In this document: positions 1-64,000 of the stretch, in pieces
How positions within the stretch are numbered: the stretch's first letter is position 1
Layout: every line of letters begins with the position of its first letter
Source: Chloroflexota bacterium
GTDB lineage: Bacteria; Chloroflexota; Limnocylindria; P2-11E
DNA: 64,000 nucleotides
Assembly: GCA_027310565.1 (NCBI GenBank)
Contig: DAIDAP010000027.1
Location: forward strand, 62,001-126,000
Reading direction: 5' to 3'
Program-made: the position numbers and the translations under genes
Notes under the pieces: generated by a model
Databases searched by the model: none
What the model saw: the letters and a program-made list of their open reading frames with translations, nothing else
Told to the model about the DNA's origin: nothing

Positions 1-277
1 CGTCGGGCACGCGGATGCCGACGACCATGCCGCGCACGGCGGTGCGCGTCCGCAGCGCGGCCGCCGACGGGAGGTCCGCGTCGGCGAGCGCGGCGCCGGT
101 CGAGACGACGCGCTCGACGCCGTCCTGGGCCCCGATGAGCTCCTGCTCCGCGCGCATGCGCCGCGCCGTCTCGTTCGTGTAGATGACGCGGCCGGTCGCG
201 TCCTGAACGATGACGCCGCAACCGACCGCGCCGTACGCGGCCGCGAACGCGGGATCGATCGACGCCTTCCCCGCCAC
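1..277 (-). CDS. PAS-domain signalling protein, N-terminal part (runs off the window)
   Basis: Reading the minus strand from a GTG at 277 gives an open frame to the window edge. The first residues (AGKASIDPAFAAAYGAVG) are followed by a PAS-like stretch with GVIVQDATGRVIYTNETA and RMRAEQEL, typical of the PAS core where a sensor asks whether input is bound. Output domain and full length lie outside the window, so the role (histidine kinase, GGDEF protein or other) is unknown. A -10-like TACGCT ends 7 bases before the GTG, as in many genes here. The same 17-base start region recurs exactly at the K+ channel gene at 48965. PAS assignment is from sequence pattern only. Confidence 0.6.
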   Translation of the reverse strand, partial: MAGKASIDPAFAAAYGAVGCGVIVQDATGRVIYTNETARRMRAEQELIGAQDGVERVVSTGAALADADLPSAAALRTRTAVRGMVVGIRVPD

Positions 278-412
278 GGCGCGAAGCGTAGTCGGTGACG
301 CTGCGGGCGTTCTCCCCCATGCGGGTAGCCCGCGGCGCCGCGTTCGTTGAGGGAGCCGTGCTCGTGCCGCTCATCGTGTCGACGGCGCTCGCGCTCAGGT
401 AGTGTCCGATGG

Positions 413-418
413 GATAAT
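413..418 (+). promoter_or_regulatory. -10 element of the tRNA-Gln promoter
   Basis: GATAAT lies 19 bases before the mature tRNA 5' end, a normal distance for a short 5' leader removed by RNase P. No convincing -35 hexamer was seen. Confidence 0.45.
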
Positions 419-436
419 CAACGAGTCGATCGCCAC

Positions 437-508
437 TGGGGAGTGGCCAAGCGGTAAGGCAGCTGACTCTGGATCAGCCAATCGGAGGTTCGAATCCTCC
501 CTCCCCAG
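437..508 (+). tRNA. tRNA-Gln (anticodon CTG)
   Basis: The cloverleaf can be folded by eye. Acceptor TGGGGAG (437-443) pairs with CTCCCCA (501-507), followed by discriminator G. The anticodon stem GCTGA/TCAGC encloses loop CTCTGGA with anticodon CTG. The T arm carries GGTTCGAATCC. The UGGGG acceptor start is usual for glutamine tRNAs. CCA is not fully encoded (GCA follows), so it would be added post-transcriptionally. The accessory toxin-antitoxin-like patch begins just downstream. Confidence 0.93.
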
Positions 509-803
509 CAGATTCGGCCCATCCTCACCGATCAAAGCCGACGATTCCCGGGCAATCTTTCGTGCGCGGTTCCGCGCCGCGCGACCTGCGCGGTTTCCCC
601 GCCTCAACCCACCGCCTGGGGTTCCCGAGAAGCGGTTTCCGGTGGCGCGTGTCGTCGCTGGCGATCTCCGGATGGCGAAAGCCGCGCGATCGTCCGCAGC
701 ACCCACTCGTAGCTGAGGCAGCGGTTCTCGTCGTACCAGAGATCCCGCAGGTAGTACTCGCCTACGGCGCCGTCGAGGACCGCCGCTTCGGCGCGTCGCG
801 TGA
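509..803. other. Gap between tRNA-Gln and the antitoxin-like gene; orphan frame on the minus strand
   Basis: No gene with a start codon can be supported. On the minus strand, a frame from about 803 down to a TGA at 604-606 reads like protein (for example GEYYLRDLWYDENRCLSYEW) but has no ATG, GTG or TTG, and begins in a different frame right at the stop of the antitoxin-like gene. It may be a decayed gene or chance. No terminator or repeat of the tRNA 3' end was recognised. Confidence 0.35.
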
Positions 804-1211
804 CTAGGCCGGCTGCGCGACGAGCTCCGCCTGTATCTGATCGAGGGTGGCGGAAAGCTGCGGCAGCCCGTACCGCGAAGCAAGTCGACCGAGCGAGACG
901 AGTGCGTCTTCGTTCTCCATGAGCGGGACGCGCTCGCGGAGGAAGTGCTCGAATACCTCGCTGACCGGAAGCCCGACCTCTCGTGCCGCCTCTTCGAGGC
1001 TGCGCCCTTGCTGGTAGAGCCGCACCGCGTCCTCGAGCCCAAGGACGCGAAGCCCTGCCGTGAGCGCAGTGCTCGCGGCCATCTGTTGCGTTGGGATCTC
1101 GCGACGGGCGCGGACGCGCGCGAGTTGGGTCTCCTGGTTCGCCGTCGTGCGCACCACAAGGGGAGCGCGCTGCGACGCACGCCGCGATTTGGCAGTGCCT
1201 TTTCCCTTCAC
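804..1211 (-). CDS. UPF0175-like antitoxin / small HTH protein
   Basis: The protein has 135 residues. The first 35 are basic and probably disordered (KGKGTAKSRRASQR). The middle contains LEDAVRLYQQGRSLEEAAREVGL followed by VFEHFLRERVPL, which matches the pattern of UPF0175 antitoxins (alpha-helical, HTH-like; known relatives pair with PIN-type DUF3368 toxins). The GTG start at 1211 has a strong Shine-Dalgarno AGGAGG seven bases upstream. A fragment resembling the C-terminal half of a DUF3368 protein lies immediately upstream on the same strand, which fits a broken toxin-antitoxin pair. The gene sits beside tRNA-Gln and a HigBA-like pair. Function is inferred from motif and context; UPF0175 membership is not certain. 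Confidence 0.6.
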   Translation of the reverse strand: MKGKGTAKSRRASQRAPLVVRTTANQETQLARVRARREIPTQQMAASTALTAGLRVLGLEDAVRLYQQGRSLEEAAREVGLPVSEVFEHFLRERVPLMENEDALVSLGRLASRYGLPQLSATLDQIQAELVAQPA

Positions 1212-1233
1212 CGCGTCACCTCCTTGTGTCGTG

Positions 1234-1479
1234 TCACGGATACCTGCTGATCGCCAGTGTTGCTGCCTGCATCAGCGTCGCTCCCGTCACCGGCGCGATC
1301 CGCTGCAGCATCACGAGTGCCTCATTCTTTGGAAGCCAGCCGTTGAAGACGGCCAGCACCAACAGCTCCGGCACGCTGAGCGTCGTGAGATTGAGCTGCA
1401 GCCTGGCGTAGGCATGCGGCCTGATGTCGTTGACCAGGACCGGCCACTTCCGTTCGTGGGCATCATCTCTTCGTCTCCC
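1234..1479 (-). pseudogene. Truncated PIN-like (DUF3368-like) toxin remnant
   Basis: On the minus strand an 82-codon frame runs from just after a TAG at 1480-1482 to a TGA at 1234-1236. It has no good start codon; internal GTG and ATG codons would leave fewer than 50 residues. The sequence (VPELLVLAVFNGWLPKNEA, then MLQRIAPVTGATLMQAATLA) resembles the C-terminal half of DUF3368 PIN-domain toxins, where a helix with LLxxAxxxGLI precedes a final helical pair. The N-terminal half with the acidic active site is missing. It ends 23 bases before the UPF0175-like gene. I read it as a decayed toxin, with modest confidence. Confidence 0.35.
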
Positions 1480-1541
1480 CTAGTCGCCTCGTCTCGGCTG
1501 CGATACGGCGAGCGAACTCGACCAGGACGTCAGACACGGTT

Positions 1542-1973
1542 CTAGCCCACTGTGGCCACGAGCACGCGACTCCCATCGCGCCTGCTGGTCTTCACGCCGG
1601 TGCGCTCCGCTTCCTCGCTCACGAGCTTCGAGCGCCGTCGGCGCGGATTGATATCCACCACGACCTCGATGTCCAAGCGCTCGGCGAGCCGGACGAGCGT
1701 GTCGAACGATGGCGTGACCTCGCCCAGCTCCAAACGCGCTATTGCGGACTGCTTCATCCCTAGCTTCGTCGCGAGCTGCGCCTGGCTGAGCCCGAGGCCG
1801 ACGCGGTAAGCGAGCACGCGCAGGGCGACAGCCCGCGCGAGGGCCGACTTCTTCCATTCCGCACGGAACTCACGGTCTACCTTGAGATCCTTCGCGAGCA
1901 GTGCCTCATGCGTCTTCAGGCGACTGACCTGAAGCGGTCGCCGTGGTCGCGACTTTGGCCGGATTGAGCGCAT
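1542..1973 (-). CDS. XRE-family HTH antitoxin (HigA-like)
   Basis: The protein has 143 residues starting at ATG 1973, preceded by AAGGAG with 7-base spacing; this supports it over the longer frame beginning at 2027. Residues about 50-110 form a classic lambda-repressor-type HTH (RVLAYRVGLGLSQAQLATKL, then KQSAIARLELGEVTPSFDTL), then LAERLDIEVVVDINP and a basic tail. HigA-type antitoxins bind their promoter and neutralise a RelE-fold mRNA interferase. The divergent gene at 2078 encodes such a toxin-like protein, so the two likely form a pair, though divergent rather than in the usual single operon. Confidence 0.75.
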   Translation of the reverse strand: MRSIRPKSRPRRPLQVSRLKTHEALLAKDLKVDREFRAEWKKSALARAVALRVLAYRVGLGLSQAQLATKLGMKQSAIARLELGEVTPSFDTLVRLAERLDIEVVVDINPRRRRSKLVSEEAERTGVKTSRRDGSRVLVATVG

Positions 1974-2077
1974 AGTTTCACTCCTTGGCACGACAGAAGC
2001 GCCCGACCGCGCCTGCGCCCAGACCACAGACCGGCGGTCACGCCTCCCACGATAACACGAATGTGATAGCGGCAGCC

Positions 2078-2455
2078 ATGCCGGTGCGTTTCCACCCGGC
2101 GGCCCAGAGAGAGCGAGCCGCGCTCGATCCGAGCGAGCGCGCCGCGGTGGACAACGTCATCGAGAAGCTCCGCGCGATCGGGCTCGCCCTCGGTAGCCCG
2201 CACAGCAGCGCGGTCCGTGGCGGTTCGAAGCTGCGTGAACTCCGACCTCGCGCCGGCAGAAGCCGAACCCGCGTCTTGTACGGGCGCGTGGGCCAAGCGT
2301 TCGTGATCCTGGCCATCGGGCCCGAGGCAATGGTCGACGCACAGCGCTTCAAGCGCATGGTGGCGGGGGCCGGGGAGCGTCTCGCTGCGATCGTCCCTGA
2401 TCGCACGTCGCCCACGCAACAGGCGCAGTCGCAGCGCGGCAGGAAGGAGCGATGA
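2078..2455 (+). CDS. HigB/RelE-like toxin (phage-derived Gp49-like family)
   Basis: The protein has 125 residues from ATG 2078. It shows the RelE-fold pattern of HigB relatives: an N-terminal helix pair (ERAALDPSERAAVDNVIEKL), a strand with GGSKLRELRPRAG, then RTRVLYGRVGQAFVILAIG, and a C-terminal helix region (FKRMVAGAGERL). These proteins cleave mRNA on the ribosome. The basic tail after residue 100 is longer than usual. It is divergent from the HigA-like antitoxin with 104 bases between start codons, a space that probably holds both promoters and the antitoxin operator. The stop lies 8 bases before the end of the convergent response regulator gene. Confidence 0.7.
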   Translation: MPVRFHPAAQRERAALDPSERAAVDNVIEKLRAIGLALGSPHSSAVRGGSKLRELRPRAGRSRTRVLYGRVGQAFVILAIGPEAMVDAQRFKRMVAGAGERLAAIVPDRTSPTQQAQSQRGRKER

Positions 2456-2462
2456 GCCGCCC

Positions 2463-2879
2463 TCAGCTCGCGGGCCGGAACCCGCCGTCGGACCCGGCGT
2501 ACGTCGGCACGAGCTCGGCGACCGCCTCGATGAGCGTCGCGACGTCGAAGGGCTTGTGCACGATGCGGATGCCCTGCACGCGCGGCGGCAGCGACGGCCG
2601 CAGCACGCCGCTCACGACGAGCACGGGCGTGTGGGCGGACTCCCTGCGCGAGCGCAGGCACTCGATGAACGTCGGCCCGTCGATGAACGGCATGCGCATG
2701 TCGAGCACGACGAGCTTCGGCGGAGCGGACATCGCGTCGAGCGCCCCGAGCGCCGCCGCACCGTCCTCCGCGGCGACGACGTCGTAGCCGTGGTCCGTCA
2801 GGAGCTGGCGCAGCATCGACCGCGTCGCCTCCTCGTCCTCGACGACGAGCACCAGCGGGCGATGATCGCTCGATCGCAC
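2463..2879 (-). CDS. Single-domain response regulator (CheY-like receiver)
   Basis: The protein has 138 residues from GTG 2879 and consists of a receiver domain only. The acidic pocket is E14/D15 (VVEDEE), the phospho-acceptor is D60 (VVLDMRMP), and the conserved lysine is K109 (VHKPF). No output domain follows, so it acts by protein-protein contact or as a phosphate relay. No histidine kinase is adjacent; the PAS protein at the window start could be part of one but is separated by the toxin-antitoxin patch. The start is chosen because it places the first beta strand (LVLVVEDEE) eight residues in. A longer frame continues upstream but is low-complexity antisense noise. Confidence 0.85.
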   Translation of the reverse strand: MRSSDHRPLVLVVEDEEATRSMLRQLLTDHGYDVVAAEDGAAALGALDAMSAPPKLVVLDMRMPFIDGPTFIECLRSRRESAHTPVLVVSGVLRPSLPPRVQGIRIVHKPFDVATLIEAVAELVPTYAGSDGGFRPAS

Positions 2880-3179
2880 GAAGCGCCCACATGCAGCCGT
2901 GGTGCCAGCCGGCAGGGGTGAGACGGGACGGATACGGGGGGCGTCGGACGCTCGGGCTGGCTCGGCTTGGCGCCCCCTCCGTGGCCCTGGCCCCCGGTCG
3001 GTGCGACGGTGGGACGCGAAGGGCTGAGCCGAGGGACGGGCGGACGGTGCTCGCGAGCGCACTCGCGGCGCCGATCGCCGCGAACGTCGCGACCCGTCGG
3101 GCGGTCGTGACGCTGAACGCGCGGGCGCCGCGATCCATGACGCGGAGACGACGCGCGAAATGGTCGTAGTCTTCGGTCG
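2880..3179. other. 300-base intergenic region with the promoter of the aldo-keto reductase gene
   Basis: No coding frame convinces on either strand. The right end holds TAGTCT (3167-3172), 7 bases before the ATG of the next gene. The left end must hold the response-regulator promoter on the minus strand, which I could not pin down. Confidence 0.5.
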
Positions 3180-4094
3180 ATGCGCCAGCGCACGCTCGGC
3201 CGCACCGGCGTCCAGGTCTCGCTCCTCGGCCTCGGCACCAACCAGATCGGGCGCGTGGTGGACGAGGCCGGCGCGAGGCTGATGCTCGACCGGGCGCTCG
3301 AGCTCGGCGTCAACTTCATCGACACGGCCGAGAGCTACGGGAGCGGCGCCTCCGAGACGGTCCTCGGCAAGGCGCTCGCCGCACGGCGGCACGAGTTCGT
3401 CGTCGCGACGAAGACCGGCGCGGGGAGCGACCCGGGCCGCCTCACGCGCGGCCGTATCCTGCGCCGGCTCGACGAGAGCCTCGCGCGCCTGGGGACCGAC
3501 TTCATCGACCTGTACTACCTGCACTTCCCGGACGCCGCGACGCCGCTCGAGGAGTCGCTCCGCGCGCTCGAGGACGCGACGAGGGCCGGGAGGATCCGCC
3601 ACGCCGCGCTCTCGAACCACCCGGCATGGCGCGTCGCCGAAGCGGTCGGCATCGCGCAGCGGCACGGCTGGGCGCCGGTCGCCGCGTCGCAGATGGAGTA
3701 CAGCCTCGTCGAGCGCGCCGTCGAGCGCGAGATGATCCCCGCCTGCGAGCACCTCGGCGTCTCGCTCGTGCCCTACCTCCCGCTCGCGGGCGGGTTCCTC
3801 ACCGGCAAGTACGAGCGCGGCGTCGCGCCCGCGCCGAGCACGCGCTTCGGCCGCGCGCAGCAGCGCTCGCGCCACCTGACCGACGAGAGCTTCGAGCGGC
3901 TCGATCGGTGGAGGGCCTTCGCGGCGGAGCGCGGCCACACCGTGGCCGACCTCGCGTTCGCGTGGCTGCTCTCGCATCCGGTCGTCTGTTCGGTCATCGC
4001 GGGCGCGACGTCGCCCGATCAGATCGCCGCGAACGCGAGGTCGGTGGAGTGGACGATGACGGCCGCCGAGGTGAGCGAGCTCCAGGCGTCGTGA
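3180..4094 (+). CDS. Aldo/keto reductase
   Basis: The protein has 304 residues and forms a complete (beta/alpha)8 barrel of the AKR superfamily, NADPH-dependent carbonyl reductases. The catalytic tetrad is visible: D48 and Y53 (FIDTAESYG), K78 (VATKTG) and H115 (YYLHFP). The cofactor-binding C-terminal part has SVIAGATSPDQIAANA. It is closest in pattern to the L-fucose/D-arabinose dehydrogenase or YajO-like subgroup; the substrate is not readable. It starts at ATG 3180 behind TAGTCT with a 7-base gap, suggesting a leaderless transcript. It overlaps the next gene by GTGA (4091-4094), so both are probably translated from one mRNA. Confidence 0.92.
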   Translation: MRQRTLGRTGVQVSLLGLGTNQIGRVVDEAGARLMLDRALELGVNFIDTAESYGSGASETVLGKALAARRHEFVVATKTGAGSDPGRLTRGRILRRLDESLARLGTDFIDLYYLHFPDAATPLEESLRALEDATRAGRIRHAALSNHPAWRVAEAVGIAQRHGWAPVAASQMEYSLVERAVEREMIPACEHLGVSLVPYLPLAGGFLTGKYERGVAPAPSTRFGRAQQRSRHLTDESFERLDRWRAFAAERGHTVADLAFAWLLSHPVVCSVIAGATSPDQIAANARSVEWTMTAAEVSELQAS

Positions 4095-4960
4095 CGGCAC
4101 GCGGCTGGGTCCTCTTCGGCGCGATGGGCCTCATCTGGGGCATCCCGTACCTGCTCATCAAGGTCGCCGTGGCCGAGCTGGAGCCGGCCACCGTCGTGCT
4201 CGGCCGCACCGCGATCGGCGCGCTCCTGCTCCTGCCGATCGCCGTCGCGCGCACGGACCTGCGGGAGCTGCTCCCCCGCTGGCGGCTCCTCCTCCTCTAC
4301 ACGTTCGTCGAGATCGTCGGTCCGTGGCTGCTGCTCTCCCGGGCGGAGCAGCGGCTCTCGAGCTCGCTGTCGGGCCTGCTCATCGCCGGCGTTCCGCTCG
4401 TCGGTGCCCTCCTGGCATGGCTCACCGCGCACGACGACCGCCCCGACGCGCGCCGGCTCTTCGGCCTCGCGCTCGGCTTCGCCGGCGTCGCGCTCGTCGT
4501 GGGCTTCGACGTGGCGAGCGACGACGTCGTGGCCGTCGGCGAGATCGGCCTGGTGGTGCTCGGCTACGCGATCGGCGCGATGCTCATCGCGCGGTTCCGC
4601 GGCGTGCCGAGCCTGGCCGTGATCGCCGCCTCGCTCACCCTCGCCGCGCTCGTCTACCTTCCCGTCGGCGTCGCACAGCTCCCGGCGCGCGTGCCGTCCG
4701 CCGCCGCGCTCGGCGCGGTCGCGATGCTCGGTGTGGTGACCACCGCGCTCGCGTTCATCCTGTTCTTCGCGCTCATCGGCGAGGTCGGCCCGAACCGGGC
4801 GACCGTGATCACGTACGTGAACCCCGCGGTGGCCGTCGCGCTCGGCGTCGCCGTGCTCGGCGAGCCGCTCACCGCGACGATCGCGCTCGGCTTCGCGCTC
4901 ATCGCGCTCGGGTCGTACGTCGGGACGCGGCGCGCGCGAGCGGTGGCCGCCGCCGTCTAG
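4091..4960 (+). CDS. EamA/DMT-family transporter (10-TM drug/metabolite exporter)
   Basis: The protein has 289 residues from GTG 4091. It consists of two EamA repeats, each of about five membrane helices, beginning WVLFGAMGLIWGIPYLLIK, with the second repeat from about residue 150 (GLVVLGYAIGAMLIA) and the conserved NPAVAVALGVAVLGEPLT near the end. Family members export amino acids, nucleotides or drugs; substrate unknown. Start chosen by GTGA overlap with the aldo-keto reductase. Its TAG stop forms the first three bases of the -10-like TAGTGT of cofD, so the operon ends where the F420 genes begin. Confidence 0.9.
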   Translation: MTARGWVLFGAMGLIWGIPYLLIKVAVAELEPATVVLGRTAIGALLLLPIAVARTDLRELLPRWRLLLLYTFVEIVGPWLLLSRAEQRLSSSLSGLLIAGVPLVGALLAWLTAHDDRPDARRLFGLALGFAGVALVVGFDVASDDVVAVGEIGLVVLGYAIGAMLIARFRGVPSLAVIAASLTLAALVYLPVGVAQLPARVPSAAALGAVAMLGVVTTALAFILFFALIGEVGPNRATVITYVNPAVAVALGVAVLGEPLTATIALGFALIALGSYVGTRRARAVAAAV

Positions 4961-4970
4961 TGTGTTCCGC

Positions 4971-5900
4971 GTGAGCATCGCCGTGCTGTGCGGCGGCGTC
5001 GGCGCCGCGCGCTTCCTCGACGGCCTCGTCCGCGTCGTCGACCCCGCCGAGGTGACGGCGATCGTGAACGTCGCCGACGATGCGGTGTTCCACGGACTGC
5101 ACGTCTCGCCGGACGTCGACACGATCCTCTACACGCTCGCGGGCATGGTCGACGAGGGCACGGGCTGGGGCATCCGCGACGACACCCACGAGGTGCAGGC
5201 GGCGCTTGCGCGGCTGGGGCGCGAGACGTGGTTCCAGCTCGGGGACACCGACATCGCGACGCACCTCCACCGGACCGCGCTGCTCCGCGAGGGCCTTCCG
5301 CTCTCCGCGGTCACGGCGCGGCTCGCCGAGGCGTTCGGGGTGCGGGTGCGCGTCCTCCCCGCGTCCGACGAGCGCGAGGAGACCCATGTGCGCACCGACG
5401 ACGGGTGGCTCGCGTTCCAGGACTACTTCGTGCGGCGCCGGCAGCGGGACGCCGTGCGGGAGATCCGCTTCGACGGCCCGCTCACGCCGGGCCCCGGCGT
5501 CCGCGAGGCGGTCGCCGGCGCGCGCGTCGTGATCGTCGCGCCGAGCAATCCGCTCGTGAGCATCGGACCGATCCTCGCGATCACGGGACTGCGCGGCGCG
5601 CTCGCGGCGACGCGCGCGCCGGTCGTCGCGGTCTCCCCGATCGTGGGCGGCGAGGCGATCAAGGGCCCGGCGGCGGCGATGCTCGCGAGCCTCGGCCACG
5701 ACGTCTCCCCCGCGGGCGTCGCGCGGCTCTACGCGGACTTCCTCGACGTCATGGTGATCGACGAGCGCGACGCGGCGCTCGCCGGCGCGGTCGCCGCGAC
5801 CGGGGCACGGCCGGTCGCCGCGCCGACGATCATGCGCGACGCGGCGGCGAAGGAGCGGCTCGCGCGGGCCGTGCTCGACGCCGCGACGGCGCATGCCTGA
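4971..5900 (+). CDS. cofD: 2-phospho-L-lactate/PEP transferase of coenzyme F420 synthesis
   Basis: The protein has 309 residues. CofD/FbiA joins the activated three-carbon unit made by CofC to the deazaflavin Fo, giving F420-0 or its dehydro form in bacteria. The N-terminus carries LCGGVGAARFLDGL, the family's opening glycine-rich loop; NVADDAVFHGLHVSPDVDT and GDTDIATHLHRT are also characteristic, as is APSNPLVSIGPIL. GTG 4971 is preferred over the GTG at 4962 because TAGTGT (4958-4963) then lies 7 bases upstream, as at other genes here. It overlaps cofC by 8 bases. With cofC it shows that the organism makes F420. Confidence 0.93.
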   Translation: MSIAVLCGGVGAARFLDGLVRVVDPAEVTAIVNVADDAVFHGLHVSPDVDTILYTLAGMVDEGTGWGIRDDTHEVQAALARLGRETWFQLGDTDIATHLHRTALLREGLPLSAVTARLAEAFGVRVRVLPASDEREETHVRTDDGWLAFQDYFVRRRQRDAVREIRFDGPLTPGPGVREAVAGARVVIVAPSNPLVSIGPILAITGLRGALAATRAPVVAVSPIVGGEAIKGPAAAMLASLGHDVSPAGVARLYADFLDVMVIDERDAALAGAVAATGARPVAAPTIMRDAAAKERLARAVLDAATAHA

Positions 5901-6531
5901 GACCTGGCTGCTGGTCCTCGCGCGCGACCCGGCGGGCGCGAAGACCCGGCTCGCGAGCGTCCTCGACCCCGACTCGCGCTCCGCGCTCGCGGTCGCGATG
6001 CTCACCGACGTGCTCGCGGCGGCGCGCGAGGCGCCGTTCGCGCGGCGGATCGTCGCGACGGAGAGCGCGGCGGTGCGCGGCGTCGCGGCGAGCATGGGCG
6101 CCGAGACGCTCGCGGTCGCGCGCTCGGGGACGAACGGCGCGGCCGTGGCGGCGCTCGCCGCCGCGGGGAAGGGCGCCGGGGCCGCGCTCGTGCTCGCATC
6201 CGACCTCCCGCTGCTCGCGGCACCGGACCTCGAGGCGCTCCTCGAGGCGGCCGGCGCGGCGGAGGTCGTCGTCGCGCCCGACCGTCATCGTCGCGGCACC
6301 AACGCACTCCTGCTCACCCCGCCCGCGGCGATCGCGCCCGCGTTCGGCCAGGACAGCTTCCGCAGCCACCGCGAGCGCGCGCGCGACGCCGGCCTGCGCA
6401 GCCGCATCGTGACGACGCGCGGGCTCGCGACCGACGTCGACGACCCCGACGACCTGCGCCTCGTGCTGGGCGAGCCGTCCATCGGCGCCCGCACCGCCGA
6501 GCTGCTCGGCGGCCTCTTCCTGCCGGCGTAG
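5893..6531 (+). CDS. cofC: 2-phospholactate/PEP guanylyltransferase of coenzyme F420 synthesis
   Basis: The protein has 212 residues. CofC/FbiD activates a phosphorylated three-carbon acid with GTP for CofD. It has the nucleotidyltransferase opening LVLARDPAGAKTRLASVL, the metal-site strand VLASDLPLL, and VVAPDRHRRGTNALLL, which is diagnostic for the CofC family, then DVDDPDDL near the C-terminus. ATG 5893 lies inside the end of cofD, so the two are translationally coupled. CofGH (Fo synthase) and CofE (glutamate ligase) are not in this window. Confidence 0.92.
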   Translation: MPETWLLVLARDPAGAKTRLASVLDPDSRSALAVAMLTDVLAAAREAPFARRIVATESAAVRGVAASMGAETLAVARSGTNGAAVAALAAAGKGAGAALVLASDLPLLAAPDLEALLEAAGAAEVVVAPDRHRRGTNALLLTPPAAIAPAFGQDSFRSHRERARDAGLRSRIVTTRGLATDVDDPDDLRLVLGEPSIGARTAELLGGLFLPA

Positions 6532-6544
6532 CGCCGGAGGTCGG

Positions 6545-7519
6545 CTACAGGGCGCCGATGGCGAGCAGCAGCCCGTCCTTCTTCATCGCGGGGCTCGTCA
6601 CGACGAAGAGGACGACGCCGCTCACGGGGGCGGCGATGGTCGCGAGCGGCTCGCCGACGAGGTCGACCATCTCGCCGACGATCTCGCCCGCGCGCACGCG
6701 CTGGTCGACGCGCACGCGAACGTGGAAGATGCCCTCGCTCGGTGAGCGCAGCCACTCGAAGCTCTTCACCACCTGCGGCGGCGCGACGCGCTCCGGCTCG
6801 CCCTCGAGCGCGCCGATGGTGCGCAGGACGTTCGTCACGCCGCGGACGTGGCGGACGACGTCCTCCTCGACGAGCAGCCCGCGGCCGCCCGACTCCGCGA
6901 GGATCGCGGCGACGCCGCGCTGCGCGGCGGCGGCGTAGAGCGAGCCCGGCCGCTCGCCCGCCGGCGCGCTCGCGACCGCCCACGTCGCGCCGTACGCGTT
7001 CGCCATGCGCGTGATGCGCATGTCGAGCACGCCGTCGCCCGTCTCGCGATAGATGACGAACGGGACGAGATCCTCGACGAGGTCGCCGGCGTGGAGGTCG
7101 ATCGCGTGCTCGAAGCGCACGACGACCTCGTCGAGCAGGCGATGCGCGAACCGCTCGCCCCAGGAGCCGTCGGCGCGGCCGGGGAAGATCCGGTTGAGGT
7201 TCTCGCCGTCCTCGGGGTTCACGTACACGCTCCGCTCGTAGAAGCCGGGGCGGTTCAGCAGCGGCAGGATGACGACGAGGCCGCGCACGGTCGGCGGCGT
7301 GAGATCCCGTCCCAGACGGATCGCCGCCTCGACGCCCGTGTACTCCGCCGCGTGGATGCCGGCCGTGACCAGTACGCTCGGCCCGGGCCGCGGTCCGGCG
7401 ATGGCGATGTACGGCCACTCGTACTTCTCGAGGCCCCGGTCACCGCCGAAGGTGAACCGACCCGCGACGCGCTGGCCGGGACTCGGAAGACGAAGGGGGC
7501 CGATCGCGGCGGGCGGCAC
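6545..7519 (-). CDS. Succinylglutamate desuccinylase/aspartoacylase-like zinc deacylase
   Basis: The protein has about 324 residues and is a zinc hydrolase of the M14-like AstE/AspA family that removes acyl groups from amino acid derivatives. Ligands are visible: HAAE (GIHAAEYTGVEAA) and the later DLHAGD. NPEDGENLNRIFPG is the usual family motif, and the C-terminal part (VRAGEIVGEMVDLVGEPL) is a biotinyl-like beta barrel found in many AstE relatives. Start: the frame opens at GTG 7528, but TATCGT overlaps that codon and lies 7 bases before GTG 7519, so the latter is preferred. Convergent with cofC. Substrate unknown. Confidence 0.88.
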   Translation of the reverse strand: MPPAAIGPLRLPSPGQRVAGRFTFGGDRGLEKYEWPYIAIAGPRPGPSVLVTAGIHAAEYTGVEAAIRLGRDLTPPTVRGLVVILPLLNRPGFYERSVYVNPEDGENLNRIFPGRADGSWGERFAHRLLDEVVVRFEHAIDLHAGDLVEDLVPFVIYRETGDGVLDMRITRMANAYGATWAVASAPAGERPGSLYAAAAQRGVAAILAESGGRGLLVEEDVVRHVRGVTNVLRTIGALEGEPERVAPPQVVKSFEWLRSPSEGIFHVRVRVDQRVRAGEIVGEMVDLVGEPLATIAAPVSGVVLFVVTSPAMKKDGLLLAIGAL

Positions 7520-7543
7520 GCGCGCCACGATAGTCCCCGCGCG

Positions 7544-8965
7544 TCAGACGTAGCGCGCGAGCAGGGCTCCCGCGGCGACGAGCACGACGGCGATCCAGAG
7601 GATGCGCAGCGCCGCCTCCGGCGCGGCGATGAGCGAGCGCGCGTCGATCGTCTCGCGCGATCCGTCCGCGTACTCGACCGAGCCGCTCACGGAGCGCGCC
7701 GCGCGGCGGACGCGGCGCACGCGCGTCGAGAGCCGCCGCTGCGCGAGGCTCAGCAGCGCGGCCGCGGCGGCCACGGCGAGCGCCGGCGCGAGCGGCGCGC
7801 CGGTCGCGTACGCCGCGGTCAGCACGGGGAACGCGCCCCAGGCCAGGGCGAACCCGGCGTCCGAGTGCACGAGCGGCGCCTCGAACGCGTACAGCAGCAC
7901 GAGCGCGCCGCCGGTGACGACGAACGCGAGCATCGGCCATCCGATCGTCGCGGCCGCGACCGCGCCGATCGCCAGCGCGGCCGCGAGCCCCACGGCGCCG
8001 AGCGCGGCGAGCACGCCCGACGGGATGCGCGTGCGCAGCGGCCGGCCCCGCAGCTCGTCGAAGGAGTGCGCGGCGATCCCGACGGCGAGGCCGAACGCGA
8101 GCAGCGCGCCGGCGACGACACGCGGGTCGGGCTGGGGCGCGAGCGCGGCGCCGAGCGCGACGTAGGAGAGGTGCCAGGCGGTGTACGGCGGGTGCAGCAG
8201 CGTCCAGTAGTCGCGCCACCCGCCGCCGCCCAGCGCATAGAAGGCCGGCGCGAGCGGCGCGCTCGCCGCCGCGGGCGCCGGCGTCTTCGTCGCGCTCATC
8301 ACGACCCCGCCGCCGAGGCTCATCCGGCGCGTGCGCACGCGCTCGAGCCCGGCCTCGCGCCAGTACCGCTCGACCGCGGGCTGGGGGTGGGCGCGGTGGA
8401 AGTCCTCGATGCTCGGGCCGAGGAACGCGCCGACGGACATCCACCTCGGCGACACGACGCGGCCGAGGACCGGCAGCCCGGCTCGCGTGTACAGCCACCA
8501 CAGCGGACGCCATGGGAGCGCGGGGACGCCGAACTCGACGCTCGCGATGCGGCCGCCGGGGCGCAGCACGCGCGCGAGCTCGCGCATCGTCGCCGCGGGG
8601 TCGTCCACGTAGCGGAGCAGGTAGGTGAACGTGACGTGGTCGAAGCTCGCGTCGGGGAACGGGAGCGACTCGGCGCGTCCCTCCACGAGCTCGGAGAAGA
8701 CCCCGTCGCGGCGCCGCGCGACGGCGAGCATGTCCGCGCTGCGGTCGATGCCGACGACACGGCAGCCGTAGGCGCGCCGAAGCGCGGCCGCGACCATCCC
8801 CGTGCCGGTCGCGACGTCGAGGACCGTGTCGCCCGGCGACGCCGCGATCTCGCGCACGAGCGCGCGCCGCCAGCGCGGATCCTGCCCCAGCGACAGCACC
8901 GCGGCGACGCGGTCATAGGTCCGGCCGATCCCGGTGAAGACGCGCGGCGCGTCGGCGCTCCCCAA
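7544..8965 (-). CDS. MenG/UbiE-like methyltransferase fused to a multi-pass membrane domain
   Basis: The protein has 473 residues. Residues 1-230 are a class I SAM methyltransferase: VLDVATGTG motif at 48-56, GIDRSADML, then VTFTYLLRYVDDP and LRPGGRIASVEFG, close to menaquinone/ubiquinone C-methylases. After a linker rich in Ala and Pro, residues about 245-473 form roughly seven hydrophobic helices with WHLSYVALG and GIAAHSFDELRGRPLRTRIP, a pattern reminiscent of UbiA-like or related polytopic proteins but not assigned. TTG start at 8965, with CAGACT 6 bases upstream. A quinone-related role is plausible because the methyltransferase would be held at the membrane; not demonstrated. Confidence 0.85.
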   Translation of the reverse strand: MGSADAPRVFTGIGRTYDRVAAVLSLGQDPRWRRALVREIAASPGDTVLDVATGTGMVAAALRRAYGCRVVGIDRSADMLAVARRRDGVFSELVEGRAESLPFPDASFDHVTFTYLLRYVDDPAATMRELARVLRPGGRIASVEFGVPALPWRPLWWLYTRAGLPVLGRVVSPRWMSVGAFLGPSIEDFHRAHPQPAVERYWREAGLERVRTRRMSLGGGVVMSATKTPAPAAASAPLAPAFYALGGGGWRDYWTLLHPPYTAWHLSYVALGAALAPQPDPRVVAGALLAFGLAVGIAAHSFDELRGRPLRTRIPSGVLAALGAVGLAAALAIGAVAAATIGWPMLAFVVTGGALVLLYAFEAPLVHSDAGFALAWGAFPVLTAAYATGAPLAPALAVAAAAALLSLAQRRLSTRVRRVRRAARSVSGSVEYADGSRETIDARSLIAAPEAALRILWIAVVLVAAGALLARYV

Positions 8966-9069
8966 GGCCCGAGTCTGACACCTGCTCTAGCCGATGCGCT
9001 GGAACACGATCGCGCCGCCGCGCTCGTACACGACGCGGTGGCGCGGATCACGCCTGGCTGGGTGACCCG

Positions 9070-10098
9070 CTAGGGAGGCAGGACGACGCGGCCGGCGCGC
9101 CCGGTGCGCGCGCGGTACGCCGCGAGCGCCGCGTCCGCCGCGCTGCGTGCCGCCGCCGGCGCCGCGAGCGCCAGGACGGCGCCGCCGAAGCCGCCGCCGA
9201 CGATGCGGGCGCCGTACACGCCGGGCCGCGCGCGCAGCGCGTCGCGAAGCGCGTCGATCTCGGGGAGCGAGGCCGCGAAGTCGTCGCGCAGCGACGCGTG
9301 CGAGCGGTCCACCAGGTCGCCGCAGCGGACCAGGTCGCCCGTGCGAAGCGCCGCCGCGAGCTCGCGCACGCGCTCGTTCTCGCTCACCACGTGGCGGACG
9401 CGTCGCGCGAGCGTCTCCGGCAGGCGCCGGACGTCGTCGAGCGTCGCGTCGCGCAGCGCTCGCAGGCCGAGCAGACGCGCGGCCTCGTCGCACTCGGCGC
9501 GGCGCTGGTTGTATGCCCCTGTCGCGTGCGCGTGCGCGATGCCCGAGTGCACGACGACGAGCGCGAGCGCGGGTGGCAGCGGAACGCGCTCGACCTCCAG
9601 CGTCCGCGTGTCGATGAGGAGCGCCTCGCCGTCGCGGCCGAGGCTCGCGGCGAGCTGATCCATCGTCCCGACGCGCGCGCCGACGAGCTCGGTCTCGGCG
9701 CGGTGGGCCGCGAGGGCGAGCGCGGTGTCGTCGAGGGCGAGCGCGAACGCGTCGCGGAGCGCCCGCAGCAGCGCGACCGCGAGCGCGGCGCTCGAGGCGA
9801 GCCCCGCGCCCGCCGGGACGCCCGACCGCACCTCCGCGTCGAACCCGCGGATCTCCCCGCGGAGGACCCCGGTGACGCCGCGCACGTGATCGGCCCAGTC
9901 GCCGGCGCGGCGCTCCTCGCCCAGGCGGTAGCGCGCCTCGCCGAAGCCCGCGCTCACGACGCGCACGCGGTCGTCGTCGCGCGGGACGAGCGCGACGGTG
10001 GTGCGCAGCGAGAGGACCGCCGGGAGCACCAGGCCCTCGTGGTGGTCGGTGTGCTCGCCGATGAGGTTCACGCGCCCCGGCGCGTCGGCCCGCGTCAC
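9070..10098 (-). CDS. galK: Galactokinase (GHMP kinase)
   Basis: The protein has 342 residues and phosphorylates galactose at C1 (Leloir pathway). Galactokinase signature near the N-terminus: GRVNLIGEHTDHHEG. The GHMP ATP loop is GVPAGAGLASSAALAVA at about residue 95, and the C-terminal GHMP motif is GARIVGGGFGGAVLAL. It is slightly shorter than E. coli GalK (382), mainly in loops. No galT or galE is adjacent, so its pathway partners lie elsewhere. GTG start with CATGAT 6 bases upstream, divergent from the HExxH gene at 10130; the two -10-like elements sit within 19 bases. Confidence 0.93.
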   Translation of the reverse strand: MTRADAPGRVNLIGEHTDHHEGLVLPAVLSLRTTVALVPRDDDRVRVVSAGFGEARYRLGEERRAGDWADHVRGVTGVLRGEIRGFDAEVRSGVPAGAGLASSAALAVALLRALRDAFALALDDTALALAAHRAETELVGARVGTMDQLAASLGRDGEALLIDTRTLEVERVPLPPALALVVVHSGIAHAHATGAYNQRRAECDEAARLLGLRALRDATLDDVRRLPETLARRVRHVVSENERVRELAAALRTGDLVRCGDLVDRSHASLRDDFAASLPEIDALRDALRARPGVYGARIVGGGFGGAVLALAAPAAARSAADAALAAYRARTGRAGRVVLPP

Positions 10099-10104
10099 GC
10101 GCGC

Positions 10105-10123
10105 ATCATGCCGCGTCGATACT
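10105..10123. promoter_or_regulatory. Back-to-back -10 elements for galK and the HExxH gene
   Basis: Minus strand CATGAT (10110-10105) is 6 bases before the galK GTG. Plus strand GATACT (10118-10123) is 6 bases before GTG 10130. Only 31 bases separate the two start codons, so both mRNAs can hardly have ribosome-binding leaders. Confidence 0.6.
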
Positions 10124-10129
10124 TGCGGC

Positions 10130-10801
10130 GTGCCGATCCGCCGCGCGCTCCTCGCCCGCGCCGAGGCGCTCGACCCGGCGAGGCTGCGCGCGCTGCGCGA
10201 GCTGTGGTGGACGTTCCGTCTCTTCGTCTACGTCACGCCGGGGCCCGAGCTGGCCGAGCGCGCCGTCGCGGGCTTCCCCGACGACGTGCGCGCGCTCGCG
10301 ACGCGGTGCCGGATCGTCCGCACGAGAGCGCGCTACGGCGGCGGCTTCTACCCGGAGCGGAACGAGGTCGAGCTCGCGGCCGGCGTCGAGACGTACGAGG
10401 GGCTGCGCCAGGTCGAGCTCTCGGCCTGCCACGAGCTCTTCCATTACGTCTGCCGGAACGACGCGCGCTACCGGGCCGACGAGGATCAGGGCTTCCCGTA
10501 CCTGCGCCGCGCGGTGCGCGACAGCCGCGGCGGCCTGCCCGCCTACCCGCGCTACCGCGACTGGGTCACCGGGTCGTTCCTGCGCCAGGGCGACCACGCC
10601 AACCCGGTCGAGTACTTCGCCGACATCCCGACCAACTTCCGCGACCCGGCGGAGCTCCCGCCGCCGATCCGCGCCCACTTCGCGCCGCTCATCACGGGCG
10701 GAGCGCCGCCGTACGACATGAGCGCGCCTCCGGCCTGGGAGATGGACGACTCCTTCTCTTCGCTCCCGGCGTTCCAGCGCTGGCTCGCCGGTGGAGAATG
10801 A
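10130..10801 (+). CDS. Putative gluzincin metallopeptidase (HExxH)
   Basis: The protein has 223 residues. It contains a zinc-binding CHELFHYVC (HExxH) at about residues 101-109, and further on NPVEYFADIPTNF, where a glutamate in ExxAD could be the third ligand, as in minigluzincins and anthrax-lethal-factor-like domains. No signal peptide is seen, so it is probably cytoplasmic. The family name is not certain and no substrate can be given. Start at GTG 10130 fits the leaderless pattern; the longer frame from 9998 is antisense to galK. The end overlaps the possible earlier start of the next small membrane gene. Confidence 0.7.
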   Translation: MPIRRALLARAEALDPARLRALRELWWTFRLFVYVTPGPELAERAVAGFPDDVRALATRCRIVRTRARYGGGFYPERNEVELAAGVETYEGLRQVELSACHELFHYVCRNDARYRADEDQGFPYLRRAVRDSRGGLPAYPRYRDWVTGSFLRQGDHANPVEYFADIPTNFRDPAELPPPIRAHFAPLITGGAPPYDMSAPPAWEMDDSFSSLPAFQRWLAGGE

Positions 10802-10805
10802 GAGG

Positions 10806-11075
10806 GTGACCGCGACGGAGACGGCGATCCTCGTCTGGCTCGTCATCGGCGTCGGCATCGCGGCGGGCGTGTTCCTCGCTGCACGCTCGGCGGTGCAGAT
10901 CGCGAGCGTGGTCTACCGCGTGATCGAGAAGGAGCTGGATGCGAGGACCGCGACCCGCGAGACGGGTCTGCTGAGCCTGGCGCTCGTCGCCGCGCTCGTC
11001 GTCACCGCCTTCATCGCCGGGTACGCGGTCCTCGTCATCTTCGCGTCGCTGCTCGAGTCGGGTACCGGGGGCTAG
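10806..11075 (+). CDS. Small two-helix membrane protein, unknown function
   Basis: The protein has 89 residues and two hydrophobic segments: ILVWLVIGVGIAAGVFLAA near the start and LALVAALVVTAFIAGYAVLV near residue 65, joined by a charged amphipathic stretch (RVIEKELDARTATRE). No family is recognised. GTG 10806 is chosen because GGAG lies 9 bases upstream; GTG 10791, overlapping the stop of the HExxH gene, would add five residues. The two genes probably form an operon. It ends tail to tail with the small KGG-type gene on the other strand, the stop codons overlapping. Confidence 0.65.
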   Translation: MTATETAILVWLVIGVGIAAGVFLAARSAVQIASVVYRVIEKELDARTATRETGLLSLALVAALVVTAFIAGYAVLVIFASLLESGTGG

Positions 11076-11236
11076 ACCTCGCCGGTCTTGCCCAGCTCGT
11101 GCTCGTGCGGCTTCTTGCCGGCGTCCCCGCCCTTCTTGCCGAGGTCGCCGCCCTTCTTGCCGACGTCGCCCTGCTTGCCGGTCTCGCCCGGCGCTTCGCC
11201 CGGCTTGCCGCCCGGAATGGTGGGGTTCTCCTGCAT
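11072..11236 (-). CDS. Small hydrophilic KGG-repeat protein (54 aa)
   Basis: The protein has 54 residues, glycine- and lysine-rich, with three near-repeats around KKGGD (GDVGKKGGDLGKKGGDAGKK), framed by a proline-rich start and a His/Glu tail (PHEHELGKTGEV). Such KGG/GGxA-type proteins resemble stress-induced hydrophilins, though that is pattern-level similarity only. ATG 11236 is preceded by AAAAGGAGGG with 9-base spacing, a strong ribosome site that argues for a real gene. The stop shares bases with the stop of the convergent membrane gene. Confidence 0.65.
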   Translation of the reverse strand: MQENPTIPGGKPGEAPGETGKQGDVGKKGGDLGKKGGDAGKKPHEHELGKTGEV

Positions 11237-11387
11237 GCGGAATGGCCCTCCTTTTCGTCGTCGCCTCCGCCGAGGCGCGCACGGCCATCACGAGCACGCG
11301 CCGTGCCTGCCCCCCGGCATCGTGTGACGGCGCCGTGACGCTGCGATGTCCGACGCGTGACGCGGGCCGCGGAGGCCGTCGCGAGGC

Positions 11388-11570
11388 CTACGCGAAGGCG
11401 ATCGCGCCGAGGACGGAACGCGGCGTCGTGCCGGGGGAGAAGATCTGCGGGCCCGCGTAGAAGATCAGCACCAGGACGATGAGGATGAGGATGACGATCC
11501 CGGCGATCATGCCCGCGCCGAAGCCGCCCTCGCCGGACGTCCCGCCGGGGTTGACGTTGACCTGGCCCAC
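11388..11570 (-). CDS. Small single-helix membrane protein (60 aa)
   Basis: The protein has 60 residues: a glycine-rich N-terminus (NPGGTSGEGGFGAG), one strong transmembrane segment (MIAGIVILILIVLVLIFYA), and a short tail (GPQIFSPGTTPRSVLGAIAFA). Two GTG codons stand in tandem; the second (11570) is 6 bases after AGGAGG, better than the 3 bases of the first. No homologous family is recognised. It lies between the KGG-type gene and the MerR-like regulator, all separated by short promoters. Confidence 0.6.
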   Translation of the reverse strand: MGQVNVNPGGTSGEGGFGAGMIAGIVILILIVLVLIFYAGPQIFSPGTTPRSVLGAIAFA

Positions 11571-11708
11571 CACGCACCTCCTGTCGGTCGTTCACCCGCC
11601 CATGAGCGCAAGCCTCGTGCCGCCGTCGCTGCGCGGATACCCCCCGCGCGAGCCCGCGCAGGACGCACCGCCGCAGCGCGGTCGCGCAGCTTCGCCTAGA
11701 TTTGCGGT

Positions 11709-12353
11709 ATACCCGCACCGACCGCCCCCACTCGCCGCGAGGACTGGCTGACGCTCGGCGAGGCCAGCCGGATGCTCGGCGTCGACCCGGACACGCTCCG
11801 GCGCTGGGCCGACAACGGCAAGATCGACGTCTTCACCACACCCGGCAGGCACCGCCGGTTCCTGCGCGCCTCGATCGACGCGCTCCTCCCCCGCACCCGC
11901 ACACCGCGGCGCCCGTCCCTGTCGGCGATGGGCGAGCCGCCCGACCGCATCGCGGCCGAGTTCCGCCGGAGGGTGCGCACGGAGCTCACCGACCAGGACT
12001 GGCGCGGGCGCTTCGACGAGGGAGCCCTGCGGTGGTTCCGCGAGCGCGGCGTCCGCATGAGCGACCTGCTCCTCGGCTCGCTCGATACGTCGCGACGGAG
12101 CGGGCAGGAGCGGCTCGTCGAGCAGGCCGAGGCGCTCGGGCGCGAGTATGGCGTCGAGGCGCGGCGCTCGGGAATGTCGCTCGGCGAGGCGACGCAGGCG
12201 TTCCTGTTCTTCCGCGCACGCTTCATGGCCGAGATCGCGCACGTCGCGCGGCGGCGCTCGCTCGAGACCGCCCAGGCGGCGTCGCTCTTCGCGGAGGCGG
12301 ACCGCACCCTCGACCGCATCATCCTCGCGCTCATCGCCGGCCACCAGGCCTGA
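11709..12353 (+). CDS. MerR/excisionase-type HTH regulator with a helical C-terminal domain
   Basis: The N-terminus reads WLTLGEASRMLGVDPDTLRRWADNGKI...TPGRHRRF, a complete MerR/BldC winged helix. The remaining ~140 residues are helical and charged (RRRVRTELTDQDWRGRFDEG, later LGEATQAFLFFRARFMAEIA); no ligand domain is recognised. No ATG, GTG or TTG lies upstream of the HTH: ATG 11772 would cut the domain in half. TAGATT at 11697-11702 is 6 bases before an ATA at 11709, so an ATA start in the leaderless pattern is my best guess; CTG 11748 is the alternative. The domain call is firm, the start is not. Confidence 0.7.
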   Translation: MPAPTAPTRREDWLTLGEASRMLGVDPDTLRRWADNGKIDVFTTPGRHRRFLRASIDALLPRTRTPRRPSLSAMGEPPDRIAAEFRRRVRTELTDQDWRGRFDEGALRWFRERGVRMSDLLLGSLDTSRRSGQERLVEQAEALGREYGVEARRSGMSLGEATQAFLFFRARFMAEIAHVARRRSLETAQAASLFAEADRTLDRIILALIAGHQA

Positions 12354-12424
12354 CTCCGGCGCGACGGTGAGCACGACGCTCCGCCGCAGTACCGGCGCCG
12401 TCGGCGCCTCGCTACTGTTGCCGC

Positions 12425-13645
12425 ATGACTGACCTCGCTCGGCTGCGCACGCGCGCGCTCGCGGCGATCGACGAGCGGCAGGACGCGCTCGTCGCGCTCT
12501 CGCTCGCGATCCACGCCACACCCGAGGTCGCGTACCAGGAGCGCGAGGCGGCGCTCCGGCTCACCGAGTTCCTCGAGGGCGACGGCTTCCGCGTCAGCCG
12601 CGCGTACGGCGGTCTGGAGACCGCGTATCGCGGCGACACCGCGGGAAGGGCGACGGGCCCGCGCGTCGCGATCCTCGCCGAATACGACGCGCTCGCCGAC
12701 CTCGGCCACGGCTGCGGGCACAACCTCATCGCGATGATCGGCACGGCCACGGCGGTCGCGGTCCGCGAGGTGATGGACGAGCTTCCCGGCTCGATCGCGG
12801 CCATCGGCACGCCCGCCGAGGAGGGCGGTGGCGGGAAGGTCGCGCTGCTCCGCGCCGGAGGCTTCGACGACGTCGACGCCGCGATGATGATCCATCCGAC
12901 CACCGGCCGAAGCCTCGCCGGGCGTCACTCGCTCGCGTCGAACCGCGTGACGGTCGAATACGCCGGCAAGGCCGCGCACGCCGCGTCGCAGCCGGATCAG
13001 GGGATCAACGCGCTGGACGCGATGATCCAGCTGTTCAACGGCGTCAACGCGATGCGGCAGCAGCTGCGCCCCGACGCACGCGTGCACGGGTACATCGCGA
13101 ACGGCGGGAGCGCGGCGAACGTCATCCCCGCGTACACCCAGGGCCGCTTCAGCGTCCGCGCGCTCGACCGCCGCTACCAGCAGGAGGTCCTCCAGCGGTT
13201 CATCGCGTGCGCCCAGGGCGCCGCGCACGCGACCGGCGCGCAGGTGCGGGTGACGGTCGATCCGAACGCGGGCTACGAGAACATGGTGTTCTCGTCGCCG
13301 ATGGCCGAGCACTGGGCGGCGCACATGCGCGAGCTGGGGCAGGTCGTCGGCGACACGAACGACGACGAGCGCGTCGGGTCGACCGACATGGGCAACGTCA
13401 TGCAGGTCATGCCCGCGATCCATCCCTACGTCGCGATCTCGGACGACGCGATCCCCGGTCACTCCATCGCCTTCCGCGACCAGGCCGCGACGCCCGAGGC
13501 GCACGCGCGCGCGCTCGCGGCGGCGAAGGCGCTCGCGCTGACCGCGATCGACGTGCTCGCCGACCGCACCGTGCTCGAGAGCGCTCGGCGCGAGTTCGCC
13601 GAGCGCCGAGCCGCCGGCGTCGTGAAGGGCCGCACATCCGACTGA
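12425..13645 (+). CDS. M20-family amidohydrolase (AbgB-like)
   Basis: The protein has 406 residues. It is a binuclear zinc amidohydrolase of the M20D group (aminoacylase, p-aminobenzoyl-glutamate hydrolase relatives). Signatures: LAEYDALADLGHGCGHNLIA, GTPAEEGGGGK, the dimerisation-domain AGKAAHAASQP, GSTDMGNVMQ and the C-terminal PGHS histidine. These enzymes hydrolyse N-acyl or aminobenzoyl amides. ATG 12425 sits 6 bases after TACTGT. It overlaps the MFS transporter by CTGA, suggesting that the transporter imports its substrate. Two further M20 paralogues are at 58978-61214. Confidence 0.9.
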   Translation: MTDLARLRTRALAAIDERQDALVALSLAIHATPEVAYQEREAALRLTEFLEGDGFRVSRAYGGLETAYRGDTAGRATGPRVAILAEYDALADLGHGCGHNLIAMIGTATAVAVREVMDELPGSIAAIGTPAEEGGGGKVALLRAGGFDDVDAAMMIHPTTGRSLAGRHSLASNRVTVEYAGKAAHAASQPDQGINALDAMIQLFNGVNAMRQQLRPDARVHGYIANGGSAANVIPAYTQGRFSVRALDRRYQQEVLQRFIACAQGAAHATGAQVRVTVDPNAGYENMVFSSPMAEHWAAHMRELGQVVGDTNDDERVGSTDMGNVMQVMPAIHPYVAISDDAIPGHSIAFRDQAATPEAHARALAAAKALALTAIDVLADRTVLESARREFAERRAAGVVKGRTSD

Positions 13646-14781
13646 GCCGCGACGCCGGCATCCTGGCGGTCGCGCAGGTCCTGTGGGGGATCGGCTTCGG
13701 CCTGTTCGCGACGCTCCTGCCGCTCTTCCTCCGCGGCATCGGGGCGACGGCAACGGACATCGGCGTGGTCATCGGCGCGGGCAACATCGCGGCGGCGCTC
13801 GCCTTCCTCCCGATCGGCCTCGCCGCGGACCGCTGGGGACGCAAGCCGTTCATGGTCGCAACGTGGGCGTCCTCGACGCTGGGGGCGGCGCTCTTCCTGC
13901 CCCTCGCGGACTGGCGCCTCGGCTTCGTCGCCTCCGTCCTGTACTGGGTCGGGAGCGCGGCGCTGCCGCTCGTCTCGGCGCACCTCGCCGCGACGACGCC
14001 GCGCGCGCGGCTCGGCAGCGAGCTCGGCGTCGTGTACGGCTCGTTCTTCCTGGGGACGATCGTGGCGTCGCCCTTCGCCGGGCAGGCCGCGGCCGCGTTC
14101 GGCCTGCGCGGCGCGATGGCCATCGGGACCGTCGCCTTCACGCTCTCGACGCTGTGCACGCTCCTCGTACGCGCCACGCCGCCTCACCGGGGACCCGCGG
14201 AGGCGACACCGCCGCCTCGGTCGTTCTGGACGCTGCTCGCGATCACTCCGCTCGCGGCGCTCGTCGCGAACGTCGTGAACCCCCTTTTCCCCGTGTACCT
14301 GCGTGACGTCGCCGCGGTCCCGCTCGAGCGCGTCGGCGTCTACATCGCCCTGGTCGCCGCCGGCGCGGCGCTGCTCTCCGCGGCGAACGGGCGCATCGCC
14401 GACGTCCTCGGCGCCGCACCCGCGGTGGTCGGCGCCGGGGTCATCCTCACGCTCGGCGCGGGGACGATCGCGCTCTCCGCGCGATCGGAGCCGACGCTCG
14501 CGATCGGCTCGCTGCTGCTCGGATCGCAGCAGGCGGCCAACCCGGTCCTCGCCGCCGCGCTCGAGCGCGTGCTGCCGCCGTCCCGCTCCGCGCTCGGGTA
14601 CAGCGCCTTCCAGCTCGTCTACGCGATCGGGTACGGCGCGGGCGGCGTGCTGTCGGGGGCGCTGTACGACACGGACGTGATCCTTCCGCTGCTGCTGCAG
14701 GTCGCGCTCGCGATCCCGGTGACGGCGACGGTCGCGTTCATCGTCGCGCGCATCGTGCGGCCACGCCCGGCGCCGGCGTAA
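13642..14781 (+). CDS. MFS transporter with a probable CTG start
   Basis: The protein has 379 residues and 12 predicted helices of the major facilitator superfamily. The A-loop LAADRWGRKPFM follows helix 2, with a central loop rich in Pro at about 185-200. The open frame starts with VAQVLWGIGFGLFATLLPLF as helix 1. No ATG, GTG or TTG is suitably placed: the frame continues upstream only as antisense-like noise inside the M20 gene. CTG 13642 overlaps the M20 TGA as CTGA, which would couple translation. Substrate unknown; coupling suggests amides or peptides handled by the M20 enzyme. Confidence 0.85.
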   Translation: MSRDAGILAVAQVLWGIGFGLFATLLPLFLRGIGATATDIGVVIGAGNIAAALAFLPIGLAADRWGRKPFMVATWASSTLGAALFLPLADWRLGFVASVLYWVGSAALPLVSAHLAATTPRARLGSELGVVYGSFFLGTIVASPFAGQAAAAFGLRGAMAIGTVAFTLSTLCTLLVRATPPHRGPAEATPPPRSFWTLLAITPLAALVANVVNPLFPVYLRDVAAVPLERVGVYIALVAAGAALLSAANGRIADVLGAAPAVVGAGVILTLGAGTIALSARSEPTLAIGSLLLGSQQAANPVLAAALERVLPPSRSALGYSAFQLVYAIGYGAGGVLSGALYDTDVILPLLLQVALAIPVTATVAFIVARIVRPRPAPA

Positions 14782-14872
14782 TGCGCCGCCCGACGATCCC
14801 GGCGCGTTCCGTGCAGCGAGACGGCCATCGGCGCTACGCTGCGAAGCGATCCTGAGCTTCCGGGGGTCTGAG

Positions 14873-16654
14873 TTGGTCATCGCCAAGGAGCGCGCCACCG
14901 CGAACCGTCACCTGCTGGACTGGGTCGACGAGATGGCCCGCCTGTGCACGCCCGACCAGGTCTACTGGTGCGACGGCTCCGAGGAGGAGCGGCGGCGGCT
15001 GACCGACGAGGCCGTCGCCGCGGGCGTGCTCATCCCGCTCAACGACGAGAAGCGGCCCGGCTCGTACTACAGCCGCTCGAACCCGAACGACGTCGCGCGC
15101 ACCGAGGAGCTCACCTTCATCTGCACGCCGACCAAGGAAGGGGCGGGCCGGACGAACAACTGGATGGCGCCGGACGAGGCCTACCGGAGGCTCGGCGAGA
15201 TCTTCCGCGGCGCGATGAAGGGCCGCACGATGTACGTCATCCCGTACCTCATGGGCGTGCCGGAGTCGCCGTTCGCGATGATCGGCGTCGAACTCACCGA
15301 CTCCGTCTACGTCGTGCTCAACATGCGGATCATGGCGCGCATCGGGAACGTCGCGCTCGAACGCCTCGGGAGCTCCGACCGCTTCAACCGCGGCCTCCAC
15401 TCGGTCGCCGACTGCGACCCGGCGCGGCGCTTCATCTGCCATTTCCCCCAGGACGACACGATCTGGTCGGTCGGCTCGGGCTACGGCGGCAACGCGCTCC
15501 TCGGGAAGAAGTGCCTCTCGCTGCGCATCGCGAGCTACCACGCGCGCGGCCAGGGCTGGCTCGCCGAGCACATGATGCTGCTCGAGGCCGAGACCCCGCA
15601 GGGCGAGAAGCACTACATCGCCGGCGCGTTCCCCTCCGCGTCGGGCAAGACGAACCTCGCGATGATCGTGCCGCCGCCGGCCTTCAAGGGCTGGACGATG
15701 CGCACGATCGGCGACGACATCGCCTGGATGCGCGTCGGCGCCGACGGCCGGCTGTACGCGGCGAACCCCGAGGCGGGCTTCTTCGGCGTCGCCCCGGGCA
15801 CCAACTACCACACCAACCCGACCGCGATGAAGATGGTCGAGCACGACACGATCTTCACCAACGTCGCGCTCACGCCGGACATGGACATCTGGTGGGAGGG
15901 CATGGATCCGCCCGAGGGCGAGCTCGTGGACTGGCGCGGCCGCCCGTGGACGCCCGGCGCGAAGGAGCCGGCGGCGCACCCGAACAGCCGGTTCACCGCG
16001 CCGATGGAGAACAACCCGGCGCTCTCGCGCGAGGCGCAGGACCCGAACGGCGTCCCGATCTCCGCGATCCTCTTCGGCGGACGCCGCTCGACGACGATCC
16101 CGCTCGTCGTCGAGTCGTTCAACTGGACGCACGGCGTGTACCTGGGCGCGACCGCGGGCGCGGAGACGACGGCGGCCATCACCGGCGCCGTGGGACGCAT
16201 CCGGCGCGACCCGATGGCCATGCTCGCGTTCATCGGCTACGACGCCGGCGACTACTTCGCCCACTGGCTCGCGATGTTCGGTCGGATGAAGCGGCCGCCG
16301 AAGATCTTCCTGGTGAACTGGTTCCGCAAGGACGGCGACGGCAGATACCTCTGGCCCGGCTACGGCGAGAACATGCGTGTCCTCCAGTGGATCATCGACC
16401 GCTGCGAGGGCCGCGCGTCGGCGATGGAGACGCCCATCGGACTCGTCCCGCGCATCGGCGACCTCGACCTGCGCGGGTTCGACGGGAAGACCGCGAACGT
16501 CGAGCGCGCGCTGCGCGTGGACGAGGACGAATGGCGGCGGGAGCTCGAGGAGCACCGCAAGTGGCTCGACCAACTCGGCGATCGCGTCCCCGAGCCGCTG
16601 CGGCTGCAGCACCGCCTGCTCGCCAGCTCGCTGGAGGCGCTCGGGCCGAGGTAG
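14873..16654 (+). CDS. pckG: Phosphoenolpyruvate carboxykinase (GTP)
   Basis: The protein has 593 residues, the usual size of the GTP-dependent class. It interconverts oxaloacetate and PEP. P-loop FPSASGKTNLAM with K259; TNNWMAP and YVIPYLMGVP are typical; WWEGMDPP and VNWFRKDGDGRYLWPGYGENMR are nucleotide and metal-binding segments of the GTP class. TTG start at 14873, with a G-rich Shine-Dalgarno (GGGGGT) 7 bases upstream; a -10-like TACGCT at 14835-14840 gives a short leader. It links the TCA operons of this window to gluconeogenesis or anaplerosis. Confidence 0.96.
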   Translation: MVIAKERATANRHLLDWVDEMARLCTPDQVYWCDGSEEERRRLTDEAVAAGVLIPLNDEKRPGSYYSRSNPNDVARTEELTFICTPTKEGAGRTNNWMAPDEAYRRLGEIFRGAMKGRTMYVIPYLMGVPESPFAMIGVELTDSVYVVLNMRIMARIGNVALERLGSSDRFNRGLHSVADCDPARRFICHFPQDDTIWSVGSGYGGNALLGKKCLSLRIASYHARGQGWLAEHMMLLEAETPQGEKHYIAGAFPSASGKTNLAMIVPPPAFKGWTMRTIGDDIAWMRVGADGRLYAANPEAGFFGVAPGTNYHTNPTAMKMVEHDTIFTNVALTPDMDIWWEGMDPPEGELVDWRGRPWTPGAKEPAAHPNSRFTAPMENNPALSREAQDPNGVPISAILFGGRRSTTIPLVVESFNWTHGVYLGATAGAETTAAITGAVGRIRRDPMAMLAFIGYDAGDYFAHWLAMFGRMKRPPKIFLVNWFRKDGDGRYLWPGYGENMRVLQWIIDRCEGRASAMETPIGLVPRIGDLDLRGFDGKTANVERALRVDEDEWRRELEEHRKWLDQLGDRVPEPLRLQHRLLASSLEALGPR

Positions 16655-16687
16655 GCCGGCGCATCGTCGTGGCCCGTGGGGCCGCGA

Positions 16688-18382
16688 CTACGAGCGCAGC
16701 GTGACGTCGCTCTCGCCGTCGACGAGGCCGGCGACGCGCGCCCGCGCGGCGGCGCGGTCGGCGGCGCGCACGAGCACGGTCACCGCGTAGCTCTCCTCGC
16801 CGGCGGTGCCGAGCGCCGCCCGATCGGCGCGCAGCGCGCGGAAGCTCCACCACGCGACCGCGCCCGCGACGAGGCTGTCCACGCCGAAGTGCCAGAGATC
16901 GTGCCAGGTCTCGGTCTGGAACGACAGCGCGAGCGCCGCGTTCAGCACGCGATAGAGCGCGGCCGAGACGAACACGAGCAGGCCGATGACGCCGCCGAGG
17001 ACCGCGAGGTAGAGGTAGAGCCGGCGCGGCTGGGAGCGGCGCTCCGCGTCGTCGAGCCGCCGCCGCGCCTGCCGCCAGTGGAAGGCCCAGGCGGCGCCGC
17101 CGACGAGCACGAGCGCGACGTAGCGCGCGGTGTCGCCGCGGCTGTGCTCGCCGAGCCCGAAGAGGTACGTCCCGGCCACACCGAGGATGCCGGCGACGCC
17201 GAGCGCGGCCATCGCGACGCCGATGGCGCTGATGAGGTACGTGTACAGGCGGCGGATCGTCGCGGCGCGCGCGACCTCCGTCTCGCGCGCGGCCTCGGCT
17301 TCGACGACGCCGCGATGGAACACCCAGATCGCGCCGAACACGACGACCGCGATGAGCGGCGGACCGACGTCGTGCCAGACGCTCGTATACGTCTCGACGA
17401 AGGGATCGCCGAGGACGCGCCGGCCGACCTCCGAGAGCACGACCGTCGCCGAGTAGAGCACCGCGAGCGCGGCGACGAGGACGACGACGTAGATCGCGAG
17501 GTGGCGGATCACGCTCCGTCGCTCGACGGCGGCGTCCGCTCCGCCGTCGAGGCCGCGCTGCAGCGGCAGCCACGTGCCGAGCCACAGCGCGAATCCGGCG
17601 ACCATCGACGGCACCGCTCCGAGGAGCTCGAAGCGCAGGAAGTCGTCGCGGGTCGGCGGGGGCGGGACGATGGACCCGGGCGGCAGCGGGGGCGTCTCCG
17701 GCACGGGAACGCCGATGACCGCGTCGGCGACGCGCCGCCAGATCTCGCCGAGCGTGTCGAGCGTCGTGAACGCCGCCCAGAACAGGCCGAAGACGACGAG
17801 GGCGTAGACGAAGAGGTGCCGGACCGTCGCCGCCCGCACCGCCGACGGGGTGGCGCGGCGGTCCGCGGCGGAGAGCCGGACGTGGAACGCGAGCGCGGCC
17901 GCGGCGGAGAGCGCCATCACCGCGGCACCGGCCGCGCGAGCCTGCCATTCGGGCTCGAGCCCGTACGACCCGCTCGCGGGCTCGCCGAAGACGAGCCCCT
18001 GGAGCACGAGGCGCAGCGCGCGCTGCCCGTAGCCGAAGACGAGCAGCGCGGCGACGAAGACGACGAGGTGCACGTAGGCGCTCCGGACCCACGAGCCGCG
18101 CTCATCCGGGTCGCGCGCGGCACGCTGCGCGAGGCGGAAGTGGATCCACCACGCCGGCGCGCCGACGAGGAGCAGCGCGATGGCGAGGCTGGCCTGCTCG
18201 CGGTAGCGCTCCGGCGCGCGGCTCACGTCGGCGAAGAGGAACGGCAGACCGGTGAAGCCGCCGCTCGGCGCGCCGAGGGCGATCTCGGCGAGGACGCGGA
18301 GGACGTTCGCGACCCCGAGCACGACCATGTGGACGGCGACGAGCGCGACCAGGTAGACGTAGGCGCGCTGGACGAGCGTCAT
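16688..18382 (-). CDS. Membrane protein of six DUF5671-like repeats
   Basis: The protein has 564 residues. About six tandem units of ~85 residues each start with an R/A-x-Y-x-YL-type helix (QRAYVYLVALVAVH, RSAYVHLVVFVA, VRHLFVYALVVFG, IRHLAIYVVVLVA, IRRLYTYLISAIG, PRRLYLYLAVLGG) and most end in an aromatic helix such as AWWIHFRLAQ or AWAFHWRQAR, followed by a charged linker. This is the DUF5671 pattern, giving around 18 membrane helices. Function unknown. ATG 18382 overlaps the stop of the LysR gene by ATGA; CATGAT 6 bases upstream could also give an internal promoter. The C-terminus is soluble. Confidence 0.8.
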   Translation of the reverse strand: MTLVQRAYVYLVALVAVHMVVLGVANVLRVLAEIALGAPSGGFTGLPFLFADVSRAPERYREQASLAIALLLVGAPAWWIHFRLAQRAARDPDERGSWVRSAYVHLVVFVAALLVFGYGQRALRLVLQGLVFGEPASGSYGLEPEWQARAAGAAVMALSAAAALAFHVRLSAADRRATPSAVRAATVRHLFVYALVVFGLFWAAFTTLDTLGEIWRRVADAVIGVPVPETPPLPPGSIVPPPPTRDDFLRFELLGAVPSMVAGFALWLGTWLPLQRGLDGGADAAVERRSVIRHLAIYVVVLVAALAVLYSATVVLSEVGRRVLGDPFVETYTSVWHDVGPPLIAVVVFGAIWVFHRGVVEAEAARETEVARAATIRRLYTYLISAIGVAMAALGVAGILGVAGTYLFGLGEHSRGDTARYVALVLVGGAAWAFHWRQARRRLDDAERRSQPRRLYLYLAVLGGVIGLLVFVSAALYRVLNAALALSFQTETWHDLWHFGVDSLVAGAVAWWSFRALRADRAALGTAGEESYAVTVLVRAADRAAARARVAGLVDGESDVTLRS

Positions 18383-19311
18383 GACCGCATCATGCCGCCA
18401 CGCTCGCTCCGCCGGCTGAATGGGGGCCCCTCCCCCCCGGGCAGCACCTTGAGGAGGGCGCTCGCCGTCGCCGACGGCTCCGCTCCCGTGCGCCAGAGCG
18501 CGTGGATCGTCCGGCGCTGGGTCGTCGCGCCCTCGACGCGGACGGCGACGAGCTCGCCGCGCCGCAGCTCGTCCCGGATGGCCATCTCCGGCAGCAGCGC
18601 GGCGCCGAACCCCGCCAGCACGACGCGCTTGCAGGCCTCGGTGTTGTCCAGCTCCATGAGCACGCGCGGCGCGGTGCCGGCCTGCGCGAAGTACGCGAGC
18701 GCGAGCGTGTGCAGGTACGCGGACGGGTCGCGCATCACCAGACCGGAGCGCCCGAGGTCCTCGACCGTCACCCGCGCTCGGCGGGCGAACGGGTGCCCGC
18801 GGCCGACGACGACCGGGACGTCCTCGGTGAAGAGCGCCCGCGAGGCGAGCTCGGTGAAGACGACGAGCTGCGACACGAGCGCGATCTCGATCTCGTCCGC
18901 GCGCAGCGCCTCGGCCACGGCACGCGAGCGGCCGCTGCGCACGGTGACCTCGACGTCGGGGTGCGTCCGCGCGAACCGCGCGAGCGCGGCGGGGGCGAGG
19001 TAGAGCGCGAGGTCCGAGGCGAGGCCGAGCGTGAGGAAGCCCCCGCGCGCCTCGCGCGCCGAGCGCGCGTCGGCGACGCCGCGGCGGACCGCCTCGAGCG
19101 CGGCCTGGGCCCGCGGGAGGAAGCGGCGCCCGGCGGCCGTGAGGCTGACGCCGCGCCGTCCGCGTACCAGCAGCGGCGTCCCGAGCTCCCGCTCGAGGCC
19201 CCGCAGCCGCGCCGTGAGCGTCGGCTGGGTGAGGTCGAGCGCCTCCGCGGCGCGGGTGATGCTCCCCCGGCGCTGGGCCTCGACGAACGCCTCGAGCTGG
19301 CCGAGCTCCAC
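18379..19311 (-). CDS. LysR-family regulator next to the TCA operon
   Basis: The protein has 310 residues. LysR HTH at 1-60 (FVEAQRRGSITRAAEALDLT, then RLRGLERELGTPLL) and an effector domain with LALYLAPAALARFARTHPD and AGFGAALLPEM. LysR proteins usually repress themselves and control a divergent target; here that is the icd-ridA-mdh-acnA operon, 119 bases away. GTG 19311 lies 6 bases after TATGAT, which overlaps the palindrome ATAG-N7-CTAT (19321-19335). The downstream DUF5671 gene is coupled by ATGA. Effector unknown; citrate or another TCA acid would be logical. Confidence 0.9.
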   Translation of the reverse strand: MELGQLEAFVEAQRRGSITRAAEALDLTQPTLTARLRGLERELGTPLLVRGRRGVSLTAAGRRFLPRAQAALEAVRRGVADARSAREARGGFLTLGLASDLALYLAPAALARFARTHPDVEVTVRSGRSRAVAEALRADEIEIALVSQLVVFTELASRALFTEDVPVVVGRGHPFARRARVTVEDLGRSGLVMRDPSAYLHTLALAYFAQAGTAPRVLMELDNTEACKRVVLAGFGAALLPEMAIRDELRRGELVAVRVEGATTQRRTIHALWRTGAEPSATASALLKVLPGGEGPPFSRRSERGGMMRS

Positions 19312-19320
19312 GGCTCCATC

Positions 19321-19335
19321 ATAGATCCCGTCTAT
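19321..19335. promoter_or_regulatory. ATAG-N7-CTAT operator at the LysR/TCA promoter
   Basis: A perfect inverted repeat (ATAGA-N5-TCTAT) of the LysR type. It overlaps the LysR -10 element (TATGAT, minus strand 19323-19318). A second half-site TCTATGG lies 30 bases on (19361-19367, the first at 19331-19337), next to the -35 position expected for the icd -10 element TACGAT (19382-19387). Confidence 0.6.
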
Positions 19336-19430
19336 GGGATACCGCGCATCTGCCGTCTGTTCTATGGCTCGCGGCCGAGGGTACGATGCCGGAGAGACGA
19401 CCGGGCGTCACAGGAAGGGCAGAGGGCGAC

Positions 19431-20516
19431 ATGACCCACCGGATCACACTCATCCCCGGCGACGGCACGGGCCCCGAGATCGTCGAGGCCACGCGGCGAG
19501 CCATCGAAGCCACCGGCGTGCGGATCGAGTGGGACGTCCACGACATCGGGGTCCCCGCGCTCCAGAAGTACGGCGACCCGTTCCCCAAGAGCGCGCTCGA
19601 CTCCGTGCGGCGCAACAAGGTCGGGCTCAAGGGTCCGCTCACGACCGAGCTCGGGACCGGCATGCGCTCGGTGAACGTCGCGCTCCGCAAGGAGTTCGAC
19701 CTCTACGCGAACCTGCGGCCCGGCAAGACCTACCGGGGCGTGCGCGCCCCCGTGGGGAACGTCGACCTCGTCATCGTGCGCGAGAACATCGAGGACCTCT
19801 ACGCGGGGATCGAGTTCGACCTCGGCACGCCCGAGCTCGCGCGGGTGCGGGCCGTCATCGAGGAGGCCGCGCACACGAAGATCCGCGAGGACGCGGCGAT
19901 CGCGATCAAGTACATCAGCGTCATGGGGTCGCGGCGGATCGTGAAGTTCGCGTTCGAGTACGCGCGCGCGAACGGCCGCAAGAAGGTCACGGCGGTCCAC
20001 AAGTCGAACATCATGAAGTTCGCCGACGGCCTCTTCCTGCGCATCGCGCGCGAGATCGCCCAGGAGTACCCGGACATCGCGTTCGAGGACCGCATCGTCG
20101 ACAACATGTGCATGCAGCTCGTGCAGAAGCCGGAGCTCTACGACGTGCTCGTCCTCCCCAACCTCTACGGGGACATCGTGAGCGACCTCGTCGCAGGTCT
20201 CGTCGGCGGCCTCGGCGTCGCGCCGGGCGCGAACATCGGCGAGGACGGCGTCGCGGTCTTCGAGGCGATCCACGGCTCGGCGCCCAGGTACGCCGGCCAG
20301 AACAAGGTGAACCCCATGGCGCTCATGCTCGCGGGCGTCCTCATGCTGCGGCACATCGGCGAGCGTGAGGCGGGCGACCGGCTGGAGCGAGCGATCGCGG
20401 GCGTCGTGGCCGAGGGGAGGGACGTCACGTACGACCTCAAGGCGGACCGGGACGATCCCACGGCGGTCGGCACGAAGGAGTTCGCGGACGCCGTGATCCG
20501 GCGGCTGAAGGGCTGA
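19431..20516 (+). CDS. Isocitrate/isopropylmalate-family dehydrogenase (probable NAD-type isocitrate dehydrogenase)
   Basis: The protein has 361 residues and is a beta-decarboxylating dehydrogenase. Motifs: LIPGDGTGPEIVEATR at the N-terminus, the substrate arginines in YANLRPGKTYRG and IVRENIEDLYAGIEF, the lysine AVHKSNIMK, and metal-binding NLYGDIVSDLVAGLVGG. GSAPRYAGQNKVNP is the adenosine region. RENTE-like RENIEDLYAG and the TCA operon context favour NAD-dependent isocitrate dehydrogenase over LeuB. ATG 19431 is used because GAGGG is close upstream and the family N-terminus fits. First gene of an operon with ridA, mdh and acnA. Confidence 0.88.
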   Translation: MTHRITLIPGDGTGPEIVEATRRAIEATGVRIEWDVHDIGVPALQKYGDPFPKSALDSVRRNKVGLKGPLTTELGTGMRSVNVALRKEFDLYANLRPGKTYRGVRAPVGNVDLVIVRENIEDLYAGIEFDLGTPELARVRAVIEEAAHTKIREDAAIAIKYISVMGSRRIVKFAFEYARANGRKKVTAVHKSNIMKFADGLFLRIAREIAQEYPDIAFEDRIVDNMCMQLVQKPELYDVLVLPNLYGDIVSDLVAGLVGGLGVAPGANIGEDGVAVFEAIHGSAPRYAGQNKVNPMALMLAGVLMLRHIGEREAGDRLERAIAGVVAEGRDVTYDLKADRDDPTAVGTKEFADAVIRRLKG

Positions 20517-20518
20517 AC

Positions 20519-20938
20519 GTGCCGGACGCGCCGCGCCTCGACCGGGAGGCGTACTCGACACGGACCAAGTACGAGTTCCAGTTCGGCTACTCCCGCGCGG
20601 TGCGCCAGGGCGGGATGATCCGCGTCGCGGGCACCGCCGGCCTGGGGGACGACGGGCAGGTCGTGTCGGACGACGTCGTCGACCAGATGCGCAGGGCGCT
20701 CGAGATCGTGCGCGAGGCGATCGAGGCGCTCGGTGGGCGTCTGGAGGACGTCGTCATGACCCGGGTCTTCGTGTCGGACGTGCGCAGCATCGACAGCGTG
20801 GCCGTCGTCCACGGCGAGGTGTTCCGCGACATCCGTCCGGCGTCCTCGATCGTGAAGGTGGAGTTCATCGATCCCCGCATCCTCGTCGAGGTCGAGGCCG
20901 AGGCCGTGTACGCGGGGACGAGGAAGGAGAAGGGGTGA
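20519..20938 (+). CDS. RidA-family protein (enamine/imine deaminase-like)
   Basis: The protein has 139 residues of the YjgF/YER057c/UK114 fold. Trimeric RidA proteins hydrolyse reactive enamines and imines formed by PLP enzymes. Typical features: GYSRAVRQGGMIRVAGTAGL, VVDQMRRALEIVREAIEALG, VVMTRVFVSDV and the closing VEVEAEAVY. The catalytic arginine of true RidA is not clear at the end, so it may belong to another Rid subgroup. GTG 20519 starts 2 bases after the dehydrogenase stop; the TGA shares a base with the ATG of mdh. Confidence 0.88.
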   Translation: MPDAPRLDREAYSTRTKYEFQFGYSRAVRQGGMIRVAGTAGLGDDGQVVSDDVVDQMRRALEIVREAIEALGGRLEDVVMTRVFVSDVRSIDSVAVVHGEVFRDIRPASSIVKVEFIDPRILVEVEAEAVYAGTRKEKG

Positions 20939-21912
20939 TGGTACGAGTCGTCGTCACCGGCGCGACCGGGCAGGTCGCCTACGCGCTGCTCCCGCGGATC
21001 GCCGCGGGCGAGATGTTCGGTCCGGGCACGGAGGTGGACCTGCGGCTCTCCGACATCCCGCAGATGATCGACAAGGCGAAGGGCGTCCTCATGGAGCTCG
21101 AAGACGGCGCGTATCCGTCGCTCTCCCGCGTGATCGCGAGCGCCGACCGCGCCGAGACGCACGCGGACGCGGACTGGGTGCTCCTCGTCGGCAGCGTCCC
21201 GCGCGGCCCCGGCATGGAGCGCGGCGACCTCATCCGCAAAAACGGTCCGATCTTCGTCGACGAGGGCACGGCGATCGCGCGGCACGCCGCGAAGGGCGTG
21301 CGCGTCGTCGTCGTCGGCAACCCGTGCAACACGAACTGTCTCATCGCGCGCGCGAACGCGAGGAGCGTGCCCGACGACCGCTGGAGCGCGCTCACGCGTC
21401 TCGACCAGAACCGCGCGCGCGCGCTGCTCGCCGCGAAGGCCGGTGCGCGGGTCCGCGACGTGAAGCGCCTCGCGATCTGGGGCAACCACTCGGCGACGCT
21501 CTTCCCGGACTTCACCAACGCGCAGGTGAGCGGCAGGCCCGCCGTCGAGGCGGTCGACCGCGCCTGGCTCGAGAGCGAGTACATCAAGACCGTGCAGCAG
21601 CGCGGCGCCGCGGTCATCGCGGCGCGCGGCGCGTCGAGCGCGTTCTCCGCGGCGCAGGCCGTGGTCGACCACGTGCGCGGCCTGGTGAACAGGACGCCGG
21701 CGGACGACGTGTTCAGCGCCGCCGTCGTGTCCGACGGCAGCTACGGCGTGCCCAGAGGGCTCGTCTCGTCGTTCCCGCTCCGCTCCGCGGGCGACGGCGG
21801 CTGCGAGATCGTGCAGGGCTGGACGCTCGACGCGTTCGCGCGGAGCAAGCTCGACGCGACGGTCGCGGAGCTCGAGAAGGAGCGCGATCTGGTGAAGGAC
21901 CTCCTCGCATGA
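20938..21912 (+). CDS. mdh: Malate dehydrogenase (NAD, cytosolic-type)
   Basis: The protein has 324 residues and oxidises malate to oxaloacetate in the TCA cycle. Rossmann loop VTGATGQVAYALLPRI, substrate arginine loop VPRGPGMERGDL, NPCNTNCLIA, LDQNRA, and catalytic histidine WGNHSATLFPD place it in the group with cytosolic and chloroplast MDH (TGAxGQ loop). ATG 20938 overlaps the ridA stop and has AAGGAG 8 bases upstream; GTG 20935 is the alternative. It overlaps acnA by ATGA. Confidence 0.94.
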   Translation: MVRVVVTGATGQVAYALLPRIAAGEMFGPGTEVDLRLSDIPQMIDKAKGVLMELEDGAYPSLSRVIASADRAETHADADWVLLVGSVPRGPGMERGDLIRKNGPIFVDEGTAIARHAAKGVRVVVVGNPCNTNCLIARANARSVPDDRWSALTRLDQNRARALLAAKAGARVRDVKRLAIWGNHSATLFPDFTNAQVSGRPAVEAVDRAWLESEYIKTVQQRGAAVIAARGASSAFSAAQAVVDHVRGLVNRTPADDVFSAAVVSDGSYGVPRGLVSSFPLRSAGDGGCEIVQGWTLDAFARSKLDATVAELEKERDLVKDLLA

Positions 21913-24608
21913 CGTATCGGACCGAGCCGCTCGCCGGCACCGACGTCCGCTACTACCCGCTCGCCCAGCTCGGCGACCTCGAGCGCCTGCCCATGACGGT
22001 GAAGATCCTCCTCGAGCAGCTGACCCGCGCGGCCGCGACCGGCGTCGCGGCCGAGAAGGACGTCGCCGCCCTCGCGAGCTACCCGGCCGCGCCGCCCGCC
22101 GGGACGTCGCTCCCCTTCCGGCCGACCCGCATCCTGCTGCAGGACTTCACCGGCGTCCCCGCCGCGGTGGACCTCGCCGCGATGCGCGCCGCGATGGTGC
22201 GCGACGGCGGCGACCCGGCGCGGATCGAGCCGCTCATCCCGGTCGACCTCGTCATCGACCACTCGGTCCAGGCCGACTTCTTCGGCTCGAAGGACGTCTA
22301 CGAGCGCAACCTCGAGCGTGAGTACGAGCGCAACCGCGAGCGCTACGCGCTCCTGCGATGGGCCGGACAGGCGTTCAAGACGTTCCGGGTCGTCCCGCCC
22401 GGCGCGGGCATCTGCCACCAGGTGAACCTCGAGCGCCTCTCGCGCGTCGTCCAGGTGCGCGACGGGATCGCGATGCCGGACACGCTCTTCGGCGCGGACT
22501 CGCACACGACGATGGTGAACGGGCTCGGCGTGCTGGGCTGGGGCGTCGGCGGGATCGAGGCGGAGGCGGCGATGCTCGGCCAGCCGACGTACCTGCCGTG
22601 GCCGGTCGTGGTGGGCGTCCGCCTCTTCGGATCGCTCCCCACCGGGACGACGGCCACCGACCTCGTCCTGACGCTCACCGAGAGGATGCGCAGGCACGGC
22701 GTGGTCAACAAGCTCGTCGAGTTCACCGGCGACGGTCTCTCGTCGCTCACCGTCCAGGACCGCGCGACCGTCTCGAACATGTGCCCGGAGTACGGCGCGA
22801 CCGCGGCGTACTTCCCGGTGGACGCCCGGTCGCTCGGCTACCTCGAGCAGACCGCGCGCGGCGAGCTCGTCCCCCTCGTCGAGCGCTACACGAAGGCGCA
22901 GGGCCTCTTCCGCACCGACGGCGCGCGCGCGCCCGACTTCGACGAGACGATGGAGCTGGACCTCGCGACGGTGCGGCCGAGCGTGGCCGGGCCGAAGCGG
23001 CCCCAAGACCGCGTGGAGCTTCCGATGGTGTGGCAGTCGTTCCGCGGCCCCATGCCGACGAAGGGTGTGACGCAGCCGGGCCAGACGGAGGGACCGAAGC
23101 CGATCAACGACGCGGCGCAGACGCAGGTCGCGGCGGCCACGGCGACCACCGCCGGCGTCGCGGGCGTCCCGCCGTCGGTCGGAGGCGTGCGTGACGGGTC
23201 GGTCGTCATCGCGGCGATCACCTCGTGCACGAACACGTCGAACCCCTCGGTGATGATCGCCGCGGGCCTCCTCGCGAAGAAGGCGGTCGAGCGCGGGCTG
23301 ACCGTGCGACCGTACGTGAAGACGTCGCTCGCGCCCGGATCGCGTGTGGTCACGCGGTACCTCGACCGGTCGGGACTGACGCAGCCGCTCGAGAAGCTCG
23401 GATTCTTCCTGGTGGGATACGGATGCACGACCTGCATCGGCGGCAGCGGCCCCCTCGCGACACCCGAGGTCGAACAGGAGATCAGGGCGAAGGATCTCGA
23501 CGTCGTGGCGGTCCTCTCGGGGAACCGCAACTTCGAAGGCCGCATCCATCCGCTCGTGAAGTCCTCGTACCTCGCGTCGCCGCCGCTCGTCGTCGCGTAC
23601 GCGCTCGCGGGCACGGTCGCGATCGACCTCGCCGACCAGCCGATCGCGAACGGCACGGACGGTAGGCCGGTCTTCCTGAAGGACATCTGGCCGACGCAGG
23701 ACGAGATCGGCGCGGTGATGGGCACGGCCATCACGCGGGAGATGTACGAGACCGAGTACGGCACGATCTTCGACGGCGACCGCTACTGGAAGACCATGCC
23801 CTCTCCCACCGGCGCGACGTTCGAGTGGAGCCCGACGTCGACGTACGTGCGGGAGCCGCCGTTCTTCAGGGACATCGGCCAGGCGCGCGACGTCCCGGAC
23901 ATCGTCGGCGCGCGCGTGCTGGTGAAGGTCGGCGATTCCGTCACCACCGACCACATCTCACCCGCCGGATCCATCCCCGCGGCGAGCCCGGCCGGGCGGT
24001 ACCTCGTCTCGCTCGGGGTGAAGCCGGTCGACTTCAACCAGTACGGCACGCGGCGCGGCAACCACGAGGTGCTCGTGCGCGGCACGTTCGCGAACGTGCG
24101 TCTGCGCAACCAGCTCGTCCAGCGCGAGGGCTGGTGGACGAAGCACGTGCCGAGCGGCGAGGAGATGACGATCTACGACGCCTCCGCGCGCTACCGCGGC
24201 GAGGGCACGCCCCTCGTCGTGCTCGCCGGCAAGGAGTACGGCTCCGGCAGCTCGCGCGACTGGGCCGCCAAGGGACCGCTCCTGCTCGGCGTGCGCGCGG
24301 TGATCGCAGAGACGTTCGAGCGCATCCACCGCTCGAACCTCGTCGGGATGGGCATCCTGCCGCTCCAGCTCATGCCCGGCGAGAGCGCGGCCACGCTCGG
24401 CCTCACCGGCGAGGAGGCGTTCACCATCCGCGGGCTGGCCCGCCTCGCACCGCGAGCGACGCTCGAGGTCGAGGCGAGGCGCGCGGACGGCACTCGCGTC
24501 GGCTTCACCGTGCTCGCTCGAGTCGACGATCCGGTCGACCTCGACTACCTGCGCGGCGGCGGCGTCCTGAGCCACGTCTACCGCCAGCTGCTGGGGCGGC
24601 CCGCCTAG
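21909..24608 (+). CDS. acnA: Aconitate hydratase A
   Basis: The protein has 899 residues, full length for AcnA/IRP-type aconitase. It isomerises citrate to isocitrate with a [4Fe-4S] cluster. Cluster cysteines: one in ITSCTNTSNPSV (about residue 439) and two in GYGCTTCIGGSG (about 506 and 509). Substrate-binding segments include FGADSHTTMVNGLGVLGWGVGG and GKEYGSGSSRDWAAKG. The swivel domain begins near residue 690 (VTTDHISPAGSIP). ATGA overlap with mdh makes it the last gene of the TCA operon. Confidence 0.97.
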   Translation: MTYRTEPLAGTDVRYYPLAQLGDLERLPMTVKILLEQLTRAAATGVAAEKDVAALASYPAAPPAGTSLPFRPTRILLQDFTGVPAAVDLAAMRAAMVRDGGDPARIEPLIPVDLVIDHSVQADFFGSKDVYERNLEREYERNRERYALLRWAGQAFKTFRVVPPGAGICHQVNLERLSRVVQVRDGIAMPDTLFGADSHTTMVNGLGVLGWGVGGIEAEAAMLGQPTYLPWPVVVGVRLFGSLPTGTTATDLVLTLTERMRRHGVVNKLVEFTGDGLSSLTVQDRATVSNMCPEYGATAAYFPVDARSLGYLEQTARGELVPLVERYTKAQGLFRTDGARAPDFDETMELDLATVRPSVAGPKRPQDRVELPMVWQSFRGPMPTKGVTQPGQTEGPKPINDAAQTQVAAATATTAGVAGVPPSVGGVRDGSVVIAAITSCTNTSNPSVMIAAGLLAKKAVERGLTVRPYVKTSLAPGSRVVTRYLDRSGLTQPLEKLGFFLVGYGCTTCIGGSGPLATPEVEQEIRAKDLDVVAVLSGNRNFEGRIHPLVKSSYLASPPLVVAYALAGTVAIDLADQPIANGTDGRPVFLKDIWPTQDEIGAVMGTAITREMYETEYGTIFDGDRYWKTMPSPTGATFEWSPTSTYVREPPFFRDIGQARDVPDIVGARVLVKVGDSVTTDHISPAGSIPAASPAGRYLVSLGVKPVDFNQYGTRRGNHEVLVRGTFANVRLRNQLVQREGWWTKHVPSGEEMTIYDASARYRGEGTPLVVLAGKEYGSGSSRDWAAKGPLLLGVRAVIAETFERIHRSNLVGMGILPLQLMPGESAATLGLTGEEAFTIRGLARLAPRATLEVEARRADGTRVGFTVLARVDDPVDLDYLRGGGVLSHVYRQLLGRPA

Positions 24609-24664
24609 CCTGGCTCACACCGCAGGACATCGGCGGCCGCCCATGGGAACATGAGCGGCACTCC

Positions 24665-25405
24665 ATGTCGAAGATGACGGATCGCGGCGTACGGCTCGGC
24701 CTGGTGCTGCTCCTTCCCGCGCTGCTCCTGGGCCTGGCGGCCGGCACGCTCGCCGCTTCGCGCGGCGGTCTCGCGCATCCGCGGCCCGAGTACTCGACGC
24801 TCGAGAGCCTGCAGCTCACCGATTACGCGCTGGCGCTGCAGCGCGAGCAGGAGAACCTCAAGGGCGAGCTGGTCGCGCTGCGCGCGCAGCTCGACGCGAT
24901 CCAGGAGCAGGCGGCGCAGGCCGGCGCCGACGCCCGCGCGCTGCGCGACCGCATCCAGGGCCTCGAGGACGAGGCCGGCCTCACGCCGCTCAGCGGCGAG
25001 GGCTATGTCGTCACGCTCGACGACGCGCGGCTGCCCCCCAGCCGCGACCAGCGGATCATCGCGCCGGCGATCATCCACAGCCAGGACATCACCGACGTCT
25101 TCAACGCCGCGTGGAAGGGCGGCGCGCGCGCCATCGCGGTGAACGGCGAGCGCATCACCGGCGCCTCGGCCTGCGTCGGCGCGACGATCCAGATCAACGG
25201 CACGCTCATGTCGCCGCCGTTCGTCATCTCGATCATCGGCCCGCGCGACCAGCTCGCCCGCGTGCTCGACGATCCCATCGAGCTCGCCGACCTGCGCGCA
25301 CGGCAGCGTGGATTCGGCCTGCGCTTCGAGGTCACGACGGCGAGCGAGGTGCGCGTCCCGGCGTACACCGGCCCGCTCCGCGTGCGCTACGCGCGGAGCG
25401 TGTAG
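24665..25405 (+). CDS. DUF881-family envelope protein
   Basis: The protein has 246 residues. It has one N-terminal membrane helix (LVLLLPALLLGLAAGTLAA), then a coiled coil (LQREQENLKGELVALRAQLDAI), then a DUF881 domain with GYVVTLDDARLPP, DITDVFNAAWKGGARAIAVNG and ACVGATIQINGT. In Firmicutes DUF881 proteins sit near division genes (YlxX/YlxW); the molecular role is unknown. Likely membrane-anchored and facing outside. ATG 24665 has no clear Shine-Dalgarno, and ATG 24674 is also possible. No division genes nearby. Confidence 0.85.
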   Translation: MSKMTDRGVRLGLVLLLPALLLGLAAGTLAASRGGLAHPRPEYSTLESLQLTDYALALQREQENLKGELVALRAQLDAIQEQAAQAGADARALRDRIQGLEDEAGLTPLSGEGYVVTLDDARLPPSRDQRIIAPAIIHSQDITDVFNAAWKGGARAIAVNGERITGASACVGATIQINGTLMSPPFVISIIGPRDQLARVLDDPIELADLRARQRGFGLRFEVTTASEVRVPAYTGPLRVRYARSV

Positions 25406-25473
25406 CGCGCCGGTGATCACGGGCGCCGCCGGCGGCGAGCCCGCCCGTCTACGACGGCCCCTGGTATCGGCAC

Positions 25474-26094
25474 ATGCGGCCTGAGGACGCCCGCGTACCG
25501 CGATCGCTCCTCGTGCTCGTGGCCGCCGCGATCGTCGGCGCGGCCGCGCTGTCGCTCGTCTGGCCGCGCGTGACCGCGGCCCTCCCCTCCGATGCCTCGA
25601 GCGCGGCGCGCCCGTACGCCGGGATACCGGCGGGCGTCATCGGGCGCCAGATCGACGACCCGGGCAGCGCTCCGCGGATCGGCTCGCCCGTCCCCGACTT
25701 CGAGTGGGCCACCCCCGACGGGCGCGTGCTCCGGCTGGCCGACCTGCGCGGGAAGACGCTCATCGTGGATTTCTGGGCGACGTGGTGCGTACCCTGCCGC
25801 GAGGAGATGCCGCGGCTCGACGCGGCGGCGCGCGCCGATCCCGACCTCGTCGTGGTCGCCGTCGACCTGCAGGAGGACGCCGCGACGGTGACGAGCTTCC
25901 TGGGGGAGCTGGGCCTGGGCGCGCTGCGGCCGGTCCTGGACACCGATGGGGAGACGTTCCGGCGCTGGGGGGTCTACAACCTGCCGACGAACTTCGTCGT
26001 CGATGCCGACGGGATCATCCGCGACCGGGTCGTCGGCGGCCCGATGACCGACGACGACATACGCGCCTTCGTCGCGAAGGCGCGCACGCCCTGA
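25474..26094 (+). CDS. TlpA/ResA-like membrane-anchored thioredoxin
   Basis: The protein has 206 residues with a signal anchor at about 10-30 (LLVLVAAAIVGAAALSLVWP), then a thioredoxin fold with WATWCVPCREEMP (CVPC active site) and the cis-proline segment YNLPTNFVVDADG. Such proteins keep cytochrome c haem-binding cysteines or other extracytoplasmic thiols reduced. It converges tail to tail with a second TlpA-like gene, the stop codons separated by one base; two paralogues meeting like this is unusual. Monocistronic as far as visible. Confidence 0.88.
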   Translation: MRPEDARVPRSLLVLVAAAIVGAAALSLVWPRVTAALPSDASSAARPYAGIPAGVIGRQIDDPGSAPRIGSPVPDFEWATPDGRVLRLADLRGKTLIVDFWATWCVPCREEMPRLDAAARADPDLVVVAVDLQEDAATVTSFLGELGLGALRPVLDTDGETFRRWGVYNLPTNFVVDADGIIRDRVVGGPMTDDDIRAFVAKARTP

Positions 26095-26095
26095 G

Positions 26096-26683
26096 CTACC
26101 CTCCGGACCGTATCGCCTCGATGCCCCTGAAGAGCGTCGCCTGGTCGATGGCACCGACGTTGCGGCCGGCGATGGTCCCGTCCGGGGTGATGAAGTACGT
26201 CTCCGGGATGCCGAACACGCCGTACGCGATGGACGTGCGGCCGTCGGGATCGAGCCCGCTCGGCCAGGTGTTGCCCATCTCCGCGGTGTAGGCGCGCGCG
26301 GCCTCGGGCGAGTCTTGGTAGACGATCCCGATGAACATCACCCCGCTCGACCGGTAGCGCTCCCACGCCGCCACCAGCGCCGGGTTCTCCTGCCGGCAGG
26401 GGACGCACCAGGACGCCCAGAAGTTCACGACGACGGGGCGTCCGCGGTAGTCCTCGAGGCGGATCCGTCCCTGGCCGTCGAGACGCTCGAGGTCGAACGC
26501 CGCCGCCGGCTTCCCCACCGTGCCCGTCCGGATGTCGCGGGGATCGCGGCGGAACGACAGCGCGAGCACCGCGACGATGCTCACGACGGCGACGATCACG
26601 ACCGCGGCCACGAGGCGCCGACCGAGCCCGCTCCCGAGCGCCGGCGCCTCCGCCGTCGTCGCCGGCGCCGGTGTCGCCGTCAT
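26096..26683 (-). CDS. TlpA/DsbE-like thioredoxin, last gene of the BlaI-M56-CcdA operon
   Basis: The protein has 195 residues with an N-terminal anchor (LVAAVVIVAVVSIVAVLAL, about 24-44), a thioredoxin domain with WASWCVPCRQENP, and the cis-proline FGIPETYFITPDG, close to CcmG/DsbE and ResA. It would receive electrons from the CcdA protein encoded just upstream. ATG 26683 overlaps the ccdA stop (TGATG). The longer upstream frame is noise. With CcdA it probably serves cytochrome c maturation; the window encodes a dihaem cytochrome c at 40020. Confidence 0.9.
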   Translation of the reverse strand: MTATPAPATTAEAPALGSGLGRRLVAAVVIVAVVSIVAVLALSFRRDPRDIRTGTVGKPAAAFDLERLDGQGRIRLEDYRGRPVVVNFWASWCVPCRQENPALVAAWERYRSSGVMFIGIVYQDSPEAARAYTAEMGNTWPSGLDPDGRTSIAYGVFGIPETYFITPDGTIAGRNVGAIDQATLFRGIEAIRSGG

Positions 26684-27399
26684 CAGAGCGGGGGCCAGTT
26701 GAGCCGCGCGTACCACTGCAGCAGCGGAGCCATGAGCGGAAGCCAGCGGTCGGTGAGGATGAGCGCGCCCATGAGGCCGAGCACCGCTCCTCCGGCGACC
26801 TCGACCTGGCGATGCGCGCTCAGCAGCCGCCGCCGGAGCGCGCCGACGCGCTCGAGCGCCAGCGCGGAGAGCAGGAACGGCACGCCGAGCCCGAGCGCGT
26901 AGACCGTCAGCAGACCCGCGCCCTCGAGCACCGAGGCCTCGGCGCTCGCGGCCACCAGGATCGCCGCCAGGACCGGGCCGACGCAGGGCGTCCAGCTCGC
27001 GGCGAAGGCCATGCCCAGCGGGAACGAGCCGACGATGCCCACCGAGCCCGGAGCGGGGGCGAGCGCGGTGCGCCCGAGCACGCCGGGGCGCCACCCGGTG
27101 ACCTGCAGGACCGCCATGACGACGATCAGCACGCCCGCGGCTCGCAGCAGCGTGCCGCGCTCGCTGAGCAGCACGCCGCCGAGCAGTCCGGCCGACGCGC
27201 CGAGCGCGGCGAACACGATGGTGAACCCGAGGACGAAGAGCGCCGCGCCGACGATCGGCCGTGAGCCTCCAAGACGCGCGGGGCGCTCGCGTTCGACGAG
27301 GCCGGTGACGTGCGCCAGGTACCCCGGCAGGAGCGGAAGACAGCACGGGGAGCTGAACGAGATCGCGCCGGCGAGGAACGCGAGCGGCCAGAGGGCCAT
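26683..27399 (-). CDS. ccdA: CcdA-family thiol-disulfide membrane transporter
   Basis: The protein has 238 residues and six membrane helices of the DsbD/CcdA type. It moves reducing equivalents from cytoplasmic thioredoxin across the membrane. Redox cysteines: FSSPCCLPLLPGYL in helix 1 and AASWTPCVGPVLA in helix 4. ATG 27399 overlaps the M56 gene's TGA, and its own TGA overlaps the TlpA start, so four genes (BlaI-like, M56, CcdA, TlpA) are translationally chained. Confidence 0.92.
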   Translation of the reverse strand: MALWPLAFLAGAISFSSPCCLPLLPGYLAHVTGLVERERPARLGGSRPIVGAALFVLGFTIVFAALGASAGLLGGVLLSERGTLLRAAGVLIVVMAVLQVTGWRPGVLGRTALAPAPGSVGIVGSFPLGMAFAASWTPCVGPVLAAILVAASAEASVLEGAGLLTVYALGLGVPFLLSALALERVGALRRRLLSAHRQVEVAGGAVLGLMGALILTDRWLPLMAPLLQWYARLNWPPL

Positions 27400-28361
27400 C
27401 AGATGAGCATCCCCGCCGTCGGCAGCGGGCAGCTGTGGTAGGCAAGCGCGCGCAGCGCGGGCTCGATCGCGTCCACGATCGCGGCCGGGACGAGGTTCGC
27501 GCGCGCCGCCTGGCCGGCTCCGAGCGCGGCGGCGAGGGCGAGCGTCGCCAGCGTGAGCACGGCCGCGTGCCGCGAGGGGCGCAGCAGGTCGGCTCCGCCC
27601 GATACGCCCGCCAGCTGGTCGACGCGGGCGCGCCCGACCGACCAGCCGCCGACCGCCAGCCCGGTCATGCCCGGGAACGGATCGCGGCCCATCGCGTAGA
27701 GCGCTCCCGCGAGGTGCCGGGCGGTCCGCTGGCGGCGGACCGCCACGCGGTCGGCGGCGAGCTCCTTGGCCACCTCGAAGCGCGCCGCGAGCACGCGGAT
27801 GAGCGGCACCGCGAAGAAGATCTCGCCGAGCACGCGGCCGACGAGGATGCGCAGGGGGTCGCGCCGGCGCAGGTGCTCGGCCTCGTGATGCAGCACGGAC
27901 TCGAGCTCGCGCAGCCGCAGCGCGGACAGCGTGCCGGACGAGATCCAGATCCGCGGCGCGAGCAGTCCGCGGCAGTAGGCGAGCGGCCGCGGGTCGTCGA
28001 AGCAGACGACCGCACCGGACACGCCGGCCGCGGCCGCGGCGGCGCGCAGACGCCGCGGCGCCGCCACCGGGCGGTGGCGCGCGAGCGCGCGGCCCGTGCG
28101 GCGGATGATCCGCCAGGCCCGCAGAGCGCCGAGCGTGAAGCTCGACAGGGTGAGAGCCAGCACGGCGGCGCCGAGCGGGGGGAGGCCGAGCCCGAAACCC
28201 CCGAGCGCGGCGGCGCACACCGCCGCGATCGTGTCGTACCCCCCGAGCGCCTGCTGGAGACGGCCCGGGAAGAGGGTGATCGCGAGCGGGAGCGCGAGGA
28301 GCGCGCCGGTGGCGAGCGAGGCGCCGAGGAGCTCGCCGAACGCGCGCTCCGGATGCCTCAC
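27399..28361 (-). CDS. M56-family (BlaR1/MecR1-like) membrane metallopeptidase
   Basis: The protein has 320 residues. It has membrane helices near 12-35, 40-75 and 260-285, and a zinc peptidase motif HHEAEHLRRRDPL (HExxH) with a downstream glutamate in VAKELAADRVAV. It lacks a penicillin-binding sensor domain, so it is the short M56 type. In the paradigm, BlaR1 responds to a signal and removes the BlaI repressor by proteolysis. Start GTG 28361 overlaps the BlaI-like stop by GTGA. The signal here is unknown; linkage to ccdA-tlpA suggests redox or metal stress. Confidence 0.9.
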   Translation of the reverse strand: MRHPERAFGELLGASLATGALLALPLAITLFPGRLQQALGGYDTIAAVCAAALGGFGLGLPPLGAAVLALTLSSFTLGALRAWRIIRRTGRALARHRPVAAPRRLRAAAAAAGVSGAVVCFDDPRPLAYCRGLLAPRIWISSGTLSALRLRELESVLHHEAEHLRRRDPLRILVGRVLGEIFFAVPLIRVLAARFEVAKELAADRVAVRRQRTARHLAGALYAMGRDPFPGMTGLAVGGWSVGRARVDQLAGVSGGADLLRPSRHAAVLTLATLALAAALGAGQAARANLVPAAIVDAIEPALRALAYHSCPLPTAGMLI

Positions 28362-28780
28362 GACCCCCTCCGGCCGCGGCGCAGGCCCGCGAGCCGGCGG
28401 CGATCGACGCGGTCGAGCGCGCTCGCGAAGTGCGCGAGCGCGACGTCGCCGAAGTCCTCGACGATCTCGTCGACGAGGTAGTGCGCCATGCGGTCGCGCA
28501 GCTCGGCCTCCGTGTAGCGCGGCGTGTAGACGTAGCCCTTGCCGCGCTGCTCCCGCCCGACGAGCCCCTTGTCATGGAGCCGGCCGAGGACGGTCATCAC
28601 CGTCGTGTACGCGAGCCGGCCGTCCAGCTCGGCCGCGACCTCCCGCACCGTGCTCGGCCCGCGCTTCGAGAGCGTCCCCAGGATGAGTGCCTGGAGCGAC
28701 CCGAGGAACCACTCCTCGGGCCGGCCGCCGGCGTGCGCGAGCCGGTCGGTGAACGCCCGCGGGAGGATGCGCCGCCCCAT
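28358..28780 (-). CDS. BlaI/MecI/CopY-family repressor
   Basis: The protein has 140 residues with the Penicillinase_R winged helix: LGSLQALILGTLSKRGPSTVREVAAEL and YTTVMTVLGRLHDKGLVGREQRGKGYVYTP. These repressors dimerise and block their own operon until cleaved or metal-loaded. ATG 28780 lies 7 bases after TAGAAT; the longer frame from TTG 28810 would run through that element. It is first in the operon with M56, ccdA and tlpA and probably autoregulates it. No CopY-type metal cysteines are visible, so cleavage by the M56 protein is the likelier switch. Confidence 0.92.
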   Translation of the reverse strand: MGRRILPRAFTDRLAHAGGRPEEWFLGSLQALILGTLSKRGPSTVREVAAELDGRLAYTTVMTVLGRLHDKGLVGREQRGKGYVYTPRYTEAELRDRMAHYLVDEIVEDFGDVALAHFASALDRVDRRRLAGLRRGRRGS

Positions 28781-28837
28781 CGCGCCGATTCTACGGGCGT
28801 TCCGCGTCAAGTCGAGCGCGGTCGGCCGACGACCACC

Positions 28838-29593
28838 TCACGGGAGCGCGATCCACCCCGGCGCGGGCCGCGTCAGCCGGCCTGCCGCGACGAGCGCGCC
28901 GATCATGTGACGCTCGACCGGCCAGGTGAACCACGTGCGCAGCTCGTCCTCGTGCGTGACCACGGCGGCATGGACGCCGGTGAGGATGAGCTCGTCGAGC
29001 GCGGCGTCCTCGGTGGCCTTCCACGGCTTGCGCCAGGCCTGATCCCACCGCGACAGCACGCTCGAGTGACGCTGCACGCCCCTGGCGTCCTCGGTCGTGA
29101 TGCCGCGCGAGACGACGGCGCCGACGCGCTCGAGCTGCTCGCGGACCTTCCGGAACGCCCCCGCGTCGAGGCCGAGCTCGCTCTTGAGCGCCTCGACGGT
29201 GCTCGGCCCGGCCGCCGCGAGATGGCGCACCACGCGCGCGCGGTCGTCCGCGGCGCTCTCGGCCTCGTCGAGCGCGGCGCGGCACAGCGGATCGGCGGCG
29301 CGCGCGCCCTCGGGCGAGAGGAAGAGCGTCTTGCCACGATGGAGCTTGGTCTCGTACACGCCCTCGACCTCGCCCTCGCCGGCGAGCGAGCCCTTCATCC
29401 GCGGCCACGACGCGAAGCCCGTGCGCGCCGTGCCCTGCGCCTCCTCGGTCAGCGCCGCGACGAGGCTGGGCAGCGCGCAGTCCTGCGTGAGCGTCAGCAT
29501 GCGGCGCTCGGCGAGGAAGGCGGCGGCGGCGTCGAGCGACCGCAGCTTCCGATCGGGCGTGAGCCTGCAGTCGTGGAGCCGCTTCGCGCGCAG
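28838..29593 (-). CDS. AlkZ-related winged-helix protein
   Basis: About 251 residues if started at CTG 29593. Pattern of AlkZ/YcaQ-related proteins: SLDAAAAFLAERRM, then DCALPSLVAAL, GKTLFLSPEG, a winged helix GPSTVEALKSELGLDAGAFRKVREQLERVGAVV, and WDQAW. True AlkZ unhooks DNA crosslinks; the related group is uncharacterised. The first usual start is ATG 29500, but the family-like N-terminal helix lies upstream of it in the same frame, and no ATG, GTG or TTG precedes it, so a CTG start is inferred. It begins 6 bases after the stop of the sensor gene. Confidence 0.65.
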   Translation of the reverse strand: MRAKRLHDCRLTPDRKLRSLDAAAAFLAERRMLTLTQDCALPSLVAALTEEAQGTARTGFASWPRMKGSLAGEGEVEGVYETKLHRGKTLFLSPEGARAADPLCRAALDEAESAADDRARVVRHLAAAGPSTVEALKSELGLDAGAFRKVREQLERVGAVVSRGITTEDARGVQRHSSVLSRWDQAWRKPWKATEDAALDELILTGVHAAVVTHEDELRTWFTWPVERHMIGALVAAGRLTRPAPGWIALP

Positions 29594-29598
29594 ATCCG

Positions 29599-32500
29599 CT
29601 AGCGGGATCGCTTCCTCGCGTACGCGCGGGTGTCGGCGTTCTCGACGAGAGCGCGCGCGGTGCGGCCGTCGAGCGGGTACGACGCGATGCCCCAGGAGAG
29701 CTCGGGCATCTTGATCACGCGGCCGTCGGGCAGCGGCACGTCGGTGTGATCGAGGATGTCCATGAGCCGCTCCACCACCTTCTCCGCCTCCTCACGCGGC
29801 GTCTCGGGCATGACGATCGCGAATTCGTCGCCACCATAGCGCGCCGGGACGTCCTCCGTCCGGACGTGCGTGCTGATCCGCTCCCCGAGCGTCCGGAGGA
29901 CCTCGTTGCCGGCGGTGTGCCCGTACGTGTCGTTCACGGTCTTGAGCCTGTCGAGGTCGAAGAAGGCGACGGCCAGCGGCGCCTGGTGACGCTCGGCGCG
30001 CGCGATCTCCTCCTCGAGCCGGTCGTAGAAGTAGCGGTAGTTGTGGAGCCCGGTGAGCGCGTCGGTGTTGGCGGCCCGCTTCAGGCGCTCGTGCAGCTCG
30101 GCCACGTCGATGGCCGCGGCGATCTGGGCGCCGACCGTCTGCATGAGCATGAGGTCGCGCTGGGAGAAGGCGGCCACCGTCCGGTGCGACAGCACGAGCG
30201 CGCCGATGCCGCGCCCGGCCGAGAGGAGCGGCACGACCAGCTCCGAGCGCACCTCCGGATCGCCGACGTAGCGCGGGTCGGTTCGGACGTCCTCGACGTT
30301 CTGCGATTCACGGTGCTCGAGCACCCAGCTCGCGATGCCGCGACCGGCCGGCATCGCCTTCGGCGAGTCGATCGTGCGCCAGGCACCGGCCGCGGCGCGC
30401 ACCACGAGCTGGTCGGTCTTCTCGTCCTTGAGCAGGATGGTGAACGACGCACCGGGGATGTTCCGCTCGAGGATCTGCAGGATGCGGTCGAGCAGCTGCT
30501 GGAGGTCGAGCAGCGAGTGGAACTCCGGCGTGAGCTCCGCGAGGATCGCGAGCTCGCGGCTCGTGGCGCCGACGTCCTCCTCGACCGCCTGGATCGCGCC
30601 GCGGGCCTCGATCATCGTCGCGAACTCCTCGACCATGGCCGGGTCGTACCACATCCCGGCGAGCCGCCGCAGCTCGGCCAGCGCCGCCTCCGGACGCAGG
30701 GCGCCACGGTACGGACGGTCGACGAGCATCGCGTGGTAGTCCACGACGATGCGCAGGACGCGGGCCGCGCGCGGGATCGCCTCCCCGGCGAGCCGGTCCG
30801 GATACCCGCTGCCGTCGTAGCGCTCGCGACCGGCGCGGACGACCGGGACGACGCCCCGCAGGAAGCGGATGGACTCGAGGATGCGCGCGCCGAGGATCGG
30901 GTACTCCTCGACGATGGCGCGCTCCTCGGGGGTGAGCGGCCCGCGCTTGGCGAGCAGCGCCGGCGGGACCGCGATCTTGCCGATCGCGTGGAAGAGCGAG
31001 GCGTAGCGCAGGTCGCGCAGCTGCTCCTCGCCGAACGCCAGGCGCTCCCCGAGCGCGACCGCGTCCGCGGCGACGCGCCGCTGGTGGTCCTCGCGGTACT
31101 GGTCGCGCGCCTCGATGGTCGCGGTGAGCGTCGAGACGGTGGAGAGGTAGGCGTCGTCGAGCTCCTGGTACAGCCCGATGCCGCGGATGTGCGACGCCCC
31201 GATGCCGCCGAGCAGCGCGAACAGCTCACGCTCCTCCTGGCCCACCGCGTGCTGCTCGCTCCAGGTGACGAAGAGGACGGCGACCAGGCGATCGGCGGCG
31301 CGCAGCGGCTGGATGAACACCGTCCTGCGCCCGAAACGCCGCAGCAGCTTGCGCGACACCTGGCTCTCGCCGTCGCGGTCGTGGAGCACGACGCCCTCAC
31401 CGCTCTCGATGGCACGCGCGATCGGCGGCGAGCTCTTCGGCAGGGTGAGCGCGTCGCTGATCGTGTTCCCCGTGCTGTACGAGAACTCGATGCGGTCGCC
31501 GCCGGTGTCCAGGTACAGCGCGACCGCGGAGGCGCCGGTGAGGCTCTGGACCGACGTCGCGAAGGCCCGCTCCAGCGCGACGAGCTCCTTGTGCTGCGCG
31601 AGCTCGACGGAGAGGCGGTGCAGGTCGAAGAGGCGGCGCGACAGCGCCGTGGCCCGCTCGTACAGATCCGCCCGCTGGATGGCGATGGCGGCCTCGTTGG
31701 CGATCGCCGAGAGCAGCTCGAGATCCCCCTCGTCGTAGGCGTTCCGGCGGACGCTCTGCACCGAGAGCGCTCCGATCGCCCGTCCCTGCAGGCGGAGCGG
31801 CACGACGATGAGCGAGCGCTCGAGGAGCGTGCCCCATGCGCTGCGCGGTGGCAGGTCGAGCCGCGCGCGATCGCTCTCCGTGTCGCGCACCAGGAGCGGA
31901 CGGCCGCGCTCGACCGTGAGACCGGCGAGCGTGCCCTCGATCGGGCTCTCCCGCGGCGCCATCTCCTGCCCGTCCTCGTAGAGGTAGCGGAACGACAGGA
32001 GCCCGCGATCGGGATCGGCGATGGCGACGTAGAACGAGTCGACGTCGAGCGCGCGCCTGATCTGCGAGAACACCTCGCGGAAGACCTGCACCGGGTCGAG
32101 CGACATCCCGACGGCGTGCCCGACCTCCACGAGCGTCGCGAGGAGACGCGCGCGTCGCTCGGCGGCGAACCGCGCGCGGATCTCGAGGTAACCGAACACG
32201 AAGAACGGGAGGGCCGGCAGGAGGAACCACGGCTCGATGAGCACGACCTGCAGCGTGATGACCGCGGCGAGGTCCCAGAGCAGCTGCGCGCTCACGGTCC
32301 GGCCGATCCACAGGCGCATCCGCTCGCCGTCCGTCGCCGTCCCGAGCGCGCGCTGCAGGAGCACGATCTGCCCGATGTCCATCGCCACGAGGACGACGAC
32401 CGCGACGAGCCCGGAGCCGATGGCGGCGGCGGCGGCGGCCTCGACGCCCGCGATCATCGCGCCGGCGGTCAGCCGGTAGGCCACCGCGGCGGCGCCCGCG

Positions 32501-32841
32501 GCCACGATCACCGCGGCCGTGTTGCGGACCATCTGGATGGGTCGTTTGCGCGTGAGGACGTCGGTCGCGAGCCGCGCGAGGCCGGCGACGAGCGCGACCG
32601 CGCCGGGCGGCAGGAGGACGATCGCGGTGAGGACGGCGATGTCCGACGGGCTGAGCTCGGTGTTCGGCAGGACGCGGATGGGCCGCAGCGAGAGCAGTGT
32701 CGCGAACAGGAACAGGAGGAGCCCCAGGTCGAGCGGCACGCGGCCACGCGAGGCGTCCAGCGCGCCCACGACGGCGGCCGGCAGCGCCAGGGCCACGGTG
32801 ACGAGGACGAGATACAGGACGCGGCGCGGCAGAGCCCTCAC
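29599..32841 (-). CDS. Large membrane sensor: GAF-GAF-HD-GYP(degenerate)-GAF-GGDEF
   Basis: The protein has 1080 residues. Roughly seven membrane helices (1-220) precede GAF domains near 235-390 and 405-545, an HD-GYP-like domain near 575-735, a third GAF near 760-905 and a GGDEF domain near 920-1080. GGDEF is intact (ARYGGDEFAIV) with an I-site RTED five residues before it, so it should make c-di-GMP and be product-inhibited. In HD-GYP the HD pair reads FHAIGKI (D replaced by A) and the pre-GYP histidines are lost (RAGRERYDGSGYP), so phosphodiesterase activity is unlikely. GTG 32841 follows a 17-base leader after TAGGCT with GAGGGG. Confidence 0.93.
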   Translation of the reverse strand: MRALPRRVLYLVLVTVALALPAAVVGALDASRGRVPLDLGLLLFLFATLLSLRPIRVLPNTELSPSDIAVLTAIVLLPPGAVALVAGLARLATDVLTRKRPIQMVRNTAAVIVAAGAAAVAYRLTAGAMIAGVEAAAAAAIGSGLVAVVVLVAMDIGQIVLLQRALGTATDGERMRLWIGRTVSAQLLWDLAAVITLQVVLIEPWFLLPALPFFVFGYLEIRARFAAERRARLLATLVEVGHAVGMSLDPVQVFREVFSQIRRALDVDSFYVAIADPDRGLLSFRYLYEDGQEMAPRESPIEGTLAGLTVERGRPLLVRDTESDRARLDLPPRSAWGTLLERSLIVVPLRLQGRAIGALSVQSVRRNAYDEGDLELLSAIANEAAIAIQRADLYERATALSRRLFDLHRLSVELAQHKELVALERAFATSVQSLTGASAVALYLDTGGDRIEFSYSTGNTISDALTLPKSSPPIARAIESGEGVVLHDRDGESQVSRKLLRRFGRRTVFIQPLRAADRLVAVLFVTWSEQHAVGQEERELFALLGGIGASHIRGIGLYQELDDAYLSTVSTLTATIEARDQYREDHQRRVAADAVALGERLAFGEEQLRDLRYASLFHAIGKIAVPPALLAKRGPLTPEERAIVEEYPILGARILESIRFLRGVVPVVRAGRERYDGSGYPDRLAGEAIPRAARVLRIVVDYHAMLVDRPYRGALRPEAALAELRRLAGMWYDPAMVEEFATMIEARGAIQAVEEDVGATSRELAILAELTPEFHSLLDLQQLLDRILQILERNIPGASFTILLKDEKTDQLVVRAAAGAWRTIDSPKAMPAGRGIASWVLEHRESQNVEDVRTDPRYVGDPEVRSELVVPLLSAGRGIGALVLSHRTVAAFSQRDLMLMQTVGAQIAAAIDVAELHERLKRAANTDALTGLHNYRYFYDRLEEEIARAERHQAPLAVAFFDLDRLKTVNDTYGHTAGNEVLRTLGERISTHVRTEDVPARYGGDEFAIVMPETPREEAEKVVERLMDILDHTDVPLPDGRVIKMPELSWGIASYPLDGRTARALVENADTRAYARKRSR

Positions 32842-32900
32842 GTTCCCCTCGGCCGGGCAGCCTAGCACCCGACCGGGCGCGGAACGGCGTCAGGCGGGCA

Positions 32901-33071
32901 TCAGCGTGTGCGCAGCCACCGCTCCACGAGGATGATCGCGAGGAAGATGCCGGCGACGATGACGAGCTCGCCGAGGCCGCCGCGCGCGACGGCCGGCTGG
33001 ATGACGAACACGTAGAGCAGCGCGACCATGAGGACGCCGGCGACGATCTGGAACGCGAGGCGGCCGCTCAG
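32901..33071 (-). CDS. Small two-helix membrane protein after sdhB (56 aa, CTG start)
   Basis: The protein has 56 residues and two hydrophobic segments (FQIVAGVLMVALLYVFVI and LGELVIVAGIFLAIILVERW) and a basic end. It starts at CTG 33071, overlapping the sdhB TGA as CTGA; the only other start, an ATG inside the first helix, would destroy it. It is the last gene of the sdhCAB operon and could be an accessory subunit, but no family is recognised. Confidence 0.6.
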   Translation of the reverse strand: MSGRLAFQIVAGVLMVALLYVFVIQPAVARGGLGELVIVAGIFLAIILVERWLRTR

Positions 33072-33850
33072 GTGGCAGGCCGGTCCGGGTCGGGCGGAGT
33101 GCCGGCGGGCTCGCCGCGGACGCGCCGGAGCGCCCAGGCGATCGGGTCGTACATGCGCGTCACGGCCCGCTCCTTCAAGGGGATGATGGCGTTGTCGGTG
33201 ATGTGGATGCCCTCCGGGCACACCTCGGTGCAGCACTTGGTGATGTTGCAGAAGCCGAGTCCGTGCTTCAGCCTGGCGAGCTCGATGCGGTCGTTCGTGT
33301 CGAGCGGGTGCATCTCGAGCGCGGCGATCCGCACGAAGTAGCGCGGACCGGCGAACGCCTTCTTGTTCTCCTCGTGGTCGCGGATGACGTGGCAGACGTC
33401 CTGGCACAGGAAGCACTCGATGCACTTGTGGAATTCCTGGACGCGGTCGACGTCCTGCTGGTACATCCTGCGCGTGCCGTCCGCCTCCGGCGCCTTCGGC
33501 CGGAAGGCGGGGATCGTCTTCGCGACCTCGTAGTTGAACGAGACGTCGGTCACGAGGTCGCGGATCACCGGGAAGGTCTTGAGCGGCGTGACCGTGATCT
33601 CCTCGCCCGGCGCGAAGGTGTCCATCCGCGTCATGCACATGAGTCGCGGCCTGCCGTTCACCTCGGCGCCGCACGAGCCGCACTTGCCGGCCTTGCAGTT
33701 CCAGCGCACCGCGAGGTCGGGCTGCCGCGTCGCCTGCACGCGATGCACGACGTCGAGCACGACCATGCCCGGGTCGGTCTCGACCGTGTACGGCACGAGC
33801 TCGCCGCCCGTCGCGTCGCCACGGAAGATCCGCATCGTCACCGAGCCCAT
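33068..33850 (-). CDS. sdhB: Succinate dehydrogenase/fumarate reductase iron-sulfur subunit
   Basis: The protein has 260 residues. N-terminal 2Fe-2S ferredoxin domain with NCKAGKCGSCGAEVNG and a later LMC. The C-terminal domain binds the 4Fe-4S and 3Fe-4S clusters through CIECFLCQDVC and GFCNITKCCTEVCPEGI. It carries electrons from FAD of SdhA to menaquinone at the membrane. The CCTEVCPEG signature fits the Sdh1/Frd-like group of actinobacteria and Chloroflexota. It begins 1 base after sdhA ends. Confidence 0.94.
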   Translation of the reverse strand: MGSVTMRIFRGDATGGELVPYTVETDPGMVVLDVVHRVQATRQPDLAVRWNCKAGKCGSCGAEVNGRPRLMCMTRMDTFAPGEEITVTPLKTFPVIRDLVTDVSFNYEVAKTIPAFRPKAPEADGTRRMYQQDVDRVQEFHKCIECFLCQDVCHVIRDHEENKKAFAGPRYFVRIAALEMHPLDTNDRIELARLKHGLGFCNITKCCTEVCPEGIHITDNAIIPLKERAVTRMYDPIAWALRRVRGEPAGTPPDPDRPAT

Positions 33851-33851
33851 C

Positions 33852-35684
33852 TCACGACCCTCCCGCGGCCGCGGCGGGCGCCCCGGCCGGTCTCTCCTCG
33901 CCGAGCAGCGCCTGGAGCTCGGCCGGGATCTCCGGCCGGGCCTCGATCGAGATCTCCATGCGGCCGTCCCCGCCGCGCGTCACCACGAGCCTCTTCCCCC
34001 ACGCCGCATCGGCCTTCGGGAAGTCCTCGCGCGTGTGGCCGCCGCGGCTCTCCTCACGCGTCAGGGCGGAGCGCGCCACCGACGCCGCGCAGGTGAGCTG
34101 CGACCGCACGTCGAGCGCCGTGTGCCACGACGGGTTGTAGGCGCGCCCGCCGCGCGTCGCGGTGCGCGACGCCCGCTCGGCGAGCGCGTCGATCTTCGTG
34201 ATCGCCTCCTCGAGCTCGCTCCCGGTGCGGATGATCCCGACGAGGCTCTGCATCGTCCGCTGAAGCTCGCTCTGGACCGCGTAGGGGTCCTCGCCCTCGT
34301 GCCGATCGAGCGGCGCCGCGAGGTCGCGCTCGGCGCGCCGCACTCGCTCCTCGTCGAGCGCCGGCATTCGCGCGAGCCGCTTCGCGTACTCGGCGGCGTA
34401 GAGCCCGGCGCGCCGGCCGAACACCAGCAGGTCCGAGAGCGAGTTGCCCCCGAGGCGGTTCGCGCCGTGCAGACCCGCGGCGACCTCGCCCGCGGCGAAC
34501 AGGCCGGCCACCGTCGACTGCTGTGAGTCCGGGTCGACCTTCACGCCGCCCATGAGGTAGTGGCACGTGGGCGCGATCTCCATCGGCTCCCTGGTGATGT
34601 CCACGCCCGCGAGCTGCATGAACTGGTGGTACATCGACGGCAGCCTGCGCCTGATGTAGTCGGCGCTCCGCCGCGTCGCGATGTCGAGGAACACGCCGCC
34701 GTGGGGGCTGCCCCGGCCGGCCTTGATCTCCGCGTTGATGGCGCGCGCCACCTCGTCGCGAGGAAGGAGGTCCGGCGTGCGTCGCTTGGTCTTGTCCTCG
34801 TACCAGGCGTCGGCCTCTTCCTCGGTGTCGGCGGTCTCGGCCCGGAAGAACTCGGGGATGTAGCGGAACATGAACCGCTCGCCCTCGGCGTTCTTCAACG
34901 TCCCGCCGTCGCCGCGGACGCCCTCGGTCACGAGGAGGCCGCGCACCGAGAGCGGCCACACCATCCCGGTCGGGTGGAACTGCGTCATCTCCATGTTCAG
35001 CAGGTCCGCGCCCGCCTCGAGCGCCATCGCGAGCCCGTCGCCGGTGTACTCCCACGAGTTCGAGGTCACGGTCCAGGCCTTGCCGATGCCGCCGGTCGCG
35101 AGGATGACGGCCTTGGCGTGGAGGAGGATCGGCCGCCCCGTCTGCCGCTCGTAGCCGATGGCGCCCGAGACGCGGCCGTCCTCGGCGAGCAGGCGGAACA
35201 TCGTCGTCTCCATGAAGACGTCGATGCCCCTGTGCACGGCGTGGTGCTGGAGCGTCTTGATCATCTCGAGGCCGGTGCGGTCTCCGACGTGCGCCAGCCG
35301 CGCGTAGCGGTGGCCGCCGAAGTCCCGCTGCAGGATGAGACCGTCCTTCGTGCGATCGAACAGCGCCCCCCACTCCTCGAGCTCGAGGACCCGCGCCGGC
35401 GCCTCCTGCGCGTGGATCTGGGCCATACGCCAGTGGTTGAGCAGCTTCCCGCCGCGCATGGTGTCGCGGAAGTGGACCTTCCAGTTGTCCTCCTTCCACA
35501 CGTTCCCCAGCGCGGCGGCGATGCCGCCCTCGGCCATGACCGTGTGCGCCTTCCCCAGGAGCGACTTGCACACGAGCGCGGTGCGCACGCCCATCGCGCT
35601 CGCCTCGATCGCCGCGCGCAGCCCCGCGCCGCCCGCGCCGATGACGACGACGTCGTACTCGTGGCGCCGCATCCCGTCGTTCAC
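33852..35684 (-). CDS. sdhA: Succinate dehydrogenase/fumarate reductase flavoprotein subunit
   Basis: The protein has 610 residues. It oxidises succinate on covalent FAD. FAD loop VIGAGGAGLRAAIEAS; H47 in GKAHTVMAEGG is the likely FAD-linking histidine; QFHPTGM and the active-site loop region are present, and GANRLGGNSLSDLLVFG closes the FAD domain. GTG 35684 overlaps the sdhC TGA (GTGA) and is preferred over ATG 35672. Complete, no odd residues seen. Confidence 0.95.
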   Translation of the reverse strand: MNDGMRRHEYDVVVIGAGGAGLRAAIEASAMGVRTALVCKSLLGKAHTVMAEGGIAAALGNVWKEDNWKVHFRDTMRGGKLLNHWRMAQIHAQEAPARVLELEEWGALFDRTKDGLILQRDFGGHRYARLAHVGDRTGLEMIKTLQHHAVHRGIDVFMETTMFRLLAEDGRVSGAIGYERQTGRPILLHAKAVILATGGIGKAWTVTSNSWEYTGDGLAMALEAGADLLNMEMTQFHPTGMVWPLSVRGLLVTEGVRGDGGTLKNAEGERFMFRYIPEFFRAETADTEEEADAWYEDKTKRRTPDLLPRDEVARAINAEIKAGRGSPHGGVFLDIATRRSADYIRRRLPSMYHQFMQLAGVDITREPMEIAPTCHYLMGGVKVDPDSQQSTVAGLFAAGEVAAGLHGANRLGGNSLSDLLVFGRRAGLYAAEYAKRLARMPALDEERVRRAERDLAAPLDRHEGEDPYAVQSELQRTMQSLVGIIRTGSELEEAITKIDALAERASRTATRGGRAYNPSWHTALDVRSQLTCAASVARSALTREESRGGHTREDFPKADAAWGKRLVVTRGGDGRMEISIEARPEIPAELQALLGEERPAGAPAAAAGGS

Positions 35685-36466
35685 GGGCCGAAGACGATCC
35701 GCGGGTCCGCGATCACCCCGTAGCTCAGCAGGCGGATGTAGCCGTCGGCGACGACGACGAGGGTGAGGCTGATCCAGAAGTAGGTGCCGTGGCGCACGTT
35801 CAGGCGGCTCACCGCCATCCACAGGCGGTACCAGAGGGGCCTCCCGTGGAACGAATCGAGCCACCCGCCGCAGAGCGCACGGCACGAGTGGCACGAGAAC
35901 GTGTAGAGCCCGATGAACACCGCCTCGGCGGTCAGGATGAGCGACCCGAGACCGATGCCCCAGCCGCCGGGGAAGCGGAACGACAGCAGGGCGTCCCAGG
36001 CCAGGACGAAGAAGATCGCGACCGCGACGTACCACGTGTAGCGGTGGATGTTCTGGAGGATGAACGGGAACCGCGTCTCACCCGAATACGATCCGCGCGC
36101 GTCGGGGACGGCGCAGGCCGGCGGCGCCAGGAAGTACGACCGGTAGTAGGTGCGGCGGAAGTAGTAGCACGTCGCACGGAACACCAGCGGGAAGCCGACG
36201 ATCCACATCGCCGGCGCGAGGGTGAACCAGGGCCCGATGATCGGCGCGCCGAACGTCAGGACCTCGCAGTTCGCGGCGATGCACGGCGAGAAGAACGGGG
36301 AGAGATAGGGCTCGTAGTAGTAGCCCGCGGTCCGGGTCCCCGCCCAGGCGGCGTAGACGACGAACGCGGTGAAGGCGACGACGACCGTGAGCGGCGCGGC
36401 CCACCATGCGTCACGACGCTCGGTGGGCCGCTCGCGGACTCCGCTGATCGTCGCTGCCACGGCCAT
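35681..36466 (-). CDS. sdhC: Succinate dehydrogenase membrane anchor (Sdh1-type single subunit)
   Basis: The protein has 261 residues and 5-6 membrane helices. A single long anchor replaces SdhC plus SdhD, as in mycobacterial Sdh1 (Rv0249c type). The cysteine cluster YTFSCHSCRALCGGWLD and histidines near NIHRYTWYVAV may serve haem or quinone sites. Extra cysteines (IAANCEVL, ACAVPDARG) are notable. ATG 36466 is preceded by TACGGT with 5 bases between; a LysR regulator is divergent, 76 bases away. First gene of the sdhCAB operon. Confidence 0.88.
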   Translation of the reverse strand: MAVAATISGVRERPTERRDAWWAAPLTVVVAFTAFVVYAAWAGTRTAGYYYEPYLSPFFSPCIAANCEVLTFGAPIIGPWFTLAPAMWIVGFPLVFRATCYYFRRTYYRSYFLAPPACAVPDARGSYSGETRFPFILQNIHRYTWYVAVAIFFVLAWDALLSFRFPGGWGIGLGSLILTAEAVFIGLYTFSCHSCRALCGGWLDSFHGRPLWYRLWMAVSRLNVRHGTYFWISLTLVVVADGYIRLLSYGVIADPRIVFGP

Positions 36467-36504
36467 CGGGCACCGTAGTGCGCCGACTGTCAGAAGACAA
36501 ATAC

Positions 36505-36537
36505 ATCGAGCCTCTCGATTCGATAGGACTAGGCTAT
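36505..36537. promoter_or_regulatory. Operator region between sdhC and the second LysR gene
   Basis: Two palindromes lie side by side. ATCGAG-N3-CTCGAT (36505-36519) is a perfect 15-base inverted repeat. ATAG-N7-CTAT (36523-36537) matches the operator at the other LysR gene. The second overlaps the LysR -10 element TAGGCT (36530-36535). Confidence 0.6.
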
Positions 36538-36541
36538 GGAC

Positions 36542-37465
36542 GTGCAGATCGGCCAGCTGCGCTGCTTCCTCGCCGTGGCGGAGGAGCGGCACTTCACCCG
36601 CGCGGCGCGGGCCATCGGGATCGCCCAGCCATCGGTGAGCGCGCAGGTCCGTCGCCTGGAGAGCGAGCTCGGCACGCCGCTCTTCCATCGCTCGAAGGGG
36701 AACATCGCGCTCACGCCCGCGGGCGACACGCTCATCCCCTTCGCGCGCCGCATCCTCGCCGACGTCGACGCCGCGGCGGCGGAGCTGCGCGACGTCGAGA
36801 GCCTCGCGCGCGGCCGGCTCGCGGTCGGCGCGACCCCGAGCCTGGCGGTCACGCTGCTGCCCGCGGTCCTCGCGCGCTTCCACCGGGCCCATCCGGGCAT
36901 CGACCTGGCGCTGCGCGAAGCGGGCTCCGTCGATCTCGTGTCGGCCCTCGAGGAGGGCAGCGTCGACATCGCGCTGGTCATCCTGCCGCTCCGCCGCGAC
37001 ATCCTCGAGACGCAGCCCCTGCTGCGCGAGGAGCTCGTCCTCGCGGTGTCGCCGACGCATCCGCTCGCGCGGCGCAGGCAGATCAGGGTGGCCGACCTCC
37101 GCGAGGTGCCGCTCGTGATGTTCCGCGAGGGCTACGACCTGCGCAGCTCGACCGAGGCGGCGTGCCGCGCGGCCGGCTTCGCTCCGACGTTCGCGCTCGA
37201 GGGCGGCGAGATGGACGGCGTGCTGAGCCTCGCCACGGCCGGTCTCGGCGCGGCGATCGTGCCGAGCATCGTCATCGACCCGCGCGGCCCGCTGCGCGCC
37301 GTGCGCATCGCCGATCCGGTGCTCACACGCAGCATCGGCCTGGCGCACCGCCGTGAGCGCCGGCTCTCACGCGCCGCGCAGGAGCTGGTGGAGACGGCGC
37401 GCGCGCTCACACGCGATCGCTCGTGGCTGAGGGCGGTGCCGCCGGGCCTGGTCGCGCTCCGCTGA
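36542..37465 (+). CDS. LysR-family regulator (OxyR-like) divergent from sdhCAB
   Basis: The protein has 307 residues from GTG 36542 (ATG 36536 adds two). HTH: QLRCFLAVAEERHFTRAARAIGIAQPSVSAQVRRLE, ELGTPLF; effector domain with HPGIDLALREAG and MDGVLSLATAGLGAAIVPS. The redox cysteines of OxyR are not in the expected place, so a peroxide sensor is not claimed. TAGGCT lies 6 bases before GTG 36542. Position and operator suggest control of succinate dehydrogenase and of itself. Confidence 0.9.
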   Translation: MQIGQLRCFLAVAEERHFTRAARAIGIAQPSVSAQVRRLESELGTPLFHRSKGNIALTPAGDTLIPFARRILADVDAAAAELRDVESLARGRLAVGATPSLAVTLLPAVLARFHRAHPGIDLALREAGSVDLVSALEEGSVDIALVILPLRRDILETQPLLREELVLAVSPTHPLARRRQIRVADLREVPLVMFREGYDLRSSTEAACRAAGFAPTFALEGGEMDGVLSLATAGLGAAIVPSIVIDPRGPLRAVRIADPVLTRSIGLAHRRERRLSRAAQELVETARALTRDRSWLRAVPPGLVALR

Positions 37466-37491
37466 TGCCGACGCTACCCCGACGGCCCCGC

Positions 37492-39009
37492 TTACCTCGC
37501 CGACTTCGGGGCCGGATCGCCGAGCGTGAACACGACGACCTTCGCGGCGCGGCCGCGCACCGTCGCCTCGCCGAGCGGCGCGAGCGGACCGGCGTGGCCG
37601 TCGAGCCGGCCGGCCGTCGCGTCGGAGAGCACGCTGTCCACGCCGAACTCCTTCGTGAGCGACTCCATCCGCGACGCGGTGTTCACGGTGTCGCCGATCG
37701 CGGTGTAGTCGGAGCGCTCGGGCAGCCCGACGGCACCGAGGACGACGTCGCCGGTGTGGATGCCCACGCCGACGCGCACCACCGGCTCGCCGCGCACCGC
37801 TCGCTCCGCGTTCAGCGCCGCGACGCGCTCGCGGATCGCGAGCGCCGCGCGTGTCGCGGCGACCGCACCGTGCGTCCCGTCCCCCATCGCGCCGAAGATC
37901 GCCATGAGCCCGTCGCCGAGGAACTTGTCGAGGATGCCGCCGGCGTCGAGGACGCAGCGCGCCATGGTCCGCAGGTACGCGTTGAGCACCGCGACCGCCT
38001 CCTCGGGACGCAGCCGCTCCGCGAGAGCGGTCGAGCCGCGCAGGTCGGCGAACAGGATCGTCACCGTCTGCCGCTCGCCCTCGAGACGCAGGCGGTCGCC
38101 CCGGATGACGCGCTCGACGACGGTCGGCGGAAGGAAGCGCTCGAGACCGCGCCTTCGGTCCAGCTCGAGGAAGAGCGCGCCGAGCGCGACGATCGTCGCC
38201 ATCGCCATGAGGACGTGGTACTCCCACCACGACGGCGTCCACGCGGGGCCGAGGAACTGCGAGATCTGCGCCTGCGCGAGGAACAGATACGCGGCGGTGA
38301 GCGCGCCCTGGAGCGGGAGGCGCGTGCGCGGGACGCCGCGGCCCTGCCGGTACGCCGCGAAGCCGTACAGCAGCACCACGGCCGTGGCCAGGACGTACGG
38401 CAGCCACCCCGCGCCCCCGAAGAGGTCCGGCGCCTGGTACGAGTAGCCGTACCGGGACGGGTCGTACGAGTACGACGCGCCGGCGGACACGAGCATCCAC
38501 CGCGCGACGCCGCCGAACGCCGACGGCCAGACGAGCGCGACGATCGCGTAGAGGCCGAGCGTCGCGAGCAGCCCGCCGAGCAGCACGCGGGGCGGGAGGC
38601 GACGCTCGAGCCAGCCCGCCGCCGGCGTGTAGCGGACGGCGAAGAAGAGCGCGGCGGTCCAGAGCGCCAGCTCGGCGGACAGCCCGGCCACGAGCGCGGC
38701 ATCGTCGGCCCTGCCGTCGCGCTGGATCACGCCCGGCGTGGAGAGTCCGTGCACCGTGAAGATGCCGGCCATCGACAGGAAGCCGAGCGCGATGAGGAGC
38801 GTCGGGTAGTGACGCACCTGGAGCGCCGAGCGCGCCACGAGCACGGCGACGAGCATCGCGATGAGCGCGACGTTCGTCGTCACGACGAGGTGCTCGATCG
38901 GGATCGTCCACGGGCGGTTCGCGATGGGATCGCCGAGCAGCCAGTCGAGGACGGCGAGCGGGGCCAGCACCGCGAGGAGGGCCGCGAGCGGACGCCACGG
39001 AGGGCCCAT
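37492..39009 (-). CDS. Membrane-bound class III adenylate/guanylate cyclase
   Basis: The protein has 505 residues. About eight membrane helices in 1-290, then a class III catalytic domain (about 315-495). Metal aspartates in ILFADLRGSTALAE and GGILDKFLGDGLMAIFG; the lysine of LDKF and aspartate of RSDYTAIGDTVNTASRM are the usual adenine-specifying pair, so cAMP is the likely product. VVRVGVGIHTGDVVLGAVG is typical. ATG 39009 follows TAGACT by 8 bases. It may act with the single-domain response regulator encoded just upstream on the same strand. Confidence 0.9.
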   Translation of the reverse strand: MGPPWRPLAALLAVLAPLAVLDWLLGDPIANRPWTIPIEHLVVTTNVALIAMLVAVLVARSALQVRHYPTLLIALGFLSMAGIFTVHGLSTPGVIQRDGRADDAALVAGLSAELALWTAALFFAVRYTPAAGWLERRLPPRVLLGGLLATLGLYAIVALVWPSAFGGVARWMLVSAGASYSYDPSRYGYSYQAPDLFGGAGWLPYVLATAVVLLYGFAAYRQGRGVPRTRLPLQGALTAAYLFLAQAQISQFLGPAWTPSWWEYHVLMAMATIVALGALFLELDRRRGLERFLPPTVVERVIRGDRLRLEGERQTVTILFADLRGSTALAERLRPEEAVAVLNAYLRTMARCVLDAGGILDKFLGDGLMAIFGAMGDGTHGAVAATRAALAIRERVAALNAERAVRGEPVVRVGVGIHTGDVVLGAVGLPERSDYTAIGDTVNTASRMESLTKEFGVDSVLSDATAGRLDGHAGPLAPLGEATVRGRAAKVVVFTLGDPAPKSAR

Positions 39010-39020
39010 GGCGCGAGAGT

Positions 39021-39389
39021 CTACGAGGCGGTGCCTCCGCCGGCCGCGTCCGCGAGCGCCGGCAGCAGCCGATCGAGGTCGAAGGGCTTCGACACGACCC
39101 CGACCGCACCGATCCGACCCGCGTGCGTGCCCACGTTCGTCGCGGCGGAGAGGACGACGATCGGGATGCGCCACCGCTCGCGCATCCGCTGAGCGAAGGT
39201 CCAGCCGTCCATCACCGGCATCATCAGGTCGAGCACGATCAGGTCGGGCTCCCATCGCTCGAGCAGCGCGAGCCCCTCGCGTCCGTTCGCCGCGGGCCGT
39301 GCGTCCCAGCCCTCGTCGGCGAGCACCGTGCAGAGCAGCTCGCGGATGTCGGGGTCGTCGTCGATGACGAGCACGCGCGTCCCACTCAC
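39021..39389 (-). CDS. Single-domain response regulator
   Basis: The protein has 122 residues of receiver domain only. Acidic pocket in VLVIDDDPDIREL, phospho-acceptor in LIVLDLMMPVMDGW, signalling serine VVLSAATN and lysine VSKPFD. GTG 39389 follows CATCAT by 8 bases; the frame opens earlier at TTG 39434, but that would place the -10 inside the gene. It ends 11 bases before the cyclase start and may share its mRNA. Confidence 0.87.
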   Translation of the reverse strand: MSGTRVLVIDDDPDIRELLCTVLADEGWDARPAANGREGLALLERWEPDLIVLDLMMPVMDGWTFAQRMRERWRIPIVVLSAATNVGTHAGRIGAVGVVSKPFDLDRLLPALADAAGGGTAS

Positions 39390-39437
39390 CGGCGGCGATG
39401 ATGCCACGTCACGCGCGAGTGGCCGAGCCGGCAAGCC

Positions 39438-39929
39438 TCATGACGCGCGCAGCGACGCAGCGAACACGGCCGGGAGCAGGACCGTGCCGACGACGACCAC
39501 CGCGACCCAGAGCAGCAGCGCTTCGCCGTGGCACGTCACGACGCCGCACCCTTCGAGCGATCGCTGCCGCTCGACGAGCAGGAGCGGCAGACTGGCGGGA
39601 GACGCCACGACCGCGGCCGCGGCGAACGTCGTCGCCACGGCCGGGATCGAGCGCGAGAGCGCGCCCGCCCGCCGATCGATGGCGCGCGCGGCGTAGGCCG
39701 CCCAGACCAGCACGACGACCGAGACGGCGGACGCCGCCGCGACCGAGTACGGGAAGCGCTGGGCGAACGGATCGCGGACCACGAGGGGCAGCAGGCCCTC
39801 GATCACGGTGAGCACGCTCCAGTACACGAGCTTGATCGTCGTGACGCGGCCGACGAGCAGCGTCAGCGTCTGCCGTCGCGGCAGCGGGGGCTCCGGCGCG
39901 CCGGGCTCTACCGGTACGTGGTCCACCAC
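39438..39929 (-). CDS. Four-helix membrane protein at the end of the bc operon
   Basis: The protein has 163 residues. Hydrophobic segments appear near 25-50, 60-80, 92-115 and 137-158, with a pair of cysteines in GCGVVTCHGEALL. No family is recognised. Its GTG start (39929 or 39926) lies inside the end of the 36-aa gene, so it is co-translated with the cytochrome operon. It may be an assembly factor or a subunit; this is context only. Confidence 0.6.
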   Translation of the reverse strand: MVDHVPVEPGAPEPPLPRRQTLTLLVGRVTTIKLVYWSVLTVIEGLLPLVVRDPFAQRFPYSVAAASAVSVVVLVWAAYAARAIDRRAGALSRSIPAVATTFAAAAVVASPASLPLLLVERQRSLEGCGVVTCHGEALLLWVAVVVVGTVLLPAVFAASLRAS

Positions 39930-40018
39930 TTCTGCAGGAAGTAGAGCACGGCGATCATCACGACCGTCGTGACGAGCACCATGTAGAACTCGCCCGATTC
40001 GCCGACCTCTGTGATCAC
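39908..40018 (-). CDS. 36-aa single-helix protein of the bc operon
   Basis: Begins GTG 40018, one base after the cytochrome c stop, and reads an acidic N-terminus (ITEVGESGEF), one membrane helix (YMVLVTTVVMIAVLYFL) and a charged aromatic tail (QKWWTTYR). Small one-helix subunits (PetL/M/N, QcrM-like) are common in b6f and bc complexes, which makes this a good candidate subunit. Size, position and tight spacing support it; homology cannot be judged. Confidence 0.6.
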   Translation of the reverse strand: MITEVGESGEFYMVLVTTVVMIAVLYFLQKWWTTYR

Positions 40019-40019
40019 G

Positions 40020-41102
40020 TCACTTCCCCAGCCCTTCGAGATACGTCACGACGAGCCGGATCGAGGCCTCGTCGAGCTGGCCGCCGCTCTTGTCGAGCCA
40101 CACCGGCATGATGATGCCGGGCTTGATCGACGGCGCGTTCGCGACCCACTTGTAGAGCCAGTCCGGATCACCGGTGGCCTTCAGCGCCTTCAGCTGGTCG
40201 TTGAGCGGCCCCTCGATGCCGTACCTCGCGAGGTTGGGGGCGAGCGAGACGGTGCTCGGCTTGTTCGGGTCGAAGCTGTGGCAGCTCGCGCAGTACTGCT
40301 GCGCGATCACGTCGCCGGACGGCGGCGCGGGCGGCTGGCCGGGATCCGGGATGGTCGAAGGGCTGCCGTCGAGGCGCGATCGGATCGACACGATGTCCTG
40401 CCAGTCCGCCTCGCTCCCGCGCATGATGAACGCGACGAGCTGATTCACCTGCTCCGTGTTGAGCGGGCCGCCCTCGCTGTCGCCCCACGCCGGCATGGAG
40501 TAGTTGGGTGCGGGGTTCGCCTTGCCACGGGTGATCCGCAGGCGGATGAGCGCCTCGGTCTCCGCGAGCTTCTGCGGATCACCCGCGAGGTTGTCGTACC
40601 GGAAGTCGGGCTTGTTCAGCGGCTTCCCGGGGAGCGGCTTGTCGCCGACGCCGTTCTCGCCGTTCCCGAGGCCCAGGCGTCCGTGGCAGTTGAAGCAGAA
40701 GTTCGCGTAGAGGTTCTTGCCGCGCGCGATGGACGCTTCGAGCTGCCGCTCCGCGCCCTGGGCGCGCAGGTTCAGCGGGCCGGGAATGACCTGCAGGAGG
40801 AAGTAGCCGCCCACGAGGCCGAGCAGCGCGAACAGCATGACCGCACCGGCGGCGATCTTCTTGTCGAGGTTCGCCGAGACCTCGAGCGGATCGGGCGCCG
40901 CCGGGATCGGCGCGACCCAGTACGGCGTGGGCTGGGCGACCGTCGCGCCGGGCGCGTAGTGCTGCTCGAGGAGCTCGACCCCGGACGCGGGCTTCTCATC
41001 GGGCTCGACCTGCCGCTGGTGGTAGATGAGGTATCCGAAGAAGGCGATGAACAGCAGGAAGAGCACGATGCTGACGCCGGCGAGGATGAGATTGACGTCC
41101 AC
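40020..41102 (-). CDS. Membrane-anchored dihaem cytochrome c of the quinol oxidase complex
   Basis: The protein has 360 residues. Membrane helices at about 5-27 and 83-105, then two cytochrome c domains. Haem motifs C136-FNC-H140 (FCFNCHG) and C271-ASC-H275 (YCASCHS); likely axial methionines in YSMPAWGD and IIMPVWLD. It would take electrons from the Rieske protein, like QcrC of actinobacteria, but with two anchors. GTG 41102 starts one base after the Rieske stop. Confidence 0.9.
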   Translation of the reverse strand: MDVNLILAGVSIVLFLLFIAFFGYLIYHQRQVEPDEKPASGVELLEQHYAPGATVAQPTPYWVAPIPAAPDPLEVSANLDKKIAAGAVMLFALLGLVGGYFLLQVIPGPLNLRAQGAERQLEASIARGKNLYANFCFNCHGRLGLGNGENGVGDKPLPGKPLNKPDFRYDNLAGDPQKLAETEALIRLRITRGKANPAPNYSMPAWGDSEGGPLNTEQVNQLVAFIMRGSEADWQDIVSIRSRLDGSPSTIPDPGQPPAPPSGDVIAQQYCASCHSFDPNKPSTVSLAPNLARYGIEGPLNDQLKALKATGDPDWLYKWVANAPSIKPGIIMPVWLDKSGGQLDEASIRLVVTYLEGLGK

Positions 41103-41103
41103 G

Positions 41104-41661
41104 CTAGCCCTGGGCGTCCGTCACTTCGATGTGCTTGGGATTCCACTTGTTGTCCGAGCGGACGAGCAGGTTCAGCGGGTTGGTGTCGACGAGGAGAGCG
41201 CCGTTCACCTCGGAGACGTGGAACAGGTCGAGGCCGCGCGGCGCCGGCCCGCCGATGACGAGCGCGTAGTTCTTGTCGTAGAGCGAGCCGTGGCACGGGC
41301 AGTGGAACTGGTCCTCGGCCTTGTTCCAGGGCGTGGCGCAGCCGAGATGAGTGCACTTGCGGTACGCGGCCACGACCGCGCCCGGCGGATGGATGAGGAA
41401 GAACCGCCCCTGGGTGTTGAGGATCGGCTCGTCTTTGGTCTTCGCGAACGACGCGAGGACGTCGGCCTTCTTCCCCGCCGGCACCTTCGCGCCGAGACCC
41501 TCGATCTTGATCACGCGGAAGAACGGGACGAAGACGCCGAGCAGCTCCGCGGTCGCGAGGAGCGTCGCGGTGAGGAAGCCGACGCGCAGCAGCTGACGGC
41601 GCTTGATCCGGGAGACCAGGCCGCCGTGAACGATGGAGGTGTCCTCGTGTGGTCGGATCAT
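41104..41661 (-). CDS. Rieske 2Fe-2S protein
   Basis: The protein has 185 residues. A cytoplasmic N-terminus with basic residues ([12 protein letters not shown]), one membrane anchor (about 26-50), then the Rieske fold: CTHLGC and CPCHGSLYD bind the 2Fe-2S cluster. It moves electrons from menaquinol to the cytochrome c encoded next. The twin-arginine export motif is only approximate (SRIKRRQLL). ATG 41661 begins one base after the previous stop. Confidence 0.94.
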
Positions 41662-41662
41662 G

Positions 41663-42502
41663 TCACCCTCCCGGTGGCGGTGCGAAGCACTGATGGGTCG
41701 CCGGAAGCGCCCACGGGGCGTACAGGTCCATGCCGGGGCCGCGCATCGACGTCCCCACGACGGTGAGCACGAGGAACGTCACGACGAATCCCGTCCAGAT
41801 GGCGATCATCCACTCGCGCGTGCCGGCGCCGAAGAGGCGCTTGCACAGCCAGACCAGCAGCAGCGGGAGGGCGATCATCACGGCGATCGGGATGACGTAG
41901 TTCGGGATGAGCTCGCGGCCGCCGGGGAAGTACTGGCTCGCGAACTCCGCGTACCCCGGCCAGCCGGTCTTCACGCCGGTGACGGGATCGGTCACGCGCC
42001 GGTCCATCTTGATGAACGCATCGAGCCCGATGAGGAACGGCACGAGGACGCCCGTGAAGATCGCGGCGAGGATCGCGCACTTCTTGCCGACCTCGTTCGT
42101 GAACCAGCGCCCGACGCCCACGCGCTCCCGGTCGATGTACGGGATCGCGGCCATGAACACCAGCCATGCCGTCGGCACGACGACGCCGGCGAGGCCCTTG
42201 TCCATGTGCAGCAGGAGCTCCTGCAGGTTGAGCAGGTACCACGGCGCCTTCGAGGGGTTCGGTGTGCAGTCGAACGTCGCGTGATCCTGCAGCGGCGCGT
42301 TGAACAGCGCGGCGATGGCGAAGAGGCCGATCGACCAGATCATCGCCGCGATGAACTCGATGACCAGCAGGTGCGGCCAGACCATCGCGGTGTCCTCGAC
42401 GCGCTTGTCGACACGGACGACGCTGTCCTGCCGCACGAACGCGAGCAGCCGCAGGCGCTTCTCCTGCCCCGGGAACGGCTGAGGTCCGCGTGGAGCGGTC
42501 AT
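41663..42502 (-). CDS. Cytochrome b C-terminal subunit (subunit IV-like)
   Basis: The protein has 279 residues. It corresponds to the C-terminal half of cytochrome b (PetD-like) with extra helices: [14 protein letters not shown] resembles the PEWY-type Qo loop region (here P-x-WY), followed by [15 protein letters not shown] and three more helices (about 130-155, 195-215, 225-250). The split b/IV arrangement is that of b6f and many menaquinol complexes. ATG 42502 overlaps the cytochrome b stop (ATGA). Confidence 0.85.
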
Positions 42503-43230
42503 AGCGGGCCGCTGATGCCTCCGTCCTTGCGGATGCGCCAGAAGTGGATGGCGATGAGGAAGCCCGTCGCCAGCGGTAAGGCGACGACGTGGAGCACGTA
42601 GAAGCGCAGGAGGGCGTTCGGCCCGAGCTGGTATCCGCCGAAGATGAGGAACGAGATCTCGTTGCCGATGGCGGGCGTGGCCTGCGCGATGTTGTAGCCG
42701 ACGGTGACCGCCCACAGCGCGAGCTGGTCCCACGGGAGCAGGTACCCGGTGTACGAGAGCAGGATCGTGAAGAGGAAGAGGAGCGTCCCGACGACCCAGT
42801 TGAACTCGCGCGGCGGCTTGTACGACCCCGTGTAGAACACGCGGACCATGTGCAGGAAGACGGTGATGACCATGCCGTGCGCCGCCCAGCGGTGCATGTT
42901 GCGGAGCAGCTGGCCGAACACGACCACCGTCTCGAGGTCCTTGATGTCCGAGTACGCCCACTCCGTCGTCGGGCGGTAGTAGAACATCAGCAGCGTCCCC
43001 GTGAGCGTGAGCACGAGGAAGAGGAAGAACGAGAGCCCGCCCATGCACCACGTGTAGGGGATCGCGAGCGCGTGGCGCCGGACCTTCACCGGGTGCAGGT
43101 GCAGGAACACGTTGGTGAAGACCGCGAGCGACTGGTTCTTGCGGGAGTCGGGGTAGCCGTGCCGGAAGAGCGACCGCCAGAGCGGCCCCGTCTTCACGCG
43201 CTGCCAGACCTGGCCGGGGATATCGAGCAT
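42499..43230 (-). CDS. Cytochrome b N-terminal subunit (b6-type)
   Basis: The protein has 243 residues and four helices carrying two b haems. Haem histidines appear in [14 protein letters not shown] and FLHMVRVF (helix B) and [10 protein letters not shown] and IAIHFWR (helix D). [14 protein letters not shown] is the conserved cd segment. Together with subunit IV, Rieske and cytochrome c it makes a menaquinol:cytochrome c reductase. It begins 3 bases after the FAD/iron-sulfur gene, so that gene belongs to the operon. Confidence 0.94.
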
Positions 43231-43233
43231 CGT

Positions 43234-45261
43234 CTAGTGCACGGCCTCCCGTTCCTTTTCGGTCGCTGGGCCGTGGCCATTGTGGCCGTTCCGGCCGTTC
43301 CCGTTCAGCCGGCCGCCGGCGAGCGGCTTGTGTCCGGCGGCGAGGCGCGGGTCGTACATCGGCAGCGGGCGGATCGCCTTGCGCGCGCCGACGGTGAGGT
43401 CGAGGTGGATCTCGTCGTCGATCGACTCCTTCGGGAGCGCCCTCCCGACGGCCGGCGTCACCGTGCCGTAGCGGTTCATGGTGATCGCGTCGGTCGGGCA
43501 GCGGATGACGCAGAGCGCGCAGCGGATGCACGCGGTCTCGTCGAGGTAGAACGCGACGCCCTGCTCCCACCGCTTGGCGTTCCCGACCGCCGGGATCGCG
43601 CCGTCGTCGACGATGTCGCTCATGTCGACCATGTGGATGACGTCCATCGGGCAGACGTCGACGCAGCCGCCGCAGATGATGCAGAGCTCGCCGATGATCT
43701 CGATGTTGAAGTTGCACTTGAGGCAGCGGTCGCCCTCGGCGATCGCCTGCGCCTCGGTGTAGCCCTGGTTCACCTCGAGGAACAGCCCGCGCCGATCCTT
43801 CCTGCCGAGCTTGGGCATCTCCTGCCGCGGGATGCGGTCGTAGTCGACGGACATGTTGTGGTAGACGCGGGCGAGCTCGCCGGCCCCGGCGATCTGCCCG
43901 ACGTTGTCCGGCGTGCTCGAGCGCCGCAGCGTCACGATCTCGTGGTACTCGGGGACGTTCACCGCCTGCGCGATCGGGTCGAGGAAGCGCGCGACCTGCT
44001 GCGCCGCGCCGCGGCCCTCGGCGACCGCCTCGATGATCGTCGTCGGCCCGGTGCGGTAGTCGCCGGCCATGAAGATCTTCGGGACGACGGTCTGGTAGGT
44101 CTCGCCGTCGACCTTCACGTCGCGCCAGCGCTTCACGCGGAGCTCGGGGAACTCGGCGAGGAACGTGACGTCGGGGGCCTGGCCGAGCGCGAGCAGGACC
44201 GTGTCGCACCCGATCTCGAACTCCGACCCCGCGATGGGCTCCGGGCTGCGCCGGCCGCTGCGGTCGGGCGCGCCGAGCATGTTGCGCACGAAGCGCACGC
44301 CGCGCACGTGGCCGCGCTCGTCGGCCAGGACCTCGACCGGCGAGGCAAGGTAGACGAACCGCATGCCCTCGCGCTCGGTCTCGCCGAGCTCCTCCTCGTC
44401 CACCACCATCTCGTCGCGCGACCGGCGGTAGACGATGGAGACCTCGTCCGCGCCGAGCCGCCACGACGTGGACGCGCAGTCCATCGCGGTGTAGCCGCCG
44501 CCGAGGACGACGACGCGCTTGCCGACCTCGAGCGGCCGGCCGCGATACGCGCGCTCGAGGAAGACGATGCCCGCCATGACGCCGTCGGCGTCCTCGCCCG
44601 GGATCCCCGGGTAGTTCGGCTCGAAGCAGCCCGCGGTCACGAGCACCGCGTCGTGCTCGTCGTGGAGCCGACGGAGCGTCACGTCGCGGCCCACCAGCGT
44701 CGAGAGCCGCAGCTCGACGTTCTCGTTGACGATCCCGTTGATGTCCCGGTCGATGACCTCTCGCGGCAGGCGGAACGGCGGCACCCCCGCGAGCGCGGTG
44801 CCGCCGGCCTGGTCGAGCGCGTCGTAGACGGTCACGCCGAACCCGAGCTTCGCGAGGTCGCTCGCGGCGGCGAGCCCCGCGCACCCGGCGCCGACGATGG
44901 CGACCCTCCCCTGCGGCGGGCCGAACACGGGCGCTGCTGGTTGGGTGTACGGACGCCCGTCGACGGTGACGTTCGCGTGGGTCCAGTCGGAGAGGAACTT
45001 CTTCACGTAGCGGATGGAGAGGGGTTTGTCGACCTCCTTGCGGCGGCAGGCCGTCTCGCAGGGGGCCGCGCAGACGCTGCCGCAGATCGAGGCCATCGGG
45101 TTCGGGTCGAGCGCGAGCTCCCAGGCCTTCTCGAACTCGCCGGCGGCGGCCAGGTTGAGGTAGCCGCGGCAGTTCGTCCGGACCGGGCAGGCTTCCTGGC
45201 AGGGGATGTTCTCCTGGTACCAGGAGGGGCCGACCTCCACGACCTGGTAGAGCTCTCTCAC
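43234..45261 (-). CDS. GltD-like FAD/NAD(P) oxidoreductase with extra 4Fe-4S domains, heading the bc operon
   Basis: The protein has 675 residues. Residues 1-110 are the 2x[4Fe-4S] N-terminal domain of glutamate synthase beta-type proteins (C21, C25, C31; then CGSVCAAPCETAC). FAD loop VAIVGAGCAGLAAA near 120; NAD(P) loop VVVLGGGYTAMDCAS near 265; IFMAGDYRTGPTTIIEAVAEG closes the FAD fold. The C-terminal part adds CLKC, CIICGGCVDVCP and CIRCALCVIRCP, two further clusters. It probably passes electrons between NAD(P)H or ferredoxin and a membrane partner. GTG 45261; the ribosome site is in a hairpin. Final residues are Asn/Gly/His-rich. Confidence 0.88.
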   Translation of the reverse strand: MRELYQVVEVGPSWYQENIPCQEACPVRTNCRGYLNLAAAGEFEKAWELALDPNPMASICGSVCAAPCETACRRKEVDKPLSIRYVKKFLSDWTHANVTVDGRPYTQPAAPVFGPPQGRVAIVGAGCAGLAAASDLAKLGFGVTVYDALDQAGGTALAGVPPFRLPREVIDRDINGIVNENVELRLSTLVGRDVTLRRLHDEHDAVLVTAGCFEPNYPGIPGEDADGVMAGIVFLERAYRGRPLEVGKRVVVLGGGYTAMDCASTSWRLGADEVSIVYRRSRDEMVVDEEELGETEREGMRFVYLASPVEVLADERGHVRGVRFVRNMLGAPDRSGRRSPEPIAGSEFEIGCDTVLLALGQAPDVTFLAEFPELRVKRWRDVKVDGETYQTVVPKIFMAGDYRTGPTTIIEAVAEGRGAAQQVARFLDPIAQAVNVPEYHEIVTLRRSSTPDNVGQIAGAGELARVYHNMSVDYDRIPRQEMPKLGRKDRRGLFLEVNQGYTEAQAIAEGDRCLKCNFNIEIIGELCIICGGCVDVCPMDVIHMVDMSDIVDDGAIPAVGNAKRWEQGVAFYLDETACIRCALCVIRCPTDAITMNRYGTVTPAVGRALPKESIDDEIHLDLTVGARKAIRPLPMYDPRLAAGHKPLAGGRLNGNGRNGHNGHGPATEKEREAVH

Positions 45262-45265
45262 CTAA

Positions 45266-45285
45266 TCTCCGGCTGCGCCGGGAGA
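45266..45285 (-). promoter_or_regulatory. Hairpin that sequesters the ribosome site of the bc operon
   Basis: Minus strand: TCTCC and CGGC-type bases (45285-45277) pair with GCCGGAGA (45273-45266) around a 3-base loop, 8 pairs with one bulge. The right arm contains GGAG, the Shine-Dalgarno 5 bases before GTG 45261. Could gate translation of the first gene. Confidence 0.4.
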
Positions 45286-45371
45286 CATGCCCCGGCGGGT
45301 GGAACTCACTCGTCGCGGCAAAGCCGCTCCTTGGCGCTCTCTCACGCGAGAAGTCATGCTACCGACGCGTA

Positions 45372-45869
45372 GTGGCGAGTCAACCGCGCGCGCCCATCAC
45401 GGAGCGGAAGACGCGCCTCGACGGGTCGGTCGCGGAGTTCGCCTGCGAGGCGCTCGCCGTCGAGCCGGGTCGTCGAGCGGTCCTGCGCTACCTCGTCGAC
45501 CGCGAATGGCCCATCGCCGGCACGGCCCTCCGCGTACCGGTCGGGACGGTCACCATCGGGCACTTCTGGAGCGACCGCCCGTACAACGTCTACCACTGGG
45601 TCGTCGACGGCCGGACGCTGGCGTACTACTGCAACGTGGCGGCCGACACGGTCATCTCGGCGGACGCCGTCCGGTACCTCGACCTCGCCGTGGATGTGCT
45701 CCTGCGCCCGTCCGGCGCGATCGAGATCCTCGACGAGGAGGAGCTGCCGCCGGACCTCGCGCCGGCGCACCGGCTGGTCATCGCGAAGGCGCTCGAGGCG
45801 CTCATATCGTCGCCGCGCACGCTCCTGCGCGAGGTGGAGTCCGCGACGCGCGACGCGCTGGCGCGATGA
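45372..45869 (+). CDS. DUF402-family protein
   Basis: The protein has 165 residues of the DUF402 barrel: RYLVDREWPIAG, VTIGHFWSDRPYNVYHWV, GRTLAYYCNVAADTV, YLDLAVDVLLRPSGAIEILDEEEL. Characterised members (FomD, nucleoside di/triphosphate phosphatases) hydrolyse phosphorylated nucleotides using conserved Asp/Glu and Tyr. GTG 45372 is the only reasonable start. ATGA overlap links it to the following membrane protein. The family call is good; the reaction is not known. Confidence 0.82.
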   Translation: MASQPRAPITERKTRLDGSVAEFACEALAVEPGRRAVLRYLVDREWPIAGTALRVPVGTVTIGHFWSDRPYNVYHWVVDGRTLAYYCNVAADTVISADAVRYLDLAVDVLLRPSGAIEILDEEELPPDLAPAHRLVIAKALEALISSPRTLLREVESATRDALAR

Positions 45870-46357
45870 GCGAGATCGTCGCGACCGGCGCGAGCGCGGA
45901 CCAGGTCCGGGCCGCGCTCGCCCGCTCGTTCGAACCGTGGCCGCGGCTCGGCCTGCGCTGGTCGGTGCGGCGCGGCTACGCGGTCGAGCTCCACGACGAC
46001 GACGGATTCGTGCTGCGCGCGCTGCCGCGGCTGGGCGGCTCGCCGCTGTTCGAGGCGTGGGGCCGCTGGCGCGAGGGCGGCGGGGTGGTCGTCGAGACGC
46101 GCCCGATGGCGCTCGCGTACATGCCGCTCGTGCTCGTGAACGCGCTCGCGCTCTGCGTGCTGTTCGCGGCGGTCCTGCTGCTGGGCGCGCGCGGCGCCAT
46201 CCAGCTCTGGATCCAGCTCTCCGGGATCGGCGTCGTCGTCCTGTTCCTCGTGGCGCTCGCCGCGCAGCTCGTCGTGATGGCCTTCTTCGAATGGCTGAAC
46301 GGACCCCGCGAGCGCGCTCAGCTCGTCGCGCTGCTCCGCGAGGTGCTCGGGCCCTGA
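45866..46357 (+). CDS. Two-helix membrane protein, unknown function
   Basis: The protein has 163 residues. A soluble N-terminal half (RWSVRRGYAVELHDDDGFVLRALPRL) is followed by helices at about 88-110 and 115-140, then a charged end. No family is recognised. Begins inside the DUF402 stop (ATGA). The last 40 bases overlap the convergent kinase gene. Confidence 0.7.
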   Translation: MSEIVATGASADQVRAALARSFEPWPRLGLRWSVRRGYAVELHDDDGFVLRALPRLGGSPLFEAWGRWREGGGVVVETRPMALAYMPLVLVNALALCVLFAAVLLLGARGAIQLWIQLSGIGVVVLFLVALAAQLVVMAFFEWLNGPRERAQLVALLREVLGP

Positions 46358-46899
46358 GCCGACGCGCGCCCCGCGGCGAGCCACGCCTCGGCATCGCCCG
46401 GGCGCGTGAAGCGCAGCTTCGCCACGTGCGCGTACCGCGGCTCGGCGAAGAGACGCGCGCAGTCGCGCCGGCGCCCGCGGTACGTCCGGAGCGCCCACCA
46501 GAAGAGCGACTCGCGGGAGAAGAACGCGTCCCGCACGCTCTCACGGTTGCCGGTCCCGGGCCACAGCTCCCGCCGGTCGCGGATGCGCGCGATCGTCCGC
46601 CGCCACAGCCGCCGGTAGATGACGAGGAGCGAGAAGTCGAGCCACACGATCGTGTCCGCACGGGCCCACACGATCTGCCGCGCCCCGCGGCCGCCGTAGC
46701 TGCCGTCGACCACCCAGCCGTCGCCCGCGGTCACGTCGCGCACGCGGGCCTGGAGCGTCTCGGCGTCGGCCAGGGTCCGGCGCCGTCCCCACGCGAGCGC
46801 GTCGAGCTCGACGCGCGGCACGCCGAGGATCGTCGCCAGCTCGCCCGCGAAGGCCGTCTTCCCGGTCCCCGTCGAGCCGACCACGGAAACGCGCTTCAG
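46318..46899 (-). CDS. P-loop kinase (FlaR/adenylate-kinase-like) with a CTG start
   Basis: The protein has 193 residues. N-terminus KRVSVVGSTGTGKTAFAGELATIL contains a Walker A (GSTGTGKT); further on VELDALAWG, WVVDGSYGG, DTIVWLDFSLLVIYRRLWRRT. This is the pattern of DNA topology modulation (FlaR-like) kinases, function poorly known. CTG 46899 gives the natural first beta strand and lies exactly 6 bases after TATCGT. The next option, a GTG six codons later, would start inside that strand. Divergent from sucC. Confidence 0.8.
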   Translation of the reverse strand: MKRVSVVGSTGTGKTAFAGELATILGVPRVELDALAWGRRRTLADAETLQARVRDVTAGDGWVVDGSYGGRGARQIVWARADTIVWLDFSLLVIYRRLWRRTIARIRDRRELWPGTGNRESVRDAFFSRESLFWWALRTYRGRRRDCARLFAEPRYAHVAKLRFTRPGDAEAWLAAGRASAQGPSTSRSSATS

Positions 46900-46905
46900 G
46901 TGCCG

Positions 46906-46915
46906 ACGATATCCT
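46906..46915. promoter_or_regulatory. Overlapping divergent -10 elements (kinase and sucC)
   Basis: TATCGT on the minus strand (46911-46906) and TATCCT on the plus strand (46910-46915) share two bases. The first is 6 bases before CTG 46899, the second 11 bases before the sucC GTG. Only one polymerase can bind at a time. Confidence 0.5.
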
Positions 46916-46926
46916 CGCCTCGTCCC

Positions 46927-48072
46927 GTGAAGCTCCACGAATACCAGGCGAAGCAGCTGCTCGCGCGCGCCGGCATCCCCATCCCCGAGGGCCGCGTCGC
47001 GACGACGCCGGAGGAGGCCGAGGCCGCGGCGCGGGCCGTCGGCGGCAGGGTGGCCGTGAAGGCGCAGGTGCACGTCGGCGGCCGCGGGAAGGCGGGCGGC
47101 ATCAAGCTCGCCGGCTCCGCGAACGAGGCGCGCGAGGCGGCGGGCGCGATCCTCCACATGCAGATCAAGGGGCTGCGCGTCCGCAGGGTCTACGTCGAGC
47201 GCGCCGCGAGCGTCGCGAAGGAGCTGTACCTCGGCATCACGCTCGACCGCGACCGCCGCCGCCCGGTGGTCATGCTCTCGACCGTCGGCGGCATGGACAT
47301 CGAGGAGGTCGCCGCGTCCTCGCCGGAGAAGATCGCGCGGGGCTGGCCGGACCCGCTCTTCGGCCTGCTCCCCTTCCAGGCGCGCGCGCTCTGCTTCGAC
47401 GCGGGCGTTCCCGCCGAGCAGCGGAGCGCCGTCGCCGACGCGCTGGGGCGGCTGTACGGCGTGTACGCGCGGAGCGACGCGATGCTCGTCGAGATCAACC
47501 CGCTGTTCATCCAGACGGACGGATCGATCCTCGCGGGCGACGCCAAGCTCGACGTCGACGACAACGCGCTCTTCCGGCAGCCGGAGCTGCGCGAGTGGAA
47601 GGAGGTGAGCCCGGACGAGGAGGTGGAGGAGCGCGCCCGCGCGCTCGGCTTCAGCTACGTGCAGCTCGACGGCGACGTCGGGATCATCGGGAACGGCGCG
47701 GGCCTGGTCATGGGCACGCTCGACGCGGTCCGCAACGCCGGCGGACGCGCCGCGAACTTCCTCGACGTCGGCGGCGGCGCCAAGGAGTCCGTGGTGAAGG
47801 CGGCGCTCGAGATCGTGCTGGCCAACGCGAAGGTGAAGAGCGTGCTCATCAACATCTTCGGCGGCATCACGCGCGGGGACGAGGTCGCGAAGGGGATCCT
47901 CTCCGTGATCGCGCGGCACCCTCCGGCGGTGCCGCTCGTCATCCGCCTGTCGGGGACCGAGGCCGAGGCCGGCCGCAGGCTCCTCGAGGGCGCGCCGCTC
48001 GTCTCGCGCGCGACGATGGACGAGGCCGCGAGCGAGGCCGTGCGGCTGGCGGCGACGGGGGCGGAGCCGTGA
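46927..48072 (+). CDS. sucC: Succinyl-CoA synthetase beta subunit
   Basis: The protein has 381 residues. ATP-grasp subunit that couples succinyl-CoA to nucleotide triphosphate synthesis. Start LHEYQAKQLLARAGIPIPEG, VKAQVHVGGRGKAGG, VEINPLFIQTDG with metal ligands, LDVGGGAKESVV and INIFGGITRGDEVA. The phosphate loop is intact. GTGA overlap with sucD. The N-terminal LHEYQAK is diagnostic. Confidence 0.97.
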   Translation: MKLHEYQAKQLLARAGIPIPEGRVATTPEEAEAAARAVGGRVAVKAQVHVGGRGKAGGIKLAGSANEAREAAGAILHMQIKGLRVRRVYVERAASVAKELYLGITLDRDRRRPVVMLSTVGGMDIEEVAASSPEKIARGWPDPLFGLLPFQARALCFDAGVPAEQRSAVADALGRLYGVYARSDAMLVEINPLFIQTDGSILAGDAKLDVDDNALFRQPELREWKEVSPDEEVEERARALGFSYVQLDGDVGIIGNGAGLVMGTLDAVRNAGGRAANFLDVGGGAKESVVKAALEIVLANAKVKSVLINIFGGITRGDEVAKGILSVIARHPPAVPLVIRLSGTEAEAGRRLLEGAPLVSRATMDEAASEAVRLAATGAEP

Positions 48073-48941
48073 GCGTGCTCTTGGGACGCGACACGCGGGT
48101 GCTCGTCCAGGGCATGGGCCGCGAGGGGACCTTCCACGCGACGCGCATGAGGGAGTACGGCACGAAGGTCGTCGCGGGCACGAAGCCCGGCGCCGGCGGG
48201 ACGGCCGTCGAGGGCATCCCGGTCTTCGACACGGTCGCGCGGGCGGTCGACGACACGGGCGCGAACGCGTCGATCATCTTCGTCCCGGCGCCGGGCGCGA
48301 TGGACGCGATGCTCGAGGCGATCGACGCCGAGCTCTCGCTCGTCGTCTGCATCACCGAGGGCACGCCGGTGCAGGACATGGTGAAGGTCGCCTCGGTGCT
48401 CGACCGGTCGGCGACGACGCTCATCGGCCCGAACTGCCCCGGGGCGATCACGCCGGGCGAGTGCAAGATGGGGATCATGCCGGCGGAGAACTTCTCCCCC
48501 GGCCCCGTCGGCTTCGTCTCGCGCTCCGGGACGCTCACCTACGAGATCGCCGACGCGCTCTCGCGCGCCGGCCTCGGCCAGACCACCTGCCTCGGCATCG
48601 GCGGCGATCCGGTCATCGGCCTGCCCACACCCGCGGCGGTGCGCCTGCTCAACGAGGACCCGGCGACCGAGGTCATCGTGATCGTCGGCGAGATCGGCGG
48701 GAGCGCGGAGGAGCACGCCGCGGAGTACATGCGCGCGTTCGGGAAGAAGCCCGCGGTGGCGTTCATCGCCGGACGCAGCGCGCCGCCCGGGAAGCGCATG
48801 GGGCACGCCGGCGCGATCGTGTCGGGCAACCAGGGCACCGCGGAGTCGAAGGTGCGGGCGTTCGAGGCGGCCGGCATCCCGGTCGCGGGCGCGCCGAGCG
48901 AGATCCCCGCGCTGGTGAGGGCGGCGCTGGGCACCCGCTGA
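48069..48941 (+). CDS. sucD: Succinyl-CoA synthetase alpha subunit
   Basis: The protein has 290 residues. CoA-binding Rossmann part starts RVLVQGMGREGTFHATRMREYG; the phosphohistidine is in GKRMGHAGAIVSG; IGPNCPGAITPGECKMGIMP is standard. It forms the complex with SucC that makes ATP or GTP from succinyl-CoA. GTG 48069 overlaps the sucC stop. Confidence 0.97.
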   Translation: MSVLLGRDTRVLVQGMGREGTFHATRMREYGTKVVAGTKPGAGGTAVEGIPVFDTVARAVDDTGANASIIFVPAPGAMDAMLEAIDAELSLVVCITEGTPVQDMVKVASVLDRSATTLIGPNCPGAITPGECKMGIMPAENFSPGPVGFVSRSGTLTYEIADALSRAGLGQTTCLGIGGDPVIGLPTPAAVRLLNEDPATEVIVIVGEIGGSAEEHAAEYMRAFGKKPAVAFIAGRSAPPGKRMGHAGAIVSGNQGTAESKVRAFEAAGIPVAGAPSEIPALVRAALGTR

Positions 48942-48977
48942 TCACGTCCGCCGCGGCGCGCGTGTACGCTTCGCGCC

Positions 48978-49979
48978 GTGGAGGCAGAGAACCCCCTCCG
49001 CCGCTTCCAGCTCTCGGCGCTCCTCGTCATCGTCGCGCTGCTGTACGGCACCGCCGGCTACATGCTCATCGAGGGCTGGAACGCGGTCGACGCCCTGTAC
49101 ATGGCGCTCACGACCATCGCGACCGTCGGCTTCGGCGAGATCTACCCGCTCTCGACGGCGGGACGCATCTTCACCATGACGCTCATCCTGGGCGGCACCG
49201 GCGCGATCCTCTACACGCTCGGTGTGTTCGCGGAGACCGTCGCGGAAGGACGATTTGGCACGTATCGGAGGCAACGGCGGATGCAGAGCGAGATCGCGTC
49301 GCTGCGCGGGCACTTCATCGTCTGCGGATACGGACGCATCGGGACGCAGATCGTGCGCGAGTTCGAGCGCCAGCACGTCCCCTACGTCGTCGTCGAGGTC
49401 AACCCCGAGCCGCTCGCGCGCCTGCGCCGCGAGGGGCGGCGCGTCGTCGAAGGCGACGCCGCGTCGGAGGAGGTGCTGCGGAGCGCCGGGATCGAGCGTG
49501 CGAAGGGGCTGCTCGCGGTCGTCGACTCGGACGAGCGCGTCGTGTACATCACGCTCTCGGCGCGCGCGCTCAACCCGGGCCTCTACATCACCGCGCGCGC
49601 CAGCCAGCCGGAGTCGCAGCGGCGTCTCGAGCTCGCCGGCGCGAACCGCGTCGTGTCCCCTTACCGCATGGCGGGCCGTCTCATGGCGCAGCTGGCGCTC
49701 CGGCCGGCGGTCGTCGACGTGATCGAGACGATGCAGCACGGGGAGAGCTCGATCGGCATCGAGGAGATCCTCGTCGGGGCCACGTGCGCCGCGCGCGGCC
49801 GGACGCTGCGCGAGGCCGGCCTGCTCGAGAGCGGCCGCGCGCGCCTGCTCGCGCTGCGCCGGAGCGGCGGCACGCTGCACGTGAACCCCGAGGAGGGCCT
49901 GCGCATCGAGGACGGCGACCTCGTGGTCGCGATGGGGGCGGAGAGCGAGCTCACCGCGACCGCGGCGATCCTCCAGTAG
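48978..49979 (+). CDS. Two-helix K+ channel with RCK (TrkA-N/TrkA-C) domains
   Basis: The protein has 333 residues. Helix 1 about 12-32, pore loop TTIATVGFGEIYP (TVGFG selectivity filter), helix 2 about 60-85, then RCK_N (HFIVCGYGRIGTQIVREF) at about 110-230 and RCK_C at about 250-330. This is the MthK-like layout of ligand-gated K+ channels. GTG 48978 is 7 bases after TACGCT. The antiporter gene starts in its stop codon (TAGTG). Confidence 0.93.
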   Translation: MEAENPLRRFQLSALLVIVALLYGTAGYMLIEGWNAVDALYMALTTIATVGFGEIYPLSTAGRIFTMTLILGGTGAILYTLGVFAETVAEGRFGTYRRQRRMQSEIASLRGHFIVCGYGRIGTQIVREFERQHVPYVVVEVNPEPLARLRREGRRVVEGDAASEEVLRSAGIERAKGLLAVVDSDERVVYITLSARALNPGLYITARASQPESQRRLELAGANRVVSPYRMAGRLMAQLALRPAVVDVIETMQHGESSIGIEEILVGATCAARGRTLREAGLLESGRARLLALRRSGGTLHVNPEEGLRIEDGDLVVAMGAESELTATAAILQ

Positions 49980-51112
49980 TGAGCGAAGCCGTCTCGATCC
50001 TCGAGATCGGAGTCGTCCTGCTCGTCGCGGCGGTCGCGGGCGTCCTGAGCCGCCGCGCCGGGCTCCCCGCCGTGGTCGGCTATCTGCTCGTCGGCCTCGC
50101 CGTCAGCCCGTTCACGCCGGGTTACGTCGCCGACCGGGACCGGATCCGGCTCTTCGCGGACGTCGGCGTCGTCCTCCTGCTGTTCGAGGTCGGGATCGAG
50201 CTCGACCTGCGCTCGCTCGCGAAGGAGCCGCGCGGGATCCTCCTGGCGGTGCCGCTGCAGGTCGTGATGGTCACGGCGCTCGGGATGGCGCTGGCGATGG
50301 CGCTCGGCAGCGACGCGCCGGCCGCGGTGACGCTCGGTCTCGTCGCCGCGCTGTCGTCGTCCGTCGTCGTCGTGAACGTCTCGCGCAGCCGGATGCGCAC
50401 GACGGACGTGCCCACCGAGCGCGCTCTCGTCGTGTGGGCCATCCTCCAGGACGCGGTCACGCTCGTCGCCGCGACGTTCCTCGCCCTGCTCCTCACTCCG
50501 GGGAGCGGATCGCCGGTCCTCGTGCTGGCGAAGGTCCTCCTCTTCGTGCTGTTCGCCGCGCTCGTCCAGCTGTGGGCCATCCCGCCGCTGCTCGCCTGGT
50601 CCCGCTCGATGCCCGACTCGTTCCTCGTCGTCGCCGTCTCGGCGGCGCTGGCGATCGCGGGCGCCGGCGCCGTCGTCTTCGACGTTCCCGTCGCCCTCGC
50701 CGCGTTCGTGGCCGGCGTCCTCTTCTCGGCGCGCCCGGTGGCCCGGGAGGCCCGGCGGGAGGTGCTCCCCTTCCGTGACCTGTTCGCGGTCCTCTTCTTC
50801 GTCGCCGTCGGCTCGCTCGTCGATCCCGCGGCCATCGGGCGCGAGCCGCTGTGGCTCGCGTTCTTCGTCGGGCTCGTCGTCGCCAAGAGCCTGCTCGTGT
50901 CCGCGCTCGCCGCGCTCTTCGCCGTGCCGGCGCGCAGGTGGCAGCTCGGCGTGGGTCTCGGGCAGATCGGCGAGTTCAGCTTCGTCGTGCTCGGCCTCGG
51001 CGTGAGCGCGGGCGTCGTGAGCGCGGGTCAGTCGAGCGGGGCGCTCGCCGCCGCGGCGGTGACGATCGCGGCATCCGCGATCCTCGTGCGCGCGTTCCCG
51101 AAGGTCCGCTAG
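49979..51112 (+). CDS. Monovalent cation:proton antiporter (CPA2/KefB-like), membrane domain only
   Basis: The protein has 377 residues and about 12-13 helices. Begins EIGVVLLVAAVAGVLSRRAGLPAVVGYLLVGLAVSP; the ion site region FADVGVVLLLFEVGIELDL and LQDAVTLVAATFLAL is typical of CPA2; IGEFSFVVLGLG near the end. It lacks the usual C-terminal RCK/TrkA domain, but the gene before it ends in one and overlaps it, so the two may act together in K+ homeostasis. Confidence 0.92.
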   Translation: MSEAVSILEIGVVLLVAAVAGVLSRRAGLPAVVGYLLVGLAVSPFTPGYVADRDRIRLFADVGVVLLLFEVGIELDLRSLAKEPRGILLAVPLQVVMVTALGMALAMALGSDAPAAVTLGLVAALSSSVVVVNVSRSRMRTTDVPTERALVVWAILQDAVTLVAATFLALLLTPGSGSPVLVLAKVLLFVLFAALVQLWAIPPLLAWSRSMPDSFLVVAVSAALAIAGAGAVVFDVPVALAAFVAGVLFSARPVAREARREVLPFRDLFAVLFFVAVGSLVDPAAIGREPLWLAFFVGLVVAKSLLVSALAALFAVPARRWQLGVGLGQIGEFSFVVLGLGVSAGVVSAGQSSGALAAAAVTIAASAILVRAFPKVR

Positions 51113-51127
51113 CCCGAGGGCTCCGGG

Positions 51128-51697
51128 TCAGCGGATGCCCGGAACGAGCATGGGCACCTCGCGCGCGTAGCTCGCGTATTCCTCTCCGAGCTCCGCCCGG
51201 AGCAGCGCCTCCTCGGTGCGCGCGCGAAGCACGAGGACCGGCAGGGTGACGAGGAGCGTCCCGAGGGCGAAGACCGCGTTCCCGGTCGCGAGGATCGCGC
51301 CGACGGAGTGGAGCGCGAGCCCCGTGTAGATCGGATGGCGCACCACGCCGTAGGGGCCGCGACGGACGACCTCGTGGCCGCCGTGGACCTCGAGCGCCAG
51401 GTCGTAGTGCCTGCCGAGCGCGGCCATCGCCCAGAGGGCGAAGGCGACGCCGCCGATGACCAGCCCGAGGCCGAGCCACACCACGGCGGCCGGCATGGCC
51501 AGGGACGGCCCCGGCCGGACCCAGACCACCAGGTACGGCAGCCACGAGAAGTAGGCCGCGGCGTGCGCCGGCCCGCCGGCCCGCCGCCGCGAGCCCCCGC
51601 GCCGCGCGACGTTGCGCACACGCGTGACCTGCGCGGCGAGCATGAAGAGCGCGAAGCTCGCGACGACCACGCCGGAGACGACGGCCGCGGGGATCAC
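51128..51697 (-). CDS. Isoprenylcysteine carboxyl methyltransferase-like membrane methyltransferase
   Basis: The protein has 189 residues and four or five helices. The C-terminal half shows the ICMT/PEMT signature: YDLALEVHGGHEVVRRGPYGVVRHPIYTGL, then RTEEALLRAELGEEYASYAREVP. Bacterial members methylate lipids or small molecules; substrate unknown. GTG 51697 overlaps the DUF72 stop (GTGA); the longer upstream frame is antisense noise. Confidence 0.88.
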   Translation of the reverse strand: MIPAAVVSGVVVASFALFMLAAQVTRVRNVARRGGSRRRAGGPAHAAAYFSWLPYLVVWVRPGPSLAMPAAVVWLGLGLVIGGVAFALWAMAALGRHYDLALEVHGGHEVVRRGPYGVVRHPIYTGLALHSVGAILATGNAVFALGTLLVTLPVLVLRARTEEALLRAELGEEYASYAREVPMLVPGIR

Positions 51698-52416
51698 CCG
51701 AGGGCCGCGCGGAGGCGCATCGCCGCGAGGGCGCTCGAGCCGTCCTCGTCGTGGCGGAAGTACGCATACGCGTCGCGGCCCGCGTCGAGGACGGCTCCGA
51801 GCCGGCGCGCCCACGCGTCCACCGCGTCGTCGGGGTATCCCTCGCGGGCGCGGAGGCGCACGTACGCGAAGTCGGCGACGGCGCCGACCGTCTCGACCGG
51901 CGACGGGTGACCCTCGCCCTCGGCGTGCACGAGCGCGACGTTCGCCGTGCGCAGCAGCTCGTACACCTCGTCGGCGTACCAGGACGGGTCGCGCACCTCG
52001 AGCGCGCAGCGCACGTCGCGCGGGAGCGCGGCCAGGAACATCGCGAGCCGGTCCTCGTCGCGCCTCACCCACGGCGGCGTCTGGAAGAGCACCGGGCCGA
52101 GCCGGCGCCCCAGCAGCCGCGCGCGCTCGAAGAACACCGGGAGCGTGTCGGCGGGATCGCGGAGCTGCGCGCGGTGGGTGATCTGCCGCGACGCCTTGAG
52201 GCCGAACACGAAGTCCTCGCCCGTCGCCGCGGTCCACTCCGCGACGTTCTTCTCGGTCGGGAGGTGGTTGAACGTGTAGTTGATCTCGATCGTCGACAGC
52301 TTCGTCGCGTAGAAGCGCAGGAAGTCCTTCGTCGCCATGCCCTCCGGGTAGAACCGCGGCCGCCAGGCCGCGTACGACCAGCCGGAGGTCCCGACGAACG
52401 CCCTAGCCCTCGTCAT
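51694..52416 (-). CDS. DUF72-family TIM-barrel protein
   Basis: The protein has 240 residues. FVGTSGWSYAAWRPRFYPEG at the N-terminus, TIEINYTFNHLPTEKNV, FVFGLKASRQITH, LGPVLFQTPPW, ALEVRDPSWYADEV and FAYVRLRAREGY are classical DUF72 motifs. Fold known, enzymatic role not. ATG 52416 overlaps the end of the Na/Pi cotransporter by 14 bases, and the stop overlaps the ICMT-like gene. Confidence 0.92.
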   Translation of the reverse strand: MTRARAFVGTSGWSYAAWRPRFYPEGMATKDFLRFYATKLSTIEINYTFNHLPTEKNVAEWTAATGEDFVFGLKASRQITHRAQLRDPADTLPVFFERARLLGRRLGPVLFQTPPWVRRDEDRLAMFLAALPRDVRCALEVRDPSWYADEVYELLRTANVALVHAEGEGHPSPVETVGAVADFAYVRLRAREGYPDDAVDAWARRLGAVLDAGRDAYAYFRHDEDGSSALAAMRLRAALG

Positions 52417-54034
52417 CCTTCACCGCGTGCCGGCCGAGCACCGCGTAGGCGACGCCGGCGGTGAGCGAGTTGGCGCGCTTGAGGTTCGCGAGCAGGTCGA
52501 GGTGGATGCTCGACGTGTCGATCGACTCGCGCAGCCCCTCGTGCAGCCGCTGGATGTGCGTCTGGCGGAGCCGGCGCTCGAGCAGGTTGATGTTGCTCTT
52601 GTGCCGGATGACCTTCTCGGCGATGGTGCCGTCCTGGGTGGCGAGCGCGGAAAGCGCGAGCTCGAGGTTCTCGACGACCTTCGCGTGCAGGTCGTGCACC
52701 TCGGCCCAGCCCTGCCGGCTGAACACGTGCCCGCCCCGGATCTTCTTCTCGGCGAGCTCCATGAGGTTCTTCTCGATGACGTCGCCGATCTCCTCGAGGT
52801 TCGCGATGACGAAGATGAGCGCGGTCTCGCGCTCGGCCTGCTCCTCGGTGAGCGACTGGGCGCCGAGGGCGATGAGGAACTGCTTGATGTCCTCCTCGAG
52901 CCGGTCGATGACGTCGTCGCGGGCGATGAGCCTCCGCAGGAGCTGCTCGTCGTCGCGCTCGAAGACCTCGATCGACTCGCGCAGCGAGGACACGACGACG
53001 TCGCCCATGCGCAGCGCCTCGCGCAGCGCCTGCCCGAGGGCGACCGCCGGCGTGTCGAGCGTCTGGGGGTTGAGGTAGATCGCTCCCGCCTCCTTCGACT
53101 CGCGCTCGGGGATGAGCCACTCGAACAGCCGAGCCGCGAGGTCGGTGCCCGGGAGGAACAGCGCGCCGAGCGCGACGTTGAAGATCGTGTGCGCGTTCGC
53201 GATCTGGCGCTCCACGTCGGGGGCGGTGCGCGACACGAGGTCGGCGAACGGGCCGATGAACGGGAAGAAGATCGCGACGCCCACGACCTTGAACGCGGCG
53301 TGCGCGGCGGCGACGCGGCGCGCCTCGGCGTTCTGGCCGATCGCCGCGACGAGCGCGGTGACCGCGGTGCCGATGTTCGCGCCGAAGATGATCGGGATGG
53401 CGCCGACGAGCGGCATGACGCCGGCGAGCCCCAGCGAGAGCGCGAGGCCGATGACCGCGGCGCTCGAGCGCACCAGCCCGGTGAACGCCGCGGCGACGAG
53501 CAGCAGGATGAGCGGCTGGTCGACGAGCGCGCCGAGCAGCTCCGAGAAGAGCGCGCTGCGCGCGAGCGGCGAGGTGCCGTCCGTGACGAGCTTCATCCCG
53601 AGGAACAGCAGGCCGAAGCCGAGGATCGCCTGGCCCACGTAGCGGACGGTGCCGCGGCCGGCGGCCCACAGCAGCCAGCCGGCGAACACGACGAGCGGCG
53701 AGAACGCCAGCACGTCGAACGCGAGGAGCTGCACCGTCACCGTGGTGCCGATGTCGGCGCCGAGGATCACGCCCATCGTCTGCCGCAGCGAGAGGAGCCC
53801 CGCCGACGCGAAGCCGACGAGCATCACGGTGGTGGCGCTGGACGACTGCAGCACCGCCGTCACGCCGGCGCCGACCGCGAGCGACTTGAGGCGGTTCCCG
53901 GTGAGCGTGGACAGGAGGTGCCGCAGGCGCGTGCCGACCGCGCGCTGCAGGCCCTCGCCGACGAGGCGGACGCCGTACAGGAGCAGCGCGGTCCCGCCGA
54001 GGAGCGCGAAGAGCACCCGATCCGCGTCGGTCAC
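52403..54034 (-). CDS. Na+/Pi cotransporter with PhoU-like domain (NptA/YjbB-like)
   Basis: The protein has 543 residues. Two inverted Na_Pi_cotrans repeats, QSSSATTVMLVGFASAGLL and RSSAAVIGLALSLGL, in about nine helices (1-310), followed by a helical PhoU-like domain at about 335-530 (LRMGDVVVSSLRESIEVFERDDE). It imports or exports phosphate with sodium. GTG 54034 follows GATACT by 9 bases. First of a three-gene chain with DUF72 and ICMT. Confidence 0.93.
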   Translation of the reverse strand: MTDADRVLFALLGGTALLLYGVRLVGEGLQRAVGTRLRHLLSTLTGNRLKSLAVGAGVTAVLQSSSATTVMLVGFASAGLLSLRQTMGVILGADIGTTVTVQLLAFDVLAFSPLVVFAGWLLWAAGRGTVRYVGQAILGFGLLFLGMKLVTDGTSPLARSALFSELLGALVDQPLILLLVAAAFTGLVRSSAAVIGLALSLGLAGVMPLVGAIPIIFGANIGTAVTALVAAIGQNAEARRVAAAHAAFKVVGVAIFFPFIGPFADLVSRTAPDVERQIANAHTIFNVALGALFLPGTDLAARLFEWLIPERESKEAGAIYLNPQTLDTPAVALGQALREALRMGDVVVSSLRESIEVFERDDEQLLRRLIARDDVIDRLEEDIKQFLIALGAQSLTEEQAERETALIFVIANLEEIGDVIEKNLMELAEKKIRGGHVFSRQGWAEVHDLHAKVVENLELALSALATQDGTIAEKVIRHKSNINLLERRLRQTHIQRLHEGLRESIDTSSIHLDLLANLKRANSLTAGVAYAVLGRHAVKDDEG

Positions 54035-54053
54035 TGGGTGCGGAGTATCGCGG

Positions 54054-55139
54054 CTATTTCGCGACGGTGAGCGTGGCGCGGCCGGACGCGGAGGACGCGA
54101 GCACGACGACCGCGAGGTCGCCCTCGGTCGACGGGGCGGTGAAGGTGACGCTGGCGACGCCCGCGGCGTCGGTACGCGCGGAGCCCACGGTCACGACCCC
54201 GACCGAGATGGTGACGAGCTCGTTCGCGCGGGTGGCCCCGTTCGCGGACACGACCACCTGCGCCGTCACGCTGGCGCCCGGCTTCACCCGGGTCTGGTCG
54301 AGCGTGACCTGCACGGTCACGTCGCCGCCCGCCGCCGGGGCTTTCACCGTGACCGTCGACTTCTTCGTCGTCTCGTTCCCGGCGGGGTCGCGCGCGGTGA
54401 CCGTCAGTGCGAGCGAGCCGGCGGGTGCGCTCACCGCCTCGGTGAAGGCGCCGTCGGGGCCGACGACGACCGTCCGTCCGTTCACGACGATCGCCGCGCC
54501 CGCCTCGGTCCTGCCCTGCACGGCGACGGTCGGGCCGTCGAGCGTGGCGCCGTCGGCCGGCGTGGCGACGGTCAGCTGCGGCGGCTGACGGTCGAGCACG
54601 ACGCTGTAGCGCGAGGTGGCGATCACCTCGGCGCCCGCGACGAGCGCGAGGTCGATGCTGTTCGTGCCCTCGCGGAGCGCGAGCCGCACCGTGAACGCCC
54701 CCTTCGCGTCCGGCGTCACCGTCGTGACGAGGGCCGCGTTCAGCATGACCGTGACGCGGCGCCCCTCCGCGATCGCGAACGAGGGCACGCGCCCGTCGAG
54801 CTGGAGCCGCTCGTCCCGGGTGTAGTCGGGGAGCGCGTCGGCGACCGGGCGGGCGCTCACCGTCCCGCCGCTCCCGGGCAGCTCGATCGTGCCGGTCCCG
54901 GCGTTCGCCGGGAAGAGCTCGCCCAGCCGGACGCCCACGTCGGCGACGCCCGCGCCGATCACGCCGCCGACCATCGGGCTGGCCAGGAGCACGAAGGCGA
55001 CCGCGGCGAGCAGGATGACGGCGTCGAGGGGGCCGAGCGCGCGCCGCAGACGGGGCGCCAGGCCGGCGCTCCGCGCCACCGCCCGATAGCGCTCCCGGGG
55101 CACGGGCGCGCGCCGGGCGACGTCGCGATGGACCTTCAC
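54054..55139 (-). CDS. Membrane-anchored extracellular protein with Ig-like domains
   Basis: The protein has about 361 residues. Basic cytoplasmic N-terminus, one membrane helix near 40-65 (LDAVILLAAVAFVLLASPMV), then Ig/invasin-like beta modules: a prealbumin-type unit (ALREGTNSIDLALVAGAE), a bacterial Ig unit (PPQLTVATPADGATLDGPTV, ARDPAGNETTKKSTVTV) and a Big_1-like unit at the end (VTVQVTLDQTRVKPGASVTA). Likely an envelope or adhesion-type protein. GTG 55139 is 9 bases after TACGTT; GTG 55148 directly abuts it. Confidence 0.75.
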   Translation of the reverse strand: MKVHRDVARRAPVPRERYRAVARSAGLAPRLRRALGPLDAVILLAAVAFVLLASPMVGGVIGAGVADVGVRLGELFPANAGTGTIELPGSGGTVSARPVADALPDYTRDERLQLDGRVPSFAIAEGRRVTVMLNAALVTTVTPDAKGAFTVRLALREGTNSIDLALVAGAEVIATSRYSVVLDRQPPQLTVATPADGATLDGPTVAVQGRTEAGAAIVVNGRTVVVGPDGAFTEAVSAPAGSLALTVTARDPAGNETTKKSTVTVKAPAAGGDVTVQVTLDQTRVKPGASVTAQVVVSANGATRANELVTISVGVVTVGSARTDAAGVASVTFTAPSTEGDLAVVVLASSASGRATLTVAK

Positions 55140-55229
55140 GCTACCCACAACGTAGCCGAAGGCGCAGAGGCACTCGGGTGGGGACCGGCGGGCGGGGCAC
55201 GACCCCGGTCCGGCGCGGAAGATAGCGAA

Positions 55230-55260
55230 AGGGCGCCGGTCCGGATCGGACCGCCGCCCT
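55230..55260 (-). terminator. Strong hairpin, probable terminator downstream of citrate synthase
   Basis: 13 base pairs with one mismatch and a 3-base loop (AGGGCG..CGCCCT outer arm). On the minus strand the stem is followed by TTTCGCTATCTT, a weak U tract. It lies 155 bases after the gltA stop and would end the minus-strand transcript before the Ig-like gene. Confidence 0.5.
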
Positions 55261-55261
55261 C

Positions 55262-55400
55262 CGCTGGTGGGTGGGATGAGGGGCTCTGTTTAGTCCTGGT
55301 CACCCCAGGCAGCGGGACTCTACCCCGGCCAGCCCCGGCCGCGCAAGCGAACACAAGTACTAGGCCCCTTCCTGCTGGCACCGGGTACCCGCGGCTCGGG
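55262..55400 (-). ncRNA. Candidate structured RNA between gltA and its terminator
   Basis: About 140 non-coding bases with nested pairing on the minus strand: GGGGCT with AGCCCC (outer), then CCTGG-GGTGA-CCAGG as a central hairpin. It ends in the terminator hairpin at 55230-55260. It could be an independent small RNA or a structured 3' UTR of gltA. I could not match SRP, RNase P, tmRNA, 6S or a riboswitch. Confidence 0.25.
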
Positions 55401-55414
55401 CGGGACGGCTCGGC

Positions 55415-56734
55415 TCACGCGGGTGGCAGATGCCGCTCCGGCGGGCCGATGTAGAGCTGGCGCGGCCGCGCGATCTTCTGCTCCCCGTCGAGGAGGCCCT
55501 CCTCCCACTGGGCCAGCCACCCCGGCGTCCGGCCGATGGCGAAGAGCACCGGGAACATCTCGACCGCGAAGCCCATCGCCTGGTAGATGAGCCCGGAGTA
55601 GAAGTCGACGTTCGGGTAGAGCTTGTGGCCGACGAAGTACTCGTCCTCCAGCGCGATCCGCTCGAGCTCGAGCGCGACGTCGAGCAGCGGGTTGCGGCCG
55701 GTCACCGCGAACACCTGATCCGCGACCTTCTTGATGAGCTTCGCGCGCGGGTCGTAGGACTTGTACACGCGGTGCCCGAAGCCCATCAGGCGGAGCTCGC
55801 CGCGCTTCACGCGCGCGATGTGCTCGGGCACGCGGTCGACCGAGCCGATCTCCTCGAGCATGCGCAGCACCTGCTCGTTCGCGCCGCCGTGGAGCGGTCC
55901 GTAGAGCGCGCCGACGCCGCTCGCGACGGCCGAGTAGGGATCCGCGCGCGAGCTGCCGACGACGCGCACCGCGCTGGTCGAGCAGTTCTGCTCGTGGTCG
56001 GCGTGGAGGATGAACAGCACCTCGAGCGCGCGCTCGAGCACCGGGTCGGGCCGGTACTTCAGCTCGGTCGTCTTCCACATCATGTTGAGGAAGTTGCCGG
56101 CGTAGGAGAGGTCGTTGTCGGGGTACGCGTACGGCAGCCCGACCGCGTGGCGGTGCGCGAACGCCGCGATCGTCGGCATCTTCGCGATGAGACGCGCGAT
56201 CTGCCGACGCCGCAGGGGCGCGTCGCCGATGCGCTTCGCCTCCGGGTAGAAGGTCGAGAGCGCGGCAACCGTGCTCATGAGCATGCCCATCGGATGCGCG
56301 TCGTGGTGGAAGCCGTCGATGTACTTCTTCACGTTCTCGTGGATGAAGGTGTGGTGGGTGATCTCGTACGTCCAGCCGACGAGCTCGTCGCGCGTCGGGA
56401 GCTCTCCGTGGAGCAGGAGATAGGCGACCTCGAGGAACCCGCAGCGCTCGGCGAGCTCCTCGATGGGGTACCCGCGGTAGCGCAGGATCCCGCGCTCGCC
56501 GTCGATGTAGGTCACGCCGCTCTTCACCGCCGCCGTCGCCATGAAGCCGGGGTCGTAGGTGAAGAGGCCCTCGTCCTCGTCGGACGAGCGGATCGCGTGG
56601 AGGTCGGTCGCCTTGATCGCGCCGTGCTCGATCGGCAGCACGTACGTCCTGCCGGTCCGGTCGTCGCGCACGGTGAGCGTGTCGGCCGTGGTCGCGCCGG
56701 CGGCCGCGGCGGGGCGGATCTCGGTGATGGCCAT
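55415..56734 (-). CDS. gltA: Citrate synthase (hexameric-type)
   Basis: The protein has 439 residues. Condenses acetyl-CoA with oxaloacetate. N-terminal beta domain (LTVRDDRTGRTYVLPIEHG) as in Gram-negative type I synthases; catalytic His in LHADHEQNCST and GPLHGGANEQVL, Asp in PNVDFYSGLIY, and RVYKSYDPRAK. ATG 56734 has AAAGGAG 6-7 bases upstream and a -10-like TACCGT (56763-56758), so it has a normal leader, unlike many genes here. Divergent from a second citrate synthase. Confidence 0.96.
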   Translation of the reverse strand: MAITEIRPAAAAGATTADTLTVRDDRTGRTYVLPIEHGAIKATDLHAIRSSDEDEGLFTYDPGFMATAAVKSGVTYIDGERGILRYRGYPIEELAERCGFLEVAYLLLHGELPTRDELVGWTYEITHHTFIHENVKKYIDGFHHDAHPMGMLMSTVAALSTFYPEAKRIGDAPLRRRQIARLIAKMPTIAAFAHRHAVGLPYAYPDNDLSYAGNFLNMMWKTTELKYRPDPVLERALEVLFILHADHEQNCSTSAVRVVGSSRADPYSAVASGVGALYGPLHGGANEQVLRMLEEIGSVDRVPEHIARVKRGELRLMGFGHRVYKSYDPRAKLIKKVADQVFAVTGRNPLLDVALELERIALEDEYFVGHKLYPNVDFYSGLIYQAMGFAVEMFPVLFAIGRTPGWLAQWEEGLLDGEQKIARPRQLYIGPPERHLPPA

Positions 56735-56851
56735 GTCGGTCTCCTTTCGCTGCTCCGACGGTAGGCGTCCCTCGGCCGCGGCCGACAGGGCCGAACGGCC
56801 CTACCGGCGGTGGTGCGAGATGCCCGATCGGTGTGCGACACTCGCACCGGG

Positions 56852-58012
56852 GTGACCACCGAGAGCAAGCCCGGGACGGCCGGCCCGCGCGGCCTGGAGG
56901 GCGTCGTCGCGACGACGACGGCCATCTGCAAGGTCGAGGACAACAGCCTCGTCTACCGCGGGTACCCGATCGACGAGCTCGCGACCAAGGCCGAGTACGA
57001 GGAGGTCGCCTACCTCCTGCTGAACGGCGACCTGCCCGGCCGGGAAGAGCTGCGCGACTTCAAGGCCGAGCTCACCAAGCACCGCGCGCTCTCGCCCTTC
57101 CTGCGCCAGATCCTCCAGGAGTCCTCCGAGAGCGGCACCGCGATGGACGTGCTGCGCACGGTCGTGTCGGCGGCCGCGACCGAGGACCCGGCCGAGGGCG
57201 ACAACTCGCGCGAGGCCGAGTACCGCAAGGCGGTGCGCCTCACGGCGAAGCTGCCGACGATGCTCGCCACCTACGTCCGCAGGCGGAACGGGCAGCAGCC
57301 CGTGCCGCCGGACCCCAAGCTCGGCCACGCCGCGAACTTCGCGTACATGGCCGGCATCGGCCATGTGCGCGCCGCCGAGGTGCTCAACACCTGCTTCATC
57401 CTCCAGGCCGAGCACGGGCTCAACGCGTCCACCTTCACCGCGCGCATCGTCGCCGCGACGAACGCCGACATGCACGCGGCGGTCACCGCGGCCTTCGGTG
57501 CGCTGAAGGGGCCGCTCCACGGCGGCGCGACCGACGGGACGATGAAGATGCTCGACGAGATCGGATCCCCCGACCACGTCGCGGCCTGGGTCGACGACGC
57601 GATCGCGCGCAAGTACAAGTTCTCGGGCTTCGGCCACCGCGTCTACCGCACCCAGGACCCGCGCGCGAAGTTCCTGCGCGCGTTCGCCGGCGAGCTGCAG
57701 CGGACCTGGAAGGGCCCGCGCTACTTCGACATCCAGGAGCGGCTCGTCGACGCCATCGCCGAGCGGCGCCCGCGCATGTCGCCGGCGGCGGCCGACAAGG
57801 TGAACGTGGTGAACGTGGACTTCTTCGCCGCGACGACCTACACGTTCCTCGGCATCCCGGCCGACCTCGGCACGTCGCTCTTCTCGGTCGGCCGCATCGC
57901 CGGCTGGTGCGCGCACATCATGGAGCAGCACGGCGACAACCGGCTCATCCGCCCGGAGTCCGAGTACACCGGCCCGAGCGGCAAGCGCTACATCCCGATC
58001 GCGGAGCGTTAG
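56852..58012 (+). CDS. Second citrate synthase (possibly 2-methylcitrate synthase)
   Basis: The protein has 386 residues and lacks the N-terminal beta domain of GltA, as in the short archaeal/Gram-positive type that includes 2-methylcitrate synthases. Motifs: SLVYRGYPIDELA, FILQAEHGLNASTFTAR, GALKGPLHGGATDGTMKM, GHRVYRTQDPRAKF, NVDFFAATTYTFLGIP. Whether it prefers acetyl-CoA or propionyl-CoA cannot be read. GTG 56852 lies 9 bases after GACACT; GTG 56810 is less likely. Divergent pair with gltA. Confidence 0.94.
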   Translation: MTTESKPGTAGPRGLEGVVATTTAICKVEDNSLVYRGYPIDELATKAEYEEVAYLLLNGDLPGREELRDFKAELTKHRALSPFLRQILQESSESGTAMDVLRTVVSAAATEDPAEGDNSREAEYRKAVRLTAKLPTMLATYVRRRNGQQPVPPDPKLGHAANFAYMAGIGHVRAAEVLNTCFILQAEHGLNASTFTARIVAATNADMHAAVTAAFGALKGPLHGGATDGTMKMLDEIGSPDHVAAWVDDAIARKYKFSGFGHRVYRTQDPRAKFLRAFAGELQRTWKGPRYFDIQERLVDAIAERRPRMSPAAADKVNVVNVDFFAATTYTFLGIPADLGTSLFSVGRIAGWCAHIMEQHGDNRLIRPESEYTGPSGKRYIPIAER

Positions 58013-58024
58013 CGAGCGGGCGCC

Positions 58025-58981
58025 TCACGGATCGAAGCAGGCGAGCGCCGCGTCCCACGCGAGCTCCGACGCGACCACGCCCAGGCTCACCTCGTCGAGC
58101 GCGTCGCCGGCGACCTTCTGCGTCGACACCGCGAAGAGGATGTCGCCGTCCCAGCGCGTGTTGAAGGGCTGGATCGAGCGCGCCATGGACGAGTGCACCT
58201 GGCGCGCGAGCGAGCGGAGCTGGAGCGGATCGAGACGCTGGTCCGTCGCGACGAGCGTGAGGTTGGTGTTCTGCGTCACGCCGCGCGCGCGTGCGTCGAC
58301 CGGATCGTAGGCGCCGGTCCGCTCGATCATGCGCTCCGCACGCAGGCGCTCGCCCGTCCGCGGGTCGCGGTTGCCGCGGACGACGTTCCCGGCACGGTCG
58401 ACGATCGCGCCGTACGCGTTGATCACCGTGAAGACCGCGACGCGGGTCGGCCCCACCCGGCGGAACGCGCCGCCCTGACCCGCCAGCTCCGCGGTCGCGC
58501 CATGGCCGGCCGTGGCGGACGCTCCGGCGCCGTGCGGCCCGAGCGGGAAGCGCCCGGGACGGAGCGCGCGTACGGCGGCGCGGCCGAGCTCCTTGTCCGG
58601 GTAGATGGCGTTGTCGCGCCGGCCGAAGTCGAAGATGATGGCGCCGGCGACGAGCGCGATGTCCATCCACTTCGTCGAGTACCCGCGTCGCGCGAAGAGC
58701 TCCGCGGCGACGCCGGTGGAGGCCTCGAGGCCGTAGAGCGACCCGCCGGCGAAGCAGACCGCGTTGATGACGGTGAGGTGCTCGCCGTTGATGCCGGGCG
58801 ACCCGCCACGCACGTCGATGTGCATGCTCGCGGCCTCGGGGAAGTGGAACACCGTGCAGCCCGTCGGACCCTCGGCGTACTCGGCGACGCCGATCTCGAG
58901 CCCCGGGAAGTCCACGTCGAGCCGGCGCGCCGCGGCGACCTCGGTGCGCGGGACCGGGCGGACGGTGTCGTTGCCGATCAC
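58025..58981 (-). CDS. P1-family (DmpA/NylC-like) Ntn hydrolase
   Basis: The protein has 318 residues. Conserved GCTVFHFPEAASMHIDVRGGSPG at the start, AVCFAGGSLYGLEASTGV, GAGASATAGHGAT, then VTQNTNLTLVATDQRL, where the Asn-Thr bond resembles the self-cleavage site of NylC-type members; the new N-terminal Thr would be the nucleophile. Known members are beta-aminopeptidases and nylon-oligomer hydrolases. GTG 58981 overlaps the M20 stop (GTGA). Last gene of an amide-hydrolase operon. Confidence 0.88.
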   Translation of the reverse strand: MIGNDTVRPVPRTEVAAARRLDVDFPGLEIGVAEYAEGPTGCTVFHFPEAASMHIDVRGGSPGINGEHLTVINAVCFAGGSLYGLEASTGVAAELFARRGYSTKWMDIALVAGAIIFDFGRRDNAIYPDKELGRAAVRALRPGRFPLGPHGAGASATAGHGATAELAGQGGAFRRVGPTRVAVFTVINAYGAIVDRAGNVVRGNRDPRTGERLRAERMIERTGAYDPVDARARGVTQNTNLTLVATDQRLDPLQLRSLARQVHSSMARSIQPFNTRWDGDILFAVSTQKVAGDALDEVSLGVVASELAWDAALACFDP

Positions 58982-60093
58982 GCGGGCAGCGAGGCGCGGA
59001 TCTTCGCGTCGGTCGCGATCCGCACCGCGACGGACGCGAGCATCTCCGCCGTGGTCAGCGCGTTCGCGTGCGCGAGGTCGGTCGCGGAGGCCTCGCGCAT
59101 CGCGTGCGAGTGGCCGGGCACGGGCGTGGCGCTGACCGGGAAGCCGATGTAGCCGGCCGGCGCCACCTGCGACACGTTGCCGAAGTCGGTGGACGCGAGA
59201 GTGAGACCCTCGCTCACGTACGGGATCCGGCGGCGCTCGAGCTCCTGCCTCAGCAGCCCGTCGATGCGCCCGTTCGGCTTCACCGGGGCGTACAGGCGCA
59301 TGCTCTCGTCGACCTCGACCGTCGTGCCGGTCTGCATCGCGGCGCCCTCGGCCATGCGGTGGAACGTGCGGTCCATCTCCTCGAGGACGTCCAGCGACGC
59401 CGCGCGCAGACCGAACTCGCACTCGGCGAGGTCGGGGATGACGTTCGACGCGGCGCCGCCCTTCGTGATGATGCCGTGCACGCGCGTGTCCGCCGGTAGG
59501 TGCTGGCGCCACCCGTCCACCGCGAGGAACAGGCGGATCGCGCCGGAGAGCGCGTTGCGCCCCTCGTGCGGCGAGTACGCCGCGTGCGACGCGACGCCGT
59601 GGAACCGGACGACACGTCCGGCGATGCCGAGGCTCGACCGTCCGAACTCCCACTCGTTCCCGCCCGGGTGCGACGAGAGCACAGCGACGGAGTCGCGGAA
59701 CACCCCGGCGTCGATGAGGTCGATCTTCCCGCCGCCGCTCTCCTCCGCGGGCGTGCCGATGAGCTCGACGCCCACCCCCAGGTCCTTCGCGCGCTGCGCC
59801 GCGAGGAGGAACGCGCCGACGTTCGACATCGCGATGAGGTTGTGCCCGCAGGCGTGGCCGATCCCGGGCAGCGCGTCGTACTCGGCGAGCAGCGCGACCG
59901 CCGGGCCCGCCGGCCCGACCCGCGCGCGGAAGGCGGTCTCGAGGCCGCCGAGCCGCCGCTCGACCTCGTGGCCGTGCCGCAGCAGCAGCGTCGCGATGCT
60001 CGCCACCGCCTGCCGCTCCTGGTACGCGAGCTCCGGTGCGCCGTGGATCGCGCGCGACAGCACGATGAGGTCGTCACGAAGGCCGCCGCTCAT
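58978..60093 (-). CDS. M20-family amidohydrolase, second of the operon
   Basis: The protein has 371 residues. LLAEYDALPGIGHACGHNLIA, GTPAEESGGGKIDL, HGVASHAAYSPHEG, STDFGNVSQVAP and VPGHSHAMR. It shares the residue pattern of its neighbour at 60090 throughout (for example KPNGRIDGLLRQELE aligns with TANTVIGDAIADELR), so the two are tandem duplicates. ATG 60093 overlaps the upstream stop. Confidence 0.92.
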   Translation of the reverse strand: MSGGLRDDLIVLSRAIHGAPELAYQERQAVASIATLLLRHGHEVERRLGGLETAFRARVGPAGPAVALLAEYDALPGIGHACGHNLIAMSNVGAFLLAAQRAKDLGVGVELIGTPAEESGGGKIDLIDAGVFRDSVAVLSSHPGGNEWEFGRSSLGIAGRVVRFHGVASHAAYSPHEGRNALSGAIRLFLAVDGWRQHLPADTRVHGIITKGGAASNVIPDLAECEFGLRAASLDVLEEMDRTFHRMAEGAAMQTGTTVEVDESMRLYAPVKPNGRIDGLLRQELERRRIPYVSEGLTLASTDFGNVSQVAPAGYIGFPVSATPVPGHSHAMREASATDLAHANALTTAEMLASVAVRIATDAKIRASLPA

Positions 60094-61214
60094 GCGGCGA
60101 TCCTCCTGCGGAGGTCGGCATCGGTCGCGATCCGCCGCGCCGTCGCCGCGAGCGCCTCGATCGTGATGAGCGCGCTCCGATGGGCGAGCTCGCTGACGCA
60201 GGCCGCGCGCATCTCGTCGGAGTGCCCGGGGATCGCGCGCTCGCTCACCGGAAAGCGGATCCAGTCGGTCGGGATCCGCTGCGACACGTTCCCGAGGTCG
60301 GTCGACGCGGTCACGAGCGTGCCGCGCTCGGGCTCGACGCCGCGCGCGCGCAGCTCGTCGGCGATCGCGTCGCCGATGACCGTGTTCGCGGTGACCGGCA
60401 GGTACCGCCGGAGGTAGTCGCTGATCTCGACGGTCGTGGCCGTCTGGAGCGCGGCGCCCTGCGCGACGTCGGTGAAGGCCGCGACCATGGCGTCGAGGGT
60501 CTCGCGGTCCTTGGCGCGCAGGCCGAAGCGCGCCTCGGCGCGCACCGGGACGACGTTCACGGCGTCGCCGCCGTGATCGATGATCCCGTGCACCCGCGCA
60601 TCCGGCGGGAGCTGCTGCCGCCATCCATCGATCCCGGTGAAGAGCCGGATGAGGCCGTTCAGCGCGTTGCGGCCCTTCTCCGGCGACGATCCGGCGTGCG
60701 CGGCCTGGCCGCGGTAGATGACCCGCTTGCCCACGATGCCGAGACCGGTGCCGCTCACGACCCACGCGCCCTGCGCCGAGGGATGCGTCGACAGGACGTA
60801 TCCGACGTCGTCGAACACGCCGGCGTCGAGCAGGTCGATCTTGCCACCGCCGTCCTCCTCGGCGGGCGTCCCGATGATCTCGACGGCGACCTCGAGGCCG
60901 CTCGGGTCGGCCGTGGCGGCCAGGAACGCGCCGACGTTCGTCATCGCGATGAGGTTGTGCCCGCAGCCGTGACCGAGGCCCGCGAGCGCGTCGTACTCGG
61001 CGAGCAGGGCGATCGACGGCCCCGCGGGCCCGACGCGCGCGCGGAACGCCGTCTCGAGCCCCCCGACGCCGGTCGAGACGTCGTGACCGTGCCCGGTGAG
61101 CAGATCGCGGATGCGGCCGCAAGCGCGACGCTCTTGATACGCGACCTCCGGGTCGGCGTGGATCTCGGAAGACAGCGTGAGGAGTTCCGTGCGCAGCGCG
61201 TCGGGGAGCGTCAC
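60090..61214 (-). CDS. M20-family amidohydrolase, first of the operon
   Basis: The protein has 374 residues. LLAEYDALAGLGHGCGHNLIA, GTPAEEDGGGKIDLLDAGVF, RGQAAHAGSSPEKGRNALNG, STDLGNVSQRIPTDWI, IPGHSDEMR. Zinc-dependent amide hydrolase of the AbgB-like group. GTG 61214 follows CAGTAT by 8 bases; that element overlaps the rho -10 on the other strand. Order: M20, M20, P1 hydrolase, all by 4-base overlaps. Confidence 0.92.
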   Translation of the reverse strand: MTLPDALRTELLTLSSEIHADPEVAYQERRACGRIRDLLTGHGHDVSTGVGGLETAFRARVGPAGPSIALLAEYDALAGLGHGCGHNLIAMTNVGAFLAATADPSGLEVAVEIIGTPAEEDGGGKIDLLDAGVFDDVGYVLSTHPSAQGAWVVSGTGLGIVGKRVIYRGQAAHAGSSPEKGRNALNGLIRLFTGIDGWRQQLPPDARVHGIIDHGGDAVNVVPVRAEARFGLRAKDRETLDAMVAAFTDVAQGAALQTATTVEISDYLRRYLPVTANTVIGDAIADELRARGVEPERGTLVTASTDLGNVSQRIPTDWIRFPVSERAIPGHSDEMRAACVSELAHRSALITIEALAATARRIATDADLRRRIAA

Positions 61215-61221
61215 CAGGCTG

Positions 61222-61341
61222 TATACTGCTCCGTAGCGCTCTTCCCCGTCCCTCCGCCGTGCACGAGCGCACCTTCTGCGCCGCCGGCGTTCCCCGAAGA
61301 CCGTCACGCACCAGCACAACACGCAAGGAGCGACCACCGCG
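61222..61341 (+). promoter_or_regulatory. rho promoter and long leader
   Basis: TATACT (61222-61227) is a near-perfect -10. The leader of about 108 bases is C-rich and G-poor in parts (CTCTTCCCCGTCCCTCCGCC), as expected for a Rho binding site that allows autoregulation. AAGGAG stands 11 bases before the TTG start. The GTATAC core is shared with the divergent M20 promoter. Confidence 0.6.
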
Positions 61342-62715
61342 TTGGACACCACAGAGCCCACACCGCAGACACCCCAGACGAGCACACCGGCGCCGGCCGA
61401 GCCTCCCGCCCGCCGCGAGCCGCCGGCCCAGCCGGCCCGCAAGTACTACACGATCACCGAGCTCTCCGAGGCGAAGCCGAAGGACCTCCTCGCGATCGCG
61501 AAGGAGTTCAACGTCGGAGACCTCGGCGCCTCGCTGAACAAGCAGGACGTCATCACGCGCATCCTGCAGGCGCAGACCGAGGCGCAGGGCAACATCTTCG
61601 CCCAGGGCATCCTCGAGATCGTCGAGGACGGGTTCGGGTTCCTCCGCCGCCGCAGCCTGCTCCCCTCGCCCGACGACGTCTACGTCGGCTCGAGCCAGGT
61701 CCGCCGTCTGGGGCTGCGCACCGGCGACTTCATCACCGGGCAGACGCGTCCGCCGAAGGACAACGAGAAGTACTTCAGCCTGCTGCGCGTCGAGGCGGTC
61801 AACGGGATGGACCCCGAGGTCGCGAAGCGCCGGCCGCACTTCGAAGATCTCACGCCGGTCTTCCCGGACGAGATGTTCGACCTCGAGATCGAGGGAGCGA
61901 ACCTCAGCCAGCGCCTCATCAACCTCGTGAACCCGCTCGGCCTGGGCCAGCGCGCGCTCATCGTGTCGCCGCCGAAGGCCGGGAAGACGACCCTCCTGAA
62001 GGACATCGCCAACGGCATCGCCGGCAACCACCCCGACGTCCACATCATGGTCGTGCTGGTGGGCGAGCGTCCCGAGGAGGTCACCGACATCCGCCGCTCG
62101 ATCAAGGGCGAGGTGTTCTCGTCCACCTTCGACGAGCCGACCGAGAACCACACGCACGTCGCCGAGCTCGCGCTCGAGCGCGCCAAGCGCCTGGTGGAGG
62201 GCGGCCGCGACGTCGTCATCCTCCTCGACTCGATCACGCGCCTCGCCCGGGCATACAACCTCGCCGTCCCGCCGTCGGGCCGCACCCTGTCCGGCGGCAT
62301 GGATCCGGTCGCGCTCTACCCCCCGAAGCGCTTCTTCGGCGCCGCGCGCAACATCGAGGGCGGCGGATCGCTCTCGATCTTCGCCACCTGCCTCGTCGAC
62401 ACCGGCTCCCGCATGGACGACGTCATCTACGAGGAGTTCAAGGGGACCGGCAACTCCGAGATGATCCTCGACCGCAAGCTCCAGGAGCGTCGCACGTTCC
62501 CGGCCATCAACATCCCGGCGTCGGGGACGCGCCGCGAGGAGATGCTGCTCGCGCCCGAGGTCATGCGGCAGGTCATCCTGCTGCGCAAGATGCTCTCGGC
62601 GGTCGGGCAGATCGAGGGCACCGAGCTCCTGCTCCAGCGCCTCGGCAAGACCAAGACGAACCGGGAGTTCCTCTCGTCCATCGCGAAGGCGATGGAGGCC
62701 GACTCCAAGAGCTGA
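61342..62715 (+). CDS. rho: Transcription termination factor Rho
   Basis: The protein has 457 residues. Hexameric RNA helicase. Pro/Thr/Ala-rich N-terminal tail (1-33), Rho_N (YTITELSEAKPKDLLAIAKEF), RNA-binding CSD (GILEIVEDGFGFLRRRSLL, DVYVGSSQVRRLGLRTGD), Walker A SPPKAGKTTLL (K215), Walker B VVILLDSITRLARAYN, and the Q and R loops after it. TTG start at 61342. Unlike actinobacterial Rho there is no long insertion. Monocistronic or followed by the wHTH gene. Confidence 0.96.
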   Translation: MDTTEPTPQTPQTSTPAPAEPPARREPPAQPARKYYTITELSEAKPKDLLAIAKEFNVGDLGASLNKQDVITRILQAQTEAQGNIFAQGILEIVEDGFGFLRRRSLLPSPDDVYVGSSQVRRLGLRTGDFITGQTRPPKDNEKYFSLLRVEAVNGMDPEVAKRRPHFEDLTPVFPDEMFDLEIEGANLSQRLINLVNPLGLGQRALIVSPPKAGKTTLLKDIANGIAGNHPDVHIMVVLVGERPEEVTDIRRSIKGEVFSSTFDEPTENHTHVAELALERAKRLVEGGRDVVILLDSITRLARAYNLAVPPSGRTLSGGMDPVALYPPKRFFGAARNIEGGGSLSIFATCLVDTGSRMDDVIYEEFKGTGNSEMILDRKLQERRTFPAINIPASGTRREEMLLAPEVMRQVILLRKMLSAVGQIEGTELLLQRLGKTKTNREFLSSIAKAMEADSKS

Positions 62716-62765
62716 CGGCAAGCCGCCGCCGTTCGACTCTTCGAGCCCCGCTCGGAGGTCGTCGC

Positions 62766-63179
62766 GTGGTCCGACCCGCCGCCACCGGTCTCGCCACCGC
62801 CTTTTACCGCCTCTACCTGCTCGACGCGCTCGCCGCCGAGCCGGCCCGGCCGACCGCGCTGCTCGCGCGCATCGCGTCGGAGCGGCTCCCGCTCGCGAGC
62901 GGCGGCTTCAGCCGCGCGCTGCACTCGCTGCTGGAGGGCGGCTACCTCGTCGCCTGCGAGGAGGGCAGGGTGGCGCTCACGCCGCTCGGTGCGGCCGAGC
63001 GGATGGCGGAGCGCGAGCGGTGGCGCGCGGTGCTGCCGACGGCGGCGCGCCTGGTCGGGGAGCACGAGGCCGTCGCCCGCGCCGCACCGCGCCTCGCCGA
63101 GCCGCCGCCGGTCCGCCACCGCACCGCGGCGGTCGCGGAGGCCTACCTCGACCGCGTGCTCGTCGCCGCGCTGCGCTAG
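62766..63179 (+). CDS. Winged-helix (PadR-like) domain, N-terminal part of a probably split protein
   Basis: The protein has 137 residues: FYRLYLLDALAAEP, FSRALHSLLEGGYLVACEEGRVALTPLGAAERM, a helix-turn-helix with wing. The following TAG (63177-63179) is in frame with the GGDEF-like frame starting right after it; the junction reads LDRVLVAALR-stop-RLAAARDGGRSFALVL without any gap. The helix before a GGDEF domain usually runs through this point, so the stop may have divided one gene. GTG 62766 is used. Confidence 0.65.
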   Translation: MVRPAATGLATAFYRLYLLDALAAEPARPTALLARIASERLPLASGGFSRALHSLLEGGYLVACEEGRVALTPLGAAERMAERERWRAVLPTAARLVGEHEAVARAAPRLAEPPPVRHRTAAVAEAYLDRVLVAALR

Positions 63180-63221
63180 CGCCTCGCGGCCGCGCGTGAC
63201 GGCGGCCGTTCGTTCGCGCTC

Positions 63222-63608
63222 GTGCTCGGCGTCGCCGACGTGGACGCGTCGGCCGAGCCGACGCGCCGCGCGATCGTGCACCGCACCATCCGGGCGACGC
63301 TCGGCGCCGGCTCGACGATGTTCGGCGGCGACGCGAGCGCGTTCCGGTACGGCGACGCGGGGGTCGCGATCGTCGCGCCGCTCGTCTCCGACGTCGGGCG
63401 CGGCGCACGTCTCGCGGCGCTCCTGCGGGCGCGGCTGGACGAGCTCCTGCGCGGCATGACGACGAGCGTGCGGGCGTTCTCGGGCGCGCGGTGGCAGGTG
63501 CGCGTCGGCGAGGCGACCTGGACCGACGAGATCGCGACGAGCGCCGCGCTGCTGCGCCTGGCGCAGGAGGCGCTCGAGCGGGACGGGCCTTTGGCGTCCG
63601 CGGCCTAG
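63222..63608 (+). CDS. GGDEF-like nucleotide cyclase domain without the active motif
   Basis: The protein has 128 residues from GTG 63222 (the open frame begins at 63180). Pattern of a GGDEF fold: SFALVLGVADVD near the start, GSTMFGGDASAFRYGDAGVAIVAP in place of the usual RYGGDEFAIL, and LLRLAQEALERDG at the end. The GGDEF signature is replaced by RYGDAG, so catalysis is unlikely. It may have formed one protein with the upstream wHTH. Confidence 0.55.
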   Translation: MLGVADVDASAEPTRRAIVHRTIRATLGAGSTMFGGDASAFRYGDAGVAIVAPLVSDVGRGARLAALLRARLDELLRGMTTSVRAFSGARWQVRVGEATWTDEIATSAALLRLAQEALERDGPLASAA

Positions 63609-63622
63609 TGTCACGACACTAG
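63605..63622. terminator. Short inverted repeat holding both convergent stop codons
   Basis: CTAGTGT-CACG-ACACTAG, seven base pairs. The plus-strand TAG (63606-63608) and the minus-strand TAG (63621-63619) are in opposite arms. No U tract, so termination is only a possibility. Confidence 0.35.
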
Positions 63623-64000
63623 ACCACCGCGCTGCTCCAGGAGGCGAGCTCCGCGCCGTCGAACGCGTTGCGACCCTGGTGCTGCGCGGCGCGCCACACC
63701 GGGCACACGAAGGCGAAGCGCTCCTGGCAGGCGCGCTCCGGACGCTCGCGCGCGACGGCGCCCGCGGCGCGCAGCGCGTGATAGACGTGACAGAGCGGGA
63801 GCCCGGCGACGTTGGCGAGGCACCCGTCGAGCGCGGCGACGAGGCGCGCGCCCTCACCCTGGATCGCGTAGCCGCCCGCCTTGTCGAGCGGCTCGCCCGT
63901 CGCCACATACCGCTCGATCTCGCGGAGCGGGGCGGCGCGCATGCGCACCCGCGAGCGGACCGCGAACGCCGATCGCCGCCCCGCCGCGTCCACGACGACG
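63619..64000 (-). CDS. maf: Maf-like nucleotide pyrophosphatase, C-terminal part with a Cys-rich extension (partial)
   Basis: About 127 residues are visible; the N-terminal half lies beyond the window. [24 protein letters not shown] and [13 protein letters not shown] are diagnostic of Maf/YhdE, which hydrolyses dTTP, UTP or modified nucleotides. Maf normally ends shortly after GLPL, but here about 55 residues follow with [27 protein letters not shown] and HQGRNAFDG, three Cys and three His, which could bind a metal. The extension seems to be unusual for the family. Confidence 0.85.

Follow-up and report, generated by a model that had tools for sequence, protein, structure and literature searches.

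Bare −10 promoters in front of leaderless genes are already known from Actinobacteria, Deinococcota and, less often, Chloroflexi. In published cases TANNNT is found about 12 bp upstream of the start (PMC3160421; PMC3898074; PMC12340547, on Deinococcus-Thermus, 2025). Zheng et al. (2011; PMC3160421) report leaderless genes in 4 of 12 Chloroflexi genomes (mean 4.7%), with TAtaaT signals in genomes of medium GC content. As far as the cited parts of these papers describe them, the genes analysed here are alike in the hexamer, its distance, the lack of a −35 consensus and the presence of Shine-Dalgarno sequences in operon-distal genes. They differ from those of Zheng et al. in coming from a high-GC member of the Chloroflexota and in their larger share (102 of 502 non-internal genes for TANNNT alone), the denominators of the two studies being different. 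The basic leaderless finding is known; what is new is a putative doubly leaderless shared promoter and a putative AUC start.

Bidirectional promoters with a shared −10 element were reportedly described by Warman et al. in 2021. Warman et al. (2026; PMC12825309) present shared −10 elements with divergent transcription start sites (TSSs) that are 10–23 bp apart in five Escherichia coli cases, the genes often being functionally linked. Compared with these promoters, as the cited part of that paper has them, the pairs described below have both start codons at the presumed TSSs and no −35 consensus, so that the whole intergenic region would consist of a shared −10 element and two discriminators. 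The nearest precedent that we found for a promoter both leaderless and bidirectional is one-sided, namely csoR–cueA of Bradyrhizobium liaoningense (PMC5057107); Warman et al. (2021) may already include doubly leaderless cases. As in our pairs, the −10 elements of the divergent genes csoR and cueA partly overlap, and they are called a bidirectional promoter. The csoR mRNA was mapped as leaderless. In contrast to our pairs, according to the cited part of the paper, cueA has a leader of 42 bases, −35 sequences are reported and a repressor box lies in the overlap. In Mycobacterium tuberculosis, where closely juxtaposed divergent promoters are said to be common, both genes of the divergent pair prpD/Rv1129c are leaderless (PMC3898074); it is in these two respects that this pair resembles ours. 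Overlapping divergent promoters, the second one leaderless, are also reported from a 108-bp region (PMC5648196).

Hexamers in the window and assignment of start codons

For the window (the whole 64-kb stretch of DNA analysed), a preliminary description had named 18 hexamer–spacer–start strings as leaderless promoters. All 18 are present where they had been placed, and the hexamer coordinates were rechecked. Gene starts were called independently with our own simple codon-model gene finder, which is blind to the sequence upstream of the start. The predicted −10 hexamers and the candidates are as follows.

285–290, minus strand: −10 TACGCT, N7 to GTG 277; same start in the codon model
3167–3172, plus strand: −10 TAGTCT, N7 to ATG 3180, aldo/keto reductase
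4958–4963, plus strand: −10 TAGTGT, N7 to GTG 4971, CofD; orthologues 8/13
7527–7532, minus strand: −10 TATCGT, N7 to GTG 7519; model start 7528 inside the hexamer
8972–8977, minus strand: candidate −10 CAGACT, N6 to TTG 8965; about half of CANNNT matches are expected by chance
10105–10110, minus strand: candidate −10 CATGAT, N6 to GTG 10098, GHMP kinase; divergent partner of 10130
10118–10123, plus strand: candidate −10 GATACT, N6 to GTG 10130; 31-bp divergent spacer
12413–12418, plus strand: −10 TACTGT, N6 to ATG 12425, M20 peptidase
19318–19323, minus strand: −10 TATGAT, N6 to GTG 19311, LysR; HTH_1 from residue 3
28788–28793, minus strand: −10 TAGAAT, N7 to ATG 28780, penicillinase-repressor family
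36472–36477, minus strand: candidate −10 TACGGT, N5 to ATG 36466; N5 is outside the peak
36530–36535, plus strand: −10 TAGGCT, N6 to GTG 36542, LysR; HTH_1 from residue 4 of the GTG version
39018–39023, minus strand: −10 TAGACT, N8 to ATG 39009, cyclase domain; flanked at short distance by two genes on the same strand
39398–39403, minus strand: candidate −10 CATCAT, N8 to GTG 39389, response regulator; model start differs
46906–46911, minus strand: TATCGT, N6 to CTG 46899 (doubtful start) or farther upstream of GTG 46884; in the 42-bp spacer to divergent GTG 46927
48965–48970, plus strand: −10 TACGCT, N7 to GTG 48978, TrkA-type K+ channel
54044–54049, minus strand: −10 GATACT, N9 to GTG 54034, Na/Pi cotransporter; orthologues 11/14
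61223–61228, minus strand: candidate −10 CAGTAT, N8 to GTG 61214, M20 peptidase

The codon model agrees on the start in 13 of 18 cases and differs at 4971, 7519, 36542, 39389 and 46899. In the first three of these five, the start called by the model falls within the hexamer or directly adjoins it, and thus the previously proposed start fits better if the hexamer is a promoter. At 4971 that start is backed by the orthologues; for 36542, the alternative ATG at 36536 adjoins the hexamer at 36530–36535 and is disfavoured by it. Leaderless starts imply that gene callers scoring Shine-Dalgarno sequences can misplace starts in this lineage, and the hexamer can help to correct them, as at 4971 and 36542. 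The model genes at 4971, 7519 and 39009 fall into the operon-internal class.

Enrichment of the hexamer in front of first genes

Motif counts were made on a genome sample of 864 kb with 502 non-internal and 352 internal genes, operon membership being derived from gene spacing only. TANNNT occurs 6–9 bases before the start (N6–9) in 102 of the 502 non-internal genes, 14 times the mean of 7.1 in 1000 shuffles (maximum 18). Hence about one-fifth of the genes able to open a transcription unit have a −10 box right against the start codon. The excess is visible in the window alone, where 7 of the 39 non-internal genes match and 2000 shuffles average 0.5 and never exceed 4, and outside it (95 of 463 versus a mean of 6.6). 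The looser NANNNT at N5–9 matches 15 of the 39 window genes, with a shuffle mean of 3.9 and a maximum of 13, so that about four window matches are expected by chance, mainly of the CA and GA forms. When the first base is varied, CANNNT is found at N6–9 in 31 of the non-internal genes (15.2 expected), GANNNT in 34 (15.6 expected) and AANNNT in eight (7.3 expected). GANNNT also exceeds expectation in internal genes (23/352 versus 10.5), to which Shine-Dalgarno-like GAGGT may contribute. Some single CA and GA cases may still be due to chance.

The genes with TANNNT are mainly first in transcription units. The hexamer is found at N6–9 in 57 of 226 genes with an upstream neighbour on the opposite strand (control windows average 4.2), in 20 of 162 with a same-strand neighbour at a gap of 60 or more (1.3), in 25 of 114 at a gap of 16–59 (1.7) and in only 13 of 352 operon-internal genes (0.54). 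The earlier statement that operon genes lack the motif and overlap instead is therefore largely right, with the qualification that these 13 carry TANNNT and that 234 of the 352, not all, overlap the preceding gene. The enrichment over shuffled and internal controls that had been put forward as a check is borne out by these counts.

Reading frame, Shine-Dalgarno sequences and spacing

ATG or GTG codons stand at N6/7 after the hexamer in frame in 80 of 191 cases and out of frame in 4 of 334 (Fisher p about 1e-35). For CTG at the right spacing the counts are 1/191 and 0/334, which gives no support to the CTG start proposed at 46899. ATC is found in 5/191 and 3/334 and is likewise rare in frame in relatives (1/82 and 2/118). 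These counts do not support a general use of non-canonical leaderless starts in this genome.

Shine-Dalgarno cores are at control level in the 102 TANNNT genes (four, versus six in an upstream control), as opposed to 112 of the 400 other non-internal genes (control 43). Upstream of the 102 genes no conspicuous −35 motif was seen, as judged without a formal background.

In the TANNNT genes the start codon is probably the very 5′ end of the mRNA. The N6–7 peak (67 of 102 genes), the frame lock, the scarcity of Shine-Dalgarno sequences and of the hexamer in operon-internal genes and the conservation of several orthologous starts all support the leaderless reading first suggested for the window, the mRNA 5′ end itself being deduced. 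Alternatively, the transcripts may have leaders only a few bases long or may start at more than one site, which would make the mRNAs short-leadered rather than strictly leaderless. This is a serious if less probable possibility: in 35 of the 102 genes the hexamer is at N8–9, where a start 6–7 bases downstream would leave one to three leader bases, and the ratio of ATG to GTG is 23:11 at N8–9 versus 28:39 at N6–7 (p = 0.02). Against it stand the main peak at N6–7 and the control level of Shine-Dalgarno cores.

Conservation in relatives

The 13 closest relatives identified by name are Chloroflexi/Chloroflexota metagenome bins; the class is probably Limnocylindria. At three of four testable orthologous starts (beta-CASP, cofD and Na/Pi, not GHMP kinase) the hexamer is retained but with different letters. 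Of 21 distinct orthologues of the metallo-beta-lactamase/beta-CASP gene, which is located outside the window, 19 have NANNNT at N6–9 (control windows 1–6; shuffle mean 2.5, maximum 9). For cofD (4971), eight of the 13 orthologues, counting the gene of the window, have TANNNT at N6–7 before a start codon, which in two of the eight is several codons upstream of the aligned one; the other five do not have the hexamer where it is expected. The Na/Pi cotransporter (54034) has a hexamer at N6–9 in 11 of 14, the window's gene again counted, and three are without one at the expected place.

For the GHMP kinase start (10098), only three of 18 rows have a hexamer ahead of an ATG or GTG. In three relatives from the genus (L146–L148) the compact 10098/10130 pair retains its gene order but loses its hexamers, none being found at the aligned GHMP start; in the window, the two hexamers of this pair do not overlap (10105–10110, 10118–10123). 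The TrkA channel gene (48978) has no close orthologue among the sampled relatives (best 43% identity). First genes with TANNNT at N6–9 number 11/32, 15/50, 1/6, 12/46, 2/28 and 6/36 in six relatives, with controls of 0.46, 0.69, 0, 1.54, 0.77 and 0.77, respectively; the peak in G033 (2/28) is weak.

Compact divergent pairs and the glcD/glcF junction

In this family the gap between divergent genes can be as short as 14–32 bp and hold −10 boxes that face opposite ways and often overlap. Of 20 divergent spacers measuring 15–34 bp, 16 have hexamers on both strands (mean 2.1, maximum 7 in 2000 shuffles), and these overlap in some of the 16 pairs, not in all. In three genomes from other families of the class, pairs at a distance of 15–32 bp are absent (0/55). 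Some back-to-back pairs appear to share one −10 box in a gap of about 20 bases, and both starts would be leaderless.

Between glcD and glcF, opposed boxes that overlap are kept in 21 of 22 distinct junctions, the overlap being 5 bases in 18, 4 in one and 2 in two; the motif was taken into account in choosing the starts (N5–11 was allowed for glcD), which favours the overlap result. Both strands carry TANNNT in 14 of the 15 distinct spacers, as against 0.14 on average and at most 3 in 3000 shuffles. The inner letters of the boxes vary (TAGGATA, TAGCATA, TACGATA), and the spacing to both starts stays at 6–11.

On the glcF side, an in-frame ATC stands at TANNNT-N6/7 in 18 of the 22 loci, five of which have no ATG, GTG or TTG available. 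In total, five of the 22 have no canonical glcF start in frame, and the remaining loci have some in-frame ATG, GTG or TTG. We infer a leaderless AUC start for glcF. A rare non-NUG start codon is known from infC. Rare AUC, AUU and AUA start codons (PMC9094748) are alike in being non-NUG initiation codons; compared with the cases in the cited part of that paper, the codon of glcF would act on a leaderless mRNA and is conserved in most of the sampled members of a single family.

The start of glcF could instead be a canonical codon upstream inside glcD, a downstream GTN before the first cluster cysteine, or a CTG. In-frame NTG codons do exist at many of the 22 loci, mostly far upstream, and GTG stands at −24 from the cysteine in seven; we nevertheless consider such a start rather unlikely. 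Between the upstream stop and the first cluster cysteine, L046 and L084 have no ATG, GTG, TTG or CTG at all, and in L047, L048 and L086 CTG is the sole NTG. Moreover, the distance from the −10 to ATC is 6 or 7 depending on the locus and ATC is always in the glcF frame, which argues against read-through from upstream.

It is also improbable that TANNNTA in the compact spacers is a transcription factor operator and not a shared promoter. Such a role would suit the pseudo-palindromic form of the elements and their conservation across the family at glcD/glcF, and the cited part of the csoR–cueA paper (PMC5057107) places a repressor box over overlapping −10s. However, a spacing to both starts that stays within 6–11, together with variable inner letters and a shifting overlap phase, is expected of two −10 elements, not of one operator, and other divergent pairs have the same geometry.

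We are somewhat inclined to regard glcD/glcF as a minimal divergent switch kept in one Chloroflexota family. Two leaderless mRNAs would arise from a spacer of 14–23 bp that holds little but two overlapping −10 elements; the first codon would be AUG or GUG in one of them and, in most sampled members, AUC in the other. This would mean that bacterial ribosomes can initiate at AUC on the leaderless mRNA of a conserved metabolic gene, and expression could then be split between the GlcD and GlcF subunits by nothing more than the orientation of the polymerase.

Proposed mechanism

The position of the hexamers, the frame lock, the scarce Shine-Dalgarno sequences, the absence of a −35 consensus, the conservation and the two-way overlap can be read directly from the DNA. 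Very probably, the hexamers are −10 promoters of leaderless mRNAs, compact enough to serve two divergent leaderless genes. They would be sigma70-type −10 elements (TANNNT, sometimes CANNNT or GANNNT) in promoters without a −35 consensus. RNA polymerase would start at, or one to three bases from, the start codon, and the leaderless mRNA would be translated without a Shine-Dalgarno sequence, while operon-internal genes mostly overlap and more often carry one. In compact spacers of about 14–32 bp, one pseudo-symmetric element (often TANNNTA) would suffice for both divergent leaderless genes, depending on the orientation in which RNA polymerase binds it, presumably with competition between the directions.

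That some twenty cases of a loose NANNNT, picked from 64 kb, are mere noise is scarcely credible: about four of 39 window genes would match by chance and the CA and GA forms reach only about twice background, but for TANNNT the shuffles (102 versus at most 18) and the frame lock rule out a chance origin.

The compact pairs offer a minimal natural test of orientation choice by RNA polymerase at one −10 element, and glcF makes initiation at a 5′-terminal AUC directly testable. The lack of a −35 consensus, the sharing of hexamers by divergent pairs and the known kind of the signal are observations additional to the preliminary description.

Sample and gene calls

The genome that holds the window comprises 2.79 Mb in 38 contigs. 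Genes were predicted in the window and in 800 kb from elsewhere in the genome with our own codon-usage gene finder, which is blind to the sequence upstream of the start. Of 860 predicted genes we kept 854; to qualify, a gene needed a canonical start, an upstream neighbour and 80 bases of upstream sequence. Spacing was used to separate genes inside operons (352 internal genes, 234 of which overlap the preceding gene) from 502 non-internal genes, which can begin a transcription unit. A search with one protein of the genome returned 32 named loci. The 13 with the highest identity (74–86%) all carry names of Chloroflexi or Chloroflexota metagenome bins, and the remaining 19 (26–31% identity) those of 16 Chloroflexi and three Proteobacteria bins. 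Within the window, positions 40001–44000 form the 4-kb bin with the lowest GC content (0.677; all other bins 0.701–0.755), and the sole tRNA reported by ARAGORN is a tRNA-Gln (CTG anticodon) at 437–509 on the plus strand.

A −10-like hexamer at the starts of non-internal genes

The preliminary description had proposed a leaderless-promoter signature, and all 18 of its hexamer–spacer–start strings were found at their places in the window. Scored against shuffled and internal-gene controls, TANNNT placed 6–9 bases before the start (N6–9) was strongly enriched, occurring in 102 of 502 non-internal genes (shuffle mean 7.1, maximum 18 in 1000). It precedes 57 of the 226 genes with an opposite-strand upstream neighbour; where the neighbour is on the same strand, it precedes 25 of 114 genes at gaps of 16–59 bases and 20 of 162 at gaps of at least 60. 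Control windows further upstream, each spanning four offsets, average 4.2, 1.7 and 1.3 respectively. For internal genes the count is 13/352 (control average 0.5). In the window only, seven of 39 non-internal genes carry it, where 2000 shuffles average 0.5 and reach at most 4. The looser NANNNT N5–9 of the preliminary description is found at 15 of these 39 genes against a shuffle mean of 3.9; chance probably explains a few of its CA and GA cases.

A frame-lock test, in which the codon 6 or 7 bases after every TANNNT near the 5′ end of a non-internal gene is read, makes the choice of start irrelevant. In our own sample, this codon was ATG or GTG in 80 of 191 in-frame cases versus four of 334 out-of-frame cases. 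The relatives gave 36/82 versus 1/138 (genomes G001, G002 and G013) and 44/118 versus 5/190 (G027, G033 and G034). Among own-sample TANNNT genes, GTG favours N6–7 (39 GTG to 28 ATG; at N8–9, 11 to 23; p = 0.02).

A Shine–Dalgarno core was present in four of the 102 TANNNT non-internal genes (control 6/102) and in 112 of the 400 others (control 43/400). The 16S rRNA, read by eye, ends in GGATCACCTCCTTTCT, and thus a normal anti-Shine–Dalgarno sequence is present. No −35 motif is prominent among the 102 genes. Ahead of the 16S gene lies a TTGACG-18-TATGAT pair (locus L022, 1316–1345, by eye), indicating a −35-like box at least there, in contrast to the leaderless promoters.

Conservation at orthologous starts

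A metallo-beta-lactamase/beta-CASP gene (contig C4, outside the window) was examined at 25 loci, which yielded 21 distinct upstream sequences from four families of the class. NANNNT N6–9 is kept in 19 of them (controls 1–6/21), while its letters vary (CAGAAT, CATGAT, CATACT, CACCAT and others). For cofD (window 4971) and the Na/Pi transporter (window 54034), 14 loci each were examined, and partial or paralogous matches were left out. Own copies included, the hexamer is found in 8/13 and 11/14 orthologues; two of the eight cofD positives begin several codons further upstream than the aligned start. Conservation was not seen for the GHMP kinase (window 10098; 3/18 rows), and no close orthologue was found for the TrkA channel (window 48978). 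Orthologue conservation supports the view that the GATACT and CANNNT forms are real in at least some genes. Upstream of the transporter in two relatives (loci L244 and L245), TTG follows TACGAT-N9 and TACGCT-N8, which suggests leaderless TTG starts.

The position of TANNNT, the frame lock, the scarcity of Shine–Dalgarno cores and the orthologue conservation together confirm the signature and indicate that the leaderless reading is very probably right. The signature itself is known biology in another lineage. TANNNT about 12 bp before the start was described in 2011 as a mark of leaderless genes, with a mean leaderless share of 4.7% in Chloroflexi, from 4/12 genomes (PMC3160421). The same motif, with no −35, is seen at mapped starts in M. 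tuberculosis (PMC3898074), and a 2025 paper tested the TANNNT leaderless signal in Deinococcus (PMC12340547).

The glcD/glcF junction

The products of glcD and glcF are an FAD-linked oxidase and an Fe–S (CCG-domain) protein, usually subunits of one enzyme. Overlapping two-way hexamers lie in a spacer of 14–23 bp at 21 of 22 distinct junctions from relatives and our own genome, a count favoured by the picking of starts with the motif in view; the sole exception is L088. The overlap is in the 5-base phase (TANNNTA) in 18 junctions and in other phases in three (L050, L054 and L095). TANNNT is found on both strands in 14 of 15 distinct spacer sequences (shuffle average 0.14, maximum 3 in 3000).

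At TANNNT-N6 or N7, glcF has an in-frame ATC in 18 of 22 loci, or 20 with looser hexamers; the codon there is GTG in our own genome and ATG in L095. In L046 and L084, the stretch from the upstream stop to the first cluster cysteine lacks ATG, GTG, TTG and CTG alike, and in L047, L048 and L086 CTG is the sole candidate (the L086 frame is short, stopping 118 codons past the cysteine). The remaining loci have some in-frame NTG, mainly far upstream inside glcD; seven of the 22 have GTG at −24. Read-through from upstream is argued against by the −10-to-ATC distance, which differs by one base between N6 and N7 loci. In-frame versus out-of-frame codon counts do not point to widespread ATC-type starts in the genome or its relatives; in most of the taxonomic family, AUC is the likely start of glcF.

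E. coli has bidirectional promoters with a common −10 (PMC12825309), and a figure legend for M. tuberculosis gives one divergent pair leaderless on both sides (PMC3898074). The −10s of the Bradyrhizobium csoR–cueA divergon overlap, with one side leaderless by mapped 5′ ends (PMC5057107), whereas glcD/glcF would be leaderless on both. A literature search of limited depth found neither a family-conserved spacer of about 20 bp that combines a shared −10 with leaderless starts on both sides nor a precedent for a leaderless AUC start. The doubly leaderless spacer and the AUC start would add to what is known; all statements on transcription and translation are inferred from sequence.

Compact divergent pairs

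Divergent pairs spaced 15–32 bp make up 11 of 113 in our own sample (just two are nearer), 4/16 and 4/25 in the same genus and 0/3 in G013, of the same family, versus none of 55 across three genomes of other families in the class (family versus other families, p = 0.004). Twenty family spacers of 15–34 bp were scored for NANNNT N5–10 on both strands: 16 have it (shuffle mean 2.1, maximum 7 in 2000) and four do not. TANNNT is on both strands in seven of the 20 (mean 0.12, maximum 2). The compact window pair 10098/10130 has two separate, non-overlapping hexamers, which are not kept in three genus relatives. At 46884–46927, in a divergent spacer of 42 bp, TATCGT (minus strand) overlaps TATCCT (plus strand); CTG 46899 and GTG 46884 are the start candidates of the minus-strand gene.
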